Source of the DNA: Rhodovulum robiginosum
GTDB taxonomy: Bacteria; Pseudomonadota; Alphaproteobacteria; Rhodobacterales; Rhodobacteraceae
Assembly (NCBI RefSeq): GCF_003944755.1
Contig: NZ_RWGU01000033.1
Span: forward strand, 1 to 44,709
DNA length: 44,709 nucleotides
Direction of reading: 5' to 3'
Each line of letters starts with the position of its first letter. Position 1 is the first letter of the stretch. The position numbers were made by a program, and so were the translations under genes. Below are positions 1 through 44,709 of this stretch, in pieces. Below the pieces are notes generated by a model. That model ran no database searches, was not told the DNA's origin, and saw only the letters and a list, made by a program, of their open reading frames with translations.

Positions 1-419
1 CCAGCGCGCGCTGCGCCGCGCCCGCCGGCATCCGCACGGCCCGCGCCAAGGTGCTGTCCGCCGTCAACCGCGAACGGCGGGCACGGGGGCTGGCCGCCGT
101 GACCCCCGACCGGCGGCTGAGGGCCGCGGCGCAGGGCCAGGCCTGCGACAACGCCGCGCGGGGCAGCTATTCGCATACCGGCTCGGACGGGTCGGACCTG
201 AGCGTGCGGGTCAAGCGCGCGGGCTTTCCCTTGCGCCTTGCGGTCGAAAACACCGCCCGCGGCTTTGACAGCCCCGAGCGTCTGGTGGCGTACTGGATGG
301 GCTCGCCCGGGCACCGCGCGAACATCCTCAACCCCCGGACCCGCGGTTTCGGCCTGGGCCTGGCAGCGCCGCCGGGCGACCGGCCCCACTGGGTACTGGT
401 GATGGGCCGCGCGCTTTAG
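1..419 (+). CDS. CAP-domain (SCP/PR1-like) protein, 5' end missing
   Basis: The reading frame is open to the left edge, so the N-terminus, probably with a signal peptide, lies outside the window; a GTG at 51 is an internal possibility. The visible part is most of a bacterial CAP domain of the YkwD type: an N-terminal helix beginning around VLSAVNRERRARGL, a histidine in YSHTG, a glutamate in VENTA, and the GHRANIL motif near the C-terminus. These His/Glu positions line the conserved CAP pocket. Such proteins are usually exported, and their biochemical role is mostly unknown. The gene converges on the histidine kinase with 1 bp between stop codons. A second, unrelated CAP domain occurs in the RTX protein at 36351-38231. 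Confidence 0.85.
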   Translation, partial: SARCAAPAGIRTARAKVLSAVNRERRARGLAAVTPDRRLRAAAQGQACDNAARGSYSHTGSDGSDLSVRVKRAGFPLRLAVENTARGFDSPERLVAYWMGSPGHRANILNPRTRGFGLGLAAPPGDRPHWVLVMGRAL

Positions 420-420
420 G

Positions 421-1737
421 TTATCGGGCGATCTCGAATTCCACCCGCAGCCCGCCCAGATCGGCGCTGTCGGACAGCCGCAGCACGCCGCCATGGCTGC
501 GCGCGATGTCGGCGGCGATCGCCAGCCCCAGCCCGACGCCGGTCCCCCTGTCCTGGTTACGCGCGGCATCGAGCCGGATAAAGGGTTTCAGCGCTTCGGC
601 GCGGGCCTCGGGCGAAATGCCGGGGCCGTCATCCTCGATGACGAACCGCAGGCTACGCGGCCGCGCCTCAAGCGCCAGCCGCGCCCGCCGTCCATAGCGC
701 AGCGCGTTGCCAACGAGGTTGTCCAGCGCCCGCTCGACCGCCTGCGGGCGCAGGGGCACGAGCCCCACGTCGGGGGGCTCGGCCAGTTCTACCTCGCCGC
801 CGCCGCGCCGCGCCTTGTCGGCCACCCGGCGGATCAGCGCTGCGGGGTCGGCCGGCTCGGGGTCGTCCAGCGTCTCGGACCGGGCGAAATCGAGAAAGGC
901 GTCGATCATGTGCTCCATCTCCGCCACGTCGCGCAGCATCGCGGCGGTTTCGCCCGTCTCCTCGCTCATCGTCAGGCCCAGCTTGAGCCGCGTCAGCGGC
1001 GTGCGCAGGTCGTGACTGACGCCAGACAACATCAGTGTGCGCTGTTCCATCTGCCGTTCGATACGCGCGCGCATGTCAAGAAAGGCGCGCCCGGCCGCGC
1101 GGACCTCGGTCGCGCCCGAGGGCTTGTAGAACACCGCGCGCCCCTTGCCGAAGGCGTCGGCCGCGTCGGCCAGCCGCTTGATCGGCTTGAGCTGGTTGCG
1201 CAGGAAGAGATAGGCGATCAGCGTCATCAGCATCCCGGTGACCACCATCAGCACCAAGAGCTGATGCGGGTTCGAGGCCGAAACCCGGCGCCGGTCGAAC
1301 GCGACAGCCATCGGCCCGTGGCGCGTCTCCAGCGTCAGGCGCACCCGGCGCGTATCGGTGAGGTCGACGGCGGAGAGCGCCGGCAGCCCTTCGCGCAGCG
1401 TGGCCAGCACCGTGCGCCCCGACAGGTCGTAGAACAGCCGCCCCGGCACGACCGGCGCCGCCGCCGGCAGGCTGACCTCCAGCGCCAGCGGCGCGGTCAG
1501 CGTCTCCAGCCGGCGCTGGGCCGCGGCGCGGCTGGGCGCGTCGTCGACCCGTCCCACCAAATAGGCAAGCTCCTGCATCAGGTTGCGCGTCATCTGGCGC
1601 GTGACATCCTCGAAATGGCGCTGGATGAACACCACCGAGACCACGAGTTGCAAGGTCACGATGGGCACCAGCAGGATCAGCGCCGCCCGGCCGTAAAGCC
1701 CGCGCGGAAGGGTGCGTTTGATCCAGCCGTTCGCCAT
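421..1737 (-). CDS. EnvZ-like sensor histidine kinase
   Basis: 438-residue membrane histidine kinase. TM1 is about residues 17-38, followed by a periplasmic region of roughly 115 residues, TM2 at about 158-180, then HAMP. The H-box is SGVSHDLRTPLTRLKL, the N-box LDNLVGNALRYG, the G1 box EDDGPGI and the G2 box GVGLGLAIAADIARSHGG. The LTRLKL context after the phospho-accepting His is typical of the EnvZ group. It would autophosphorylate on this His and transfer to an OmpR-type regulator. No response regulator is adjacent: the upstream neighbour is a divergent MBL hydrolase and the downstream neighbour a convergent CAP protein. The signal sensed cannot be read from sequence. Confidence 0.9.
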   Translation of the reverse strand: MANGWIKRTLPRGLYGRAALILLVPIVTLQLVVSVVFIQRHFEDVTRQMTRNLMQELAYLVGRVDDAPSRAAAQRRLETLTAPLALEVSLPAAAPVVPGRLFYDLSGRTVLATLREGLPALSAVDLTDTRRVRLTLETRHGPMAVAFDRRRVSASNPHQLLVLMVVTGMLMTLIAYLFLRNQLKPIKRLADAADAFGKGRAVFYKPSGATEVRAAGRAFLDMRARIERQMEQRTLMLSGVSHDLRTPLTRLKLGLTMSEETGETAAMLRDVAEMEHMIDAFLDFARSETLDDPEPADPAALIRRVADKARRGGGEVELAEPPDVGLVPLRPQAVERALDNLVGNALRYGRRARLALEARPRSLRFVIEDDGPGISPEARAEALKPFIRLDAARNQDRGTGVGLGLAIAADIARSHGGVLRLSDSADLGGLRVEFEIAR

Positions 1738-1780
1738 GCTACAGGCTTAGCGGGCCGGGCAGATCGACGGAAGGGCGGAT

Positions 1781-2683
1781 ATGGACAAGGCAGACGCGTT
1801 CGCCCCGGTGCCGGGCCGTCCCGAGCGGCTGGCACCGGGGCTCAGGCGGGTGCTGGCGCCCAACCCCTCGCCCATGACCTTTCGCGGCACCAACACCTAT
1901 ATCCTGGGCGCGCGCCGCGTCGCGGTGATCGATCCGGGCCCGGCGATCCCGGACCATCTGGGCGCGATCCTGGCCGCGCTGGGGCCCGGCGAGACGGTCA
2001 GCCATATCATCGTCACGCATTCCCACCTGGACCATTCGGCGCTGGCGCCCGCGCTGGCCGCCGAGACCGGCGCGCCGGTGCTGGCCTTCGGCGACAGCGC
2101 CGCGGGGCGGCGCGCCGACCTGGCCGCGCTGGCGGGTCTCGGCGGCGGCGAAGGTGTGGATGCCGGGTTTGCCCCCGACCGGCGTCTGGCCGACGGCGAG
2201 ACGCTGGCCGGCGACGGCTGGTCGCTGAGCGCGCTGCACACGCCGGGGCATATGGGCAACCACCTGTGCCTGGCCTGGGGCACGGCGCTGTTTACCGGCG
2301 ACCACGTGATGGGCTGGTCGAGTTCCATGGTCTCGCCCCCCGACGGCGATCTCGGCGCGTTCATGGCCTCGCTCGACCGGCTGTCCGCCCGCGTGCCGGG
2401 CGTGCTTTTCCCCGGCCACGGGCCGGCGGTGCCCGACGGCGCGGCGCGCATCACGGCACTGGCCGCCCATCGCCGCGCCCGCGCGGCACAGATCGTGGCC
2501 GCGCTGAGCGACGGCCCGGCCCGGCCCGAGGCGCTGGCGCGGCGCCTCTACACCGACACCCCGGCCGCGCTCTTGCCCGCAGCAAGCCGCAATGTCCTTG
2601 CGCATCTCGTTGATCTGACAGACAGAAACCTGGCCGAACCGCTGGGCGAGATGGCCATCGACACAGCCTGGCGGCTACGCTGA
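1781..2683 (+). CDS. MBL-fold metallo-hydrolase (LACTB2-like)
   Basis: 300-residue cytosolic metallo-beta-lactamase-fold hydrolase. Metal ligands are visible in order: VTHSHLDHSAL (HxHxDH), LHTPGHMGNH, FTGDHVMG and LFPGHG. The N-terminal NPSPMTFRGTNTY segment and a C-terminal winged-helix-like part are typical of the LACTB2/glyoxalase-II-related group. The substrate is unknown; thioester and RNA phosphodiester substrates are both known in this group. The gene is divergent from the histidine kinase, and tRNA-Asn follows 70 bp downstream. Confidence 0.85.
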   Translation: MDKADAFAPVPGRPERLAPGLRRVLAPNPSPMTFRGTNTYILGARRVAVIDPGPAIPDHLGAILAALGPGETVSHIIVTHSHLDHSALAPALAAETGAPVLAFGDSAAGRRADLAALAGLGGGEGVDAGFAPDRRLADGETLAGDGWSLSALHTPGHMGNHLCLAWGTALFTGDHVMGWSSSMVSPPDGDLGAFMASLDRLSARVPGVLFPGHGPAVPDGAARITALAAHRRARAAQIVAALSDGPARPEALARRLYTDTPAALLPAASRNVLAHLVDLTDRNLAEPLGEMAIDTAWRLR

Positions 2684-2753
2684 GACACGCAGGCGATTTC
2701 CGGCAAAACCCTCTGGACGGACCCCGGCCGAGTTGTTATATCGCGCGTCACGT

Positions 2754-2828
2754 TCCGGCGTAGCTCAGTGGTAGAGCAGTTGACTGTTAATCAATTGGTC
2801 GTAGGTTCGAATCCTACCGCCGGAGCCA
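2754..2828 (+). tRNA. tRNA-Asn (anticodon GTT)
   Basis: A 75-nt tRNA with encoded CCA. The acceptor arm TCCGGCG pairs with CGCCGGA, the anticodon loop is CTGTTAA, and the T-loop is GTTCGAATC. The 3' portion from 2780 is part of the 50-bp attachment-site repeat, so the integrated element left an intact tRNA behind. Confidence 0.97.
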
Positions 2829-2829
2829 A
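2780..2829 (+). repeat. Left attachment site in tRNA-Asn (50-bp direct repeat)
   Basis: This 50-bp segment, running from the anticodon-stem side of tRNA-Asn to one base past CCA, is repeated without mismatch at 17506-17555. Bases on either side differ. It is the expected core duplication left by a tyrosine integrase that targets the 3' end of a tRNA gene. Confidence 0.95.
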
Positions 2830-2850
2830 TCAACCACTTGGTTGTAAAGC

Positions 2851-2881
2851 AAAAATGGCGATCCTCTGGGATCGCCTTTTT
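2851..2881. terminator. Symmetrical intrinsic terminator after tRNA-Asn
   Basis: A perfect 8-bp stem, GGCGATCC with TCTG loop and GGATCGCC, is preceded by five A and followed by five T. It can therefore end transcription in both directions: after the tRNA on the plus strand and after the Beta-family gene on the minus strand. Confidence 0.8.
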
Positions 2882-2885
2882 CGTT

Positions 2886-2907
2886 TTTTGCAACGATTTT
2901 GCAACGA
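2886..2907 (+). repeat. Tandem TTTTGCAACGA repeats, left end
   Basis: Two perfect head-to-tail copies of TTTTGCAACGA lie about 57 bp inside the left attachment site. The same motif recurs as a tandem pair near the right end (17360-17379) and inverted at 17429-17438. Placement at both ends is what integrase arm-type or excisionase binding sites would look like; binding itself is inferred. Confidence 0.6.
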
Positions 2908-3005
2908 GCGCCGATTTCGCACGTTTGTTAATCACTTCGAGACGGACATCCGTTTGCCCTGCGGGATCACAACCAGACCGAAGCCAAGTCATAGGCAAGC
3001 TAGGA

Positions 3006-4118
3006 TTAATACTCGTCGATTTTTTCAAACAGAGAAGCCTGCTCCGCAACCGCAGTCACAGGACCCTCCTCAAACTCTACTCCGGCCATTGCTCCAAGAT
3101 CGCGCAACACACGGGTCATATGATGGGCCATGTTCCACTCCCGCCAAATCGAAGGGTTACCGGGTGAAATGATGCCTTTTGCAGCTTCCCACATGCGGCG
3201 ATCAGCATACGAGTAGGCCTGACCTGCGAAGTCGGGACGATCAATTAGACGGTTCAGCACCTTGGTCATGTTCGGCGATTGCTGGCCCGTCGAGGCACCA
3301 CGAATAACAACGGTTGACTGCGCAGTGGTGTATCGAACGTGGGGAATCGGGCGTCCGCCGCCACCCTTCTTAGGAAACGCGATCTTGCCGCAATCAGCGC
3401 CAAAGTCGCTAAATCCCAACCGATCATTCGGAATAGAGCATTCGGAGAGTAGCCGCTTGTATATCGTCCACTCATACCGAGCGACCTCATAATCGCCGTT
3501 TTCCTCAGCAGGGTTCGTGGTAGGGAAATTGGAGGCTTGGAAGACGACACCGCCCCAAGGCGCTACTGCACCGACCATCTCAAGGCCACCAGCGACCGCC
3601 TCAGCGGCGGACTCCATGCCCAGATCCACGCTGCCTGTGTAGTCGACAAAGATCTCGCAGTCTTGGGCGCTGACGCCCAAAGACTTCAAACCTTCTTCGA
3701 GCGCCTTTGGATCAAAGTCCTCAAATGGCAGATGAATAGCCAGTCTCGGCGTCTGTTGTTGAACCAATTGCCGCCAGATCGGATTGAGAATGTCACAGGC
3801 AGGCGCAACCGCTATAAGGTTTTTGTTCCGCGCCCACGCAACTTGAAACAGGCGGACGAGGCCACCATCACCCAAAGCAGGCAGCACATACTGCGCATCA
3901 AGATAGGCTGGGTAGAGCGGCCAATGTTTGCCAATGCGCTCACCAGAGACATAGGCGATTTCATCCGGTGTCAGGGGTCGGCCCTTCTCAGGGTCACGCT
4001 CCTTGGGCGGCGGAATGATAAAAAACGGCCTCAAATACTTTTGCATGTCGGGCTGCACTTTAGCGCAAGCCAAGTATTCGCCTTGTTTAAATCGCTGTGC
4101 TGGACGATATGGCAGCAT
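3006..4118 (-). CDS. Beta-family protein (Pfam Beta_protein-like)
   Basis: About 370 residues, resembling the phage/mobile-element Beta protein family by its opening YRPAQRFKQGEYLA, the PFFIIPPPKERDP segment, and the late block of VVIRGASTG and WREWNMAHHM. The molecular function of the family is not established. Two ATG codons lie in tandem (4119-4121 and 4116-4118) behind AAGGAG; the second is better spaced and was chosen. Its start lies inside the end of the ImmA gene (about 32-bp overlap), so the two are probably co-translated. Pairs of an ImmA/IrrE peptidase with such a partner recur on mobile elements and resemble toxin-antitoxin-type phage defence (from memory the RosmerTA type); that function is inference here. 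Confidence 0.65.
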   Translation of the reverse strand: MLPYRPAQRFKQGEYLACAKVQPDMQKYLRPFFIIPPPKERDPEKGRPLTPDEIAYVSGERIGKHWPLYPAYLDAQYVLPALGDGGLVRLFQVAWARNKNLIAVAPACDILNPIWRQLVQQQTPRLAIHLPFEDFDPKALEEGLKSLGVSAQDCEIFVDYTGSVDLGMESAAEAVAGGLEMVGAVAPWGGVVFQASNFPTTNPAEENGDYEVARYEWTIYKRLLSECSIPNDRLGFSDFGADCGKIAFPKKGGGGRPIPHVRYTTAQSTVVIRGASTGQQSPNMTKVLNRLIDRPDFAGQAYSYADRRMWEAAKGIISPGNPSIWREWNMAHHMTRVLRDLGAMAGVEFEEGPVTAVAEQASLFEKIDEY

Positions 4119-5424
4119 CATTTTTCTCCTTATCGGGTTGCTCGATCAATTGCTTCCTCACGGTTTTCCCCCCGATTTTTTGAGAGAACAGCGAATAATC
4201 GTTTCTCTCTTTTCTGATCCGACCATAAACAATGGCTGAATGAATTCCGATGTCTTTGGCAAACTTCTCGATTACCTTAGGCGACTTGGCGATGCGAGCA
4301 GGAGAGCGCCGCCAAAGCTCATCTGGTACTAACATATTGGAGGCAAAAGCATCAGCCTGCGCCTCTTGATCGTCAAGGTCTTCTGGTTCCGCCTCGCCTT
4401 CGCGGAACTGATCGAAAAAACCGCCCCGTAACCCAGTCAACCTATGCAAAACAACGTGACCGACTTCGTGCAGCAAGCTGAACCAGAAGTTGCCGATGTC
4501 ATCTCGTCGCAGTGTCAATCCTATTACCGGCACCGAATTGACAATGAACGCAGCGCCGTCGATGGCAAGGCCCTGGATTTGACGTTCGGCCACGAGGACA
4601 ACTCCATTATCGAGCAGCAATTGTTGGGCGCGCTTTGGCCCGTCGCCATGAATGCTAAGCTTAGACAGTTCCCCAAGCCAGCCGGTCTCAGCCGGATTGT
4701 ATCTCGCCACACCTTTCGCAATGATCTCAGCAGCGCGCGTCGCGACCCGCGCGCGCCATGCGTGCAGTAGAATATCTTCGCTGTGATCATTGACGTTGAG
4801 TCCGGTACGCAGCAGCGTCGGACTGCCGAAGTCGATGCGATTTTCGGCAATTAGACGACGCAGCTGATCCTCCGTCATGTCTGCCCCGAACCAGCCGTGA
4901 TCTCGGCCATGTTTCAATATCTTTTTGATGTCCGACTTGGTCACGTTGTCGATGACCATATCCAAACCCCGAAATTGCGGGTCTGGTTCAATTGCTGCGC
5001 TCAGCCGAACCCCCAGAAGCGCTGCGACGCGCGCATAGTTTTTCATGCTAATGCTGTTGTACCGGTCGGCTTCATACCTCTGGACTTGCTGCTCCTTTAG
5101 ACCAAGCCGCCAAGCAAGATCGCGCTGTGAAAATCCCTTAGCGATTCTAGCGACGATGAGCATCAGGCCCGGGTCCCTATCGGCTCGGGTTTCCAAATGA
5201 GCGGGCTTCCCTGTCTCCTTTGCTGCCTCATAGGCTTCAATAGCGTCCGATAAATCAGCCCGCTCAGAGCGCATCGTGGCCGCTACTTGTTTGACAACTT
5301 CCGGTGGCAAGCCCTCAACGACCCGCGATAGCGATCTTTCCGTAGCCAGTGCCTCGTCAAACGCCGCAACACGGGTCCGGGCTTCACGCAGTTCTTTTTC
5401 GTTGAGAATGATGCCTGTATCCAT
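4087..5424 (-). CDS. XRE regulator fused to ImmA/IrrE metallopeptidase
   Basis: 445 residues from the ATG at 5424; longer starts upstream run into the operator and were rejected. A helical N-terminal region of about 80 residues is followed by an XRE-type HTH (IAKGFSQRDLAWRLGLKEQQ, then VQRYEADRYNSIS). The C-terminal half is an ImmA/IrrE zinc peptidase with the HExxH motif in LHEVGHVVLH and a downstream acidic region before ASNMLVPDE. In ImmA systems this peptidase cleaves a cognate repressor or partner; here the HTH and peptidase are in one chain. Two operator-like palindromes lie directly upstream, suggesting autorepression. It overlaps the Beta-family gene. Confidence 0.85.
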   Translation of the reverse strand: MDTGIILNEKELREARTRVAAFDEALATERSLSRVVEGLPPEVVKQVAATMRSERADLSDAIEAYEAAKETGKPAHLETRADRDPGLMLIVARIAKGFSQRDLAWRLGLKEQQVQRYEADRYNSISMKNYARVAALLGVRLSAAIEPDPQFRGLDMVIDNVTKSDIKKILKHGRDHGWFGADMTEDQLRRLIAENRIDFGSPTLLRTGLNVNDHSEDILLHAWRARVATRAAEIIAKGVARYNPAETGWLGELSKLSIHGDGPKRAQQLLLDNGVVLVAERQIQGLAIDGAAFIVNSVPVIGLTLRRDDIGNFWFSLLHEVGHVVLHRLTGLRGGFFDQFREGEAEPEDLDDQEAQADAFASNMLVPDELWRRSPARIAKSPKVIEKFAKDIGIHSAIVYGRIRKERNDYSLFSQKIGGKTVRKQLIEQPDKEKNDAAISSSTAI

Positions 5425-5436
5425 GCCCCCAAAATA

Positions 5437-5480
5437 CCCAACATTTTTGTTGGGGTCAACAGGACACAACAAAAAAGTTG
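5437..5480 (-). promoter_or_regulatory. Paired operator CAAC-N6-GTTG upstream of XRE-ImmA
   Basis: Site 1 is a perfect inverted repeat CCCAACA-TTTT-TGTTGGG (5437-5454) starting 13 bp before the ATG. Site 2 (5467-5480) has the same CAAC-N6-GTTG spacing, 28 bp further upstream. Two like-spaced palindromes before an HTH gene fit cooperative autoregulation. The binding protein is inferred. Confidence 0.6.
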
Positions 5481-5584
5481 CGAAGCCGGCGGGCCGAGCC
5501 TCTGAGGCGGGTTTTGGGCTGGCGGGCGGAGGTGCCCAAAACACGGAGACGCCCATCAGCGCGCGATTTTTCGGGGTCTCTGCG

Positions 5585-5617
5585 CACAAATGAAACGGGC
5601 GGCTCGATAGCCGCCCG
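5585..5617 (-). terminator. Terminator after small gene 5662-5877
   Basis: A 9-bp perfect stem (CGGGCGGCT / AGCCGCCCG) with a 4-nt loop at 5596-5617. On the minus strand it is followed by a T-rich stretch (TTTCATTTGT). Confidence 0.6.
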
Positions 5618-5661
5618 CGTCCCCCAAATGAATGGGACGACAGCTATGTCGCCCCGTTCGA

Positions 5662-5877
5662 TCAGTGATAGTTCGGAGGAATCGTCACACTTCGTTTTCG
5701 TTCAACTTCTGAGCCGACAAGCCGCGTAGTTTGCCATTTGTTGGCATCCGCGGCGCGCAGGTGTTGCACGTCGTCGCCACGATGGACAACGATTTCAGTG
5801 ACACCGTGTTTCGCAAGTGCGTTTGCGAGACGGAGAAGGTCGTTTCGACCGAGTTCCGCAGGATTCAAGATGTTCAT
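5662..5877 (-). CDS. Hypothetical small protein, 71 aa
   Basis: 71 residues beginning MNILNPAELGRNDLLRLANA. The predicted first half is helical and a VTEIVVHRGDDVQHL stretch follows; no family was recognised. A weak AAAGAAAG site precedes the ATG, and a good hairpin terminator follows the stop, which supports a real gene. It lies between the XRE-ImmA unit and a coupled pair of small genes of the element. Confidence 0.5.
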   Translation of the reverse strand: MNILNPAELGRNDLLRLANALAKHGVTEIVVHRGDDVQHLRAADANKWQTTRLVGSEVERKRSVTIPPNYH

Positions 5878-6005
5878 TTTGGTTGCTTTCTTTGTATTGC
5901 GGTTTCAGAGTTGCCGTCTTGGCGGGACCACGAAGCCACAGTCTCAACCGCAAGGCTGGAGCAGTGCGCACGAAGGAAAACTCCAGATCGGCGCGAGGCC
6001 TGAAA

Positions 6006-6031
6006 ACGGGCGACGCTAATCCGCCGCCCGT
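6006..6031 (-). terminator. Terminator after 6039-6389
   Basis: A 10-bp stem (ACGGGCGGCG / CGTCGCCCGT, one G-T pair) with a 6-nt loop, followed on the minus strand by TTTTCA. It lies 8 bp past the stop of the gene above it. Confidence 0.5.
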
Positions 6032-6038
6032 ATTCCTG

Positions 6039-6389
6039 TTACGCTGCTTGCTTTTCCAATTCACGGAAGCTTTGCAACCAACAGCGACGTCGCTGTGCTG
6101 GCAGCACACGAGCAGTGTATCTTCCGCCACCAATTGCGGTGATGACCACCACCCAGTTCGTACTCGCACCTACAATGACCGTCTCAGCCGAGCCGACGTA
6201 GTCCCACGTATCAGTCCGACTCTGCTGGTAGAGACCACCGTCCTTTCGCTTGTGCAGAAAAATCGGGTTTTGGCGCATGACGTCCGTGGCGGCTTCGAGC
6301 AAATTTCGCCCGGCGAGATCACCCTTTGTTTGCGCCTCTTGCATTGCGAACGAGAATTCAGCGGTCAGTTCTTCGCAATAGCCACTCAT
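6039..6389 (-). CDS. Hypothetical element protein, 116 aa
   Basis: The start MSGYCEELTAEF was chosen because its ATG overlaps the upstream stop as ATGA (6386-6389), a clear sign of translational coupling. An amphipathic N-terminal helix (residues 1-45) is followed by a strand-rich part with VETV-type stretches and a basic C-terminus ending SFRELEKQAA. No family was recognised. It forms a two-gene unit with the 61-residue protein upstream and ends at a hairpin terminator. Confidence 0.55.
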   Translation of the reverse strand: MSGYCEELTAEFSFAMQEAQTKGDLAGRNLLEAATDVMRQNPIFLHKRKDGGLYQQSRTDTWDYVGSAETVIVGASTNWVVVITAIGGGRYTARVLPAQRRRCWLQSFRELEKQAA

Positions 6390-6571
6390 GCCGCATCCTC
6401 GTCGCGAATGAGGTGCGAAACGTCGATGGTCCAACGCGTGTCTTGCAGCTTCTCGTCGAATTCGAGACGAAACACTCCAGCAGAAGTTACAACTTCCGCC
6501 TCTATGATCTTGTCGAGCCTGTCGATCTTTTTCAGCGTGGCGATTGCTTCGCCGTCGATGTAGTCTTTCAT
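6386..6571 (-). CDS. Hypothetical small protein, 61 aa
   Basis: Starts at MKDYIDGEAIATL, with GAAAGGA nine bases upstream, a strong ribosome site; longer upstream starts lack one. The 61 residues look like a small beta-rich fold (IIEAEVVTSAG, FRLEFDEKLQ, WTIDVSHLI). No function can be assigned. It overlaps the next gene by 4 bp (ATGA) and is divergent from the gene at 6663. Confidence 0.6.
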   Translation of the reverse strand: MKDYIDGEAIATLKKIDRLDKIIEAEVVTSAGVFRLEFDEKLQDTRWTIDVSHLIRDEDAA

Positions 6572-6662
6572 TGTGGGTTCCTTTCGTGATTTCCACAGAT
6601 CCGCCCTTATTTGGGCCACCATGGCTTCCCACACGCGGACATGAATTTTTGGAGCAGCGGAC

Positions 6663-7142
6663 ATGGGAGAAAACTCCAACTTGGACGAACTCGCAGAGGC
6701 CGCGCGCCTCGAACCCGGCGACGCCAAGAAGGCTTGGCAACTTCTGTCCGCTCACATCGAGGGGGTCGACCTACCAGCTTGGGTGAAAGCCTACGTGCGG
6801 AGGTCCGCCGTCGCTGTGGCCGACTACGACTTGGAGAACGGCGATCAAGCCAAACTCGCTCACGACCTTGGGTTCTACAAAGAGGCCGAGCAGCAAGACG
6901 GTTGGAGCTACGACCTCGACGACGTTTTCGAATGGTTCACCGACCGGATGATGAAGGACGTTACGGACGGAAAGAAGATCAGCATTTCTCGCACCGCCCG
7001 CGAATACCTCGACGAAAACAGAATGTTCAACAATTCCCCTGACGGCGCGCGCAAAGCCTACGAAAAGGCCCGCAAGCGCCATGCGGAACGAATGGCATCC
7101 GAAGCAGAGCTTGAACGGCTGTTGGCCGAAAGGGGCGTTTAG
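6663..7142 (+). CDS. Hypothetical element protein, 159 aa
   Basis: 159 mostly helical, acidic residues, with a C-terminal charged helix (ARKAYEKARKRHAERMASEA). GGAG lies 8 bases before the ATG. It is the only plus-strand gene in the left half of the element and runs convergent to the terminase operon. No family was recognised. It could be a regulator or a helper-phage-directed factor, but the sequence shows neither. Confidence 0.6.
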   Translation: MGENSNLDELAEAARLEPGDAKKAWQLLSAHIEGVDLPAWVKAYVRRSAVAVADYDLENGDQAKLAHDLGFYKEAEQQDGWSYDLDDVFEWFTDRMMKDVTDGKKISISRTAREYLDENRMFNNSPDGARKAYEKARKRHAERMASEAELERLLAERGV

Positions 7143-7299
7143 ACGTTCAGCGCGTCAGAGAACGCGGTTTCCGGCGCTGCCCCACGCTGACACCGCACGA
7201 CACCGAGTTGCCGCAGAGAGCCGCGAAAATCCGCGGTCTCTCGTCGATCTCAAGGCACATCGACCCAAGTGGATTTGGCGAGCGCAACGAGAGACGCGT

Positions 7300-8037
7300 T
7301 CACCACCACCCGCGAAGGGTCTGCTGCACAGCGAGGCCCGCTTGCAGGTATTGCGAGGCAAACCCGCCGAGGATCAGTGCGATGCCCAAGTCGCCGTGTC
7401 CCCCAACACTCCGACTCTGGCTGATGATCTGGTTGCCCGCCGCCGTTGTCGTCGTTGCGAAGGAAGCCAGGTCGGCCTCGATCTCGTCGCGCAGCGGCAA
7501 TTCGGGCGCGAATTTGAGGTCGCCCGAGGCAAACAGCACGGCGAGGTTTTCGATCATGAAGGTCTTGCCCGCATTGACATAGCGCGACCCCTTCTTCGAC
7601 CAATCCTGCCCGCCCGTCATCTGCACCGCCTTGTGATCGACGCCTTGGTCCCACAGCATGTCCGACACCACGCGCCCGATGGACGTGCCGTCGATGGCGA
7701 GTTCAGACTTTCCGCCAAACGGCGGCGCGTTGCGCAGGCGCACGAGGTGATCCACAACATCGACATATGACACGCCACGGAAGCGGTCGGCGTAGACCAC
7801 GGTGCGCTCACGCGGGCCGACGATGATCTTGCCGTCGTCCACGATGGGCAACGCCTGATCCTTGATCACGACGACCGCCGAGAAGTCATTTGCCTGCCCG
7901 AGGTCAGCGGCCACCCAATAGCGTTGGTAGCCCGAGATGCGCGGGATAGCGGGGTCTTGGTTGGTCTCGTTCACCACCTCGCCGTCAGGCAGATAGACGA
8001 GGTTCAATTCGGGTTCGTAGTTCAGAGTTTCGGACAT
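7300..8037 (-). CDS. Terminase large subunit, nuclease half (separate gene)
   Basis: 245 residues corresponding to the RNase H-like nuclease domain of a phage large terminase. Catalytic acidic positions are visible: D45 in VAADLGQANDFSAVVV, D116 in ELAIDGTSIGR and D216 in GGHGDLGIAL. The ATG at 8037 overlaps the end of the ATPase gene by 16 bp in another frame. Together the two products (260 + 245) equal the usual length of one terminase, so this is a gene split between motor and nuclease. The nuclease would cut concatemeric DNA during headful or cos packaging. Either a real fission with translational coupling or a frameshifted gene is possible. Both halves keep all key motifs. Confidence 0.85.
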   Translation of the reverse strand: MSETLNYEPELNLVYLPDGEVVNETNQDPAIPRISGYQRYWVAADLGQANDFSAVVVIKDQALPIVDDGKIIVGPRERTVVYADRFRGVSYVDVVDHLVRLRNAPPFGGKSELAIDGTSIGRVVSDMLWDQGVDHKAVQMTGGQDWSKKGSRYVNAGKTFMIENLAVLFASGDLKFAPELPLRDEIEADLASFATTTTAAGNQIISQSRSVGGHGDLGIALILGGFASQYLQAGLAVQQTLRGWW

Positions 8038-8804
8038 ATCGCAACCTCCGTGGTGCTTGTCGCTTGTTCGATGATGGAAAGGTCGAAATACGCCTGACCA
8101 TCGGCCAGCATTTCGACTTCGATTTCTTGGCGGAATTTGGTCGCGGAGAGCGTGCGGCGCATTCGTTCGACCTTTTCAGCGAGCCTCGGAATGTCCGTGC
8201 CACGCACGACAATGCGGTGAATGCCGTCGCCCGGTTTCGCGTCGAGGAACAGCCGCGCGAAATAGTTGTTCTTGCCTGCGGGCGTGCTGCTGAAAAACAC
8301 CTGCCCGTCTTTGGTCAGCATCGGCAGGACACCAGCAATCAGGTCTTCGCCGCCGTTCTCGCCCGCGAGGAAGGCGCACTCGTCGATCACGGCGAGGCTC
8401 ACGCTGGGGTAGCCCCTAATGGTGTCTGACGTGGACGGCAGCGCGACGACACGCGCCCCGTTCGACATTTCGAGTTCGGTCAAGGTCGAACGCGTGATGA
8501 CCAAGTCGGTGCGGCGGAGCTGCTGCCCGATCTCGCGGGCGATGATCTTCGCCTGCCGCTCGGCGGGTGCAACGCAGATGGTCAGGCTGTCGGGGACGTG
8601 CAGTTCCTCGACGGCACGCGCGGCAAGCACCGACGTTTTGCCCGCCTGACGGCCCACACGCAGCGCAATCTCGGACGCCTGCGTGGTGAACGCCTCGACC
8701 TGCCAAGGATCAGGCGCGTGACCGATCCAATGGCTCAGGCGCGCGACGGGATCGAGGTCACGTTCGAGGCCCACGCACCAGTCATGAAGGGCGTCAAACG
8801 GCAT
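8022..8804 (-). CDS. Terminase large subunit, ATPase half (separate gene)
   Basis: 260 residues from the ATG at 8804 (MPFDALHDW); the longer in-frame start would overlap the upstream zinc-protein gene too far. Walker A GRQAGKT at 51-57, Walker B LAVIDE at 137-142, and coupling motif FFSSTPAGKNN at 170-180 identify the packaging motor ATPase. The protein stops soon after FDLSIIEQA, where a normal terminase would continue into the nuclease domain, which here is the next gene. It overlaps its upstream neighbour by 11 bp and its downstream neighbour by 16 bp. Confidence 0.88.
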   Translation of the reverse strand: MPFDALHDWCVGLERDLDPVARLSHWIGHAPDPWQVEAFTTQASEIALRVGRQAGKTSVLAARAVEELHVPDSLTICVAPAERQAKIIAREIGQQLRRTDLVITRSTLTELEMSNGARVVALPSTSDTIRGYPSVSLAVIDECAFLAGENGGEDLIAGVLPMLTKDGQVFFSSTPAGKNNYFARLFLDAKPGDGIHRIVVRGTDIPRLAEKVERMRRTLSATKFRQEIEVEMLADGQAYFDLSIIEQATSTTEVAICPKL

Positions 8805-9048
8805 TCTTCTGTCGCTCGTAGTAGGCGCGCATGTTGGCGACGCTGCACTGGGTGCAGTTCCGATTTCCGTCGCGCGGCGAGACATGGCCGTTTTTGCAGG
8901 GGATGCCCGTGAAGTAGAGCTTGCCGCCCTCGTCGAACATCACATCGCGGCTTTGCGGCAGGCGCGCCCAATCGGGCGATCCGGCTTCCGTGGCGGCGGC
9001 AACGCGGCGGCTGTATTCTTCGAAGCCTTCGAAATCGCGGTGGGTCAT
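8794..9048 (-). CDS. Small zinc-binding (HNH-like) protein beside terminase
   Basis: 84 residues with a C-terminal PCKNGHVSPRDGNRNCTQC arrangement: a CxxGH pair followed by CxxC, as in small phage HNH/zinc-ribbon proteins. HNH proteins next to terminases are a known feature of phage packaging modules and can be needed for DNA cleavage by the terminase. A complete HNH nuclease motif is not evident here, so nuclease activity is uncertain. The start overlaps the TerS-like stop as ATGA (9045-9048), and the end overlaps the terminase ATPase gene by 11 bp. Confidence 0.65.
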   Translation of the reverse strand: MTHRDFEGFEEYSRRVAAATEAGSPDWARLPQSRDVMFDEGGKLYFTGIPCKNGHVSPRDGNRNCTQCSVANMRAYYERQKNAV

Positions 9049-9632
9049 AGCACCTGCTCCTCTTTCGTGACGGATAGAACGTGGTGGCGCATGTGCTTGA
9101 GAAGGACAGGTTGCGCCTCGGGCACCTCGTCACAGACAGCGCGGAGGATGCTTTTCATCGTCACCCATTCGGGCGACTCCGCGAGCGTGACTGAAACCGA
9201 AAGGTTGGTCGCCATCTTCCCGTGCATCTGTGCAATGTCGCGGAGCACTTTGCGTAGGCCTTCCATCGCGGCGAGAGCGAACCCGTCGTCCTCGGTTTCC
9301 TCGGCCTTGGTGATCAGCTTTTCGACGCGCCGCGCGAGGCTCTCATAGGTCCGCGCAACGTCCATCCGTTCGTCGTTGAGAACGCGCGTCGCCTCGTCCA
9401 CTGGTTCGAGGCGCGCCTCGGCCAAGATCGCACGCTCCATCTCCTCGGTGATATGCTGCTGGCGGTAGCGCGAAACAGAATCCGGGTGCATCCCGACACG
9501 TTTTGCGACCTGAGCCTTCGACATGCCACCGGGCAGACCGTGTTCCCCGAGGACGATCTGCTTGATGATCGTCTTCTTCTCGGGGTGCGTGTTGATCGTG
9601 CTTGGGCGTCCGCTGCCTTTGTTCCCGGCCAT
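9045..9632 (-). CDS. TerS-like HTH protein (putative small terminase subunit)
   Basis: 195 residues from MAGNKGSGRPSTIN, preceded by a GGGAG site; an upstream in-frame start lacks one. An N-terminal helix-turn-helix (SKAQVAKRVGMHPDSVSRYR, about residues 38-57) is followed by long helices (MERAILAEARLEPV to VEKLITKAEE) and a C-terminal part ending TKEEQVL. HTH plus helical oligomerisation region, directly ahead of a large terminase, is the layout of small terminase subunits, which recognise pac/cos DNA. A plain DNA-binding regulator is the alternative. Confidence 0.65.
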   Translation of the reverse strand: MAGNKGSGRPSTINTHPEKKTIIKQIVLGEHGLPGGMSKAQVAKRVGMHPDSVSRYRQQHITEEMERAILAEARLEPVDEATRVLNDERMDVARTYESLARRVEKLITKAEETEDDGFALAAMEGLRKVLRDIAQMHGKMATNLSVSVTLAESPEWVTMKSILRAVCDEVPEAQPVLLKHMRHHVLSVTKEEQVL

Positions 9633-9634
9633 TT

Positions 9635-10024
9635 TCAGGATACTCCCGCTGCTTTGGTTGAGGCCGTGATCGGCAAGCACGTATCGTCGCGATACCAATT
9701 GATCCGCTCATTCAGGCGGTTCCATTCCCCAACGGAGACATCGACCAAATGATCATGAACGCGATTTGCAACCTCTTCCCTCATGCCCGCCGCGACGAGA
9801 TCGCAGCGCAGCTTGCCAGCCTGAACGCCAGCCAGACGGAGCTTCATCACCTGCGCCACGGCGACGATCAGCGCGTCCTGTGCGCTGTTTGACGGGTCGA
9901 GTTGAGCATGGTCGTGCTGTGTGACCACGGTCAGGTCGCGCAGCACGAACACCTCGTCTTCGGCGGAAAACCCGAGGACGACACGATAGGCCCATTCGAG
10001 GGTTGCACGATCCTCAGGCGTCAT
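9635..10024 (-). CDS. Hypothetical protein in packaging operon, 129 aa
   Basis: 129 residues, helical, starting MTPEDRATLEWAYRVVLG. No family was recognised. The start lies inside the end of the upstream coiled-coil gene (11-bp overlap) and the stop is 2 bp from the TerS-like start codon, so it is part of the same translationally linked operon. The role is unknown; operon position suggests DNA packaging or particle assembly. Confidence 0.6.
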   Translation of the reverse strand: MTPEDRATLEWAYRVVLGFSAEDEVFVLRDLTVVTQHDHAQLDPSNSAQDALIVAVAQVMKLRLAGVQAGKLRCDLVAAGMREEVANRVHDHLVDVSVGEWNRLNERINWYRDDTCLPITASTKAAGVS

Positions 10025-10601
10025 GGGATTTCTCCATGAGCGCGAGTTTCGTCTGCATATGCTGTGGAAGGTCGTCGGGCTGGTCCCAGGATTTGACGGT
10101 CATGCCCTCGGCGCGCAGGCGCTGATACTGACGCGGGTCCGCCCCCATCACATCGCGGCGCATGTAGGCGACCTTTTGGTCATCGTCCTTGATGATCGTG
10201 GTCGTTGTCGTGGCGACATTCCCACGACCGCGACGGTGGGTGTCGTCGGTCTTGTCGGGATCGACAATTTCCAGCGTTGCACCGATCTTGGCCGCTGCTT
10301 CCTTGGCCGCGTGATACTTCGCAGGGTCTCGCGCCTCGGCCCGTGTCAGGGTGTGGGCGGGTTTGGTGCCTTTGGGGTAGTAGTTGCCGTCAGACGCGCG
10401 CTCATAGCCCATGTCGGCCAGTTGTTTGTCCGTCTCGGTCTGCTGTTCGAGGCGGCGTTGCAGGTCTTTCTTCTCGTCCAAGACGCGGGCGTTGAAGTCG
10501 TGCAGCCCTTCGAGCTTCTTCTGCTGCGCACCCACGGTTTCGGTCAGTGCCGAAACCTGCTGAATGAGGGCCTTGAGTGCGGCGGATGTATCGTCGGCCA
10601 T
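10014..10601 (-). CDS. Coiled-coil protein, first gene of packaging operon
   Basis: 195 residues. The N-terminal third (about 8-65) is a heptad-rich coiled coil containing LIQQVSALTETVGAQQKKL and KDLQRRLEQQTETDKQLA. The middle has YYPKGTKPAHTLTRAEARDP and the end is charged. The length, coiled coil and position ahead of terminase genes recall scaffold or head-assembly accessory proteins, but no family was recognised. The ATG is preceded by AAAGGAT. A terminator hairpin 28 bp upstream separates it from the previous transcription unit, so a promoter should lie close to its start. Confidence 0.6.
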   Translation of the reverse strand: MADDTSAALKALIQQVSALTETVGAQQKKLEGLHDFNARVLDEKKDLQRRLEQQTETDKQLADMGYERASDGNYYPKGTKPAHTLTRAEARDPAKYHAAKEAAAKIGATLEIVDPDKTDDTHRRGRGNVATTTTTIIKDDDQKVAYMRRDVMGADPRQYQRLRAEGMTVKSWDQPDDLPQHMQTKLALMEKSHDA

Positions 10602-10628
10602 TGCGGTATCCTTTCATGTCACAACCAA

Positions 10629-10660
10629 AAACGGACACAGGCGGAGGCCCATGTCCGTTT
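10629..10660 (-). terminator. Terminator between 10707-11117 and the packaging operon
   Basis: A 9-bp perfect stem AAACGGACA / TGTCCGTTT with a 14-nt loop. On the minus strand the right arm continues into TTGGTT, giving five T in a row. Confidence 0.65.
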
Positions 10661-10706
10661 CTCTGATTGGACATGACGAGACCACCGATCCGTCACAGGC
10701 AATGTA

Positions 10707-11117
10707 TCAAGCGGCCCTTGCTGCCCCGACCGCAGAAGCAGGTGGAGCGCGTTTTGAAGGGGTGTTTTTCAGGTGGAGCCAACGCGCCCGAAGGGTTTCG
10801 ACGGCTTGCGCGTGGCGCTTTTGAGCAGCGGGCGTTCGGTCTGTGGGCAACGGGAAGTCGGCACCTTCCATCATGCGTCGAACGCGCTCTGCGAGCACGT
10901 TACCATCCCAACCGATCAGGCTGCACAGGAAGGCACGGTGGCGGGCGTGTGGGCCTGTTCGATCCGTCAGGAACGCGATTGCCTGATCCTGTTCCGCCTG
11001 CGTCGTGAAGGTCGAGTAGGTGTCGGGCTTGGCGATCACGAACAGGTCGCGGTAGGCCTGCATCAAGATTGCCGTGACCAAGGCCGCCTCGGGCGATTGG
11101 GGGCTATCCCCAAACAT
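10707..11117 (-). CDS. Hypothetical protein, 136 aa
   Basis: The start MFGDSPQSPEAALV was chosen because its ATG overlaps the upstream TGA as TGATG (11115-11119), indicating coupled translation. The protein is helical with a QAEQDQAIAFLTDRTG segment and a basic C-terminus. No family was recognised. It is the second gene of a two-gene unit that ends at the hairpin at 10629-10660. Confidence 0.55.
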   Translation of the reverse strand: MFGDSPQSPEAALVTAILMQAYRDLFVIAKPDTYSTFTTQAEQDQAIAFLTDRTGPHARHRAFLCSLIGWDGNVLAERVRRMMEGADFPLPTDRTPAAQKRHAQAVETLRARWLHLKNTPSKRAPPASAVGAARAA

Positions 11118-11389
11118 CAGGCTCGCAGTTGGGCGACCACGGAGGTGATATGCTGCCACGGGATAGGGAACGAGTGTGGGTGAACTTCGACGGTCACGCC
11201 CTCGGGCTGCACCAATACATTGTAGCCGTCGCGGTAGATGTTGCCCTGATCGGGTTCGAGCGTCGATTTGAGGTCGTCAGCAAAGGCGGCAGCATCGGGC
11301 ACACCGAGGTTCGACGTGGTGTTCATGCGGGTGTAGGTGAGGTTGACGGCTTCGTGCTCGTCGATTGTTGCGGTAATGGTCATTGTCAT
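11117..11389 (-). CDS. Hypothetical small protein, 90 aa
   Basis: 90 residues from MTMTITATIDEHEAVNLTY, with AAAGGAC directly before the ATG; the longer frame upstream has no ribosome site. It looks like a small, strand-rich, acidic domain (YNVLVQPEGVTVEVHPHSF). No function can be assigned. It shares the TGATG junction with the downstream gene and is divergent from the phosphoribosyltransferase gene across about 240 bp. Confidence 0.55.
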   Translation of the reverse strand: MTMTITATIDEHEAVNLTYTRMNTTSNLGVPDAAAFADDLKSTLEPDQGNIYRDGYNVLVQPEGVTVEVHPHSFPIPWQHITSVVAQLRA

Positions 11390-11632
11390 GTCCTTTGTGT
11401 TGTGGCGCGCACCGGGTCCATCGCGGCAAATAGGAGAGCCGATGCTAGGCCATTCCCGATGCGCGCAGACCCAGCACGAAATGCGTATCACCCGCTGTCG
11501 GGGCGTTGTTCTGGGGAATGAGGTGGAGACGGGACGAAAGCAGGTGACAGAAATCATCTGTCGCCCGGGGGATGAAATTCGGAACTTAAGCGACTACTTT
11601 ACTTCCCCCGAATACAACTGCAGGCGGTTTTC

Positions 11633-12223
11633 ATGAAAGCAAATTTGAGAAAGATCGAAGGGAACTGGGACATTGGATACGCGCTCGACAAGCACATGCT
11701 CTACAGCAATTTCCTCGGGCACAATGAAGCGGGTTATCCGATGTTCGACAACCACCGAACAGAAGCAGGTGAGGCCGTCTATCAGCTGAAGTACCGCTCA
11801 GATTGGGATCAGGTTGAGCCATTGGCGGACGCCATCGTAGAACACATCGCGCCCAAGCTTGGCCCAATCGGGCTGGTCATCCCTGTACCCGCCTCAATAA
11901 CAAGGGCGCGCCAACCTGTCTACGAGGTGGCCGCAGCGGTAGCGAAGCGGATCAAGGTTGAATCCTTCGAAGGCATCATCTGCAAGACTGCGGCAGCGAA
12001 CGGCACTGTGGCGCTCAAGAACCTTGGCACCAAGGATGAAAAGGTTGCCGCGCTCGAAGGCAGGTTTATTATTGAGGACACCATCACGAACGAAGGGTGC
12101 TGGAACGCCTTGGTGGTGGATGACCTATTTGACTCAGGGGCTTCGATGGAGGCTGTGTGCGCCTCGCTTCGAACCTACCGCAAGATCGACAAAATCTACG
12201 TCGCAACGTTAACATGGAAATAA
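11633..12223 (+). CDS. ComF-like phosphoribosyltransferase
   Basis: 196 residues with a type I phosphoribosyltransferase fold: a hood segment with YQLKYRSDW, the substrate-side loop VIPVPASITRARQP, and the PRPP-binding loop LVVDDLFDSGAS (hhhhDDxxxSG, about residues 164-175). It resembles ComF-type enzymes but lacks an N-terminal zinc finger and begins with a GNWDIGYALDKH segment. Base composition is visibly less GC-rich than in the packaging operon. The next gene starts one base after its stop and encodes a SLOG-like nucleotide-binding protein, so the two probably act together, perhaps on a nucleotide or nucleotide-derived signal. A defence role is inference. Confidence 0.8.
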   Translation: MKANLRKIEGNWDIGYALDKHMLYSNFLGHNEAGYPMFDNHRTEAGEAVYQLKYRSDWDQVEPLADAIVEHIAPKLGPIGLVIPVPASITRARQPVYEVAAAVAKRIKVESFEGIICKTAAANGTVALKNLGTKDEKVAALEGRFIIEDTITNEGCWNALVVDDLFDSGASMEAVCASLRTYRKIDKIYVATLTWK

Positions 12224-12224
12224 G

Positions 12225-12782
12225 ATGGCCAAGGTATTCATAGCAGGCTCTATCAAGATTAAGCGGCTCGACCCGAAGTTCATCGAACGCATTCGAAACA
12301 TAGTGGCCGATGATCTTGAAGTGGTTGTCGGCGATGCAAACGGTGCGGACACTTCCATTCAGAGCGAATTGCGGAGTCAGTTTGCCGAGAACGTAACCGT
12401 CTATTGCTCGGGTAACGAACCTCGGAATAACGTCGGTGGATGGAAGGTCAAACTCATTCATTCCTCCGCAGAACCGGGTACGCGGGCGTTCTTCACAGCC
12501 AAAGACAAGGCTATGGCGGCAGATGCTGATTACGGCTTAATGCTATGGGACGCCGCAAGTGCTGGAACGCTAAGCAACGTCATTGAATTGATCAAAGACG
12601 GGAAGAAGTGCGTTGTTTTCGTGAACAAGATCAAGTCTTTCGTGAACGTAAAAGAGCCCAGTGATTTGAATAATTTGGTTTCGGTTATGTCCAGCGGCGC
12701 AAGGAACCAAGCAGAGAGGAAAATCGGCTTGAGCCGTATGCTTTCTGAAGTCATCAATCCGCAACTTGGATTACCGATCTAA
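12225..12782 (+). CDS. SLOG-like (YpsA/DprA-related) nucleotide-binding protein
   Basis: 185 residues. The N-terminal half looks like a SLOG Rossmann-type domain: first strand KVFIAGSIKI and then VVVGDANGADTSIQ, where the GDANGAD loop is characteristic of YspA/YpsA-like SLOG proteins. A second conserved block is AADADYGLMLWDAASAGTLS, with CVVFVNK following. SLOG proteins bind or process nucleotides and are frequent in conflict systems. The gene is one base downstream of the phosphoribosyltransferase and shares its lower GC. No membrane or nuclease domain follows, so if it is a sensor, the effector is not obvious. Confidence 0.7.
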   Translation: MAKVFIAGSIKIKRLDPKFIERIRNIVADDLEVVVGDANGADTSIQSELRSQFAENVTVYCSGNEPRNNVGGWKVKLIHSSAEPGTRAFFTAKDKAMAADADYGLMLWDAASAGTLSNVIELIKDGKKCVVFVNKIKSFVNVKEPSDLNNLVSVMSSGARNQAERKIGLSRMLSEVINPQLGLPI

Positions 12783-13246
12783 ATTTTCGTGGCCGTTATC
12801 CAGTTATGTCAACCTTGCTGACCGGTTTTCGCCCAGATTTCCGTCGCCGTTGCAAAGCGCGTTGCAAGAGGCTGCGCCAAAACGGCTAACCGATTGACTG
12901 CGCAGCCAGTTTTTGACCAAAATACTTGATTAACAATCAATCGGTCTGTTTTCAGACACGTAGTTGCGACTGTCTCGCAACAATCAGGTGGAGATAGCGG
13001 GAGGAGGTAACCAGCCAAATCGCGAGGGCAATGCCGCCTCTGCACGGTTGCACGGTTGAACCGTGATTTTCGAAACTAATGGAATTTTTAGTTGGTTGGT
13101 TGTGTCCACCCCCGCCATACAAACAACCAACCAATGGCGTTACAGAGTTTGATAACCGACCGCGCGACCGTGCAACCGTGCAGCACGCCGAAAAATGGGC
13201 GAAGCGCGCACTCGCACCCCGCCCATCAATACCAAGTCGAACAAAC
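12783..13246. other. Gene-free 464 bp with repeats, candidate replication origin
   Basis: No convincing gene on either strand. The right half holds nested inverted repeats and iteron-like GCACGGTT units, described separately. The left part contains CGTTGCAA-type motifs (around 12848-12869) related to the repeats at the element ends, and an AT-rich stretch around 12920-12950. It lies between the SLOG gene and the 3' end of the primase-helicase gene. Confidence 0.55.
13041..13182. repeat. Nested inverted repeats and iterons (putative ori)
   Basis: The outer arms are a perfect 16-bp inverted repeat (13041-13056 and 13167-13182), each made of two tandem TGCACGGT-type units; a related TGAACCGTG follows at 13057. 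The inner arms are a perfect 12-bp inverted repeat, TTGGTTGGTTGT (13092-13103) and its complement (13123-13134). The two pairs share nearly the same centre (about 13112). Repeated binding units around a palindrome next to a primase-helicase gene resemble the iteron origins of P4-like satellites. Origin function is inferred. Confidence 0.6.
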
Positions 13247-15652
13247 TCAGAATGCCGACTTCTGACTTGCCATCTCGATCACAGCGTCAATCGCTTCCTG
13301 ACTGCTGTCATCCCACTCAAAGATGAATGTCCTGCGTGGGCCTCTCTCGACCCGAACACCGTGTTGCTTGAGCATTGGAATTGCGCGCTCCACACGGCTA
13401 CCCATGCCTTTCGGCGAGCGAGGCACATCATCGCGGGCGACCGTCAAATGCCCGACTTCGATTTGCTCCTGCATCGACTCCCAAAGCTGCTTCGAGTTTG
13501 CCTCCCAACGCCGATCACCGACACCCGAGGACGCAATCTGCCGCGTCAGGAATTCGAAAACGCTGTCCGAGTGTTCGAGGTCGGCCATTTCTTCCGCGCT
13601 TTTCTCGGCCATGCGTTCGACGAACCAACCATCGGGTCGCCCCAAGTGGCGCGCGATCACTTCGCCCACACGGCAGAAAGTCGCGAAGCGTGACCCGCTA
13701 TACTCGATCTGATCCGCCTCGTTGATACAAAGCACAACGAGGTCAAGCAGTGCGCCTGTGAACCTTGCGCGCTTCTCCTTCAACATGCTCTCGAACTGCA
13801 TATCGTTGAGATATTCGTCAGGACGATGCAGCCTGATCCGCACGATGCGCTCGGACAAATCGGCCGCGTAGAACGTCGGATCAATGCCCGCGATGATGAT
13901 GGGGCGTTTTGCCGACATGGAGACGCTTTCGAAGTCGGTATACAGCTTGCGCTTCCGAATGCCGCCGCCTGTTGATAGGCGACACAACGGATCGCTGATT
14001 TTCGCGATGGACGAGAAATTGTCGCCCGATACCGTTCCCGCGTTGTATGCGGCAGCGAACAGATCATCCTCGCTCTTTGGTTCGCCTGCCTGCGCGCCAA
14101 CCTTCGGATCAATCGTTTCGATGATCGTCCGCAAAGCCGATGACTTGCCCGAACCCGCAGGGCCATCGAGAAGCGCGATAGGGCACGCCTGCCCAGGGAA
14201 ATACATCGCCGTGACCATCCATGCGAGCAGGAACGGCATTTCCTCGTCGCCCACGTTCAGGAAGTCACAGAGTTCCGATAGCTCACCCTTTTGGGGGACA
14301 GGCATGGGCAGGCAATCGCCACGACGGAACACCACTGGCGGATCATCGACCACGCGCCATCCCGCAGCGTCGATCTCGACGACCTGACACAGGTCATCCG
14401 CAAGGAACACGTACCGAGATGCACCAGCTTGGGCAAAGCGCAGCCAAACCGCCTCTCTGTCGGTCTGCGAGGCGAGGGCGTCTGCGTAGTTGACCACCGA
14501 GTTCAATGTCGTGTCGTCAGGCGTCAGCCCTTTGTCGTTGAACAGACCGAGCGTGACGTGGTGTTTGAACGCGGTCGAACGGATGGGCATGAAGTTGCGG
14601 TCGCCAATCTGCGCGTATCCCACGCCTACCTCGTCACGAAGCAAGCGCACGTCGTCGAGAAACGAAAGGGCGGTGAGCTTGCGCGATTCCGTCTTGTTGT
14701 AGGGTGTGCCGCCTGTGTAGCCGCTCTCCTTGGCATACAGCCAAAACGTGATGGGCGAAAATTGCGACGTGCCCGTGTTGAACCACTTCTGCTCGTCTCC
14801 ACGCTTGTAGGCGTCGGCTGTCTTGGACCATTCCGTCCACCGTTTGCGCGCCCAATCAGATCGTGGACCGTCTTTGCGTTCGAATGCAGCGATCAGGCAC
14901 AAGGCAGCTGCGCCCCATTGATCGTATGTTTCCACATCGTAGCGCGAGATGAAGGCGTCGAAAGCGGCATCGTAGTCGATCCCCGTTTCTTTCGACTTCG
15001 GGCCTGACTTTTGCTGCTTCGCAAACTCAATTTTGAGTTCGTCACCATCGACCAAGTGAGCGAAACCATTTTCGTCTACGCCATCGACCCGCAGTGCGCG
15101 CGACTTGCGAGAAAGTGGTAGAGCGACGTTGTAGTGGTCTTTCTGCCCCTTTGGGAAGATTTCGATCTGATGGTTGTCGCTGTCCGCAAACAAGCCTTTT
15201 GTGCCGACCGTGAATGCCTCGTTCGGCCAAACGGTTTGCAGGATCGTTGTCGCCGTTTCGAGAATCTTCTTTCCCGAATTGATGATCTGATCGGATGAAA
15301 ACTCGCGTTCGAAGACGACCCACAGATGGACGCCGCGACCACCGCCTGACCGGACAGCGAAGAACGGAATTTTGTGCGCGACGAGCGCGCCCGCGATTGC
15401 GCCTGACCGCGAACCAATGATTGCGGGGTCCAACTTTCCGTCGTGGTCATCAATGTCGAAGATGAGGAAGCGGCTTTTCCGCTCCGCGCTCGCAATGTTC
15501 ATGCCAAGCGGGGTATCGCCTGATAAATGCGCGTCGATCATCTCGTCTGTGATCTTGCCCTCGCGCATCGAATAGCCATTCGTTCCGCGATAGAGCCAAT
15601 AGTCGGGGCCACCGTAGCCAACCAACTCTTTCAATGCTGATTTGTTGTCCAT
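13247..15652 (-). CDS. AEP primase-helicase (replication protein)
   Basis: 801 residues from the ATG at 15652; a GTG at 15679 is an alternative and neither has a good ribosome site. The N-terminal archaeo-eukaryotic primase domain has the metal motif FDIDDHDG (D66, D68, D69) and SGGGRGVHLWV (about 102-112). The C-terminal part is a P-loop ATPase of the phage/plasmid helicase type with Walker A LLDGPAGSGKSSA, a sensor-like region IIIAGIDPTF, and an arginine-containing ERIVRIRLHRP. It would initiate and unwind at the element's own origin, probably the repeat region just past its 3' end. Length and order match replicases of satellites and integrative plasmids. Confidence 0.88.
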   Translation of the reverse strand: MDNKSALKELVGYGGPDYWLYRGTNGYSMREGKITDEMIDAHLSGDTPLGMNIASAERKSRFLIFDIDDHDGKLDPAIIGSRSGAIAGALVAHKIPFFAVRSGGGRGVHLWVVFEREFSSDQIINSGKKILETATTILQTVWPNEAFTVGTKGLFADSDNHQIEIFPKGQKDHYNVALPLSRKSRALRVDGVDENGFAHLVDGDELKIEFAKQQKSGPKSKETGIDYDAAFDAFISRYDVETYDQWGAAALCLIAAFERKDGPRSDWARKRWTEWSKTADAYKRGDEQKWFNTGTSQFSPITFWLYAKESGYTGGTPYNKTESRKLTALSFLDDVRLLRDEVGVGYAQIGDRNFMPIRSTAFKHHVTLGLFNDKGLTPDDTTLNSVVNYADALASQTDREAVWLRFAQAGASRYVFLADDLCQVVEIDAAGWRVVDDPPVVFRRGDCLPMPVPQKGELSELCDFLNVGDEEMPFLLAWMVTAMYFPGQACPIALLDGPAGSGKSSALRTIIETIDPKVGAQAGEPKSEDDLFAAAYNAGTVSGDNFSSIAKISDPLCRLSTGGGIRKRKLYTDFESVSMSAKRPIIIAGIDPTFYAADLSERIVRIRLHRPDEYLNDMQFESMLKEKRARFTGALLDLVVLCINEADQIEYSGSRFATFCRVGEVIARHLGRPDGWFVERMAEKSAEEMADLEHSDSVFEFLTRQIASSGVGDRRWEANSKQLWESMQEQIEVGHLTVARDDVPRSPKGMGSRVERAIPMLKQHGVRVERGPRRTFIFEWDDSSQEAIDAVIEMASQKSAF

Positions 15653-15758
15653 ACCATTTTCAGGATGGACCCGCTTCACCGGTTCAGCGTCGCCAAGTCA
15701 GCGTGTATAACCGACTTATTCCCAATTTCGTGACGACGCTGATCCAGTGGGGCGGGCC

Positions 15759-16004
15759 TTATGCCTGCCCCACTTCTTTTTGCTTCGCCCATGCCATCAC
15801 GGCGTCGAGATCGTAGCGAACGGTGCGCTCGCTCCAATAGATCGCGGGCGGGCTGTCGCCTGCGCGCTTCCACTCGTAGAACTGGCGTTCCGAGATTTGC
15901 AGGAAGTCGCACACCTGACGAGGCGTCATAAGTTTTGGGGTAGTGATCTGGGTTTCCAGATCTTCGATACGGCGCTCAAGCGCACGGATTTCATCTGTGG
16001 ACAT
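15759..16004 (-). CDS. AlpA-like HTH protein (putative excisionase)
   Basis: 81 residues: a short coiled-coil start (EIRALERRIEDLETQI) and a winged-helix MerR/AlpA-type motif, MTPRQVCDFLQISERQFYEW followed by GDSPPAIYWSERTVRYDLDAV. AlpA/Xis-like proteins bend attachment-site DNA for excision or activate the integrase. GAAAGGA precedes the ATG. It lies between the integrase and the primase, the usual place for such a factor. A plain repressor or activator role is the alternative. Confidence 0.75.
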   Translation of the reverse strand: MSTDEIRALERRIEDLETQITTPKLMTPRQVCDFLQISERQFYEWKRAGDSPPAIYWSERTVRYDLDAVMAWAKQKEVGQA

Positions 16005-16187
16005 TGCAACAGAGTCCTTTCGTCATGTCCTAATCAGACAGACGCCCTCTGTTGCTACGCGACACTGCGGGCCTTCATCTACCAAGCCGCTTGTGTCGCC
16101 GCGCGCTCGGGATGCTGTGCACCGCCAGAATGGCGCGCGTCTCACGACGGGCATAGGTGCGCTGCAAACATGGTGCGCTTTCGCGCA

Positions 16188-17345
16188 TCATTCAAGGCTG
16201 AAATCAGGTTCTACCTTAATCCGCTCGAAGTAGACTTTCTCAATGTCCTCGACGGCGCGGCGATTGCCCATGCGCTTGAGGTATTTCATGAGCATGTCGC
16301 TGCCCTCGCCCGCCTTCTTGTCGCCGCGCAGGAAATGGGCGACGTAGTCGGGCAAAAACGCCTCGGCTGACGCCTGCATGAAGTGACGCCTACCGTCGTG
16401 AGGCAGAAATACACGAACGCGTTCTCCGTCGATCTCTGCGAACGTGCCCTTGGGGTCCGTGATGTATCCGGTGGCCGACGACGCCGGGAACACCCACTCG
16501 CTGCCCGACTGACGGATTGCCTTGAGCAATTCGATCACCGTGTCCATGACGGGCAGCGTGCGCGCGAGCTTGTTTTTCATCTTGGTCAGGTGGATCGTCT
16601 TGTTCTGTAGATCGACCTGATCCCACGACAGCGAGCAGACGTTTTCTGACCTGATGCCCGTCAGGAACATGACAGCGACCGCCGTGCCGACAATGATGTT
16701 CTGCTCCCGCCGCGCCATGATCGCCTCCCAGATCACCGACCAGTCGTCCGCGTCGAGGTCGTGCGCCCGCGCAACCGCCGTCCACTGCGCCTCTGTCTCG
16801 TCGCTCTTAGCGACGCGTGTCTTCTTCTGCCCGACGGGGTTCACCACCGGGGCGAAGTTGAAGGCGTTCCCGATCCCGATGCGCACGGCCCGCGCTGTTG
16901 CCTTCTTGCCGTCTGCCATGAGGCGGTTGAGGACGGCCTGCACGTCTGCCGAGGTCACGTCCGCGACGTTGCTGTCCATGATCTCCTTCGCGTGCATCTC
17001 AAGCTGGCGCGTCATGCGCTCACGGTGGGCGTCGGACATGCCGCCTTGTGCCTGCGACGTGTCGCACCAGAAGCGCCAGCCGTCGCGAACCGTCTGAATG
17101 TCGCTCTTGGCAACCCCTGTCTTGGTGTCGCCCTGTTTAAACGCGGTGGTCGCGTCCATCGCCGGGAAGCCGCCGATCTTGATCGACTTCGTTTTCCCAT
17201 CGACGCGGCGCTTGATGTACCAAGTGCTCTTGGTCTTGCCGACGTTCAGGTAGAGGCCCGGAAAGCGGTCGCCGTCGTGGCGATACATTCCCGGAGGCGT
17301 TTTCATCAGGCGCGCGGGCTTGGTGAAGTCGATTGCGGTGGTCAT
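16188..17345 (-). CDS. int: Tyrosine integrase
   Basis: 385 residues from MTTAIDFTKPARL, with GGAG eight bases before the ATG. It has an N-terminal DUF4102-like arm-binding region (MYRHDGDRFPGLYLNVGKTK, WYIKRRVDG), a core-binding domain, and a catalytic domain with Arg in FLTGIRSENVCSL, the HDGRRHF (HxxR) box, a second His in VAHFLRG and the nucleophile Tyr in MLMKYLKR. Its start is 160 bp from the right attachment site, and the upstream stretch has TTTTGCAACG repeats. It is the enzyme expected to have inserted the element into tRNA-Asn. Confidence 0.95.
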   Translation of the reverse strand: MTTAIDFTKPARLMKTPPGMYRHDGDRFPGLYLNVGKTKSTWYIKRRVDGKTKSIKIGGFPAMDATTAFKQGDTKTGVAKSDIQTVRDGWRFWCDTSQAQGGMSDAHRERMTRQLEMHAKEIMDSNVADVTSADVQAVLNRLMADGKKATARAVRIGIGNAFNFAPVVNPVGQKKTRVAKSDETEAQWTAVARAHDLDADDWSVIWEAIMARREQNIIVGTAVAVMFLTGIRSENVCSLSWDQVDLQNKTIHLTKMKNKLARTLPVMDTVIELLKAIRQSGSEWVFPASSATGYITDPKGTFAEIDGERVRVFLPHDGRRHFMQASAEAFLPDYVAHFLRGDKKAGEGSDMLMKYLKRMGNRRAVEDIEKVYFERIKVEPDFSLE

Positions 17346-17359
17346 CTGTCTCGCTCCAT

Positions 17360-17379
17360 TTTTGCAACGTTTTGCAACG
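17360..17379 (+). repeat. Tandem TTTTGCAACG repeats, right end
   Basis: Two head-to-tail TTTTGCAACG copies lie just upstream of the integrase start, matching the pair at the left end (2886-2907). Confidence 0.6.
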
Positions 17380-17428
17380 CGCAATGTCACTAAGACGCAT
17401 TATGGCGCACTGTCAACCGATTGATTAT

Positions 17429-17438
17429 CGTTGCAAAA
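17429..17438 (-). repeat. Inverted TTTTGCAACG copy near right end
   Basis: CGTTGCAAAA is the reverse complement of the end-repeat unit, placed between the tandem pair and the attachment site. Confidence 0.5.
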
Positions 17439-17505
17439 TAGGTGCAAACACTTGTTTTTACTGACGAACCGCATCACCACGCACCAAGTGAATAAATATC
17501 GTCGC

Positions 17506-17555
17506 TTGACTGTTAATCAATTGGTCGTAGGTTCGAATCCTACCGCCGGAGCCAA
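17506..17555 (+). repeat. Right attachment site (50-bp direct repeat)
   Basis: Identical to 2780-2829. It carries only the 3' part of tRNA-Asn, has no 5' half and is not a functional tRNA. It marks the right end of the element. Confidence 0.95.
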
Positions 17556-18121
17556 AACACCACAAAAAATCAAGAAGTTAAAAAACGTCGCTCAGGGTTC
17601 TTTGGCGCTTTTCCGTCCAAGACAACGCTGGGGCAACGGGCTCACAGGGGGAGACGCAGTGGGCGAAAACGCGAACGATGGAATGCGGATTTCGCAAAGG
17701 CGGGAATCACTGCCGCGCTCACGATTAAATCCGGCGCCCTTGTCGCTACCCTGTTCCAGCTTGATCAACTTGAGGTCCTACCCACCGGCCGTGTCGCCCA
17801 CGCCTTCGAATGATGGGCATATGGTGTGACCGCGGCGGCCTCGACTTGGGTTTTTGCGACACTTGCGGCCAGCTTTCACGCCAATCGTAGGCGCAGATCG
17901 GAAATCGTTATCTGTTGGGTTGGTTATGCCGCTGTCATCGGAAGTATTACTTGCTTGGCACTCGGCGCACTGGAAGTGGCGGCGGGACTGGATGGCCAAG
18001 ATTAGCAAGGAGGAACACGAAGCCGCGCCCGCAACCATGGATGCCCTCTACTTTTGGCTTGGCAGGCGCGCGCAGTGCCAACGCGATATCGAAGCAGGTC
18101 AGCGCCTATGACGCGCAGAGG
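17556..18121. other. Degraded sequence beyond the right attachment site
   Basis: No intact gene stands out. A short plus-strand coding-like tail (about 17676-17811) reads RWNADFAKAGITAALTIKSG and continues to ALVATLFQLDQLEVLPTGR before a stop; it has no start and no recognised family. A second short frame (17926-18111, 61 codons, WMAKISKEEHEAAPATMDA) lacks a ribosome site. Both look like remnants. Together with the IS3 fragment that follows, the stretch appears to be debris of earlier insertions at this tRNA. Confidence 0.5.
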
Positions 18122-18255
18122 CGCAATCCGCTTCGGCTGTCCGACGTCACATGTGCCTCGACCCGGCAGGCGATGGTCTGCGTCGGCTTCGTGATCGACG
18201 TCTTTGCCGGACGGATCGCCGGCCGACGCCTCATCCGGACGTCGCGCGCAACAGC
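18122..18255 (+). pseudogene. IS3-family transposase (OrfB) fragment
   Basis: The frame reads NPLRLSDVTCASTRQAMVCV followed by GFVIDVFAGRIAGRRLIRTS. This matches the catalytic-core region of IS3-type OrfB transposases around the first Asp (usual pattern DxTYVSTWQG...AFVIDVFARRIVGW). Only about 40 codons remain, with no start, no second catalytic block and no terminal repeats visible. The fragment runs into the 3' end of olsB on the opposite strand. Confidence 0.75.
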
Positions 18256-18983
18256 CGCTTTCGTGCGGGCGGGATGGCCCGGATTTCCAGCCCGGTGAAG
18301 ACGTGCAGCGTGTTGAGGTCGCGGTCGACCACGGCGTGGTCGGACACCCACCCGCCCATCACCAGGTAGCTGCGCAGCAGCGGCGGCATGCCCAGCATCG
18401 CGCGCTTGGCGTCGGGCTTGCGGCGCCGGAGTTTCTGCGCGAACCTGAACACGTTCGGCGCCTTGACGCGCGGCAGCCAGCGCTTGGGGCCGAGGTGGCG
18501 CTCTTTCAACAGCGCGAAGGCGTCCATGTAGGCCTCGGCCTCCGTGCCTTTGAACGACGAGCAGCCGAACAGCATCTCGACCCCCTCCTCGTCGACGAAA
18601 CGGGTCATGGCGCCCCAGGCCACGCGCAGGATGTCGGGGTCGCGCCAGTCGGGATGGATGCAGAAGCGGCCCATCTCGACCATGGGGCCATCGAAATCCT
18701 GCAAGCCGGACAACTCGTAGAACTGGGCCGAATAGCTTTGCCCGATCTCGCCGCCGCCCCTGAGCGGCAACAGCCGGAAGCAGCAGACCAGCGTACCGGT
18801 CCGGGTCTCTTCCACCAGGACGTGGCGGCAGATGTCGTCGAAGGCGTCGGCGTCGCGCCCCGCGCCCGCGGGTTGGCCCGCCTCGGCGCGGAAGGTGACA
18901 AAGCGCAGCCGCTGGGCGGCCTCGATGTCGGCCCGGCTCTCTGCCAGGCGCGCCGCATAGCGGCCCTTGCGCAGGGTTAGCAT
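18231..18983 (-). CDS. olsB: Ornithine lipid synthesis acyltransferase OlsB
   Basis: 250 residues from MLTLRKGRYAARLAE; longer upstream starts run into the promoter region. GNAT-type acyltransferase of the L-ornithine N-alpha-acyltransferase family: early RLRFVTFRAEAG, then ELSGLQDFDGPMVEMGRFCI with HPDWRDPDILRVAWG, and LFGCSSFKGT. It transfers a 3-hydroxyacyl group from ACP to ornithine, giving lyso-ornithine lipid; OlsA normally completes the lipid. No olsA lies next to it: downstream is the degraded insertion zone, so the pair may have been separated. The last codons overlap the IS3 remnant on the other strand, so the native C-terminus may be slightly altered. Confidence 0.85.
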   Translation of the reverse strand: MLTLRKGRYAARLAESRADIEAAQRLRFVTFRAEAGQPAGAGRDADAFDDICRHVLVEETRTGTLVCCFRLLPLRGGGEIGQSYSAQFYELSGLQDFDGPMVEMGRFCIHPDWRDPDILRVAWGAMTRFVDEEGVEMLFGCSSFKGTEAEAYMDAFALLKERHLGPKRWLPRVKAPNVFRFAQKLRRRKPDAKRAMLGMPPLLRSYLVMGGWVSDHAVVDRDLNTLHVFTGLEIRAIPPARKRLLRATSG

Positions 18984-19048
18984 CACAGCTGCTCCAACAA
19001 CACTGGCGGTTCGGCGCCGCCTGGCTACATATCGTTCAGACCGCGATA

Positions 19049-19063
19049 TCACACAAGATGTGA
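19049..19063. promoter_or_regulatory. Palindromic site between olsB and msrB
   Basis: TCACA-N5-TGTGA inverted repeat in the 109-bp divergent gap between olsB and msrB. This is a typical size and form for a dimeric regulator site; the regulator is unknown. Confidence 0.3.
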
Positions 19064-19092
19064 CACATGTTTGACAGCGTTGGAGAGACACA

Positions 19093-19491
19093 ATGCCCCA
19101 AAAGATCACGAAAACCGATGCCGAATGGCGCGGCCAGTTGTCCGAGCTCGCCTATAAGGTGACCCGCAAGCACGGCACCGAGCGTGCCTTCAGCCATGAC
19201 GATTTTCCCAAGGCGCCCGGCAACTTCCACTGCGTGTGTTGCGGCGCGCCGCTGTTCGACCAGGCCGACAAGTTCGACAGCGGCACCGGCTGGCCCAGCT
19301 TTACCAGGCCGATGGACGCCGAGGCCGTCGGCGAAAAGGAGGATCGCAGCCTGTTCATGCGCCGCACCGAGGTACATTGCGCCCGGTGCGAGGCGCATCT
19401 GGGCCATGTATTTCCCGACGGGCCGGCGCCGACGGGGCTGCGCTATTGCATCAACGGGGTGGCGCTGGATTTCGAGCCCGAGGGCGCGTGA
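19093..19491 (+). CDS. msrB: Peptide-methionine (R)-S-oxide reductase MsrB
   Basis: 132 residues. Zinc-binding pairs CVCC and [37 protein letters not shown], with the catalytic Cys in [11 protein letters not shown]. It reduces methionine-R-sulfoxide in proteins with thioredoxin as reductant; it lacks a signal peptide and is cytosolic. GGAGAG precedes the ATG. It converges on the bamE-type gene with 11 bp between stops. Confidence 0.97.
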
Positions 19492-19502
19492 CCGGGCGCG
19501 GG

Positions 19503-19961
19503 CTATTCGCCCAGGAACTGACCGGCGTCGAAATTGCCGATATTGCCCAGAAGCTGGCGGATGAAGCTGATGCCGGCCACGTTGTCGTCGGTCACCCTGC
19601 GGTTCAGGGCGATCACCCGGCCGTCCTCCATCGCGTAGCGCTCGATATTCGCGACCGTGCCATCGTCGTCGAAGGACACCGCAACCACCTGGCGCTCGAT
19701 GAGTTCCGGCGCGCGGTAGGCGACGGTCCTCCAGCGGCTGGCCACATAATACCACGCGTCGTCGCGCATCATGCCAGAGGTCGCGGGCGGGCCCACAAGC
19801 TCGGCCACCGCGTCGCGGCTGTCGATGCCGACGACGATCTCGGACAGCTCGCTTTCGGTGGGGGCGTAACCGTGGTTGCGATAGATCGGGCTGCAGGCGC
19901 TCAGCCCCAGGGCCAGGGCGACCGCCAATGCCAGTTTCACAACGCCTGCGGGCTGTTGCAT
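19503..19961 (-). CDS. bamE: Outer-membrane assembly lipoprotein BamE (SmpA/OmlA)
   Basis: 152 residues. The signal sequence ends in a lipobox, LGLSACSP (Cys about 22), so the protein is an outer-membrane lipoprotein. The SmpA/OmlA domain follows: ESELSEIVVGIDSRDAVAEL, VGPPATSGMMRDDAWYYVAS. It is a small accessory part of the BAM complex that inserts beta-barrel proteins. The divergent gene on the other side is yceD, the usual arrangement in Rhodobacterales. Confidence 0.9.
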   Translation of the reverse strand: MQQPAGVVKLALAVALALGLSACSPIYRNHGYAPTESELSEIVVGIDSRDAVAELVGPPATSGMMRDDAWYYVASRWRTVAYRAPELIERQVVAVSFDDDGTVANIERYAMEDGRVIALNRRVTDDNVAGISFIRQLLGNIGNFDAGQFLGE

Positions 19962-20044
19962 TCCGTCCCCTTGCCATGCACCCTGTCCGTCGTTCCCGCT
20001 TACAGAAGGAACGGCTGCGGTTCAAGAAAGGAACGAACGCGCCC

Positions 20045-20578
20045 ATGGCCGAGCTGCCCCATCGCGTCTACCCGGCCCGCCTGTCGCAGGGCAAGGCACA
20101 TGATTTCAGCATCGTCCCCGATGCCGAGGCGCGCGCCGCGCTGGCCGATCGGCTGGGGCTGAGCGCGCTGAGAAAGCTGCGGTTCGAGGGGCGGCTCATG
20201 CCAGAAAACCGTGCCGACTGGCAGCTCGAGGGCCGGCTCGGCGCCACCGTGGTACAGCCCTGCACGGTCACGCTGGATCCGGTGACCACCCGCATCGACG
20301 AGACCGTGGTCCGTCGCTATCGCGCCGGGATGGCCGAGCCCGAGGGCGAAGAGGCGGAAATGCCCGAGGACGACACCGAAGAGCCCCTGCCCGAGATCAT
20401 CGACCTCGACCGGGTGATGGAAGAGGCGCTGGCGCTGGCGCTGCCGCTCTACCCCCGCGCCGAGGGGGCTGACCTGGGCGAGGCGGTCTTTGCCGCGCCG
20501 GGGGTGGCGCCGATGACCGACGCCGACGCCCACCCGATGGCGGCTCTGGCGAAACTCAAGCGCGACAAGGGCTCTTGA
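20045..20578 (+). CDS. yceD: YceD family (DUF177) protein
   Basis: 177 residues from MAELPHRVYPARL. The family's core is seen as a central LEGRLGATVVQPCTVTLDPV with an EE/D-rich segment after it. YceD-type proteins are linked to 23S rRNA accumulation or processing and usually precede rpmF, as here. Upstream in-frame starts would reach into the bamE promoter and were rejected. Confidence 0.88.
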   Translation: MAELPHRVYPARLSQGKAHDFSIVPDAEARAALADRLGLSALRKLRFEGRLMPENRADWQLEGRLGATVVQPCTVTLDPVTTRIDETVVRRYRAGMAEPEGEEAEMPEDDTEEPLPEIIDLDRVMEEALALALPLYPRAEGADLGEAVFAAPGVAPMTDADAHPMAALAKLKRDKGS

Positions 20579-20729
20579 GGCCGCGAGAAAACGCTTGCGC
20601 CCACACCGAATCCGAGTATGTTCCCGGCCTCGTTTACATGTTGGGTGGGACGCTGCGCCAAGCGCGTCGACGTCGCTCATCCCCTGAAATTCCAAGGGCG
20701 CTGGCCCTGACAGAGACCGAGGTTGAGAC

Positions 20730-20939
20730 ATGGCTGTCCCTCAGAACAAAGTCACGCGGTCGCGCCGCAACAATCGCCGTTCGCACGACTCGCTGGTGCC
20801 CGGCAACCCGGCGGAGTGCACCAATTGCGGCGAGCTGAAGCGCCCGCATCACGTCTGCCCGGCCTGCGGTCATTACGATGACCGCGAGATCGTGGCCCAG
20901 GCCGACGAGATCGATCTGGACGAAGACGACGCTGCGTAA
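20730..20939 (+). CDS. rpmF: 50S ribosomal protein L32
   Basis: 69 residues, start [17 protein letters not shown], the nearly invariant L32 N-terminus. It has two CxxC pairs (CTNC, CPAC) for zinc, so it is the C+ form and not the zinc-free paralogue. Its acidic C-terminal tail is a common alphaproteobacterial extension. It sits in the yceD-rpmF-plsX-fabH block. Confidence 0.98.
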
Positions 20940-20966
20940 GCCGCAAGGCCCGGGCACGCGTCGCAG

Positions 20967-22073
20967 ATGACCGAAGAACAACACCAACAGTTTCGCGCCG
21001 CCCCTCGTACGGTGATCTCGGTTGACGCCATGGGCGGAGACCGGGGGGCCGGTGCAGTGGTGGCCGGCATCGCCCGCTCGGCAGCGAAGAACCCCGATAT
21101 CCGCTTCATCCTGCACGGCCGTGCCGATGAATTGGAGCGGCTGGTCGCGCGTCGGCGCGTGCTGGAGGGCCGGGTCGATATCCGCGGTGCCGCCGACGTG
21201 GTGACGATGGATGCCAAGCCCAGCCACGTCATGCGCCACGGCAAGGCCAGTTCGATGTGGTCGGCCATTGACAGCGTACGCAACGGCGAGGCCCCGGTGG
21301 TGGTGTCCTGCGGCAACACCGGCGCGCTGATGGCGTTGTCGATCGTCAGGCTCAGAAAGCTGCCGGGGATCAACCGGCCGGCCATCGCCTGCCTGTGGCC
21401 CTCGCGCAACCCGCAGGGTTTCAACGTCATGCTCGACGTTGGTGCCGACGTGCGCGCCGACGAGCACGACCTGCTGCAATACGCCCTGATGGGCACGTCT
21501 TACGCCCGCAACGGCCTGGGGCTGGAGCGGCCGAGGCTGGGGCTCTTGAACGTGGGCACCGAAGAGCACAAGGGCCGGGCCGAGCTCAAGGCCGCCCATG
21601 ACCTGATCGCAAGTTGCGCCGCGTCGGCGAGTTACGATTTCGTGGGCTTCGTCGAAGGCGGCGACATCCCGTCGGCCAAGGTGGACGTGATCGTGACCGA
21701 CGGGTTCACCGGCAACGTGGCGCTGAAGACCGGCGAGGGCACGGCGCGGCTGATCGGCGACTTCCTGCGTCAGGCGTTCAAGGCCACGCCGCTGTCACGG
21801 ATCGCCGCGCTGCTGGCCCTCACCTCGCTGCGCCGTTTGAAAAAGCGGATCGACCCGCGTCGGGTGAATGGCGGCGTATTCCTCGGGCTCAACGGCACCG
21901 TGGTCAAATCGCACGGCGCATCCGATGCAACCGGCGTTTCGGCGGCCGTCAAGCTGGCCTTCGAACTGGCGCAGTCGGGCTTTACCGAGCGGCTGGCCGC
22001 ACGGGTTGCATCTGCCGCCTGCGTTGAAGAAGATGCCCTGCAGGCGAGGACCGGGAGCGAACAAAAACCATGA
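20967..22073 (+). CDS. plsX: Phosphate acyltransferase PlsX
   Basis: 368 residues. Hallmarks: VISVDAMGGDRGAGAVV at the start, then SCGNTGALMALS, RPAIACLWPS and GNVALKTGEGTARL. It makes acyl-phosphate from acyl-ACP for PlsY in phosphatidic acid synthesis and is a peripheral membrane enzyme. The end overlaps fabH by 4 bp (ATGA), linking phospholipid and fatty-acid initiation. Confidence 0.97.
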   Translation: MTEEQHQQFRAAPRTVISVDAMGGDRGAGAVVAGIARSAAKNPDIRFILHGRADELERLVARRRVLEGRVDIRGAADVVTMDAKPSHVMRHGKASSMWSAIDSVRNGEAPVVVSCGNTGALMALSIVRLRKLPGINRPAIACLWPSRNPQGFNVMLDVGADVRADEHDLLQYALMGTSYARNGLGLERPRLGLLNVGTEEHKGRAELKAAHDLIASCAASASYDFVGFVEGGDIPSAKVDVIVTDGFTGNVALKTGEGTARLIGDFLRQAFKATPLSRIAALLALTSLRRLKKRIDPRRVNGGVFLGLNGTVVKSHGASDATGVSAAVKLAFELAQSGFTERLAARVASAACVEEDALQARTGSEQKP

Positions 22074-23041
22074 TCACACGGGCCATCGTCAAGGGAGTGG
22101 GGCACTACCTGCCCGAACGCGTGGTCGACAATCGCGAATTCGAAAAAACGCTGGATACGACCGACGAATGGATTCGCAGCCGCTCGGGCATCGAGCGCCG
22201 CCATTTCGCCGCCGAGGGCCAGACGACATCCGACCTGGCGGTCAAGGCCGCCCGTGCAGCGCTGGCCGATGCCGGGCTCGGGCCCGACGATCTGGACGCG
22301 ATCGTGCTGGCCACCTCGACCGCCGACCTGACCTTCCCCTCGGCCGCCACCATGGTGCAGGCCGAACTGGGCATGACCCACGGCTTTGCCTACGACGTTC
22401 AGGCGGTCTGTGCGGGCTTCGTCTTTGCGCTGTCGAACGCCAACGCGCTGATCCTGTCGGGCCAGGCGCGGCGAGTGCTGGTGATCGGCGCCGAAACCTT
22501 CAGCCGCATCCTGGATTTCACCGACCGCGGCACCTGCGTGCTGTTCGGCGACGGTGCCGGGGCGCTGGTGCTGGAGGCGGCCGAAGGCGACGGCACGTCC
22601 GACGACCGCGGCATCCTCGCGCTCGACCTCAATTCGGACGGGCGCCACCGCAACATCCTTTACGTCGACGGCGGCGTGTCGACCGGCACATCGGGCCATG
22701 TTCGCATGATGGGCAAGGAAGTGTTCCGCCACGCGGTGGAAAAGCTTGCCGCGACCGCCCATGCCGCGCTCGACAAGGCCGGGCTTTCCGGGGGCGACGT
22801 GGACTGGCTGGTGCCACATCAGGCGAACCTGCGCATCATCAAGGCGACGGCCCAGAAGATGGGCCTGGGGATGGATCACGTGGTGGTCACCGTGCAGGAT
22901 CACGGCAACACCTCGGCCGCCTCGATCCCGCTGGCGCTGTCGGTGGGCAAGGCCCGCGGCCAGATCAAAACCGGGGACGTTGTGGTGACCGAGGCCATCG
23001 GCGGCGGACTGGCCTGGGGGGCCGTTGTGCTGCGCTGGTAG
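22070..23041 (+). CDS. fabH: Beta-ketoacyl-ACP synthase III FabH
   Basis: 323 residues. Catalytic triad visible: Cys in DVQAVCAGFVFAL, His in WLVPHQANLRII and Asn in DHGNTSAASIPLAL. The early RSGIERRHFA and C-terminal GGGLAWGAVVLRW are typical. It starts fatty-acid synthesis by condensing acetyl-CoA with malonyl-ACP. Its ATG overlaps the plsX stop. Confidence 0.98.
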   Translation: MITRAIVKGVGHYLPERVVDNREFEKTLDTTDEWIRSRSGIERRHFAAEGQTTSDLAVKAARAALADAGLGPDDLDAIVLATSTADLTFPSAATMVQAELGMTHGFAYDVQAVCAGFVFALSNANALILSGQARRVLVIGAETFSRILDFTDRGTCVLFGDGAGALVLEAAEGDGTSDDRGILALDLNSDGRHRNILYVDGGVSTGTSGHVRMMGKEVFRHAVEKLAATAHAALDKAGLSGGDVDWLVPHQANLRIIKATAQKMGLGMDHVVVTVQDHGNTSAASIPLALSVGKARGQIKTGDVVVTEAIGGGLAWGAVVLRW

Positions 23042-23107
23042 AAACCCGCGCAAACTCCACTGCCCAACCCGTTGATATTGACTTTGAAATCCTTTGCCCG
23101 CCTAATT

Positions 23108-23123
23108 GACTCGTATCCGAGTC
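23108..23123. promoter_or_regulatory. Inverted repeat upstream of ihfA
   Basis: GACTCG-TATC-CGAGTC, perfect 6-bp arms, 11 bp before the ihfA start codon and partly beside its ribosome site (GGGGGAG). It could be an operator or an mRNA hairpin affecting translation. Confidence 0.3.
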
Positions 23124-23134
23124 GGGGGAGCACG

Positions 23135-23437
23135 ATGGGAAACAAGACATTGACGCGGATCGATCTCAGCGAAGCGGTGTTTCGCGAGGTCGGATTGTCC
23201 CGCAACGAATCCGCTCAACTCGTGGAGAGCGTCCTGCAACACATGTCGGATGCGCTGGTTTCCGGCGAGACGGTCAAGATCTCGTCTTTCGGCACGTTCA
23301 GCGTGCGTGACAAGGCCGCGCGCATCGGGCGCAACCCCAAGACCGGCGAAGAGGTGCCGATCCATCCGCGGCGCGTGCTGACCTTCCGGCCGTCGCATTT
23401 GATGAAAGAACGGGTGGCCGCGGGCAACCGCGGCTAA
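23135..23437 (+). CDS. ihfA: Integration host factor subunit alpha
   Basis: 100 residues from [15 protein letters not shown], preceded by GGGGGAG. DNA-bending HU/IHF fold with [14 protein letters not shown] and the beta-arm [17 protein letters not shown] typical of IhfA. It acts as a heterodimer with IhfB in chromosome structure, transcription and phage-type site-specific recombination, including possibly the integrase of this window (inference). It is followed after 12 bp by the merR gene. Confidence 0.97.
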
Positions 23438-23449
23438 GGCGCGCGGGAT

Positions 23450-24298
23450 ATGGAGAAATCGCCCGAGGCTTTCCGAACGATCTCAGAGGTTGCCGACTGG
23501 CTGGACACGCCGGCCCACGTCCTGCGCTTTTGGGAAAGCCGGTTCAGCCAGATCAAGCCCGTCAAGCGGGCGGGCGGGCGACGCTATTACCGGCCCAGCG
23601 ACATGCTGTTGCTGGGGGGCATCAAGAAACTGCTGCACGAGGACGGGATGACCATCCGCGGTGTGCAGAAAATCTTGCGCGAACAGGGGGTTCGCCATGT
23701 TTCGGCGCTGTCTGCGCCGGTCAATGGCGGCGAGGTGATCGACGCCGAGGCGAGCGAGGCCCCGATGGCCGAAGACGTCGTGCCCGAGCCTGAGGACAAC
23801 GTGGTGGCGCTGAACGACACGCGCCACACCGCGCCCGCGCCGCCGCCCGAAGACGCGCCCGACACCCCGCCGCCCGACACGGCCCCGCCGCCCGAACCCT
23901 CGCCCGATACGGCCCCGGCCCCGGAGTCCGCACAAGAACCGGATGGCGCGACACAGGCCGCCGACGCGGCCCCTGGCCCCGATGCGGGCGCCCCGCCGGA
24001 CGAGGGCCCGGAGCCCGGCGTCGAAGCGCCCGCCGATGCCACCGCCGCCAGCCCCGGCCCCGAATCCGAGATGCCGCCACCGCCCACCCCGCTCGGGGCC
24101 GGTCTGCTCGCCACCGACCCGGAAGATGACGACCCGGCCTTTGCGCCGATCGTATCGCCCATGACCACGCTGCTGCGCCGCCCCGCCGCGCGCGCCGCGC
24201 TCGGCGCGCTGCCCGCCGATCGGCTGGCCACGCTGGAAGAGCGGCTGTCGGCGCTGCACGACCGTCTGATGCGCCCCGACGGGGACGAAAAGCGATAG
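23450..24298 (+). CDS. MerR family regulator with long Pro/Glu-rich tail
   Basis: 282 residues. The N-terminal MerR HTH ([20 protein letters not shown], then [20 protein letters not shown]) covers about 1-75. The middle, about 105-215, is low-complexity Pro/Ala/Glu/Asp-rich and probably unfolded. A C-terminal helix ([20 protein letters not shown]) may be for dimerisation. No cysteine pattern for metal sensing is evident. It follows ihfA as commonly seen in Rhodobacterales; its targets are unknown. Confidence 0.88.
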
Positions 24299-24347
24299 GA
24301 TTTGCGTCTTGCCCCCGCGCGCAGACATGGTAATACACGCCCCACGT

Positions 24348-24424
24348 CGGGCTATGGCGCAGTCTGGTAGCGCGTCCGTCTGGGGGACGGAAGGTCGCAG
24401 GTTCAAGTCCTGCTAGCCCGACCA
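24348..24424 (+). tRNA. tRNA-Pro (anticodon GGG)
   Basis: 77 nt with CCA. The acceptor CGGGCTA pairs with TAGCCCG, the anticodon stem-loop is CCGTC-TGGGGGA-GACGG-like with GGG, and the T-loop is GTTCAAGTC. Confidence 0.95.
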
Positions 24425-24502
24425 TTACCGATAAGCCGCCCGCGCCCGGACAGGGCGGCGGGCGTTTCGGTTTCGGGGCCGGGCACGAGGCGGAGAGCAC
24501 GC

Positions 24503-25591
24503 ATGGACACGGGCACCGGGGTTCTGCCCTCGCAGGAAATCGAGGCCATGCTCGCCCGCGGCGAGATCGCCGCCGACACGCCCCCTGCCCCCGATCAGGT
24601 CCAGCCCGCGTCGCTCGATTTGCGCCTGGGCCCGGTGGCCTACCGCGTGCGCGCCTCGTTCCTTGCCGGCGAGGGGCGCAGCGTGGCCCGGCGCCTCGCC
24701 GATTTCGAAATGCACCGCATCGACCTGTCAGCGGGCGCCGTGCTGGAAAAGGGCTGCGTCTACGTCGTGCCGCTGATGGAGCGGCTGGCGCTGCCCGCCG
24801 ACGTGCAGGCGGTGGCCAATGCCAAAAGCTCGACCGGCCGTCTCGACCTGCTGACCCGCGCGATTACCGATGGCGGCACCGAATTCGACCGCATCGCCGC
24901 GGGGTATGACGGCCCGCTTTATGCCGAGATCTGCCCGCGGTCCTTTTCGGTGCTGGTGCGCCCCGGTATGCGGCTGAACCAGATCCGGTTCCGGCGCGGC
25001 CAGGCCGTGCTGAGCGATGCCGAGCTTGGCGCCCTGCACGCCGAGCAGGGGCTGGTCACCGGCGGCCCGGCGGTCATTTCCGGCGGCCTGGGCTTTTCCG
25101 TCGACCTGCGCCCGGCGTCGGGCGATTTGCTGGGCTACCGCGCCAAGCCGCATGCCGGCGTCATCGACCTGGACCGGATCGGCGCCTACGACCCCGCCGA
25201 ATACTGGGAGGAGATCCGCAGCGACAGCGGGCAGGTCATCCTCGATCCGGGCGCCTTTTACATTCTGGTCAGCCGCGAAGCGGTGCATATCCCGCCCGAC
25301 TACGCCGCGGAAATGGCGCCCTATCTGGCGATGGTCGGCGAATTCCGGGTGCATTACGCGGGCTTCTTCGACCCCGGATTCGGCCATTCCGAGGCCGGAG
25401 GCACCGGATCTCGGGGTGTTCTCGAGGTCCGATGTCACGAAGCGCCTTTCGTGCTGGAACACGGTCAGGTTGTAGGCCGGCTGGTCTATGAACGCATGGC
25501 GGGCCGTCCCCGGCGGCTTTATGGAGCCGACATGGCGTCGAACTACCAGGGCCAGGGGCTGAAGCTTTCCAAACATTTTCGGGTGATCTGA
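24503..25591 (+). CDS. dcd: 2'-deoxycytidine 5'-triphosphate deaminase, long form
   Basis: 362 residues, about twice the E. coli Dcd length. This is the duplicated, long form frequent in alphaproteobacteria: two dUTPase-like beta-barrel halves. Each half has a recognisable block (QPASLDLRLGPVAYRVRA and KSSTGRLDLLTRAITDGGTE in the first; YAGFFDPGFGHSEAGGTGSR in the second). It deaminates dCTP to dUTP for dTTP supply. The ATG follows tRNA-Pro by 78 bp. Confidence 0.93.
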   Translation: MDTGTGVLPSQEIEAMLARGEIAADTPPAPDQVQPASLDLRLGPVAYRVRASFLAGEGRSVARRLADFEMHRIDLSAGAVLEKGCVYVVPLMERLALPADVQAVANAKSSTGRLDLLTRAITDGGTEFDRIAAGYDGPLYAEICPRSFSVLVRPGMRLNQIRFRRGQAVLSDAELGALHAEQGLVTGGPAVISGGLGFSVDLRPASGDLLGYRAKPHAGVIDLDRIGAYDPAEYWEEIRSDSGQVILDPGAFYILVSREAVHIPPDYAAEMAPYLAMVGEFRVHYAGFFDPGFGHSEAGGTGSRGVLEVRCHEAPFVLEHGQVVGRLVYERMAGRPRRLYGADMASNYQGQGLKLSKHFRVI

Positions 25592-25640
25592 GGCGCTTAC
25601 GCGCGGGTCCGGCCAGTCCGTCGCCGCGGCAAAGGATGAG

Positions 25641-25702
25641 TCACGCGCGCGTGATACGCCCTATCGTTTAAATTGTTTTTTTTAATCTTGTATAGGTATA
25701 AT
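25641..25702 (+). promoter_or_regulatory. Palindrome and sigma-70-like promoter before cytochrome c gene
   Basis: TCACGCGCGCGTGA (25641-25654) is a perfect 14-bp palindrome. It is followed by TTGTTT (25673-25678) and TATAAT (25697-25702), an 18-bp spacer apart. The surrounding AT-rich stretch is unlike the GC-rich neighbourhood. The palindrome lies just upstream of the -35, a usual position for an activator or repressor site. Confidence 0.5.
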
Positions 25703-25812
25703 TTTTGAAATTTTATTGCTTATCTCACGAATCATGCGCTAGCGTCTGTCCAGCACCCCGGAACAGCATACCACCGTATTCCGGGGTGATTGGGAAAAAA
25801 GGGGGACACCAC

Positions 25813-26613
25813 ATGAAACCGTTTTTGACGGGAAGCGCCGCATTTGCGGCAGGCATTGCGCTCTTTGCAGCCGTGGCCACGGCGCAACAGGACTTCACGC
25901 CGGATTACGCGATCGAGGACGACGCCGCCGATTTCGCGACGGAGGCGCCGGCCAATCCGTCCGAGCCCTGGATTTTGGCAGCCGGGGGGAGGATTTACGA
26001 CAACTGGTGGGAGGCCTTGAACAGGCCGGCGCCGCACTACATCACCCATCCGTCCTACCCGGAGGTCGGGCAGAAATCGGGTGCGGAGACCTGGCGGTGC
26101 AAGGAATGCCACGGCTGGGATTACGCCGGGGTGCAAGGCGTCTACCGCGCAGGCAGCCATTACACCGGCATCAAGGGGATCGAGGGCGCCAAGGGAAAAT
26201 CGGTGGCCGAGATCTTCGAGTTGCTGCGCGGCCCGGTCCATCTCTACAACCGCGAGATGATCCCGGACGATGCGCTGGCGCGGGTCGCGGCCTTCGTTTC
26301 GCGCGGCCAGTTCGACATGTCGGGCTATATCGACCCGTCGACCCGGCAGATCGTGGCCGGCGACATCAACCGCGGCCGCGAGGTCTTTCAGACGATCTGC
26401 GCCGCGTGCCACGGCTTTGACGGGCGCAAGCTGAACTGGGGCGGTCCGGGCGAGGATGCCTATATCGGCACCGAGGCCGTCGATGTGCCCGATGAGGTCT
26501 TGAACAAGATCATGCACGCCCATACCGGGGTCGAAATGATCAACCTTCAGGCCTTCGGCCCGGAGTTGGCGGTCGACGTGCTGCGCTACACCAGCACCCT
26601 GCCCACGGAATAG
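25813..26613 (+). CDS. Secreted dihaem cytochrome c
   Basis: 266 residues from MKPFLTGSAAFAAG; an earlier start lies in the promoter. A Sec signal peptide ends near VATAQQ. There are two CxxCH haem c sites: WRCKECHGWDY (about 96-104) and CAACHGFDG (about 200), the second in a classical class I domain with a late Met region. It is a periplasmic electron carrier or sensor; the partner is unknown. It is monocistronic with its own promoter and a hairpin after the stop. Confidence 0.87.
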   Translation: MKPFLTGSAAFAAGIALFAAVATAQQDFTPDYAIEDDAADFATEAPANPSEPWILAAGGRIYDNWWEALNRPAPHYITHPSYPEVGQKSGAETWRCKECHGWDYAGVQGVYRAGSHYTGIKGIEGAKGKSVAEIFELLRGPVHLYNREMIPDDALARVAAFVSRGQFDMSGYIDPSTRQIVAGDINRGREVFQTICAACHGFDGRKLNWGGPGEDAYIGTEAVDVPDEVLNKIMHAHTGVEMINLQAFGPELAVDVLRYTSTLPTE

Positions 26614-26627
26614 AGCAGTGACGACGC

Positions 26628-26659
26628 GGGGCCGCCTCTGCCTTTCGGCGGGCGGCCCC
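26628..26659 (+). terminator. Hairpin after cytochrome c gene
   Basis: A 9-bp perfect stem GGGGCCGCC / GGCGGCCCC with a 14-nt loop, 15 bp past the stop. No T-run follows, so intrinsic termination is uncertain. Confidence 0.4.
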
Positions 26660-26888
26660 GTGCCTTTCGGGGCCTGACGCCCCGGCCAGGTGCACCCGGG
26701 ACGGCCCGCCGGTAAACGGCACGCCAGAGGCCGCGCGGGGCGGGCGACACAACTCTTCAGACCGCATCACAGCCACGCCGCGCATCGGGGCGGTCTTTCA
26801 TGAAAAGTCGGATTTCCGGGTGACGCGACCAACCCGGCGCCATACTAAGCGGCATGGCCCGCCCATCGGGCCGGCCAGCGGCCTTGCC

Positions 26889-27554
26889 CTAGGCCTCGAC
26901 CGGTTCGATCAAGTCGGGACCGCTGGCCCGGTTGGAATTTACCGCCCTGCCCACCCGGTAAAGCCGCAACACGCCCTCTGCGGCCGGGCGCATCAGCACC
27001 GCCGCGCCGTGCCCCTCTTCGCCCAGCCAGAGCGGCCAGTCGGCGGCCTCCAAAATCACCGGCATCCGGTGATGGACCGGTGCCATCTCGGCATTCGCGT
27101 CGGTGGTGACGATGGCGCAGGTCGTCAGCGCCTCCTCCGCCTTCTCCCAGTCCTGCCAGATGCCGGCGAGGGCCATCGGCGCGCCATCGGCGCGGGTGAC
27201 GTACCAGGGCAGCTTTTCGCCCGCCCGCCCCGTGTGCCATTCGTAAAACCCCGAGGCCGGCACCAGGCACCGCCGCGACCGCGCCGCCGCGCGAAAGGCG
27301 GGCTTTTCGGCCAAGGTGTCGGCGCGGGCGTTGATCAGCAGCGGCCCGTCGGTCGGGCTCTTGTACCAGTGCGGGACAAAGCCCCAGCGCATCGGCCTGA
27401 GCCGCCTTTGACCCTCGGCGCTGGTAACGACCGCCACATCGTTGGTGGGGCACACGTTGTAATTGGGTCCCTCGGGCAGATCGTTCGATGGCACGGCCTC
27501 GAAAAGCCGCGCCATCGCCTCGGTCGGGTGGGTGATGGAAAACCGTCCGCACAT
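26889..27554 (-). CDS. SRAP protein (HMCES/YedK-like abasic-site shield)
   Basis: 221 residues from MCGRFSIT; the family needs Cys2 at the N-terminus after Met removal. Further family residues: NVCPTND, WGFVPHW, NARADTLAEKPAF, CLVPASGFYEW (with the catalytic Glu) and HHRMPVIL. SRAP proteins form a DNA-protein crosslink with abasic sites in single-stranded DNA and protect it. The gene runs toward 26889 and shares no obvious operon with the nucleotidase upstream (84-bp gap). Confidence 0.93.
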   Translation of the reverse strand: MCGRFSITHPTEAMARLFEAVPSNDLPEGPNYNVCPTNDVAVVTSAEGQRRLRPMRWGFVPHWYKSPTDGPLLINARADTLAEKPAFRAAARSRRCLVPASGFYEWHTGRAGEKLPWYVTRADGAPMALAGIWQDWEKAEEALTTCAIVTTDANAEMAPVHHRMPVILEAADWPLWLGEEGHGAAVLMRPAAEGVLRLYRVGRAVNSNRASGPDLIEPVEA

Positions 27555-27638
27555 GGGGCGAGCATAGCCCGGACCGGCACCGGGGATCAAAGTCAGGGCG
27601 CGCGCGGTCGCCACGCACGCGCGCGCGCCCGATGGCCG

Positions 27639-29201
27639 TTATTCGACGGCGGTGATGCGCCCGTCGGTATAGGGCTGGTAGGGCGCGTTCGCGGCCAGGT
27701 ACTCTGCCGTCACGTCGGCCAGGTCGGGCCCGAAGTCGTAGACGTCCGAGGCATTCACGAACATCTCGTAGCCGTCGCCGCCGTTGCGCACGTAGTTGTT
27801 GGACACCACGCCATAGGTCGCGTTCGGGTCGATGGGCGCGCCGCCCACCATGACATCGACCACCCGGCTGCCCGGTTCGGCCGCCGGGTTCCAGGTAAAC
27901 GTCATGCCCGCCACCTGCGGGAAGCGCCCGGCGCCGTCCTCGACCTGGCTCAGCCCGTTTTCCAGCGCATCGACGATGGTCTGGCCCGAGACGAAAAAGG
28001 TCGAGAGCGTGTTCTGAAACGGCAGCACGGTCAGAACCTCGCCCATGGTCACCGGCCCCGCGTCGATCGAGGCGCGCAGGCCGCCGCCGTTCTGGAAGGC
28101 GATCTGGATGCCCTGGTCCCTGACCCGGTCGAGCATCGCGTCGGCCACCAGGTTGCCCATCGGGCATTCCATCGCGCGGCAGACCGAGCGGTCGCCCTCG
28201 ATCGCCTCGGCGGATTCGGCCACCACCTTTTGCCGGATTTCCTCCAGCGGGCCGGCCAGCTCGCCGATGCGCGCCTTGGTGTCGGCGTCCTCGGTCACGG
28301 CGGCATCCATGATCAGCGGCTCGCCCACGGCCTCGGTGATCTCGCCGGCATCGTTGAAGGTCACGTTCAACTCGCCCAGGAACTTGCCGTAGGCATAGGC
28401 CGACACGATGGCGGTGCTGCCGACCATGGTCGGATAGGGCCCCTCGGCCCGGTCCGACGTGTTCGACAGGTAGGTGTTGGTGTGGCCCCCCACGATCACG
28501 TCCACCCCGGTGGTTTCGGCCGCGACGCGCTGATCGACGGCATAGCCCGAATGGCTGAGCACGATGATCTTGTTCACGCCCGCCTCGGTCAGCTTGTCCA
28601 CCTCGGCCTGCACCGCGCCCACCGGGTCGGTGAAGACGATGTTGGGGCCGGGGCTGGCCAGTTCGTCGGTATCCTGCGGCGTCAGGCCGATGAGGCCCAG
28701 CTTTTCGCCGCCGCGCTCGATCACCGTGGATTTCTCTATGGCCCCGGTCAGGAGGTCTTCGCCCGAAATATCGGCGTTCGACATAAGGATCGGAAAGTCG
28801 ACCGCGTCGACGAAACCGCGCAGCACCTCGGGGCCGTCGTCGAATTCGTGGTTGCCCACGGTCATCGCGTCATAGCCCATCTTGTTCATCATCTCGGCCG
28901 CGACCTGGCCCTTGTAGTAGGTATAGAAAAGCGTGCCCTGGAACTGGTCGCCGCCATCGACGAGGATGAAATTGTTGGTCCGCGCCTTGGCCGCGTCGAG
29001 CGCGCTCACCAGCCGCGCCGAGCCGCCGAAACATTCGCCCGCGGCGTTGTCCTCTTCCGAACAGCCCGAATCGTATTTCGAGATCGGCTCGAACCGGGCG
29101 TGGAAATCGTTGGTGTGCAAAATGGTCAGCGAATAATCGGCCTGGGCCATCCCGGCCGACAGCGCCAATACCGCAGCGGTAGAGAGGATGCGCGTTTTCA
29201 T
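27639..29201 (-). CDS. Secreted 5'-nucleotidase / UshA-like phosphoesterase
   Basis: 520 residues. Signal peptide to AQA (about 21). The metallophosphatase domain has LTILHTNDFHARFEP, VDGGDQFQGT, GNHEFDDGPE, VLSHSGYAVD and VGGHTNTY. The C-terminal 5'-nucleotidase domain has FQNGGGLRASIDAGPVT with a substrate-stacking region later (NNYVRNGGDGYEMF). It is a periplasmic nucleotide phosphatase or pyrophosphatase for nucleotide salvage and phosphate supply. The divergent 230-bp region upstream holds its promoter. Confidence 0.92.
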   Translation of the reverse strand: MKTRILSTAAVLALSAGMAQADYSLTILHTNDFHARFEPISKYDSGCSEEDNAAGECFGGSARLVSALDAAKARTNNFILVDGGDQFQGTLFYTYYKGQVAAEMMNKMGYDAMTVGNHEFDDGPEVLRGFVDAVDFPILMSNADISGEDLLTGAIEKSTVIERGGEKLGLIGLTPQDTDELASPGPNIVFTDPVGAVQAEVDKLTEAGVNKIIVLSHSGYAVDQRVAAETTGVDVIVGGHTNTYLSNTSDRAEGPYPTMVGSTAIVSAYAYGKFLGELNVTFNDAGEITEAVGEPLIMDAAVTEDADTKARIGELAGPLEEIRQKVVAESAEAIEGDRSVCRAMECPMGNLVADAMLDRVRDQGIQIAFQNGGGLRASIDAGPVTMGEVLTVLPFQNTLSTFFVSGQTIVDALENGLSQVEDGAGRFPQVAGMTFTWNPAAEPGSRVVDVMVGGAPIDPNATYGVVSNNYVRNGGDGYEMFVNASDVYDFGPDLADVTAEYLAANAPYQPYTDGRITAVE

Positions 29202-29432
29202 GTCTTGAGTCCCCTGTTGGTTAACATCCCCGAATGTGGCGCGCGGCCCGGGGGACTGTCAAAAGGTTCCGCGCGCTGCGGCCCCTTTCCCCGAGAGGCA
29301 AGGCACCCCGATCGGGTCCGGCGCGGACCGGGCCGCGGCAATCACCCGCCGGCGCACCGCCCGCGCACCGGCCGCGCAAGGGGCCGGGTGTCCCATTGAC
29401 CCGGCCCGAATTGCGGGGCATCACCTAGCCCC

Positions 29433-29771
29433 ATGCTGATCTACAAGATCTTTCGACGGGCGGAATGGGATGCCCTGCGCGCGGCGGGACGCACCGCCGG
29501 GGCACCGGTCGATCTTGCCGACGGCTTTATTCATTTCTCGACCGCCGAACAGGTGACCGGCACCGCCGAAAAGCATTTCGCCGGGGAAAGCGACCTCGTG
29601 CTGGTCGCCGTCGAGGCGGACCGGCTGGGCGACGCCCTGAAATGGGAGCCCTCGCGCGGCGGCGCGCTGTTTCCGCATCTCTACCGCGAGCTGCGGATGG
29701 CCGAGGTGGTGTGGGACAAGTCGCTGCCGATGGGCGCCACCGGGCATATCTTCCCCGAGGGTGTGGTATGA
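29433..29771 (+). CDS. DUF952 domain protein
   Basis: 112 residues. Family features: [44 protein letters not shown]. The function is not known; the fold is related to ADP-ribosyl-handling or Tpt1-like proteins by some reports (from memory). It overlaps pyrD by 4 bp (ATGA), so it is co-translated with it. Confidence 0.9.
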
Positions 29772-30826
29772 ACCCGCTGGAACGCGCGGGCCTTGCGCTG
29801 CTGCACCGGATGGACCCCGAACGCGCCCATACACTCTCGCTGTCCGCGTTGAAATCGGGGCTGGTGCCGCTGCCGGGGCCGGTCAGCACCCCGCGGCTGA
29901 AAACCAGGCTCGCCGGGCTCGACCTGCCCAACCCGATCGGGCTGGCCGCGGGGTACGACAAGAACGCCGAGGCGCTGGCGCCGCTGGCGCGCGCGGGCTT
30001 CGGCTTTGTCGAGGTGGGCGCGGCCACGCCCCGGCCGCAGCCGGGCAACCCGCGCCCGCGCCTCTTTCGGCTGACCGGGGACCGCGCCGCGATCAACCGC
30101 TTCGGGTTCAACAACGACGGCATGGTGGCAATCGGCGCGCGGCTGGCCGCCCGGCCCGCCGGCGCGGTGATCGGGCTGAACCTGGGCGCCAACAAGGACA
30201 GCACCGACCGCGCGGCCGATTTCGCCGCGGTGCTGGCCCATTGCGGGCCGCATGTGGATTTCGCCACCGTGAACGTCTCTTCGCCCAATACCGAGCGGCT
30301 GCGCGATCTGCAGGGCAAAGCGGCGCTTTCGGCGTTGCTGGCCGGGGTCATGGCCGCGCGGGCCGACCTGCCCCGCGCGATCCCGGTGTTTCTAAAGATC
30401 GCGCCCGATCTGTCGGACGCCGAACTGGAAGAGGTTGCCGAGGTGGCGCTGGAGCGTGCGATTTCGGGGATCATCGCCACCAACACGACGCTCGCCCGTG
30501 GCGGGCTGACCAGCCCCCATGCGGCAGAGGCCGGCGGGCTGTCGGGCGCGCCGCTTTTCGCCCGCTCGACCCGGGTGCTGGCCCGGATTTCGGTCCTTAC
30601 GGAGGGCCGGCTGCCGCTGATCGGCGTGGGCGGCGTGGGCTCGGCCGAAGAGGCCTATGCCAAGATCCGCGCCGGGGCCAGCGCCGTGCAGCTTTATACC
30701 GCGCTGGTTTACAGCGGGCTCGGGCTGGTGGCCGAAATCGCGAACGGGCTCGACCGGCTCTTGGCGCGCGACGGGTTTGCCAGCGTGGCCGAGGCGGTCG
30801 GCACCGGACGGGAGGAGTGGGCATGA
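29768..30826 (+). CDS. pyrD: Quinone-dependent dihydroorotate dehydrogenase
   Basis: 352 residues, class 2. N-terminal helices (membrane/quinone entry) precede [20 protein letters not shown]. Catalytic Ser is in [16 protein letters not shown], and the FMN-phosphate region is [20 protein letters not shown]. It oxidises dihydroorotate to orotate in pyrimidine synthesis and passes electrons to the quinone pool at the inner membrane. ATGA overlaps on both sides join it to the DUF952 gene and arsC. Confidence 0.97.
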
Positions 30827-31170
30827 CGCAGGTGGTGATCTGGCACAACCCGCGCTGTTCGAAATCGCGCGCGGCGCTGAAGCTGATCGAGGACCGCCGC
30901 ATCGCGCCCGTGGTGCGCCGCTATCTCGACGACCGGCCCAGCCTGGCCGAGCTGCGGCTGGCCCGCGATACGCTGGGACTGCGGGCGGTCGAGATGATGC
31001 GGGTCAAGGAAAAGACCTTCCGCGAGTTGGGCCTGTCGCAGACCGACGAAGACGAGACGCTGCTGGCCGCGATGGCCGCCCATCCGATCCTGATCGAACG
31101 CCCCGTTGTGTTCGCCAACGGCAAGGCCGCGCTGGGCCGCCCGCCCGAGCGGGTGCTCGACATCCTGTGA
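30823..31170 (+). CDS. arsC: Arsenate reductase (ArsC/Spx-like, glutaredoxin type)
   Basis: 115 residues, starting [19 protein letters not shown] with the catalytic Cys at 12. Then [16 protein letters not shown] and [19 protein letters not shown], where the late Arg residues bind the oxyanion. It reduces arsenate with glutathione/glutaredoxin; some members are redox proteins of other roles. Its ATG overlaps the pyrD stop. Confidence 0.93.
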
Positions 31171-31288
31171 GCGGCGGTTTTCCCGGCTCGGCCATGCGAG
31201 AGGTAGGTCCACGTTTGCCCCGACCTGCGCAGCCCGCTCATTTGCTATTGCGGATGGCGAAATCGCAACTTGGCGCTTCAACGCCACC

Positions 31289-31327
31289 GTCCGTCCGAGC
31301 CGGACGCGCTCGGACGCTCGGACGGAC
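31289..31327. repeat. 12-bp inverted repeat between arsC and tRNA-Thr
   Basis: Perfect arms GTCCGTCCGAGC (31289-31300) and GCTCGGACGGAC (31316-31327) with a 15-nt loop that repeats the CGGAC motif. It is followed by AAACCGAGG and not by a T-run. It may be a factor-dependent terminator for the pyrD operon or a small palindromic repeat. Confidence 0.5.
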
Positions 31328-31371
31328 AAACCGAGGCGAGATAACATTTCCCGGCTAAAACAGCGGCTTGG

Positions 31372-31447
31372 TGGTGCCCCCAGAGAGACTCGAACTCCCG
31401 ACCCTCTGATTACAAATCAGATGCTCTACCAGCTGAGCTATAGGGGC
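31372..31447 (-). tRNA. tRNA-Thr (anticodon TGT)
   Basis: 76 nt with CCA on the minus strand. The acceptor GCCCCTA pairs with TGGGGGC (one G-T pair), the anticodon loop is TTTGTAA, and the T-loop is GTTCGAGTC. Confidence 0.95.
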
Positions 31448-31498
31448 GCTGGACCTGATCTAGCCGCCACCAGCCGCGCGCGCAAGGATTTCGCGGGC

Positions 31499-33148
31499 TC
31501 AGCGGTTGGCGCGTGCGAGGAAGGCGACGGCGATCAGCCCCACCGCGCTGACCAGCAGCGCGGCCGGGGCGGCATCGCCGAGGTTTTCCAGGCTCGCCTT
31601 CTCGTAGACGCGCGTGGCCAGCGTGTTGAAGTTGAACGGGCGCAGCAGCAGCGTCGCCGGCAGCTCTTTCACGCAATCGACGAAGACCAAGAGCAGCGCG
31701 GTGCCCACGGTGGGCCGGATCAGCGGCAGGTAGACAGCCCCCAGCGTGCCGCGCGCGCTGCGGCCCAGCGACCGTGCGGCCATCGGCAGGCTGGGTGCGA
31801 TCCGGCCCATCGCCGCATCGGCGGCCCCTTGCGCGATGGCGAAAAAGCGCACGCCGTAGGCATAGATGATGGCAAAGGCCGAGCCGGTCATGACGAGGCC
31901 GATATCGACGCCCAGGGCGCCCTCCACCGCGTCGGCCAGCGCGTTGTCGGCGGCGGCCATCGGGATCAGCAGGCCCACCCCCAGCACCGCGCCGGGCGCG
32001 GCATAGCCGATGGTGGTGACCGGCAGCAGCAGCTTGGGCAGCATCCGCCCCGTCAGCCGCACCCCGTAGACGAGAAACAGCGCCGCCGTCACCGTGCCCA
32101 GCGCCGCCAGCCCGCCCACCGTCAGCGTGTTCCACAGCGCGCGCAACAGGCCCGGGTCGATCCATGCCCCCCCTGCGCCGAAGGCGTGGGAGGCCAGAAC
32201 GCCGACCGGCAGCACGAAGCCCACCCCGACCGGCAGCGCGCAAAGCGCCGTCATCGCCCAGCCCGCGGCGCCCGTCACCCGCACAGGGTTGAGCGGCCGG
32301 TGATGGCGGGCGATATTGTGAAAGCGCAGGTTGCGGCGGCTGACCTTTTCCAGCGCCACAAGCGCCAGGATCATCGCCAGGATCACCATCGCGATCTGCG
32401 CGGCGCCACCGGCATTGCCGCTTTCCAGCCAGACCGAGAAGATGCCGGCGGTCAGGGTCTGAACGGCGAAATAATCGACCACGCCGAAATCGTTCACCGT
32501 TTCCATCATCACGATGGCCGCGCCCGCGGCGATGGCCGGGCGTGCCAGCGGCAGGCCGACGCGGGTGAACAGCCCCCAGGGCCCCGCGCCCAGCGCGCGC
32601 GCCACCTCGTAGGCGCCGCCGGACTGTTCGCGGAAGGCCGTGCGCGCCAGCAGGTAGACATAGGGGTATAGCGCCGCCGACAGCACCAGGATCGCCGCAC
32701 CGCGCGAACGGATCTCGGGGAACCAGTAGTCGCGCGCGCTTTGCCAGCCCATCAGGCCGCGCAATCCGGTCTGGACGGGTCCGGCATATTCCAGGAAATC
32801 CACCAGCGCGTAGGCGCCGACATAGGCCGGGATCGCCAGCGGCAGCAACAGCAGCCAGTCCAGCCAGCGCGACAGCGGAAACCGGTACATCGCCACCATC
32901 CAGGCGGCCCCCGTGCCCATCGCCGCAGACAGCCCCGCCACGCCGGCCATCAGAACACCGGTATTGCCCAGGTAGCGCGGCAGCGTGGTGTTAAGAAGAT
33001 GCGGCCAGACATTCTCGGCGGGGTTGAGCGCCAGCCACAGCACCGAGGCGATGGGCATCAGGACCGCCGCGGCGATCAATACCGCACCGACCGACCAGGG
33101 GTCGGGCCAGAGGCGGCGGGCTGGTAACCGAGTGTTTTGCTCAACCAT
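31499..33148 (-). CDS. Fe3+-type ABC transporter permease (FbpB/SfuB-like)
   Basis: 549 residues with about 12 membrane segments, i.e. two fused permease domains. Each has an EAA loop: YEVARALGAGPWGLFTRVGL with PLARPAIAAGA in the first half, ARSLGRSARGTLGAVYLPLI in the second. The size and arrangement are those of FbpB-type iron permeases; thiamine permease ThiP is the nearest alternative. It pairs with a periplasmic binding protein and an ATPase, neither in the window. Confidence 0.87.
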   Translation of the reverse strand: MVEQNTRLPARRLWPDPWSVGAVLIAAAVLMPIASVLWLALNPAENVWPHLLNTTLPRYLGNTGVLMAGVAGLSAAMGTGAAWMVAMYRFPLSRWLDWLLLLPLAIPAYVGAYALVDFLEYAGPVQTGLRGLMGWQSARDYWFPEIRSRGAAILVLSAALYPYVYLLARTAFREQSGGAYEVARALGAGPWGLFTRVGLPLARPAIAAGAAIVMMETVNDFGVVDYFAVQTLTAGIFSVWLESGNAGGAAQIAMVILAMILALVALEKVSRRNLRFHNIARHHRPLNPVRVTGAAGWAMTALCALPVGVGFVLPVGVLASHAFGAGGAWIDPGLLRALWNTLTVGGLAALGTVTAALFLVYGVRLTGRMLPKLLLPVTTIGYAAPGAVLGVGLLIPMAAADNALADAVEGALGVDIGLVMTGSAFAIIYAYGVRFFAIAQGAADAAMGRIAPSLPMAARSLGRSARGTLGAVYLPLIRPTVGTALLLVFVDCVKELPATLLLRPFNFNTLATRVYEKASLENLGDAAPAALLVSAVGLIAVAFLARANR

Positions 33149-33239
33149 ATCGCCGCTCTACAGGAAAGCCGATTTACTGTCCACAAATCCTCGTATAGTC
33201 ACGTCATACGCGTGTGAGAGGCAACACGGAGAGCGACAT

Positions 33240-34115
33240 ATGCAGCTCGTCTATCATATCGGGGCGCATTGCACCGACGAAGGGCTGCTGATGAAATGCC
33301 TGCAGAAAAACCGAAAGCGGCTGGCCGAAGAGGGAATCGTCGTGCCCGAGCCGGCGCGCGCGCGTCCCGTTCTGCGCGAGTCGATGATCTCGCTGCGGGG
33401 CAAGCCCGCACCGCGTGAGTTGCAGGAAACCATGCTCGACGCGATGATGGACGAGGACGGGGCCCGGCGGCTGATCTTTTCCAACGAGTCCTTCATATGC
33501 ATGCCCGCCAAGGTGCTGCAAGAGCACATGCTCTACCCCATGGCCGGGGAAAAGGCGACCTGGCTCGCCCAGTTGTTCCCCGAGGCGGGGTGCGAGTTCC
33601 ACCTCGCCATCCGCAACCCCGCCACGTTCGTCCCCGCGCTTTTCGCGCGCTCCAACGAAAAGAGCTTCGAAGGGTTCATCGCCGGTGCCGATCCCGGGCG
33701 GCTGGCCTGGTCGGACGTGGTGCGCCGTATCCGCAACGCCAACCCCGATGCCGAGTTCACCGTCTGGTGCAACGAGGACACGCCGCTGGTCTGGCGCGAC
33801 GTCTTGCGCAGCTTGTCCGGCCACGGCCCCGAGACCGAGCTTGAGGGCGCCGACGCGTTACTGGCGACGATCATGACCGAGGGCGGGCTGAAGCGTATGC
33901 GCGCCTACCTCGCCAGCAATCCGCCCAAGACCGAGCTGCAGCGCAGCCGCGTCGTGGCCGCCTTCCTCGACAAGTTCGCGATCCCCGAGGCGCTGGAGAT
34001 GGAACTCGACGTGCCCGGCTGGACCGAGGACCTGGTCGAGGACCTGACCGAGGCCTACGAGGAAGACATTTTCGCCATCGAACGCATGGATGGCGTGAAC
34101 TTCATCGCGCCCTAG
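33240..34115 (+). CDS. Degenerate sulfotransferase-like protein, unknown function
   Basis: 291 residues from MQLVYHIGAHCTDEG, with GGAG ten bases upstream. The opening recalls sulfotransferase P-loops (usual HIGAHKTGTT), with the Lys and Gly-Thr-Thr replaced by Cys-Thr-Asp-Glu. Further blocks fit the same fold: RRLIFSNESFICMP (usual isSE..f), FHLAIRNPATFVPALF (usual R.P..w..S.y). Loss of the PAPS-phosphate-binding residues suggests a non-catalytic or different role. The C-terminus is helical and acidic. It is divergent from the iron permease; no clear partner is visible. Confidence 0.75.
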   Translation: MQLVYHIGAHCTDEGLLMKCLQKNRKRLAEEGIVVPEPARARPVLRESMISLRGKPAPRELQETMLDAMMDEDGARRLIFSNESFICMPAKVLQEHMLYPMAGEKATWLAQLFPEAGCEFHLAIRNPATFVPALFARSNEKSFEGFIAGADPGRLAWSDVVRRIRNANPDAEFTVWCNEDTPLVWRDVLRSLSGHGPETELEGADALLATIMTEGGLKRMRAYLASNPPKTELQRSRVVAAFLDKFAIPEALEMELDVPGWTEDLVEDLTEAYEEDIFAIERMDGVNFIAP

Positions 34116-34118
34116 GCC

Positions 34119-34140
34119 GGGGGCGCCGGGCGGCGCCCCC
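34119..34140. terminator. Convergent hairpin between 33240-34115 and RTX gene
   Basis: A 9-bp perfect stem GGGGGCGCC / GGCGCCCCC with a 4-nt loop, in the 33-bp gap between two convergent genes. There is no T-run. Confidence 0.45.
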
Positions 34141-34148
34141 AAACGCCC

Positions 34149-36224
34149 CTACGCCAGCAGGTCGAACACGCCCCCGCCGATCTCGATATTGATCTCCGCC
34201 TCGCCGCCGCCGTCGATCAGCGCCCACATGATCTGGCCCGTGGGGCGGTAGATCACGAAGGCCTCCTCGACGCCCGCGGTGCCGGCATCCTCGGTCTCGA
34301 CGAAGGTCACGCGGAAATCGTCGGCGCTGGCCGAAGCGTTGCCGAACAAGAGCACATCGCCCTCGGCCGAACTGTAGTCCTGGATCCAGTCCGACCCGTG
34401 GTCGGCCACGCCCAGATGGTAGAACTTGTCCGCCCCGGTGCCGCCGTTGATCCGGTCGTAGCCGAAGCCGCCATTGACGAAATCGTCGCCCGCCCCGCCA
34501 TAGACGAGGTCCGAGAGCGCCGAGCCGGTGATCACATCGTCGTCGTCCTGCCCCTGCAGCTCGTCGGCGCCGAACCCGCCCGAGATCCGGTCATTGCCGG
34601 CCATCCCGTAGATCAGGTCATTGCCGTAACCGCCGTTGAGGATGTCGTCGCCGTTGCCGCCATAGATGATGTCGCGCCGGTCGTCTTCGGTATCGCCACC
34701 CTCGATCGTGTCGGCGCCGTCGCCGCCATTGATCGTGTCCGACCCGTCGCCGCCGCTCAGCGTGTCGTCGCCGTCGCCGCCAAGCACGCGGTCATCGCCC
34801 TCGCCGGCGTCGATCCGGTCGTCGCCCCCGCCGCCGTCCACCGTGTCGTCACCGCGCCCGGTGTCGATCCATTCGCCCTCGTCCGTGCCCTCGACCTCGT
34901 CATCGGCGTCGGACGTGCCGTAGATGAATTGCGACAGGCTTCGCTCGGCATCGGCAAAGACGAAATATTCGACACCGCTCAGCGTGTCGGTGCCCAGCGC
35001 GGAGGTGACTGTGACCGTGTCGCCGTCGAGCGTCACCGTGGCGCTGCCGAACTCCACGTCGAAGCGCGCGGTGTCTTCGCCCGCGCCGCCCTCGATCACG
35101 TCGTCCCCGCCGCGCCCCTCGAACACCTCGTCGGCATCGCTGCCGACCATCGTGTCGTCGAAATCGGTGCCACGAAGGCGATAGGTCGCGCCAATCACCG
35201 TGTCGGTGTCGCCGAACGGGTCGATGATCGTCCCGGCGGCCAGGTCGGCGTCGATGCCCTGGCTCGCGCCCAGCCCCTCGTCGCGGCGATAGTCGAGCGT
35301 GACGCGGCCCGCCCCGGCGATAAAGGTGTCATCGCCCTGGAACCCGCGAAAGCGGACATGCTCGTCCGGGTCGTCGCTGCCGGTGAAGGTATCGGCACCG
35401 GCAGTGCCGAGGATCATTTCCATCCCGCTGATCGTGTCACTGCCGCCATAGGTGTCGGTCGCGGTGCCCGCGGCGATATCGACGGACACGGCCAGCGGCC
35501 CGTCCTCGTCGAGATAGCTCAGCGTGTCGTAATCGGTCTCGCTGCCATCCTCGCCGCCGATTATCACGTCGTTGCCGAGGCCGCCGACAAAGCCGTTTTC
35601 GCCGGCCCCGCCGACCAGCCGGTCGGCCCCCGTCCCGCCGAGCAGCACGTCGTCCCCGACGCCGCCGCGCAGGATATCGTTGCCCGCTTCGCCAGAGATG
35701 AAATCGTTGCCGGCGCCCCCGGCGATCACGTCGTTGTCGTCGAACCCCTGGATCACGTCGTCCTGCGTGATCGCCACGCCGGGAATGGCGGCCAGGCGGA
35801 TCGCATCGCCGGGCGCAAAGCCGGAGCCCGCGTCGGGCGTGTCCACCGACTCGATCCGCTCGTCGAAGGCCAGGAAATCGTTGGCGGTTTCGAACACCGG
35901 CAGCACGTCGCCGCCAAGGCGGAAGATCAGGTCGCGCCCATCGGAGAATTGCAGGTTCAGCACGTAGACCGTATTGCCCGACCACTCGACCTGCAGCACC
36001 GAGATGCCCTCGATCTCTTCGTCTTCGCCGTCGATCAGCTCGCGATAGCTGTCGAGCGCCACATCGACCAGCGGCATGCCTTCGTCGTCGCGCCCCACCG
36101 TCTCGTAGCTGAACGAGGTCGTGCCATCGGGCACGATCAGCGCAAGTTCGACGGTTTCAATCGGGGTCGCCCCGGGGGCGTCATCCACGGGAAGGCCGAA
36201 GCCCTGGATCGTATAGGTTGTCAT
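34149..36224 (-). CDS. RTX protein A, unknown N-terminal domain
   Basis: 691 residues; AGGAG precedes the ATG at 36224. Residues about 1-150 are a strand-rich, acidic domain not recognised (MTTYTIQGFGLPVDDAPG, then LALIVPDGTTSFSYE). RTX nonapeptides (GGxGxDxUx) follow in blocks at about 165-235, 360-385 and 455-600 and would bind calcium outside the cell. The end (about 500-691) is the cassette shared with the other four RTX genes, closing GGVFDLLA. No signal peptide; a type I secretion substrate is inferred. It is last in the leftward array and its promoter side is AT-rich. Confidence 0.88.
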   Translation of the reverse strand: MTTYTIQGFGLPVDDAPGATPIETVELALIVPDGTTSFSYETVGRDDEGMPLVDVALDSYRELIDGEDEEIEGISVLQVEWSGNTVYVLNLQFSDGRDLIFRLGGDVLPVFETANDFLAFDERIESVDTPDAGSGFAPGDAIRLAAIPGVAITQDDVIQGFDDNDVIAGGAGNDFISGEAGNDILRGGVGDDVLLGGTGADRLVGGAGENGFVGGLGNDVIIGGEDGSETDYDTLSYLDEDGPLAVSVDIAAGTATDTYGGSDTISGMEMILGTAGADTFTGSDDPDEHVRFRGFQGDDTFIAGAGRVTLDYRRDEGLGASQGIDADLAAGTIIDPFGDTDTVIGATYRLRGTDFDDTMVGSDADEVFEGRGGDDVIEGGAGEDTARFDVEFGSATVTLDGDTVTVTSALGTDTLSGVEYFVFADAERSLSQFIYGTSDADDEVEGTDEGEWIDTGRGDDTVDGGGGDDRIDAGEGDDRVLGGDGDDTLSGGDGSDTINGGDGADTIEGGDTEDDRRDIIYGGNGDDILNGGYGNDLIYGMAGNDRISGGFGADELQGQDDDDVITGSALSDLVYGGAGDDFVNGGFGYDRINGGTGADKFYHLGVADHGSDWIQDYSSAEGDVLLFGNASASADDFRVTFVETEDAGTAGVEEAFVIYRPTGQIMWALIDGGGEAEINIEIGGGVFDLLA

Positions 36225-36350
36225 CTGGTCTCCTGTCGCGCGTAGATATTACTTTAAGTTTGTCCGATAAAAACTTGAGTTATAAACATTATATGTCAAC
36301 ACCCAAGCGCCTTTCGGGCATGGATTCCGTGCCGTGTTGTTGCGATGTCC

Positions 36351-38231
36351 TCAGATCAGCAGGTCGAAAACGGTGCCATCGATTTCGATATTGATCTCTG
36401 CCTCGCCGCCGCCGTCGATCAGCGCCCACATGATCTGGCCCGTGGGGCGATAGATCACGAAGGCCTCTTCCACGCCCGCCGTGCCGGCCGAGGCCGTTTC
36501 GACGAAGGTCACGCGGAAATCATCGGCGCTGGCCGCGGCGTTGCCGAACAAGAGAACGTCGCCCTCGCCCGAACTGTAGTCCTGGATCCAGTCCGACCCG
36601 TGGTCGGCCACGCCCAGATGGTAGAACTTGTCCGCCCCGGCCCCGCCATTGATCCGGTCGAAGCCGAAGCCGCCATTGACGAAATCGTTGCCCGCCCCGC
36701 CATAGACGAGGTCCGAGAGCGCCGAGCCGGTGATGACATCGTCACCATCCTGCCCTTGCAACGTGTCCGCGCCAAAGCCCCCCGCGATAGTGTCGGCGCC
36801 GCCCATCCCGAAGACCTGGTCGTTGCCGTAGCCGGCGTCGATGAAATCGTCGCCCTCGCCGCCGTAGATCACGTCGCGCAGGTCGGCCACGGTCTCGCCG
36901 CCATAGATCGTGTCGTTACCGGCGCCGCCGTTCAGTGTGTCGGGCCCGTCGCCGCCATGGATCGTGTCGTCGCCATCGTCGCCGGTCACATGGTCGGCGC
37001 CGCCCCCGGCCATCAGCGTATCGTCGCCGCCGTTGCCGGAAATCTCGTCGTCGCCATTGCCGCCGGTCAGCTCGTCGGCCTCGTCCGATCCCGAAAGGAC
37101 CATGCCCTCGACGGGGCCGCCCTCCAGCATGTCCTCGACGGTGAAAAGACCGTCTGAAAACTCGAACCGCTCGATCCCGCGCAGGGTGTCGGTGCCTTCG
37201 GACGACGACACGGTCAGGGCCGAGCCGCTTTGGGTGACGGTGGCCGACCCCGCGGCGATGCCGAACACGGCCGTGTCGATGCCGTCGCCGCCCACCAGCA
37301 CATCGTTGCCGGCCCCGCCGGCCAGATGGTTGTTGCCCGCGTTGCCATAAAGCACGTTGGCCCCGGCCCCGCCGGTCAGGCTGGCGCCGGCCAGGCCCAG
37401 CAGGGCGGCATCGGCGATGCCCGAGACCAGCGTCAGGCTGGTTGCCGATTTCAGGAAGGTGCCGCCGAGAATGTCGAGCTTGGCATTGCCGTCAGATGTA
37501 TCGACGCGCACCACGCTGGTGCTGCCCGCCGCGGTGATCGTGACCTCGGTCGCGGCCGAAGACGACACGCCCAGCGAATAGCCGCCCGCCGCGGCGGTGC
37601 TGGCCGAGGCGCCCCCCGAGGACAGGCTGACCCCGCCGGTGCCCTCGCCGACCGAGTAGAACTCGTCGCCGTCGCTGTCGGTATAGGCCACGCCGGTGAC
37701 GACGACGGTGCGCCCGGATGTGGCGAAATTCTCGGTCAGCATCGAGCTGCTGTAGGCGGTGCCGCTTTGAGTGAAAAAGCCCTGCACCTGTGCCACGCCG
37801 ATCTCGCGGAACCCGTCATCCAATAGGTTCGCGCGGTGTCCGGCCGACAGGAACAGGCCCTCGTGATGGGCCAGGATCGACGCGCCCAGATCGATCGTAC
37901 CGGTCGTGCCCTGCCAGGCGATGTTCTCGCCCGTCGACCACGGAGAGGTCAGGGTATAGCCGGCATCGCGGATGCGGTCGGTACTGGAACTGCCGGCCGC
38001 GCCGGTATGGCTGAACGTATCGGCCGACAGCATCCAGGCCGAATGAGCCTGGGCCGCCGCCTCGATGAACGTATTGGGCGCCAAGACCTGCTTGGGCGTT
38101 GCGTTCAGCGTGCCCGCGGCCAGCCCATCGTTTAGGTCCGACAGCCCGTACCGCGCGGCCTCGCCCAGCGGGTCGAGCCGGGCCCGGTTGATAAGCTCGA
38201 TAAGATACTGCTCGTTTGCCGTGATTGCCAT
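36351..38231 (-). CDS. RTX protein B with CAP domain
   Basis: 626 residues. Residues 1-165 form a CAP domain: NEQYLIELINRARLDPLGEA, His in FSHTGAAG, Glu in STGENIAW, and SAGHRANLLDDG. About 170-240 is a strand-rich (SdrD/Cna-B-like) domain starting VVVTGVAYTDSDGDEFYSVG. RTX repeats follow, then the shared C-terminal cassette (about 440-626) with [13 protein letters not shown] and [17 protein letters not shown]. The cargo is an exported CAP domain, as at the left end of the window but carried by a different secretion route. Confidence 0.9.
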   Translation of the reverse strand: MAITANEQYLIELINRARLDPLGEAARYGLSDLNDGLAAGTLNATPKQVLAPNTFIEAAAQAHSAWMLSADTFSHTGAAGSSSTDRIRDAGYTLTSPWSTGENIAWQGTTGTIDLGASILAHHEGLFLSAGHRANLLDDGFREIGVAQVQGFFTQSGTAYSSSMLTENFATSGRTVVVTGVAYTDSDGDEFYSVGEGTGGVSLSSGGASASTAAAGGYSLGVSSSAATEVTITAAGSTSVVRVDTSDGNAKLDILGGTFLKSATSLTLVSGIADAALLGLAGASLTGGAGANVLYGNAGNNHLAGGAGNDVLVGGDGIDTAVFGIAAGSATVTQSGSALTVSSSEGTDTLRGIERFEFSDGLFTVEDMLEGGPVEGMVLSGSDEADELTGGNGDDEISGNGGDDTLMAGGGADHVTGDDGDDTIHGGDGPDTLNGGAGNDTIYGGETVADLRDVIYGGEGDDFIDAGYGNDQVFGMGGADTIAGGFGADTLQGQDGDDVITGSALSDLVYGGAGNDFVNGGFGFDRINGGAGADKFYHLGVADHGSDWIQDYSSGEGDVLLFGNAAASADDFRVTFVETASAGTAGVEEAFVIYRPTGQIMWALIDGGGEAEINIEIDGTVFDLLI

Positions 38232-38340
38232 GTAACTGCCCCGTCCGATTTTTTGGCAACAATACCCGTCGCATCACGGATTTCAAAGCCAACTGGCGAT
38301 ATTGCGGCGAAGTTTGGGCCTATGCGCCCAAAGCGCATGG

Positions 38341-38369
38341 AAAAGGCGGCGCAGCCGTGCCGCGCCGCC
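38341..38369 (-). terminator. Intrinsic terminator of RTX gene C
   Basis: An 8-bp stem (GGCGGCGC / GCGCCGCC) with a 9-nt loop, followed on the minus strand by TTTT. It lies 20 bp past the stop of the gene above, so RTX genes C and B are separate transcripts. Confidence 0.7.
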
Positions 38370-38388
38370 CCTCTGCCCTGCGTCACGC

Positions 38389-38560
38389 TCAGGCCAGCAG
38401 GTCGAACACCTCGCCGCCGATCTCGACATTCAGGCTGGCCTCGCCGCCGCCGTCGACCAGCGCCCAGACGATCAGGCCCGCGGGCCGGTAGACGACGAAC
38501 GCCTCCTGCACGTCGTCCTCGCCCGACCGCCCGGTTTCGGGCGACGAGGTATGGGTGAAC
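38389..38560 (-). repeat. 172-bp near-identical repeat, copy 1 (3' end of RTX gene C)
   Basis: Matches 44519-44690 with only two mismatches, then diverges sharply at the next base. It covers the stop codon and about 56 C-terminal codons. Other array members match at protein level but less at DNA level. Confidence 0.9.
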
Positions 38561-41500
38561 CGCACCGTGAAATCGTCCGCCGAGGCCGTGGCATCGCCGA
38601 AGAGCAGCACGTCGCCCTCGGCGGCGGTGTAGTCCTGCACCCAGTCCGAGCCGTGGTTGGCGATGCCGAGGTGATAAAAGCTGTCGGCCCCTGCGCCCCC
38701 GTTGATCCGGTCAAAGCCGAAGCCCCCGTTGACGAAATCGTCGCCATCCCCGCCGAAGACGAGGTCGGACAGCGCCGAGCCGGTGATCACGTCGTTATCG
38801 GCCTGCCCGCGCAGGTCGTCGGCGCCGAAGCCGCCGGCGATGGTGTCGTTGCCGCCGCCGCCGAACACCTGGTCGTTGCCGTAACCGGCATCAATGGTGT
38901 CGTTGCCGTCGCCCCCGAGGATCACGTCGCGCCGGTCGGCCGAGGTGTCGCCGCCGAGGATCGTGTCGTCGCCGTCGCCGCCATTGATCGTGTCGGTGCC
39001 GTCGCCGCCCTCGATGACGTCATCGCCACCGAGGCCGAACAGGGTGTCGGCCCCGCCCAGCCCGCGCAGCGTATCGGCGGCCTCGCTGCCCGAAAGCTCG
39101 TCGTCGCCCTCGGTGCCGGTGATTTCGGCCGCGCCCACCGCGACGCTGCCCGTGGCGGCGCTGGTCACACGCTCGTCCGTGCCGCCGCCATCGGTGTAAG
39201 AGACGCGCACCGAAATCGCGGCGCCCAGATCGGCATCGGTCAGCGTGTAGCTGGCCGCCCCGGCCCCCGATATCGCGCTGCCGTCGCGCAGCCAGGCATA
39301 GCTGAAGGCGCCCAGCCCGTCCGGGTCGTCCAGCGCGCCGGTGTCGGCGGTCAGCGTCTCGCCCACCCGGGCGGCGCCGGCGATATCGACGCCCCCCTCG
39401 GGGTCGTCATTGACGTTCACCACCGCCGCACTCGCCGTGCTGGCCACGCTCTCGGCGCTGTCGAAATTGTCGACATAGCGCAGCTCGGCCACGATCTCGG
39501 CGCCGACATCGGCCTGGGTCAGGGTGTAGGTCGCGCGCCCGTCGCCATCCACCGGGCCGGCGGCGGAGGCGATCTCGGCCCCGTCGCGCAGCCAGTGCAC
39601 CCTCATCGTCGCAGCGACGATCCCGTCGAGATCGGTGACGCGCGAGGCATCGGCGGTAAGCGTTTCGCCTTGCCGCGCGGTGCCGGTCAGGCGCACCTCG
39701 CCCTCGGGCGCATAGTTGCGCGGTACGTCCTCGAAGATCAGCGCGCTGCCGTCATCCAGCGACAGCCGCCGGTCGCCGCCGACGGTATCGACGGCAAAGC
39801 CGGTGCCCTCCACGCTGTCTGTCCCGACCTCGAAATCGCTGATCGTATCGGTGCCGCCGCCCGCGGCCAGCACCACCGTATCGGCCCCCTCGCCCAAGGC
39901 GATGATGTCGGCCCCGGCGCCGCCGTCCACGCGGTCGTTGCCTGCGCCCGCCCGGATCTCGTCATCGCCGTCGCCGCCGGCGACCGTGTCGTCGCCCGCG
40001 CCCGCATTCACATAGTCGCCGCCATCGGCCATCGCGATCACATCGTCGTAGGGGCTGACCGGCAACCGGTCGATCTCGGCCAGGAACACGTCGCCGGCCG
40101 CGTTGGTATCGTCTTCGACGATATGCGAATTGTGCGATTGAAACACCACGTATTTCCCGTCGGCCGAGACCTTCGCATCGGACGAGGAGAAGCCGCGCGC
40201 CACGCCGTCTTCGTCGCCCGAGGCCAGGCGCAGATCACCGGTTAAGCGGTCGTAGACGAAGATATCGGGCTGCGAATAGCTGTCGGCGCCCATGCCGAGG
40301 TTGTTCGCCTCGCTGGTGAAGGCCACGAAGCGGCCGTCGTCGGAGATGCTGGGCGCCGAACTTGCCCGGTCGGGCTCGCCGCCCTCGGCGCCGAAGGTCA
40401 GCCGCTCCAGGCTGTCGTCGACACGGTCGTAGACGAAAACGTCCTCGACCCCGTTCGTGTCGTCGGCCACCAGGTTGGTGGCGTGGGATGAAAAGGCGAC
40501 ATAGCGGCCGTCGCCGCTGATGCTGGCCTGGTAGCCGTTATAATAGTCGGCGTCGCCGACCTCGCCCGCGGCGTTCTTCGTGATCAGCGTGTAGCTGTCG
40601 GTGTCGCGGTCGAGCAGGTAGAGATCGCCCACCGACCTCGTGTCTTCCACGGTGAACGCAAGCGGCGAGTAGAAGGCGACATAGCGCCCGTCGTCCGACA
40701 AGCTTGGCCTGAAAGAGCTGGCGCTGCTGCCCGAGCCGAACACGTCGACCACCGCGTGGGTGGCGGTGTCGACGATGCGGATCGTGTTGCTCCAGGCCAC
40801 GCTCGGCGTGTCAAAGCGCGACGCGATGGCCAAGAGCGACCCGTCCTCGTTCAACGAGAACTCGTAATCCATATAGGTGCCTTCGTAGACCAGGCTCACT
40901 TCGCCGCTGTCGCGGTCGTAAAGGTACAGGTCATCGGTGGTGTCGGTGTCGGATGGCACCAGTTGCTGGGCGTGCAGGAAGGCCACGTAGCGCCCGTCGC
41001 CCGAGATCGACGCTTGCCCCTCGAACGTCTCAAGGCCCGGGTCATAGCTAGTCGGATCGTTGTCGCCGACGATCACCTCGCCGGCATCCGGCGCGGTCCG
41101 GACGATCGCCTCGCTGGTCCCGGTCAGGCGGTCGTAGACGTAGAGATCGCGCACGATGCCGCTGACATAATGGGTGAACACGGTGTACCGCCCGTCGCTG
41201 GAGACCTCGCCGTAATAGGATTGCTGTCCCCAGTCGAACTCGGCCCCGTTCACATCGACCGATGCCCGCGCGGCGAGCGTGCCGGGATAGGCGGCCCAGC
41301 CTTCGGGCGCGGTCCAGCCGCCGGCAAAGGCCCAGCTTCCCGCGCCCAGCACGTCCTCGGCGGCCACGACCTCGGCCCCGGTCAGATGCGCCAAGAGGCC
41401 GGTCAGCGCGCGGCCCTCGGCCCCCTGCCCGGACGCGCAGGCGGCCAGCACGATGCGCGCGTCCCCGGCCAGATGGGCGCGCCAGCCGGCCAGTGTCTCG

Positions 41501-41796
41501 GCGTTGTCGGCCAGTGTTTCGGCGCTCAGCCCCGCCGCACCCAGCGCGACCCGCCCCGGCGTGCCGTGGGCGACAAGCACCAGTTCGCTCACCGGTGCGT
41601 TCGCGGCCAGCGCCGCGCCGATGGCAGCCAAAGCGTCCGGATGCGCGCCGAGATGCAACACGCGCGCCTGCGCGGGCACGGCCCGATCCAGAAGCGCCAG
41701 GTCGTCGAGCCGGGCATCGAAAACATAAAGCGCGCGCCGCGCGGCCGGGATGCGCGACAGCGATGCGGTGAACTGGGAAACGGGATGTAGTGGCAT
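38389..41796 (-). CDS. RTX protein C: DUF4347, beta-propeller, Ig-like, RTX
   Basis: 1135 residues; GGAG precedes the ATG. Residues about 20-170 are a DUF4347 domain with a caspase-like His/Cys pair (ELVLVAHGTPG, IVLAACASGQG). About 190-600 is a TolB/WD40-like beta-propeller with repeated SxDGRYVAF blades. After one short RTX block (about 610-660), two Ig-like repeats occur (GTARQGETLTAD; GAARVGETLTAD), then RTX repeats and the shared C-terminal cassette ending GGEVFDLLA. It is probably a large extracellular calcium-dependent protein; self-cleavage by DUF4347 is speculative. Confidence 0.9.
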   Translation of the reverse strand: MPLHPVSQFTASLSRIPAARRALYVFDARLDDLALLDRAVPAQARVLHLGAHPDALAAIGAALAANAPVSELVLVAHGTPGRVALGAAGLSAETLADNAETLAGWRAHLAGDARIVLAACASGQGAEGRALTGLLAHLTGAEVVAAEDVLGAGSWAFAGGWTAPEGWAAYPGTLAARASVDVNGAEFDWGQQSYYGEVSSDGRYTVFTHYVSGIVRDLYVYDRLTGTSEAIVRTAPDAGEVIVGDNDPTSYDPGLETFEGQASISGDGRYVAFLHAQQLVPSDTDTTDDLYLYDRDSGEVSLVYEGTYMDYEFSLNEDGSLLAIASRFDTPSVAWSNTIRIVDTATHAVVDVFGSGSSASSFRPSLSDDGRYVAFYSPLAFTVEDTRSVGDLYLLDRDTDSYTLITKNAAGEVGDADYYNGYQASISGDGRYVAFSSHATNLVADDTNGVEDVFVYDRVDDSLERLTFGAEGGEPDRASSAPSISDDGRFVAFTSEANNLGMGADSYSQPDIFVYDRLTGDLRLASGDEDGVARGFSSSDAKVSADGKYVVFQSHNSHIVEDDTNAAGDVFLAEIDRLPVSPYDDVIAMADGGDYVNAGAGDDTVAGGDGDDEIRAGAGNDRVDGGAGADIIALGEGADTVVLAAGGGTDTISDFEVGTDSVEGTGFAVDTVGGDRRLSLDDGSALIFEDVPRNYAPEGEVRLTGTARQGETLTADASRVTDLDGIVAATMRVHWLRDGAEIASAAGPVDGDGRATYTLTQADVGAEIVAELRYVDNFDSAESVASTASAAVVNVNDDPEGGVDIAGAARVGETLTADTGALDDPDGLGAFSYAWLRDGSAISGAGAASYTLTDADLGAAISVRVSYTDGGGTDERVTSAATGSVAVGAAEITGTEGDDELSGSEAADTLRGLGGADTLFGLGGDDVIEGGDGTDTINGGDGDDTILGGDTSADRRDVILGGDGNDTIDAGYGNDQVFGGGGNDTIAGGFGADDLRGQADNDVITGSALSDLVFGGDGDDFVNGGFGFDRINGGAGADSFYHLGIANHGSDWVQDYTAAEGDVLLFGDATASADDFTVRFTHTSSPETGRSGEDDVQEAFVVYRPAGLIVWALVDGGGEASLNVEIGGEVFDLLA

Positions 41797-41910
41797 GTTG
41801 GCTCCACGACTTGGGGTTGACTCAAGTCAAATGAAGTCACACGCGTCCACCCGCCACTTTGATCTGGCACAAAGCGGCGGAGAAAGTAGCAATCTCAAAA
41901 ACATAATAGA

Positions 41911-41935
41911 GGCGGCGCAGCGGGGCTGCACCGCC
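41911..41935 (-). terminator. Hairpin terminator of RTX gene D
   Basis: An 11-bp stem GGCGGTGCAGC / GCTGCGCCGCC (one G-T pair) with a 3-nt loop. On the minus strand TCTATTATGTTTTT follows. It lies 20 bp past the stop of the gene above. Confidence 0.65.
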
Positions 41936-41955
41936 TGTCGAGGTTTTTCTCGCGC

Positions 41956-44256
41956 TCAGGCGAGGAGGTCGAACACCTCGCCGCCCAGTTCGATATTGAT
42001 CGAGCTTTGCGCGCCGCCATCCACCAGCGCCCATAGGATCTGCCCTGCCGGGCGGTAGATCACGAACGCCTCCTCGACCCCGGCGGTGCCGGCATCCTCG
42101 GTCTCGACCAGGTTCACCTGGAAATCCGAGGCCGACGCCGAGCCGCCGAAGACCAGCACGTCGCCCTCGGACGACGTGTATTCCTGGATCCAGTCCGACC
42201 CGTGATCGGGCACGCCGAGGTGGTAGAACCGGTCCGCCCCCGCGCCCCCGTTGATCCGGTCGTAGCCGAACCCGCCATTGACGAAATCGTCGCCGTCGCC
42301 GCCGAAGACGAGGTCGGACAGCGCCGAGCCGGTGATCACGTCATTGCCGGCCTGCCCGCGCAGGTCGTCGGCGCCAAAGCCGCCGGCGATGGTGTCGTCG
42401 CCGCCGCCGCCGAAGACCAGGTCGTTGCCGTAGCCCGCGTCGATTGTGTCGTTGCCGTCGCCGCCGTAGATCTCGTCGCGCCGGTCGGCAGAGGTCGCGC
42501 CGCCCTCGATCGTATCGTCGCCGTCGCCGCCGTTGATCGTGTCGCGCCCGTCGCCACCCTCGATCAGGTCCGCACCGCCCTCGCCGAACAGCAGGTCGTC
42601 GCCGCCAAGGCCGCGGATCGTGTCGCCTTCCGCCCCGCCGCGCAGATCGTCCCCGTCCGGAGTACCGGTCAGGGTAAGGCCACCGCCGCCGGGCTCGGTC
42701 GTGTCGCGCACGAGGCCCGCCACCGTCTGCGAGCCGAAGCCGTAGGTCGAATCGGTGGCAGAGGTCTCGCTCACATCGGTCAGGCGGAAGGTGAAGCCCT
42801 CGTCGCTCTCGTCCAGCTCGTCTTCGGCGACGTCGATGGTGACCCGTCGGATATCGGGCCCGCCGGCGGTGAACTCCACCCGGCCGCTCAGCCCCCCCGA
42901 CACGTCATCGGCGTCGATGCCGTCCTCCGCGGGCTCCAGCGTCCACTCGACCTCCAGGTTGATGTCGGTCTCGCCGGTGCGGATGATCGAGAATTCCAGC
43001 GTTTCGCCCTCGAAGGCGTCGGCATTGGCGCCGTAGGCATAGATCAGCGACTCGTAATAGCGGGTGCCGTCGGGGATGCCGTCGGTCAGGTCGGTGCCGT
43101 CATCGGTCAGCCAGATCTCGGACTTGACGCCAACATTGCCGTCAATGCCGATACCGCCTTCCGACGCCCCCGATCCGGGGCTGCCGTCGGCGCCGCCGAC
43201 GAGCTGGCCAAAGGCGCGGTCGCCCGCCTCGCCGGCGGCGCCGCCATCGCCGCCGGCGCCGCCGGCGAACAGAAGCCCGTCGCGGGCCGCACCCGTCACG
43301 GCGTCCGGGACGCGAATGCCCAGCCCGCTCAGCACCTCGATCTCGCCCCGGTTCAGGATGCGTGCCGAGGCATCGCCGCCGTCTCCGCTGTCGCCGCTGT
43401 CACCGCCGGTCCCGCCGGCGCCGCCGTCGCCGCCGTCACCCGAACGAACGGCCGGGAAGGCCAGCCGGCCCGGCCCGCCCTTGCCGCCGTCGCCGCCGTC
43501 GCCGCCGTCACCGCCGGGGCCGCTGTTGCCGCCCCGGCCAGCGGTGCCGTCGAGGTCCGAGCCGAAGCCGATATCGGCCAGGCGCGCCGTGCCTTCGTTG
43601 AGCAGCACGCCGGCAGCCGTGCCGCCTTTGGCGCCATTGCCGCCATCGCCCCCCTGTCGGCCGTCCCCGCCGTCGAACCCGTCATCGCCGTCCCCGGTCC
43701 TGGCCGCCGGGCTGTCCCCGTCTGTTCCGTCCCAGCCAGCGCCGCCATCCCCGCCGTCACCCGCCTTGACCCCGATCCGGTCGAAACTGCTGCGCAGCAG
43801 CGTCAGCGTCGCATCCGACATCACATGCAGAAGGGCCGCGCCGTATTCGGGCGTTTGCCCGTCCGTGCCGGCCGAATTCAGGATGGAGTCGCCCGGCGCC
43901 CCGTCGGCGCCGTCCGCCTGTTCGATGAAGACATCGCGAAAGCGCATCTCCTGGATGCGCACCGCCGCGCCGGCCTCGAAGCGGAACAGCGACGGGCCGT
44001 CGATGGCGCTGTCATCCTCGGGCCCGCTGATCGTGATGTCGGCAAAGCCGTCGCCGTCCTGGTCGCCGATAATCGTCAGCGCGGGGTCGGTGAATGCGAT
44101 CGTTGCGTCCAGCCGCAGGGTCGACAGACCGTCGGCAAAAACGATCGTGTCGGCCTCGTCGGTGGCCGCCGCCATGGCAACCGCCTCGCGCAGGCTCAGG
44201 AACTCGTCGGTGTCGTCGGTGGTGTCGGTGGCAATGTCGACAATATATTCGGCCAT
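41956..44256 (-). CDS. RTX protein D: CSLREA-like start, Gly-rich stretch, Calx-beta, RTX
   Basis: 766 residues; GGGAG precedes the ATG. The N-terminus has a CSLREA-like [14 protein letters not shown] and a parallel-beta-helix-like part ([16 protein letters not shown]). About 160-330 is an unusually Gly/Asp-rich stretch of GGDGGxGG units, collagen/antifreeze-like. A Calx-beta-like domain (about 405-520, [20 protein letters not shown]) precedes RTX repeats and the shared C-terminal cassette ending GGEVFDLLA. It is a putative type I-secreted surface or biofilm protein. The Gly-rich segment reads as simple CCGCCGTCG-type repeats in the DNA and may vary in length. Confidence 0.88.
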
Positions 44257-44473
44257 TCGGAAACTCCCTGAAAAATCAATCGTGAGCCAACCGGCGCCGA
44301 CAGGAGGACCGAGCCATTGCGCAGGTGGGAATAGTCATGGACGCGGCTGGCGGTCGCGTGCTCCCTTCACGTCAACCGGCGCCCACTACGACAGGTTGGC
44401 CAATCCCGGTGGCCACCCTGCGTCAAGGTGCCACACCAAATTCGATTTTGTCAAAATCTAATGTCATCAAGGT

Positions 44474-44501
44474 GGTGCAGCCGCGCACCGGCGGCTGCAC
44501 C
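44474..44501 (-). terminator. Hairpin after partial RTX gene E
   Basis: A 10-bp perfect stem GGTGCAGCCG / CGGCTGCACC with an 8-nt loop, 17 bp past the stop. It matches the position of the hairpins after genes C and D but lacks a T-run. Confidence 0.5.
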
Positions 44502-44518
44502 AGATTCCGGTTGCCAGA

Positions 44519-44690
44519 TCAGGCCAGCAGGTCGAACACCTCGCCGCCGATCTCGACATTCAGGCTGGCCTCGCCGCCGCCGTCGACCAGCGCCCAGACG
44601 ATCAGGCCCGCGGGCCGGTAGACGACGAACGCTTCCTGCACGTCGTCATCGCCCGACCGCCCGGTTTCGGGCGACGAGGTATGGGTGAAC
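44519..44690 (-). repeat. 172-bp near-identical repeat, copy 2 (3' end of RTX gene E)
   Basis: Matches 38389-38560 with two mismatches. Confidence 0.9.
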
Positions 44691-44709
44691 TGGACGTTGA
44701 AGTCGTCGG
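44519..44709 (-). CDS. RTX protein E, C-terminal end only
   Basis: The gene runs off the right edge. The visible 62 codons encode the same tail as protein C, including EAFVVYRPAGLIVWALVDGG and [10 protein letters not shown]-terminal cargo and repeats lie outside the window. It shows that the array continues upstream. Confidence 0.85.
   Translation of the reverse strand, partial: DDFNVQFTHTSSPETGRSGDDDVQEAFVVYRPAGLIVWALVDGGGEASLNVEIGGEVFDLLA

Follow-up and report, generated by a model that had tools for sequence, protein, structure and literature searches.

A tRNA-Asn-bounded element of Rhodovulum robiginosum with a two-gene large terminase and a scaffold-like protein: a probable PICI-like phage satellite

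The element at tRNA-Asn and its gene content

The window, the whole stretch of 44,709 nucleotides analysed here (contig NZ_RWGU01000033.1 of Rhodovulum robiginosum), contains an element of ~14.7 kb that was confirmed to carry an integrase, an AlpA-like HTH regulator, an AEP primase-helicase, terminase genes and defence cargo. A repeat search of the window found a perfect direct repeat of 50 bp on the forward strand, with one att copy at the tRNA (2780-2829) and the other at the integrase end (17506-17555); the start-to-start distance of 14,726 bp bears out the boundaries given in an earlier, sequence-only reading of this DNA. When extended, the repeat reaches 58 nt at 95% identity. The left copy overlaps the 3' part of the tRNA-Asn (gtt) gene that serves as attachment site (2754-2828, forward strand, ARAGORN). 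GC content per 1 kb is 0.50-0.63 in the element compared with 0.62-0.74 in the flanks, and the right flank sits elsewhere in genomes of the same genus. The same tRNA-Asn is occupied in same-genus genomes by other, different elements, to be set beside the PICI criterion of an att site that prophages do not use.

The genes described below lie on the reverse strand unless stated otherwise, and counts of elements refer to a family set of 53 scored loci, of which 34 are att-bounded elements (582 ORFs). Profile matches agree with the integrase, AlpA and primase-helicase read earlier from the sequence: the tyrosine integrase (16188-17390) matches phrog_1 with 1.6e-31 and Pfam with 8.8e-13, the AlpA/excisionase-like regulator (15759-16004) matches HTH_17 with 1.1e-7, and the primase-helicase (13247-15679) matches Pfam AEP-TOTE with 1.1e-10. 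The match of the regulator to Phage_AlpA (0.0047) stays under the cut-off of that Pfam model. The non-coding stretch at 12783-13246 shows inverted and iterated repeats and is a candidate origin only.

The left part of the element holds cargo. By their matches, the genes at 3006-5589 are a PD-Lambda-2-like defence pair, composed of a C-like gene of the Beta_protein family (3006-4121; Pfam PF14350 2.2e-44, PADLOC 1e-19) and a B-like gene for an HTH + M78 (ImmA/IrrE-type) protein (4087-5589; PADLOC 2.5e-57, Pfam HTH_3 and Peptidase_M78), whose true start is probably inside the ORF. PADLOC gave no model match to PD-Lambda-2 A among the 15 ORFs scanned. The small cargo-side ORF at 5662-5877 (71 aa) has no PADLOC match and a look-alike, spotted by eye, in the related locus L111. 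ORF calling further yields genes with no assigned function at 6039-6389 (116 aa), 6386-6571 (61 aa) and, on the forward strand, 6663-7142 (159 aa). The last was considered as TerS on a weak phrog_57 match (0.013) and rejected, being on the opposite strand, outside the packaging block and present in only 5 of the 34 elements. A forward-strand accessory pair consists of a phosphoribosyltransferase-like gene resembling the C-terminal part of PsyrT (11633-12223; PADLOC 4.3e-9) and its partner (12225-12782; phrog_289, annotated as GTP-binding domain, 3.7e-7). For the small, correct-frame ORFs 15759-16004 and 6386-6571 the scan was with Pfam alone. In a PHROGs scan of 83 non-core ORFs of the family, DNA methyltransferases and a restriction family stand at the top among the matches listed, which cover 25 of the 94 families, nine of them unnamed.

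Terminase genes and the scaffold-like protein

A TerS/TerL operon had been proposed for this element. Its TerL stood, albeit as two overlapping ORFs; the TerS-like gene is the one at 9045-9632, and the genes at 5662-7142 are small and cargo-side. The ATPase half of TerL (8022-8804) matches phrog_7579 (1.2e-33) and, scored on the ORF extending to 8885, Pfam Terminase_6N (9.2e-11); the alignment shows GRQAGKT and IDE, which we take to be Walker A-type and Walker B-type motifs, respectively. The nuclease half, a gene of its own at 7300-8037, matches phrog_27743 (5.4e-28), and its residues D45, D51, D116 and D216 are invariant in an alignment of 20 sequences. The profiles of both halves match one single TerL ORF in the Thermus phage Riverbug (1.5e-56 and 1.5e-6). 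TerL is present as two ORFs in all 34 att-bounded elements, unlike in the relative L049, where it is undivided. Purifying selection acts on each of the two TerL genes, with a dN/dS per gene of 0.03-0.17 in 13 pairs, many of them with dS near or above 1. In viral contigs, patterns of the near-clade TerL nuclease were confirmed in 0 of 106 stretches, and a scan with a single nuclease sequence led to three contigs of 4-5.5 kb.

The TerS-like gene, directly upstream of TerL, is predicted to encode an N-terminal HTH and long helices. Its HMM matches an unnamed gene upstream of TerL in Riverbug (3.1e-16); the annotation of that phage assigns "TerS" to another gene. The predicted model (pLDDT 74, pTM 0.41) gave no Foldseek match at E < 0.001, with the phage protein phBC6A51 (2ao9), presumably a TerS, among the weak matches, and PHROGs yielded weak matches only, including a tape-measure family (0.0073). 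Position, architecture and the HMM match are the whole basis on which we term the gene TerS-like. The gene at 8794-9048 encodes a small Cys/His protein that is weakly endonuclease VII/HNH-like (phrog_1081, without function, 6.2e-7; endonuclease VII 0.036).

The genes at 9635-11389 had been suspected of hiding divergent head proteins. They encode 129, 195, 136 and 90 aa, all too small for a coat or portal protein, but the second of them, at 10014-10601, appears to be scaffold-related. The first (9635-10024, 15/34 elements) and the conserved genes at 10707-11117 (27/34; a 73-aa ORF of phage contig L073 matches the family with 4e-14) and 11117-11389 (27/34) have no assigned function. The scaffold-like protein ("cc") combines a coiled coil with a motif found in the C-terminal tail of the scaffolding proteins of R5C-type phages. 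In a search space of 3,744 ORFs from 46 phage or IMG/VR loci, its family HMM matched best R5C gp50 (1.2e-13; reversed control 0.51), which is annotated as head scaffolding protein and matches phrog_206 (head scaffolding) with 7.9e-51. The match spans mainly ~32 residues, and in the clade of this element the motif is internal rather than C-terminal. All seven tail-matching phage ORFs lie 73-540 bp upstream of a coat gene; these coats form one lineage, whereas the seven matches may represent no more than two or three. The HMM also matched L080 and L107, there over the coiled coil only, and six other Rhodobacteraceae phrog_206 loci gave no significant tail match (6 of 8 loci tested). The predicted model (pTM 0.39) found nothing in BFVD at 0.001 with Foldseek. 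On the basis of the tail match we regard the family as homologous to the scaffold tails.

A family of constrained length in Rhodobacteraceae

The same gene plan recurs in many Rhodobacteraceae, and therefore the element is not a stray deletion. The search for the same gene order elsewhere, recommended with the sequence-only reading, returned tRNA-bounded relatives of 13-16 kb, integrated across the family at six tRNA types. Carriers include Ruegeria faecimaris DSM 28009 (L112, att-bounded, 14,755 bp) and Rhodobacter capsulatus DSM 1710 (L114, without located ends). The relatives are thus not all full prophages, an outcome that would have spoken against a satellite. Integrase, TerS-like gene, TerL ATPase and TerL nuclease are each found in 34 of 34 elements, the AlpA-like and the scaffold-like gene in 33 each. 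Some copies are damaged: the TerS-like gene is interrupted in L031, the nuclease is split in two in L143, and L040, L041 and L120 are fragmentary.

Among the window ORFs, PHROGs and Pfam gave no match to portal, coat or lysis families, and the sole tail entry is the weak tape-measure match of the TerS-like gene. Five phage coats searched against the ORFs of the 53 loci found no significant relative (best phmmer E 0.046); as positive control, the R5C coat matches 18 phage ORFs. No hidden portal or coat was thus found in this element, and apart from the integrase, the replication genes and the portal (eight elements) the family has no conserved gene of the size of a coat. The earlier statement that a portal is lacking holds within the clade of this element and fails for the family at large: 8 of the 34 elements carry a DUF4055 portal (phrog_145 3.5e-57 to 3e-119 in three tested elements), a feature of the sister clade. 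On a midpoint-rooted tree, to be read with a long-branch warning, the portal distribution needs two changes. In the genome of the element itself, a search without positive control found no DUF4055 portal, and the single PF05065 coat match lies on another contig (C46). A GTA was considered as helper on the ground of its particle capacity. The phrog_206 scaffold occurs in 0 of 22 TerL-bearing genomes and in 8 of 394 overall, too rare to judge co-residence.

The length of the 34 att-bounded elements, out of 53 loci, is 14,544 ± 697 bp. This near-constancy arises from mutual compensation between core and cargo length (n = 34, r = −0.78, permutation p = 5e-5). The correlation is −0.65 within replication type, −0.88 in a set thinned to <75% TerL-nuclease identity (n = 13) and −0.43 in AEP-type elements alone (p = 0.08). 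Such compensation is what one would expect from a packaging limit.

Comparison with known satellites and proposed life cycle

The element is an integrated mobile element with packaging functions and an incomplete virion gene set, as is characteristic of phage satellites. It resembles Gram-negative, AlpA-type PICIs as described in PMC6092414 in its integrase, AlpA-like regulator, primase with origin (here a repeat-rich gap), packaging-side genes, accessory genes, size of ~15 kb and the absence of coat and lysis genes. However, PICIs in that description have no structural genes and at most TerS, whereas this element also encodes its own TerL ATPase and nuclease and a scaffold-like protein, and its sister clade a portal. 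Capsid-forming PICIs (cfPICIs) and MulchRoom/MiniFlayer have their own TerS and TerL (PMC10690885), comparable with the TerS-like and TerL genes here, but they also encode coat, portal and connectors or adapters. In the window element we recognised no coat, protease, portal or connector; of the cfPICI set TerS/TerL/HNH, TerL is present, TerS is suggested by position and HMM, and the HNH-like match is weak. PICMIs share integrase, AlpA and primase; by the description in PMC10803314, however, they lack packaging and shell genes, and these ~6-kb elements lie beside fis, in contrast to 14.7 kb at tRNA-Asn with TerL. P4 relies on the P2 terminase (PMC10690885), unlike this element with its own TerL; no Sid family was found among the PHROGs and Pfam matches. 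The helper's shell is re-sized by Sid in P4 and by TcaP in PLE (PMC10945586); both are external scaffolds, and for the protein at 10014-10601 re-sizing is a prediction.

Among phages, the R5C-type ones come closest: R5C and R26L of Dinoroseobacter and Pan1 of Pseudanabaena, with R5C and Pan1 being Nanhaivirus in their records. The R5C scaffold ends with the shared motif, the R26L and Pan1 scaffolds belong to its family (73% and 66%), and the portal of these phages is 39-43% identical to that of the sister clade. R5C and Pan1 have a coat and a one-piece TerL only distantly related to that of the element. In SaPI1, TerL and portal come from the helper. The small SaPI1 protein CpmB shares a C-terminal coat-binding motif with the scaffold of its helper (PMC5644958), to which we liken the protein at 10014-10601 by description.

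We consider it probable that the element is a PICI-like phage satellite that provides a terminase and a scaffold mimic itself and depends on a helper for coat and tail. The earlier proposal of a satellite that encodes a terminase is supported, and the two-gene TerL, the scaffold-like protein and the constrained size extend it. A satellite of this kind could also use the protein at 10014-10601 as a packaging-site or motor accessory and pack its concatemer into full-size helper heads. Concatemer packaging is described for PICMIs (PMC10803314), the tail match covers a short stretch and the fold search came back empty, yet in seven of seven tail matches the motif forms the end of a scaffold whose gene immediately precedes a coat gene, and the coiled coil with tail is scaffold-like anatomy, so we hold this alternative to be unlikely. 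The defence-rich cargo, with the PD-Lambda-2-like pair here and methyltransferases and a restriction family leading the cargo matches listed, would suit a domesticated anti-phage device whose terminase and scaffold-like parts poison the packaging of incoming phages while the element itself is not transferred; retention of integrase, AlpA-like gene and att repeats, the six tRNA types and the constrained length leave little probability for it.

We attach slight weight to a complete small virus whose coat has diverged past recognition. Many small genes lack an assigned function and the Firmicutes contig L146 has the same split TerL plus a coat, but neither the five coats nor the survey of coat-sized genes revealed a candidate in the family. 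A prophage remnant that lost its structural genes, to which the broken copies in other genomes might point, we reject as scarcely credible given the recurrent plan in 34 att-bounded elements, the purifying selection on both TerL genes and the constant length; PHROGs and Pfam recognised no coat, portal or lysis gene of a prophage here, and for tail genes there is one weak tape-measure match.

For the probable satellite we infer the following cycle, in which induction, particle formation and packaging, coat binding and the identity of the helper are deduced from sequence. An infecting helper phage would probably induce the element via the AlpA-like regulator, leading to excision at tRNA-Asn and replication from the putative origin by the AEP primase-helicase. 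The element would then package itself, with DNA recognition by the TerS-like protein and TerL acting as separate ATPase and nuclease. The shell would be assembled from the helper's coat protein, to which the protein at 10014-10601 may bind through the motif also present at the end of the helper's scaffold; it would probably re-size the shell to one ~14.5-kb genome, or else a fixed fraction of the head would be filled. Coat, tail and lysis, and for this clade also the portal, would be provided by the helper, while the sister clade has its own portal. As helpers we predict phages whose scaffold and coat are of the R5C (Nanhaivirus) type.

More tentatively, and with slightly less than an even chance of being right, we speculate that such satellites hijack assembly from inside: they would supply the whole packaging side themselves (TerS-like protein, two-gene TerL, scaffold mimic and, in one clade, portal), steal only coat and tail, and tune their genome length to the scaffold's shell. 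If this is true, elements with both portal and terminase and those with the terminase only would be intermediates that link capsid-forming satellites with PICIs. In the literature compared, as far as those descriptions go, a satellite either relies on the TerL of its helper or makes a shell of its own; a widespread family with a motor and scaffold mimic but without a coat would fill this gap. The scaffold tail predicts helpers, and the origin of shell hijacking would become testable. For the mechanism of the motor, a TerL whose ATPase and nuclease are separate proteins is of interest because translocation is separated from cutting. Finally, these elements carry defence genes among many Rhodobacteraceae.

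The window element and its two-gene terminase

The 14.7-kb window element is best read as a phage satellite with a PICI-like plan that carries its own two-gene large terminase (TerL) and a scaffold-like protein, and it belongs to an element family of constrained size. Its att repeats at 2780-2829 and 17506-17555 are identical across 50 bp (58 nt at 95%), start 14,726 bp apart and overlap the 3' portion of tRNA-Asn. Per kilobase, GC content is 0.50-0.63 within the element versus 0.62-0.74 outside it. PHROGs, Pfam, PADLOC and codon scoring identified an integrase, an AlpA-like HTH protein, an AEP primase-helicase, an accessory pair, a small-gene block, the terminase and a PD-Lambda-2-like defence pair. 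A phosphoribosyltransferase-like gene and its partner (11633-12782) are PsyrT-like, and the family of each is present in three elements.

The TerL nuclease (7300-8037) and ATPase (8022-8804) are encoded by separate, overlapping ORFs, and the ATPase is single-copy in the Rhodovulum robiginosum genome. Walker-type residues are conserved in the ATPase (alignment A2, 21 sequences) and the nuclease aspartates in the other half (alignment A1, 20 sequences). In Thermus phage Riverbug, both family profiles match the same TerL, a one-piece protein annotated as one gene (1.5e-56 and 1.5e-6). The ATPase half matched 646 phage records, every one below 60% identity, and the nuclease half none among 50,697. 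ATPase matches (E <=1e-10) occurred in 22 of 394 Rhodobacteraceae genomes, with 25 of 26 match places being open frames of <=340 aa; the sole exception (L049 in genome G144) is a 502-aa frame with an undivided TerL. The nuclease profile matched 6 of 385 genomes of the class, including that of R. robiginosum itself; among these loci, L063 is a full family member, L064 a far member with two nuclease-like ORFs and L065 a nuclease piece only.

Split TerL was also found in Nitrobacter (L144), two Firmicutes contigs, three IMG/VR contigs (among them L067 with a coat and L068 with a connector) and on Salinibacter plasmids, and is therefore not limited to the satellite family. On the Firmicutes contigs, which are perhaps capsid-forming elements, the split TerL lies at L146:7384-10595 and L145:6388-7828; in L146 its neighbours are a gene for a major head protein and another that is weakly scaffold-like. 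The Salinibacter ruber plasmids pSR11 (L160, 11.2 kb) and pSR14 (L161, 14.9 kb), which combine split TerL with primase and ParA, are possibly packaged plasmids; the largest gene of pSR11 has tape-measure-like matches. The IMG/VR contig L028, with two TerS-like genes and a TerL ATPase that is 98% identical but truncated, is a recombined or decayed copy.

The gene preceding TerL (9045-9632) is TerS-like. Its model shows an HTH and long helices, and in both Riverbug (3.1e-16) and Meiothermus MMP17 (1.5e-11) its profile matches the gene that immediately precedes TerL. A Foldseek search with the model found no match at E 0.001; 2ao9, a phage protein, was only a weak hit.

Gene content and length of the element family

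Stretches of <=20 kb were fetched around 24 match places; scanning genome contigs yielded 39 loci (36 near, 3 far), the near ones mostly titled as Rhodobacteraceae genera except L119 (Proteobacteria), L120 (Alphaproteobacteria) and L122 (Anderseniella). With L108, L109, L115, L120, L127, L131, L136, L139 and L140 left out beforehand as duplicates or fragments, 53 loci were scored. A direct repeat of at least 20 bp between tRNA and integrase side was present in 36, and the 17 loci without one are outside the size count. Exclusion of L042 (TerL nuclease not inside) and L049 (integrase not inside, 20-bp repeat) left 34 att-bounded elements with 582 ORFs. The family uses tRNA-Asn, -Thr, -Gly, -Ala, -Lys and -Arg sites.

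All 34 encode integrase, TerS-like protein, TerL ATPase and TerL nuclease, counting L031 (interrupted TerS-like gene) and L143 (nuclease in two pieces). AlpA-like and scaffold-like genes are each present in 33, the 10707 and 11117 families each in 27, the 9635 family in 15 and a portal in 8. In L031:9331-11101, ~1.1 kb with an opposite-strand 273-aa ORF is inserted in the TerS-like gene. Besides integrase and replication genes, no further coat-size family is common to at least 8 of the 34 elements. Among 83 non-core ORFs of at least 170 aa, the best 25 of 94 PHROGs families included nine unnamed ones besides DNA methyltransferases, restriction, helicases and a regulator. Five related-phage coats matched nothing significantly among the ORFs of the 53 loci (best E 0.046), and the R5C gp51 coat, as positive control, matched 18 phage ORFs.

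Element length is 14,544 +/- 697 bp (13,061-15,950, n = 34). Two parts of the element, one running from the integrase-side att as far as the TerL end (sd 1,112 bp) and the other from that point to the tRNA (sd 821 bp), compensate each other (r = -0.78, p = 5e-8), the total sd of 697 comparing with 1,383 if the parts were independent; the fetched flank bounded each part separately, which could narrow ranges and should not create compensation. The compensation was reached in 0 of 20,000 permutations (p = 5e-5) and persisted within replication types (r = -0.65, p = 3e-5; for the 17 AEP-type elements by themselves r = -0.43, p = 0.08) and after thinning to 13 elements (r = -0.88). Later cases of 15,220 and 14,233 bp are consistent with this size.

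At G295:C12:260000-297900, two elements (L051 and L033; 15,220 and 14,333 bp) lie with facing integrase ends between two oppositely oriented tRNA-Asn genes, and a Roseovarius chromosome (L138/L111) carries two in tandem. Same-genus genomes (L163, L165, L166) contain different elements at the same tRNA-Asn, with 12.3-16.7 kb between repeats and no TerL match.

Twelve loci of the distant group carry a 450-aa gene, flanked by members of the 11117 and 10707 families, that encodes a portal (in the three tested, phrog_145 at 3.5e-57 to 3e-119, and DUF4055), nearest to those of phages Pan1, R5C and R26L (39-43%). Besides the portal, such elements encode a TerS-like protein, a split TerL and a scaffold-like protein, and no coat gene was recognised in them. 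Plasmid pSC52_1 (L162) and the same tRNA-Asn of same-genus genome G784 (L164, 14,233 bp) hold further portal-type elements. On the ATPase tree, the groups with and without a portal require two changes; L045 falls in the portal group yet lacks a portal.

The scaffold-like protein and the predicted helper

The sequence-only reading had allowed for divergent head proteins at 9635-11389, and the gene at 10014-10601 resembles a phage scaffold. Searched against 3,744 ORFs of 46 loci, its family profile matched R5C gp50, annotated as head scaffolding protein, at 1.2e-13; profiles restricted to the near or the far clade reached 1.6e-9 and 4.5e-10, respectively. With reversed sequences as control, the best E values were 0.015 (far profile) and 0.51 (all), and 0.053 for a near-clade profile in a separate search. 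The match is mostly confined to the final ~32 residues of the phage scaffold. In the conserved motif of the family, A90, A103 and G107 are invariant and R91, D92, Y96 and A99 at least 90% conserved (alignment A7). The protein also has a coiled coil, spanning 62 residues in the model (pLDDT 85, pTM 0.39); Foldseek in BFVD found no fold match for the model at E 0.001.

The phrog_206 head scaffolding family includes R5C gp50 (7.9e-51) and L072 7520-8305 (1.3e-44), the latter followed by a major head protein gene (1.1e-72). Seven ORFs match the tail (R5C, L072, L073, L074, L075, L076 and L106; perhaps two or three lineages), those of L074 and L106 being long or open frames with uncertain starts. 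Each of the seven precedes, by 73-540 bp, a coat gene whose product shares 50-100% identity with the R5C or L072 coat. In L080 and L107 the match is restricted to the coiled coil. There are eight other Rhodobacteraceae phrog_206 loci; the six that were tested all gave no significant match (best 0.014), so the scaffold tail seems tied to one coat lineage. On IMG/VR contigs L074 and L075, genes for a terminase-like protein, a DUF4055 portal, a protein with the scaffold motif and an R5C-like coat follow one another, with tail-like genes after them.

dN/dS was 0.03-0.17 for both TerL ATPase and nuclease (13 pairs each), 0.04-0.24 for the TerS-like and 0.06-0.44 for the scaffold-like gene (11 unsaturated of 13 pairs each), and up to 0.79 for the 9635, 10707 and 11117 families, which are under looser constraint; dS was near or above 1 for many pairs.

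Searches of open-licence papers, where absence is weak evidence, brought up no description of such a family; they covered terminase-bearing satellites, satellites of Rhodobacter/Roseobacter, split terminases, VEIMEs, tycheposons and the redirection of capsids by scaffolds. SaPI1 CpmB (PMC5644958) is the known parallel to the scaffold-like protein. The R. robiginosum genome contains one PF05065 coat, located away from the window element; a search without positive control found no DUF4055 portal match there, and no helper was found within this genome. A protein of AH14a, the helper phage in PMC4936722, belongs to the R5C scaffold family (38%). We infer that the window element would form particles and re-size the shell of a helper, which is predicted to be an infecting phage with an R5C-type coat.
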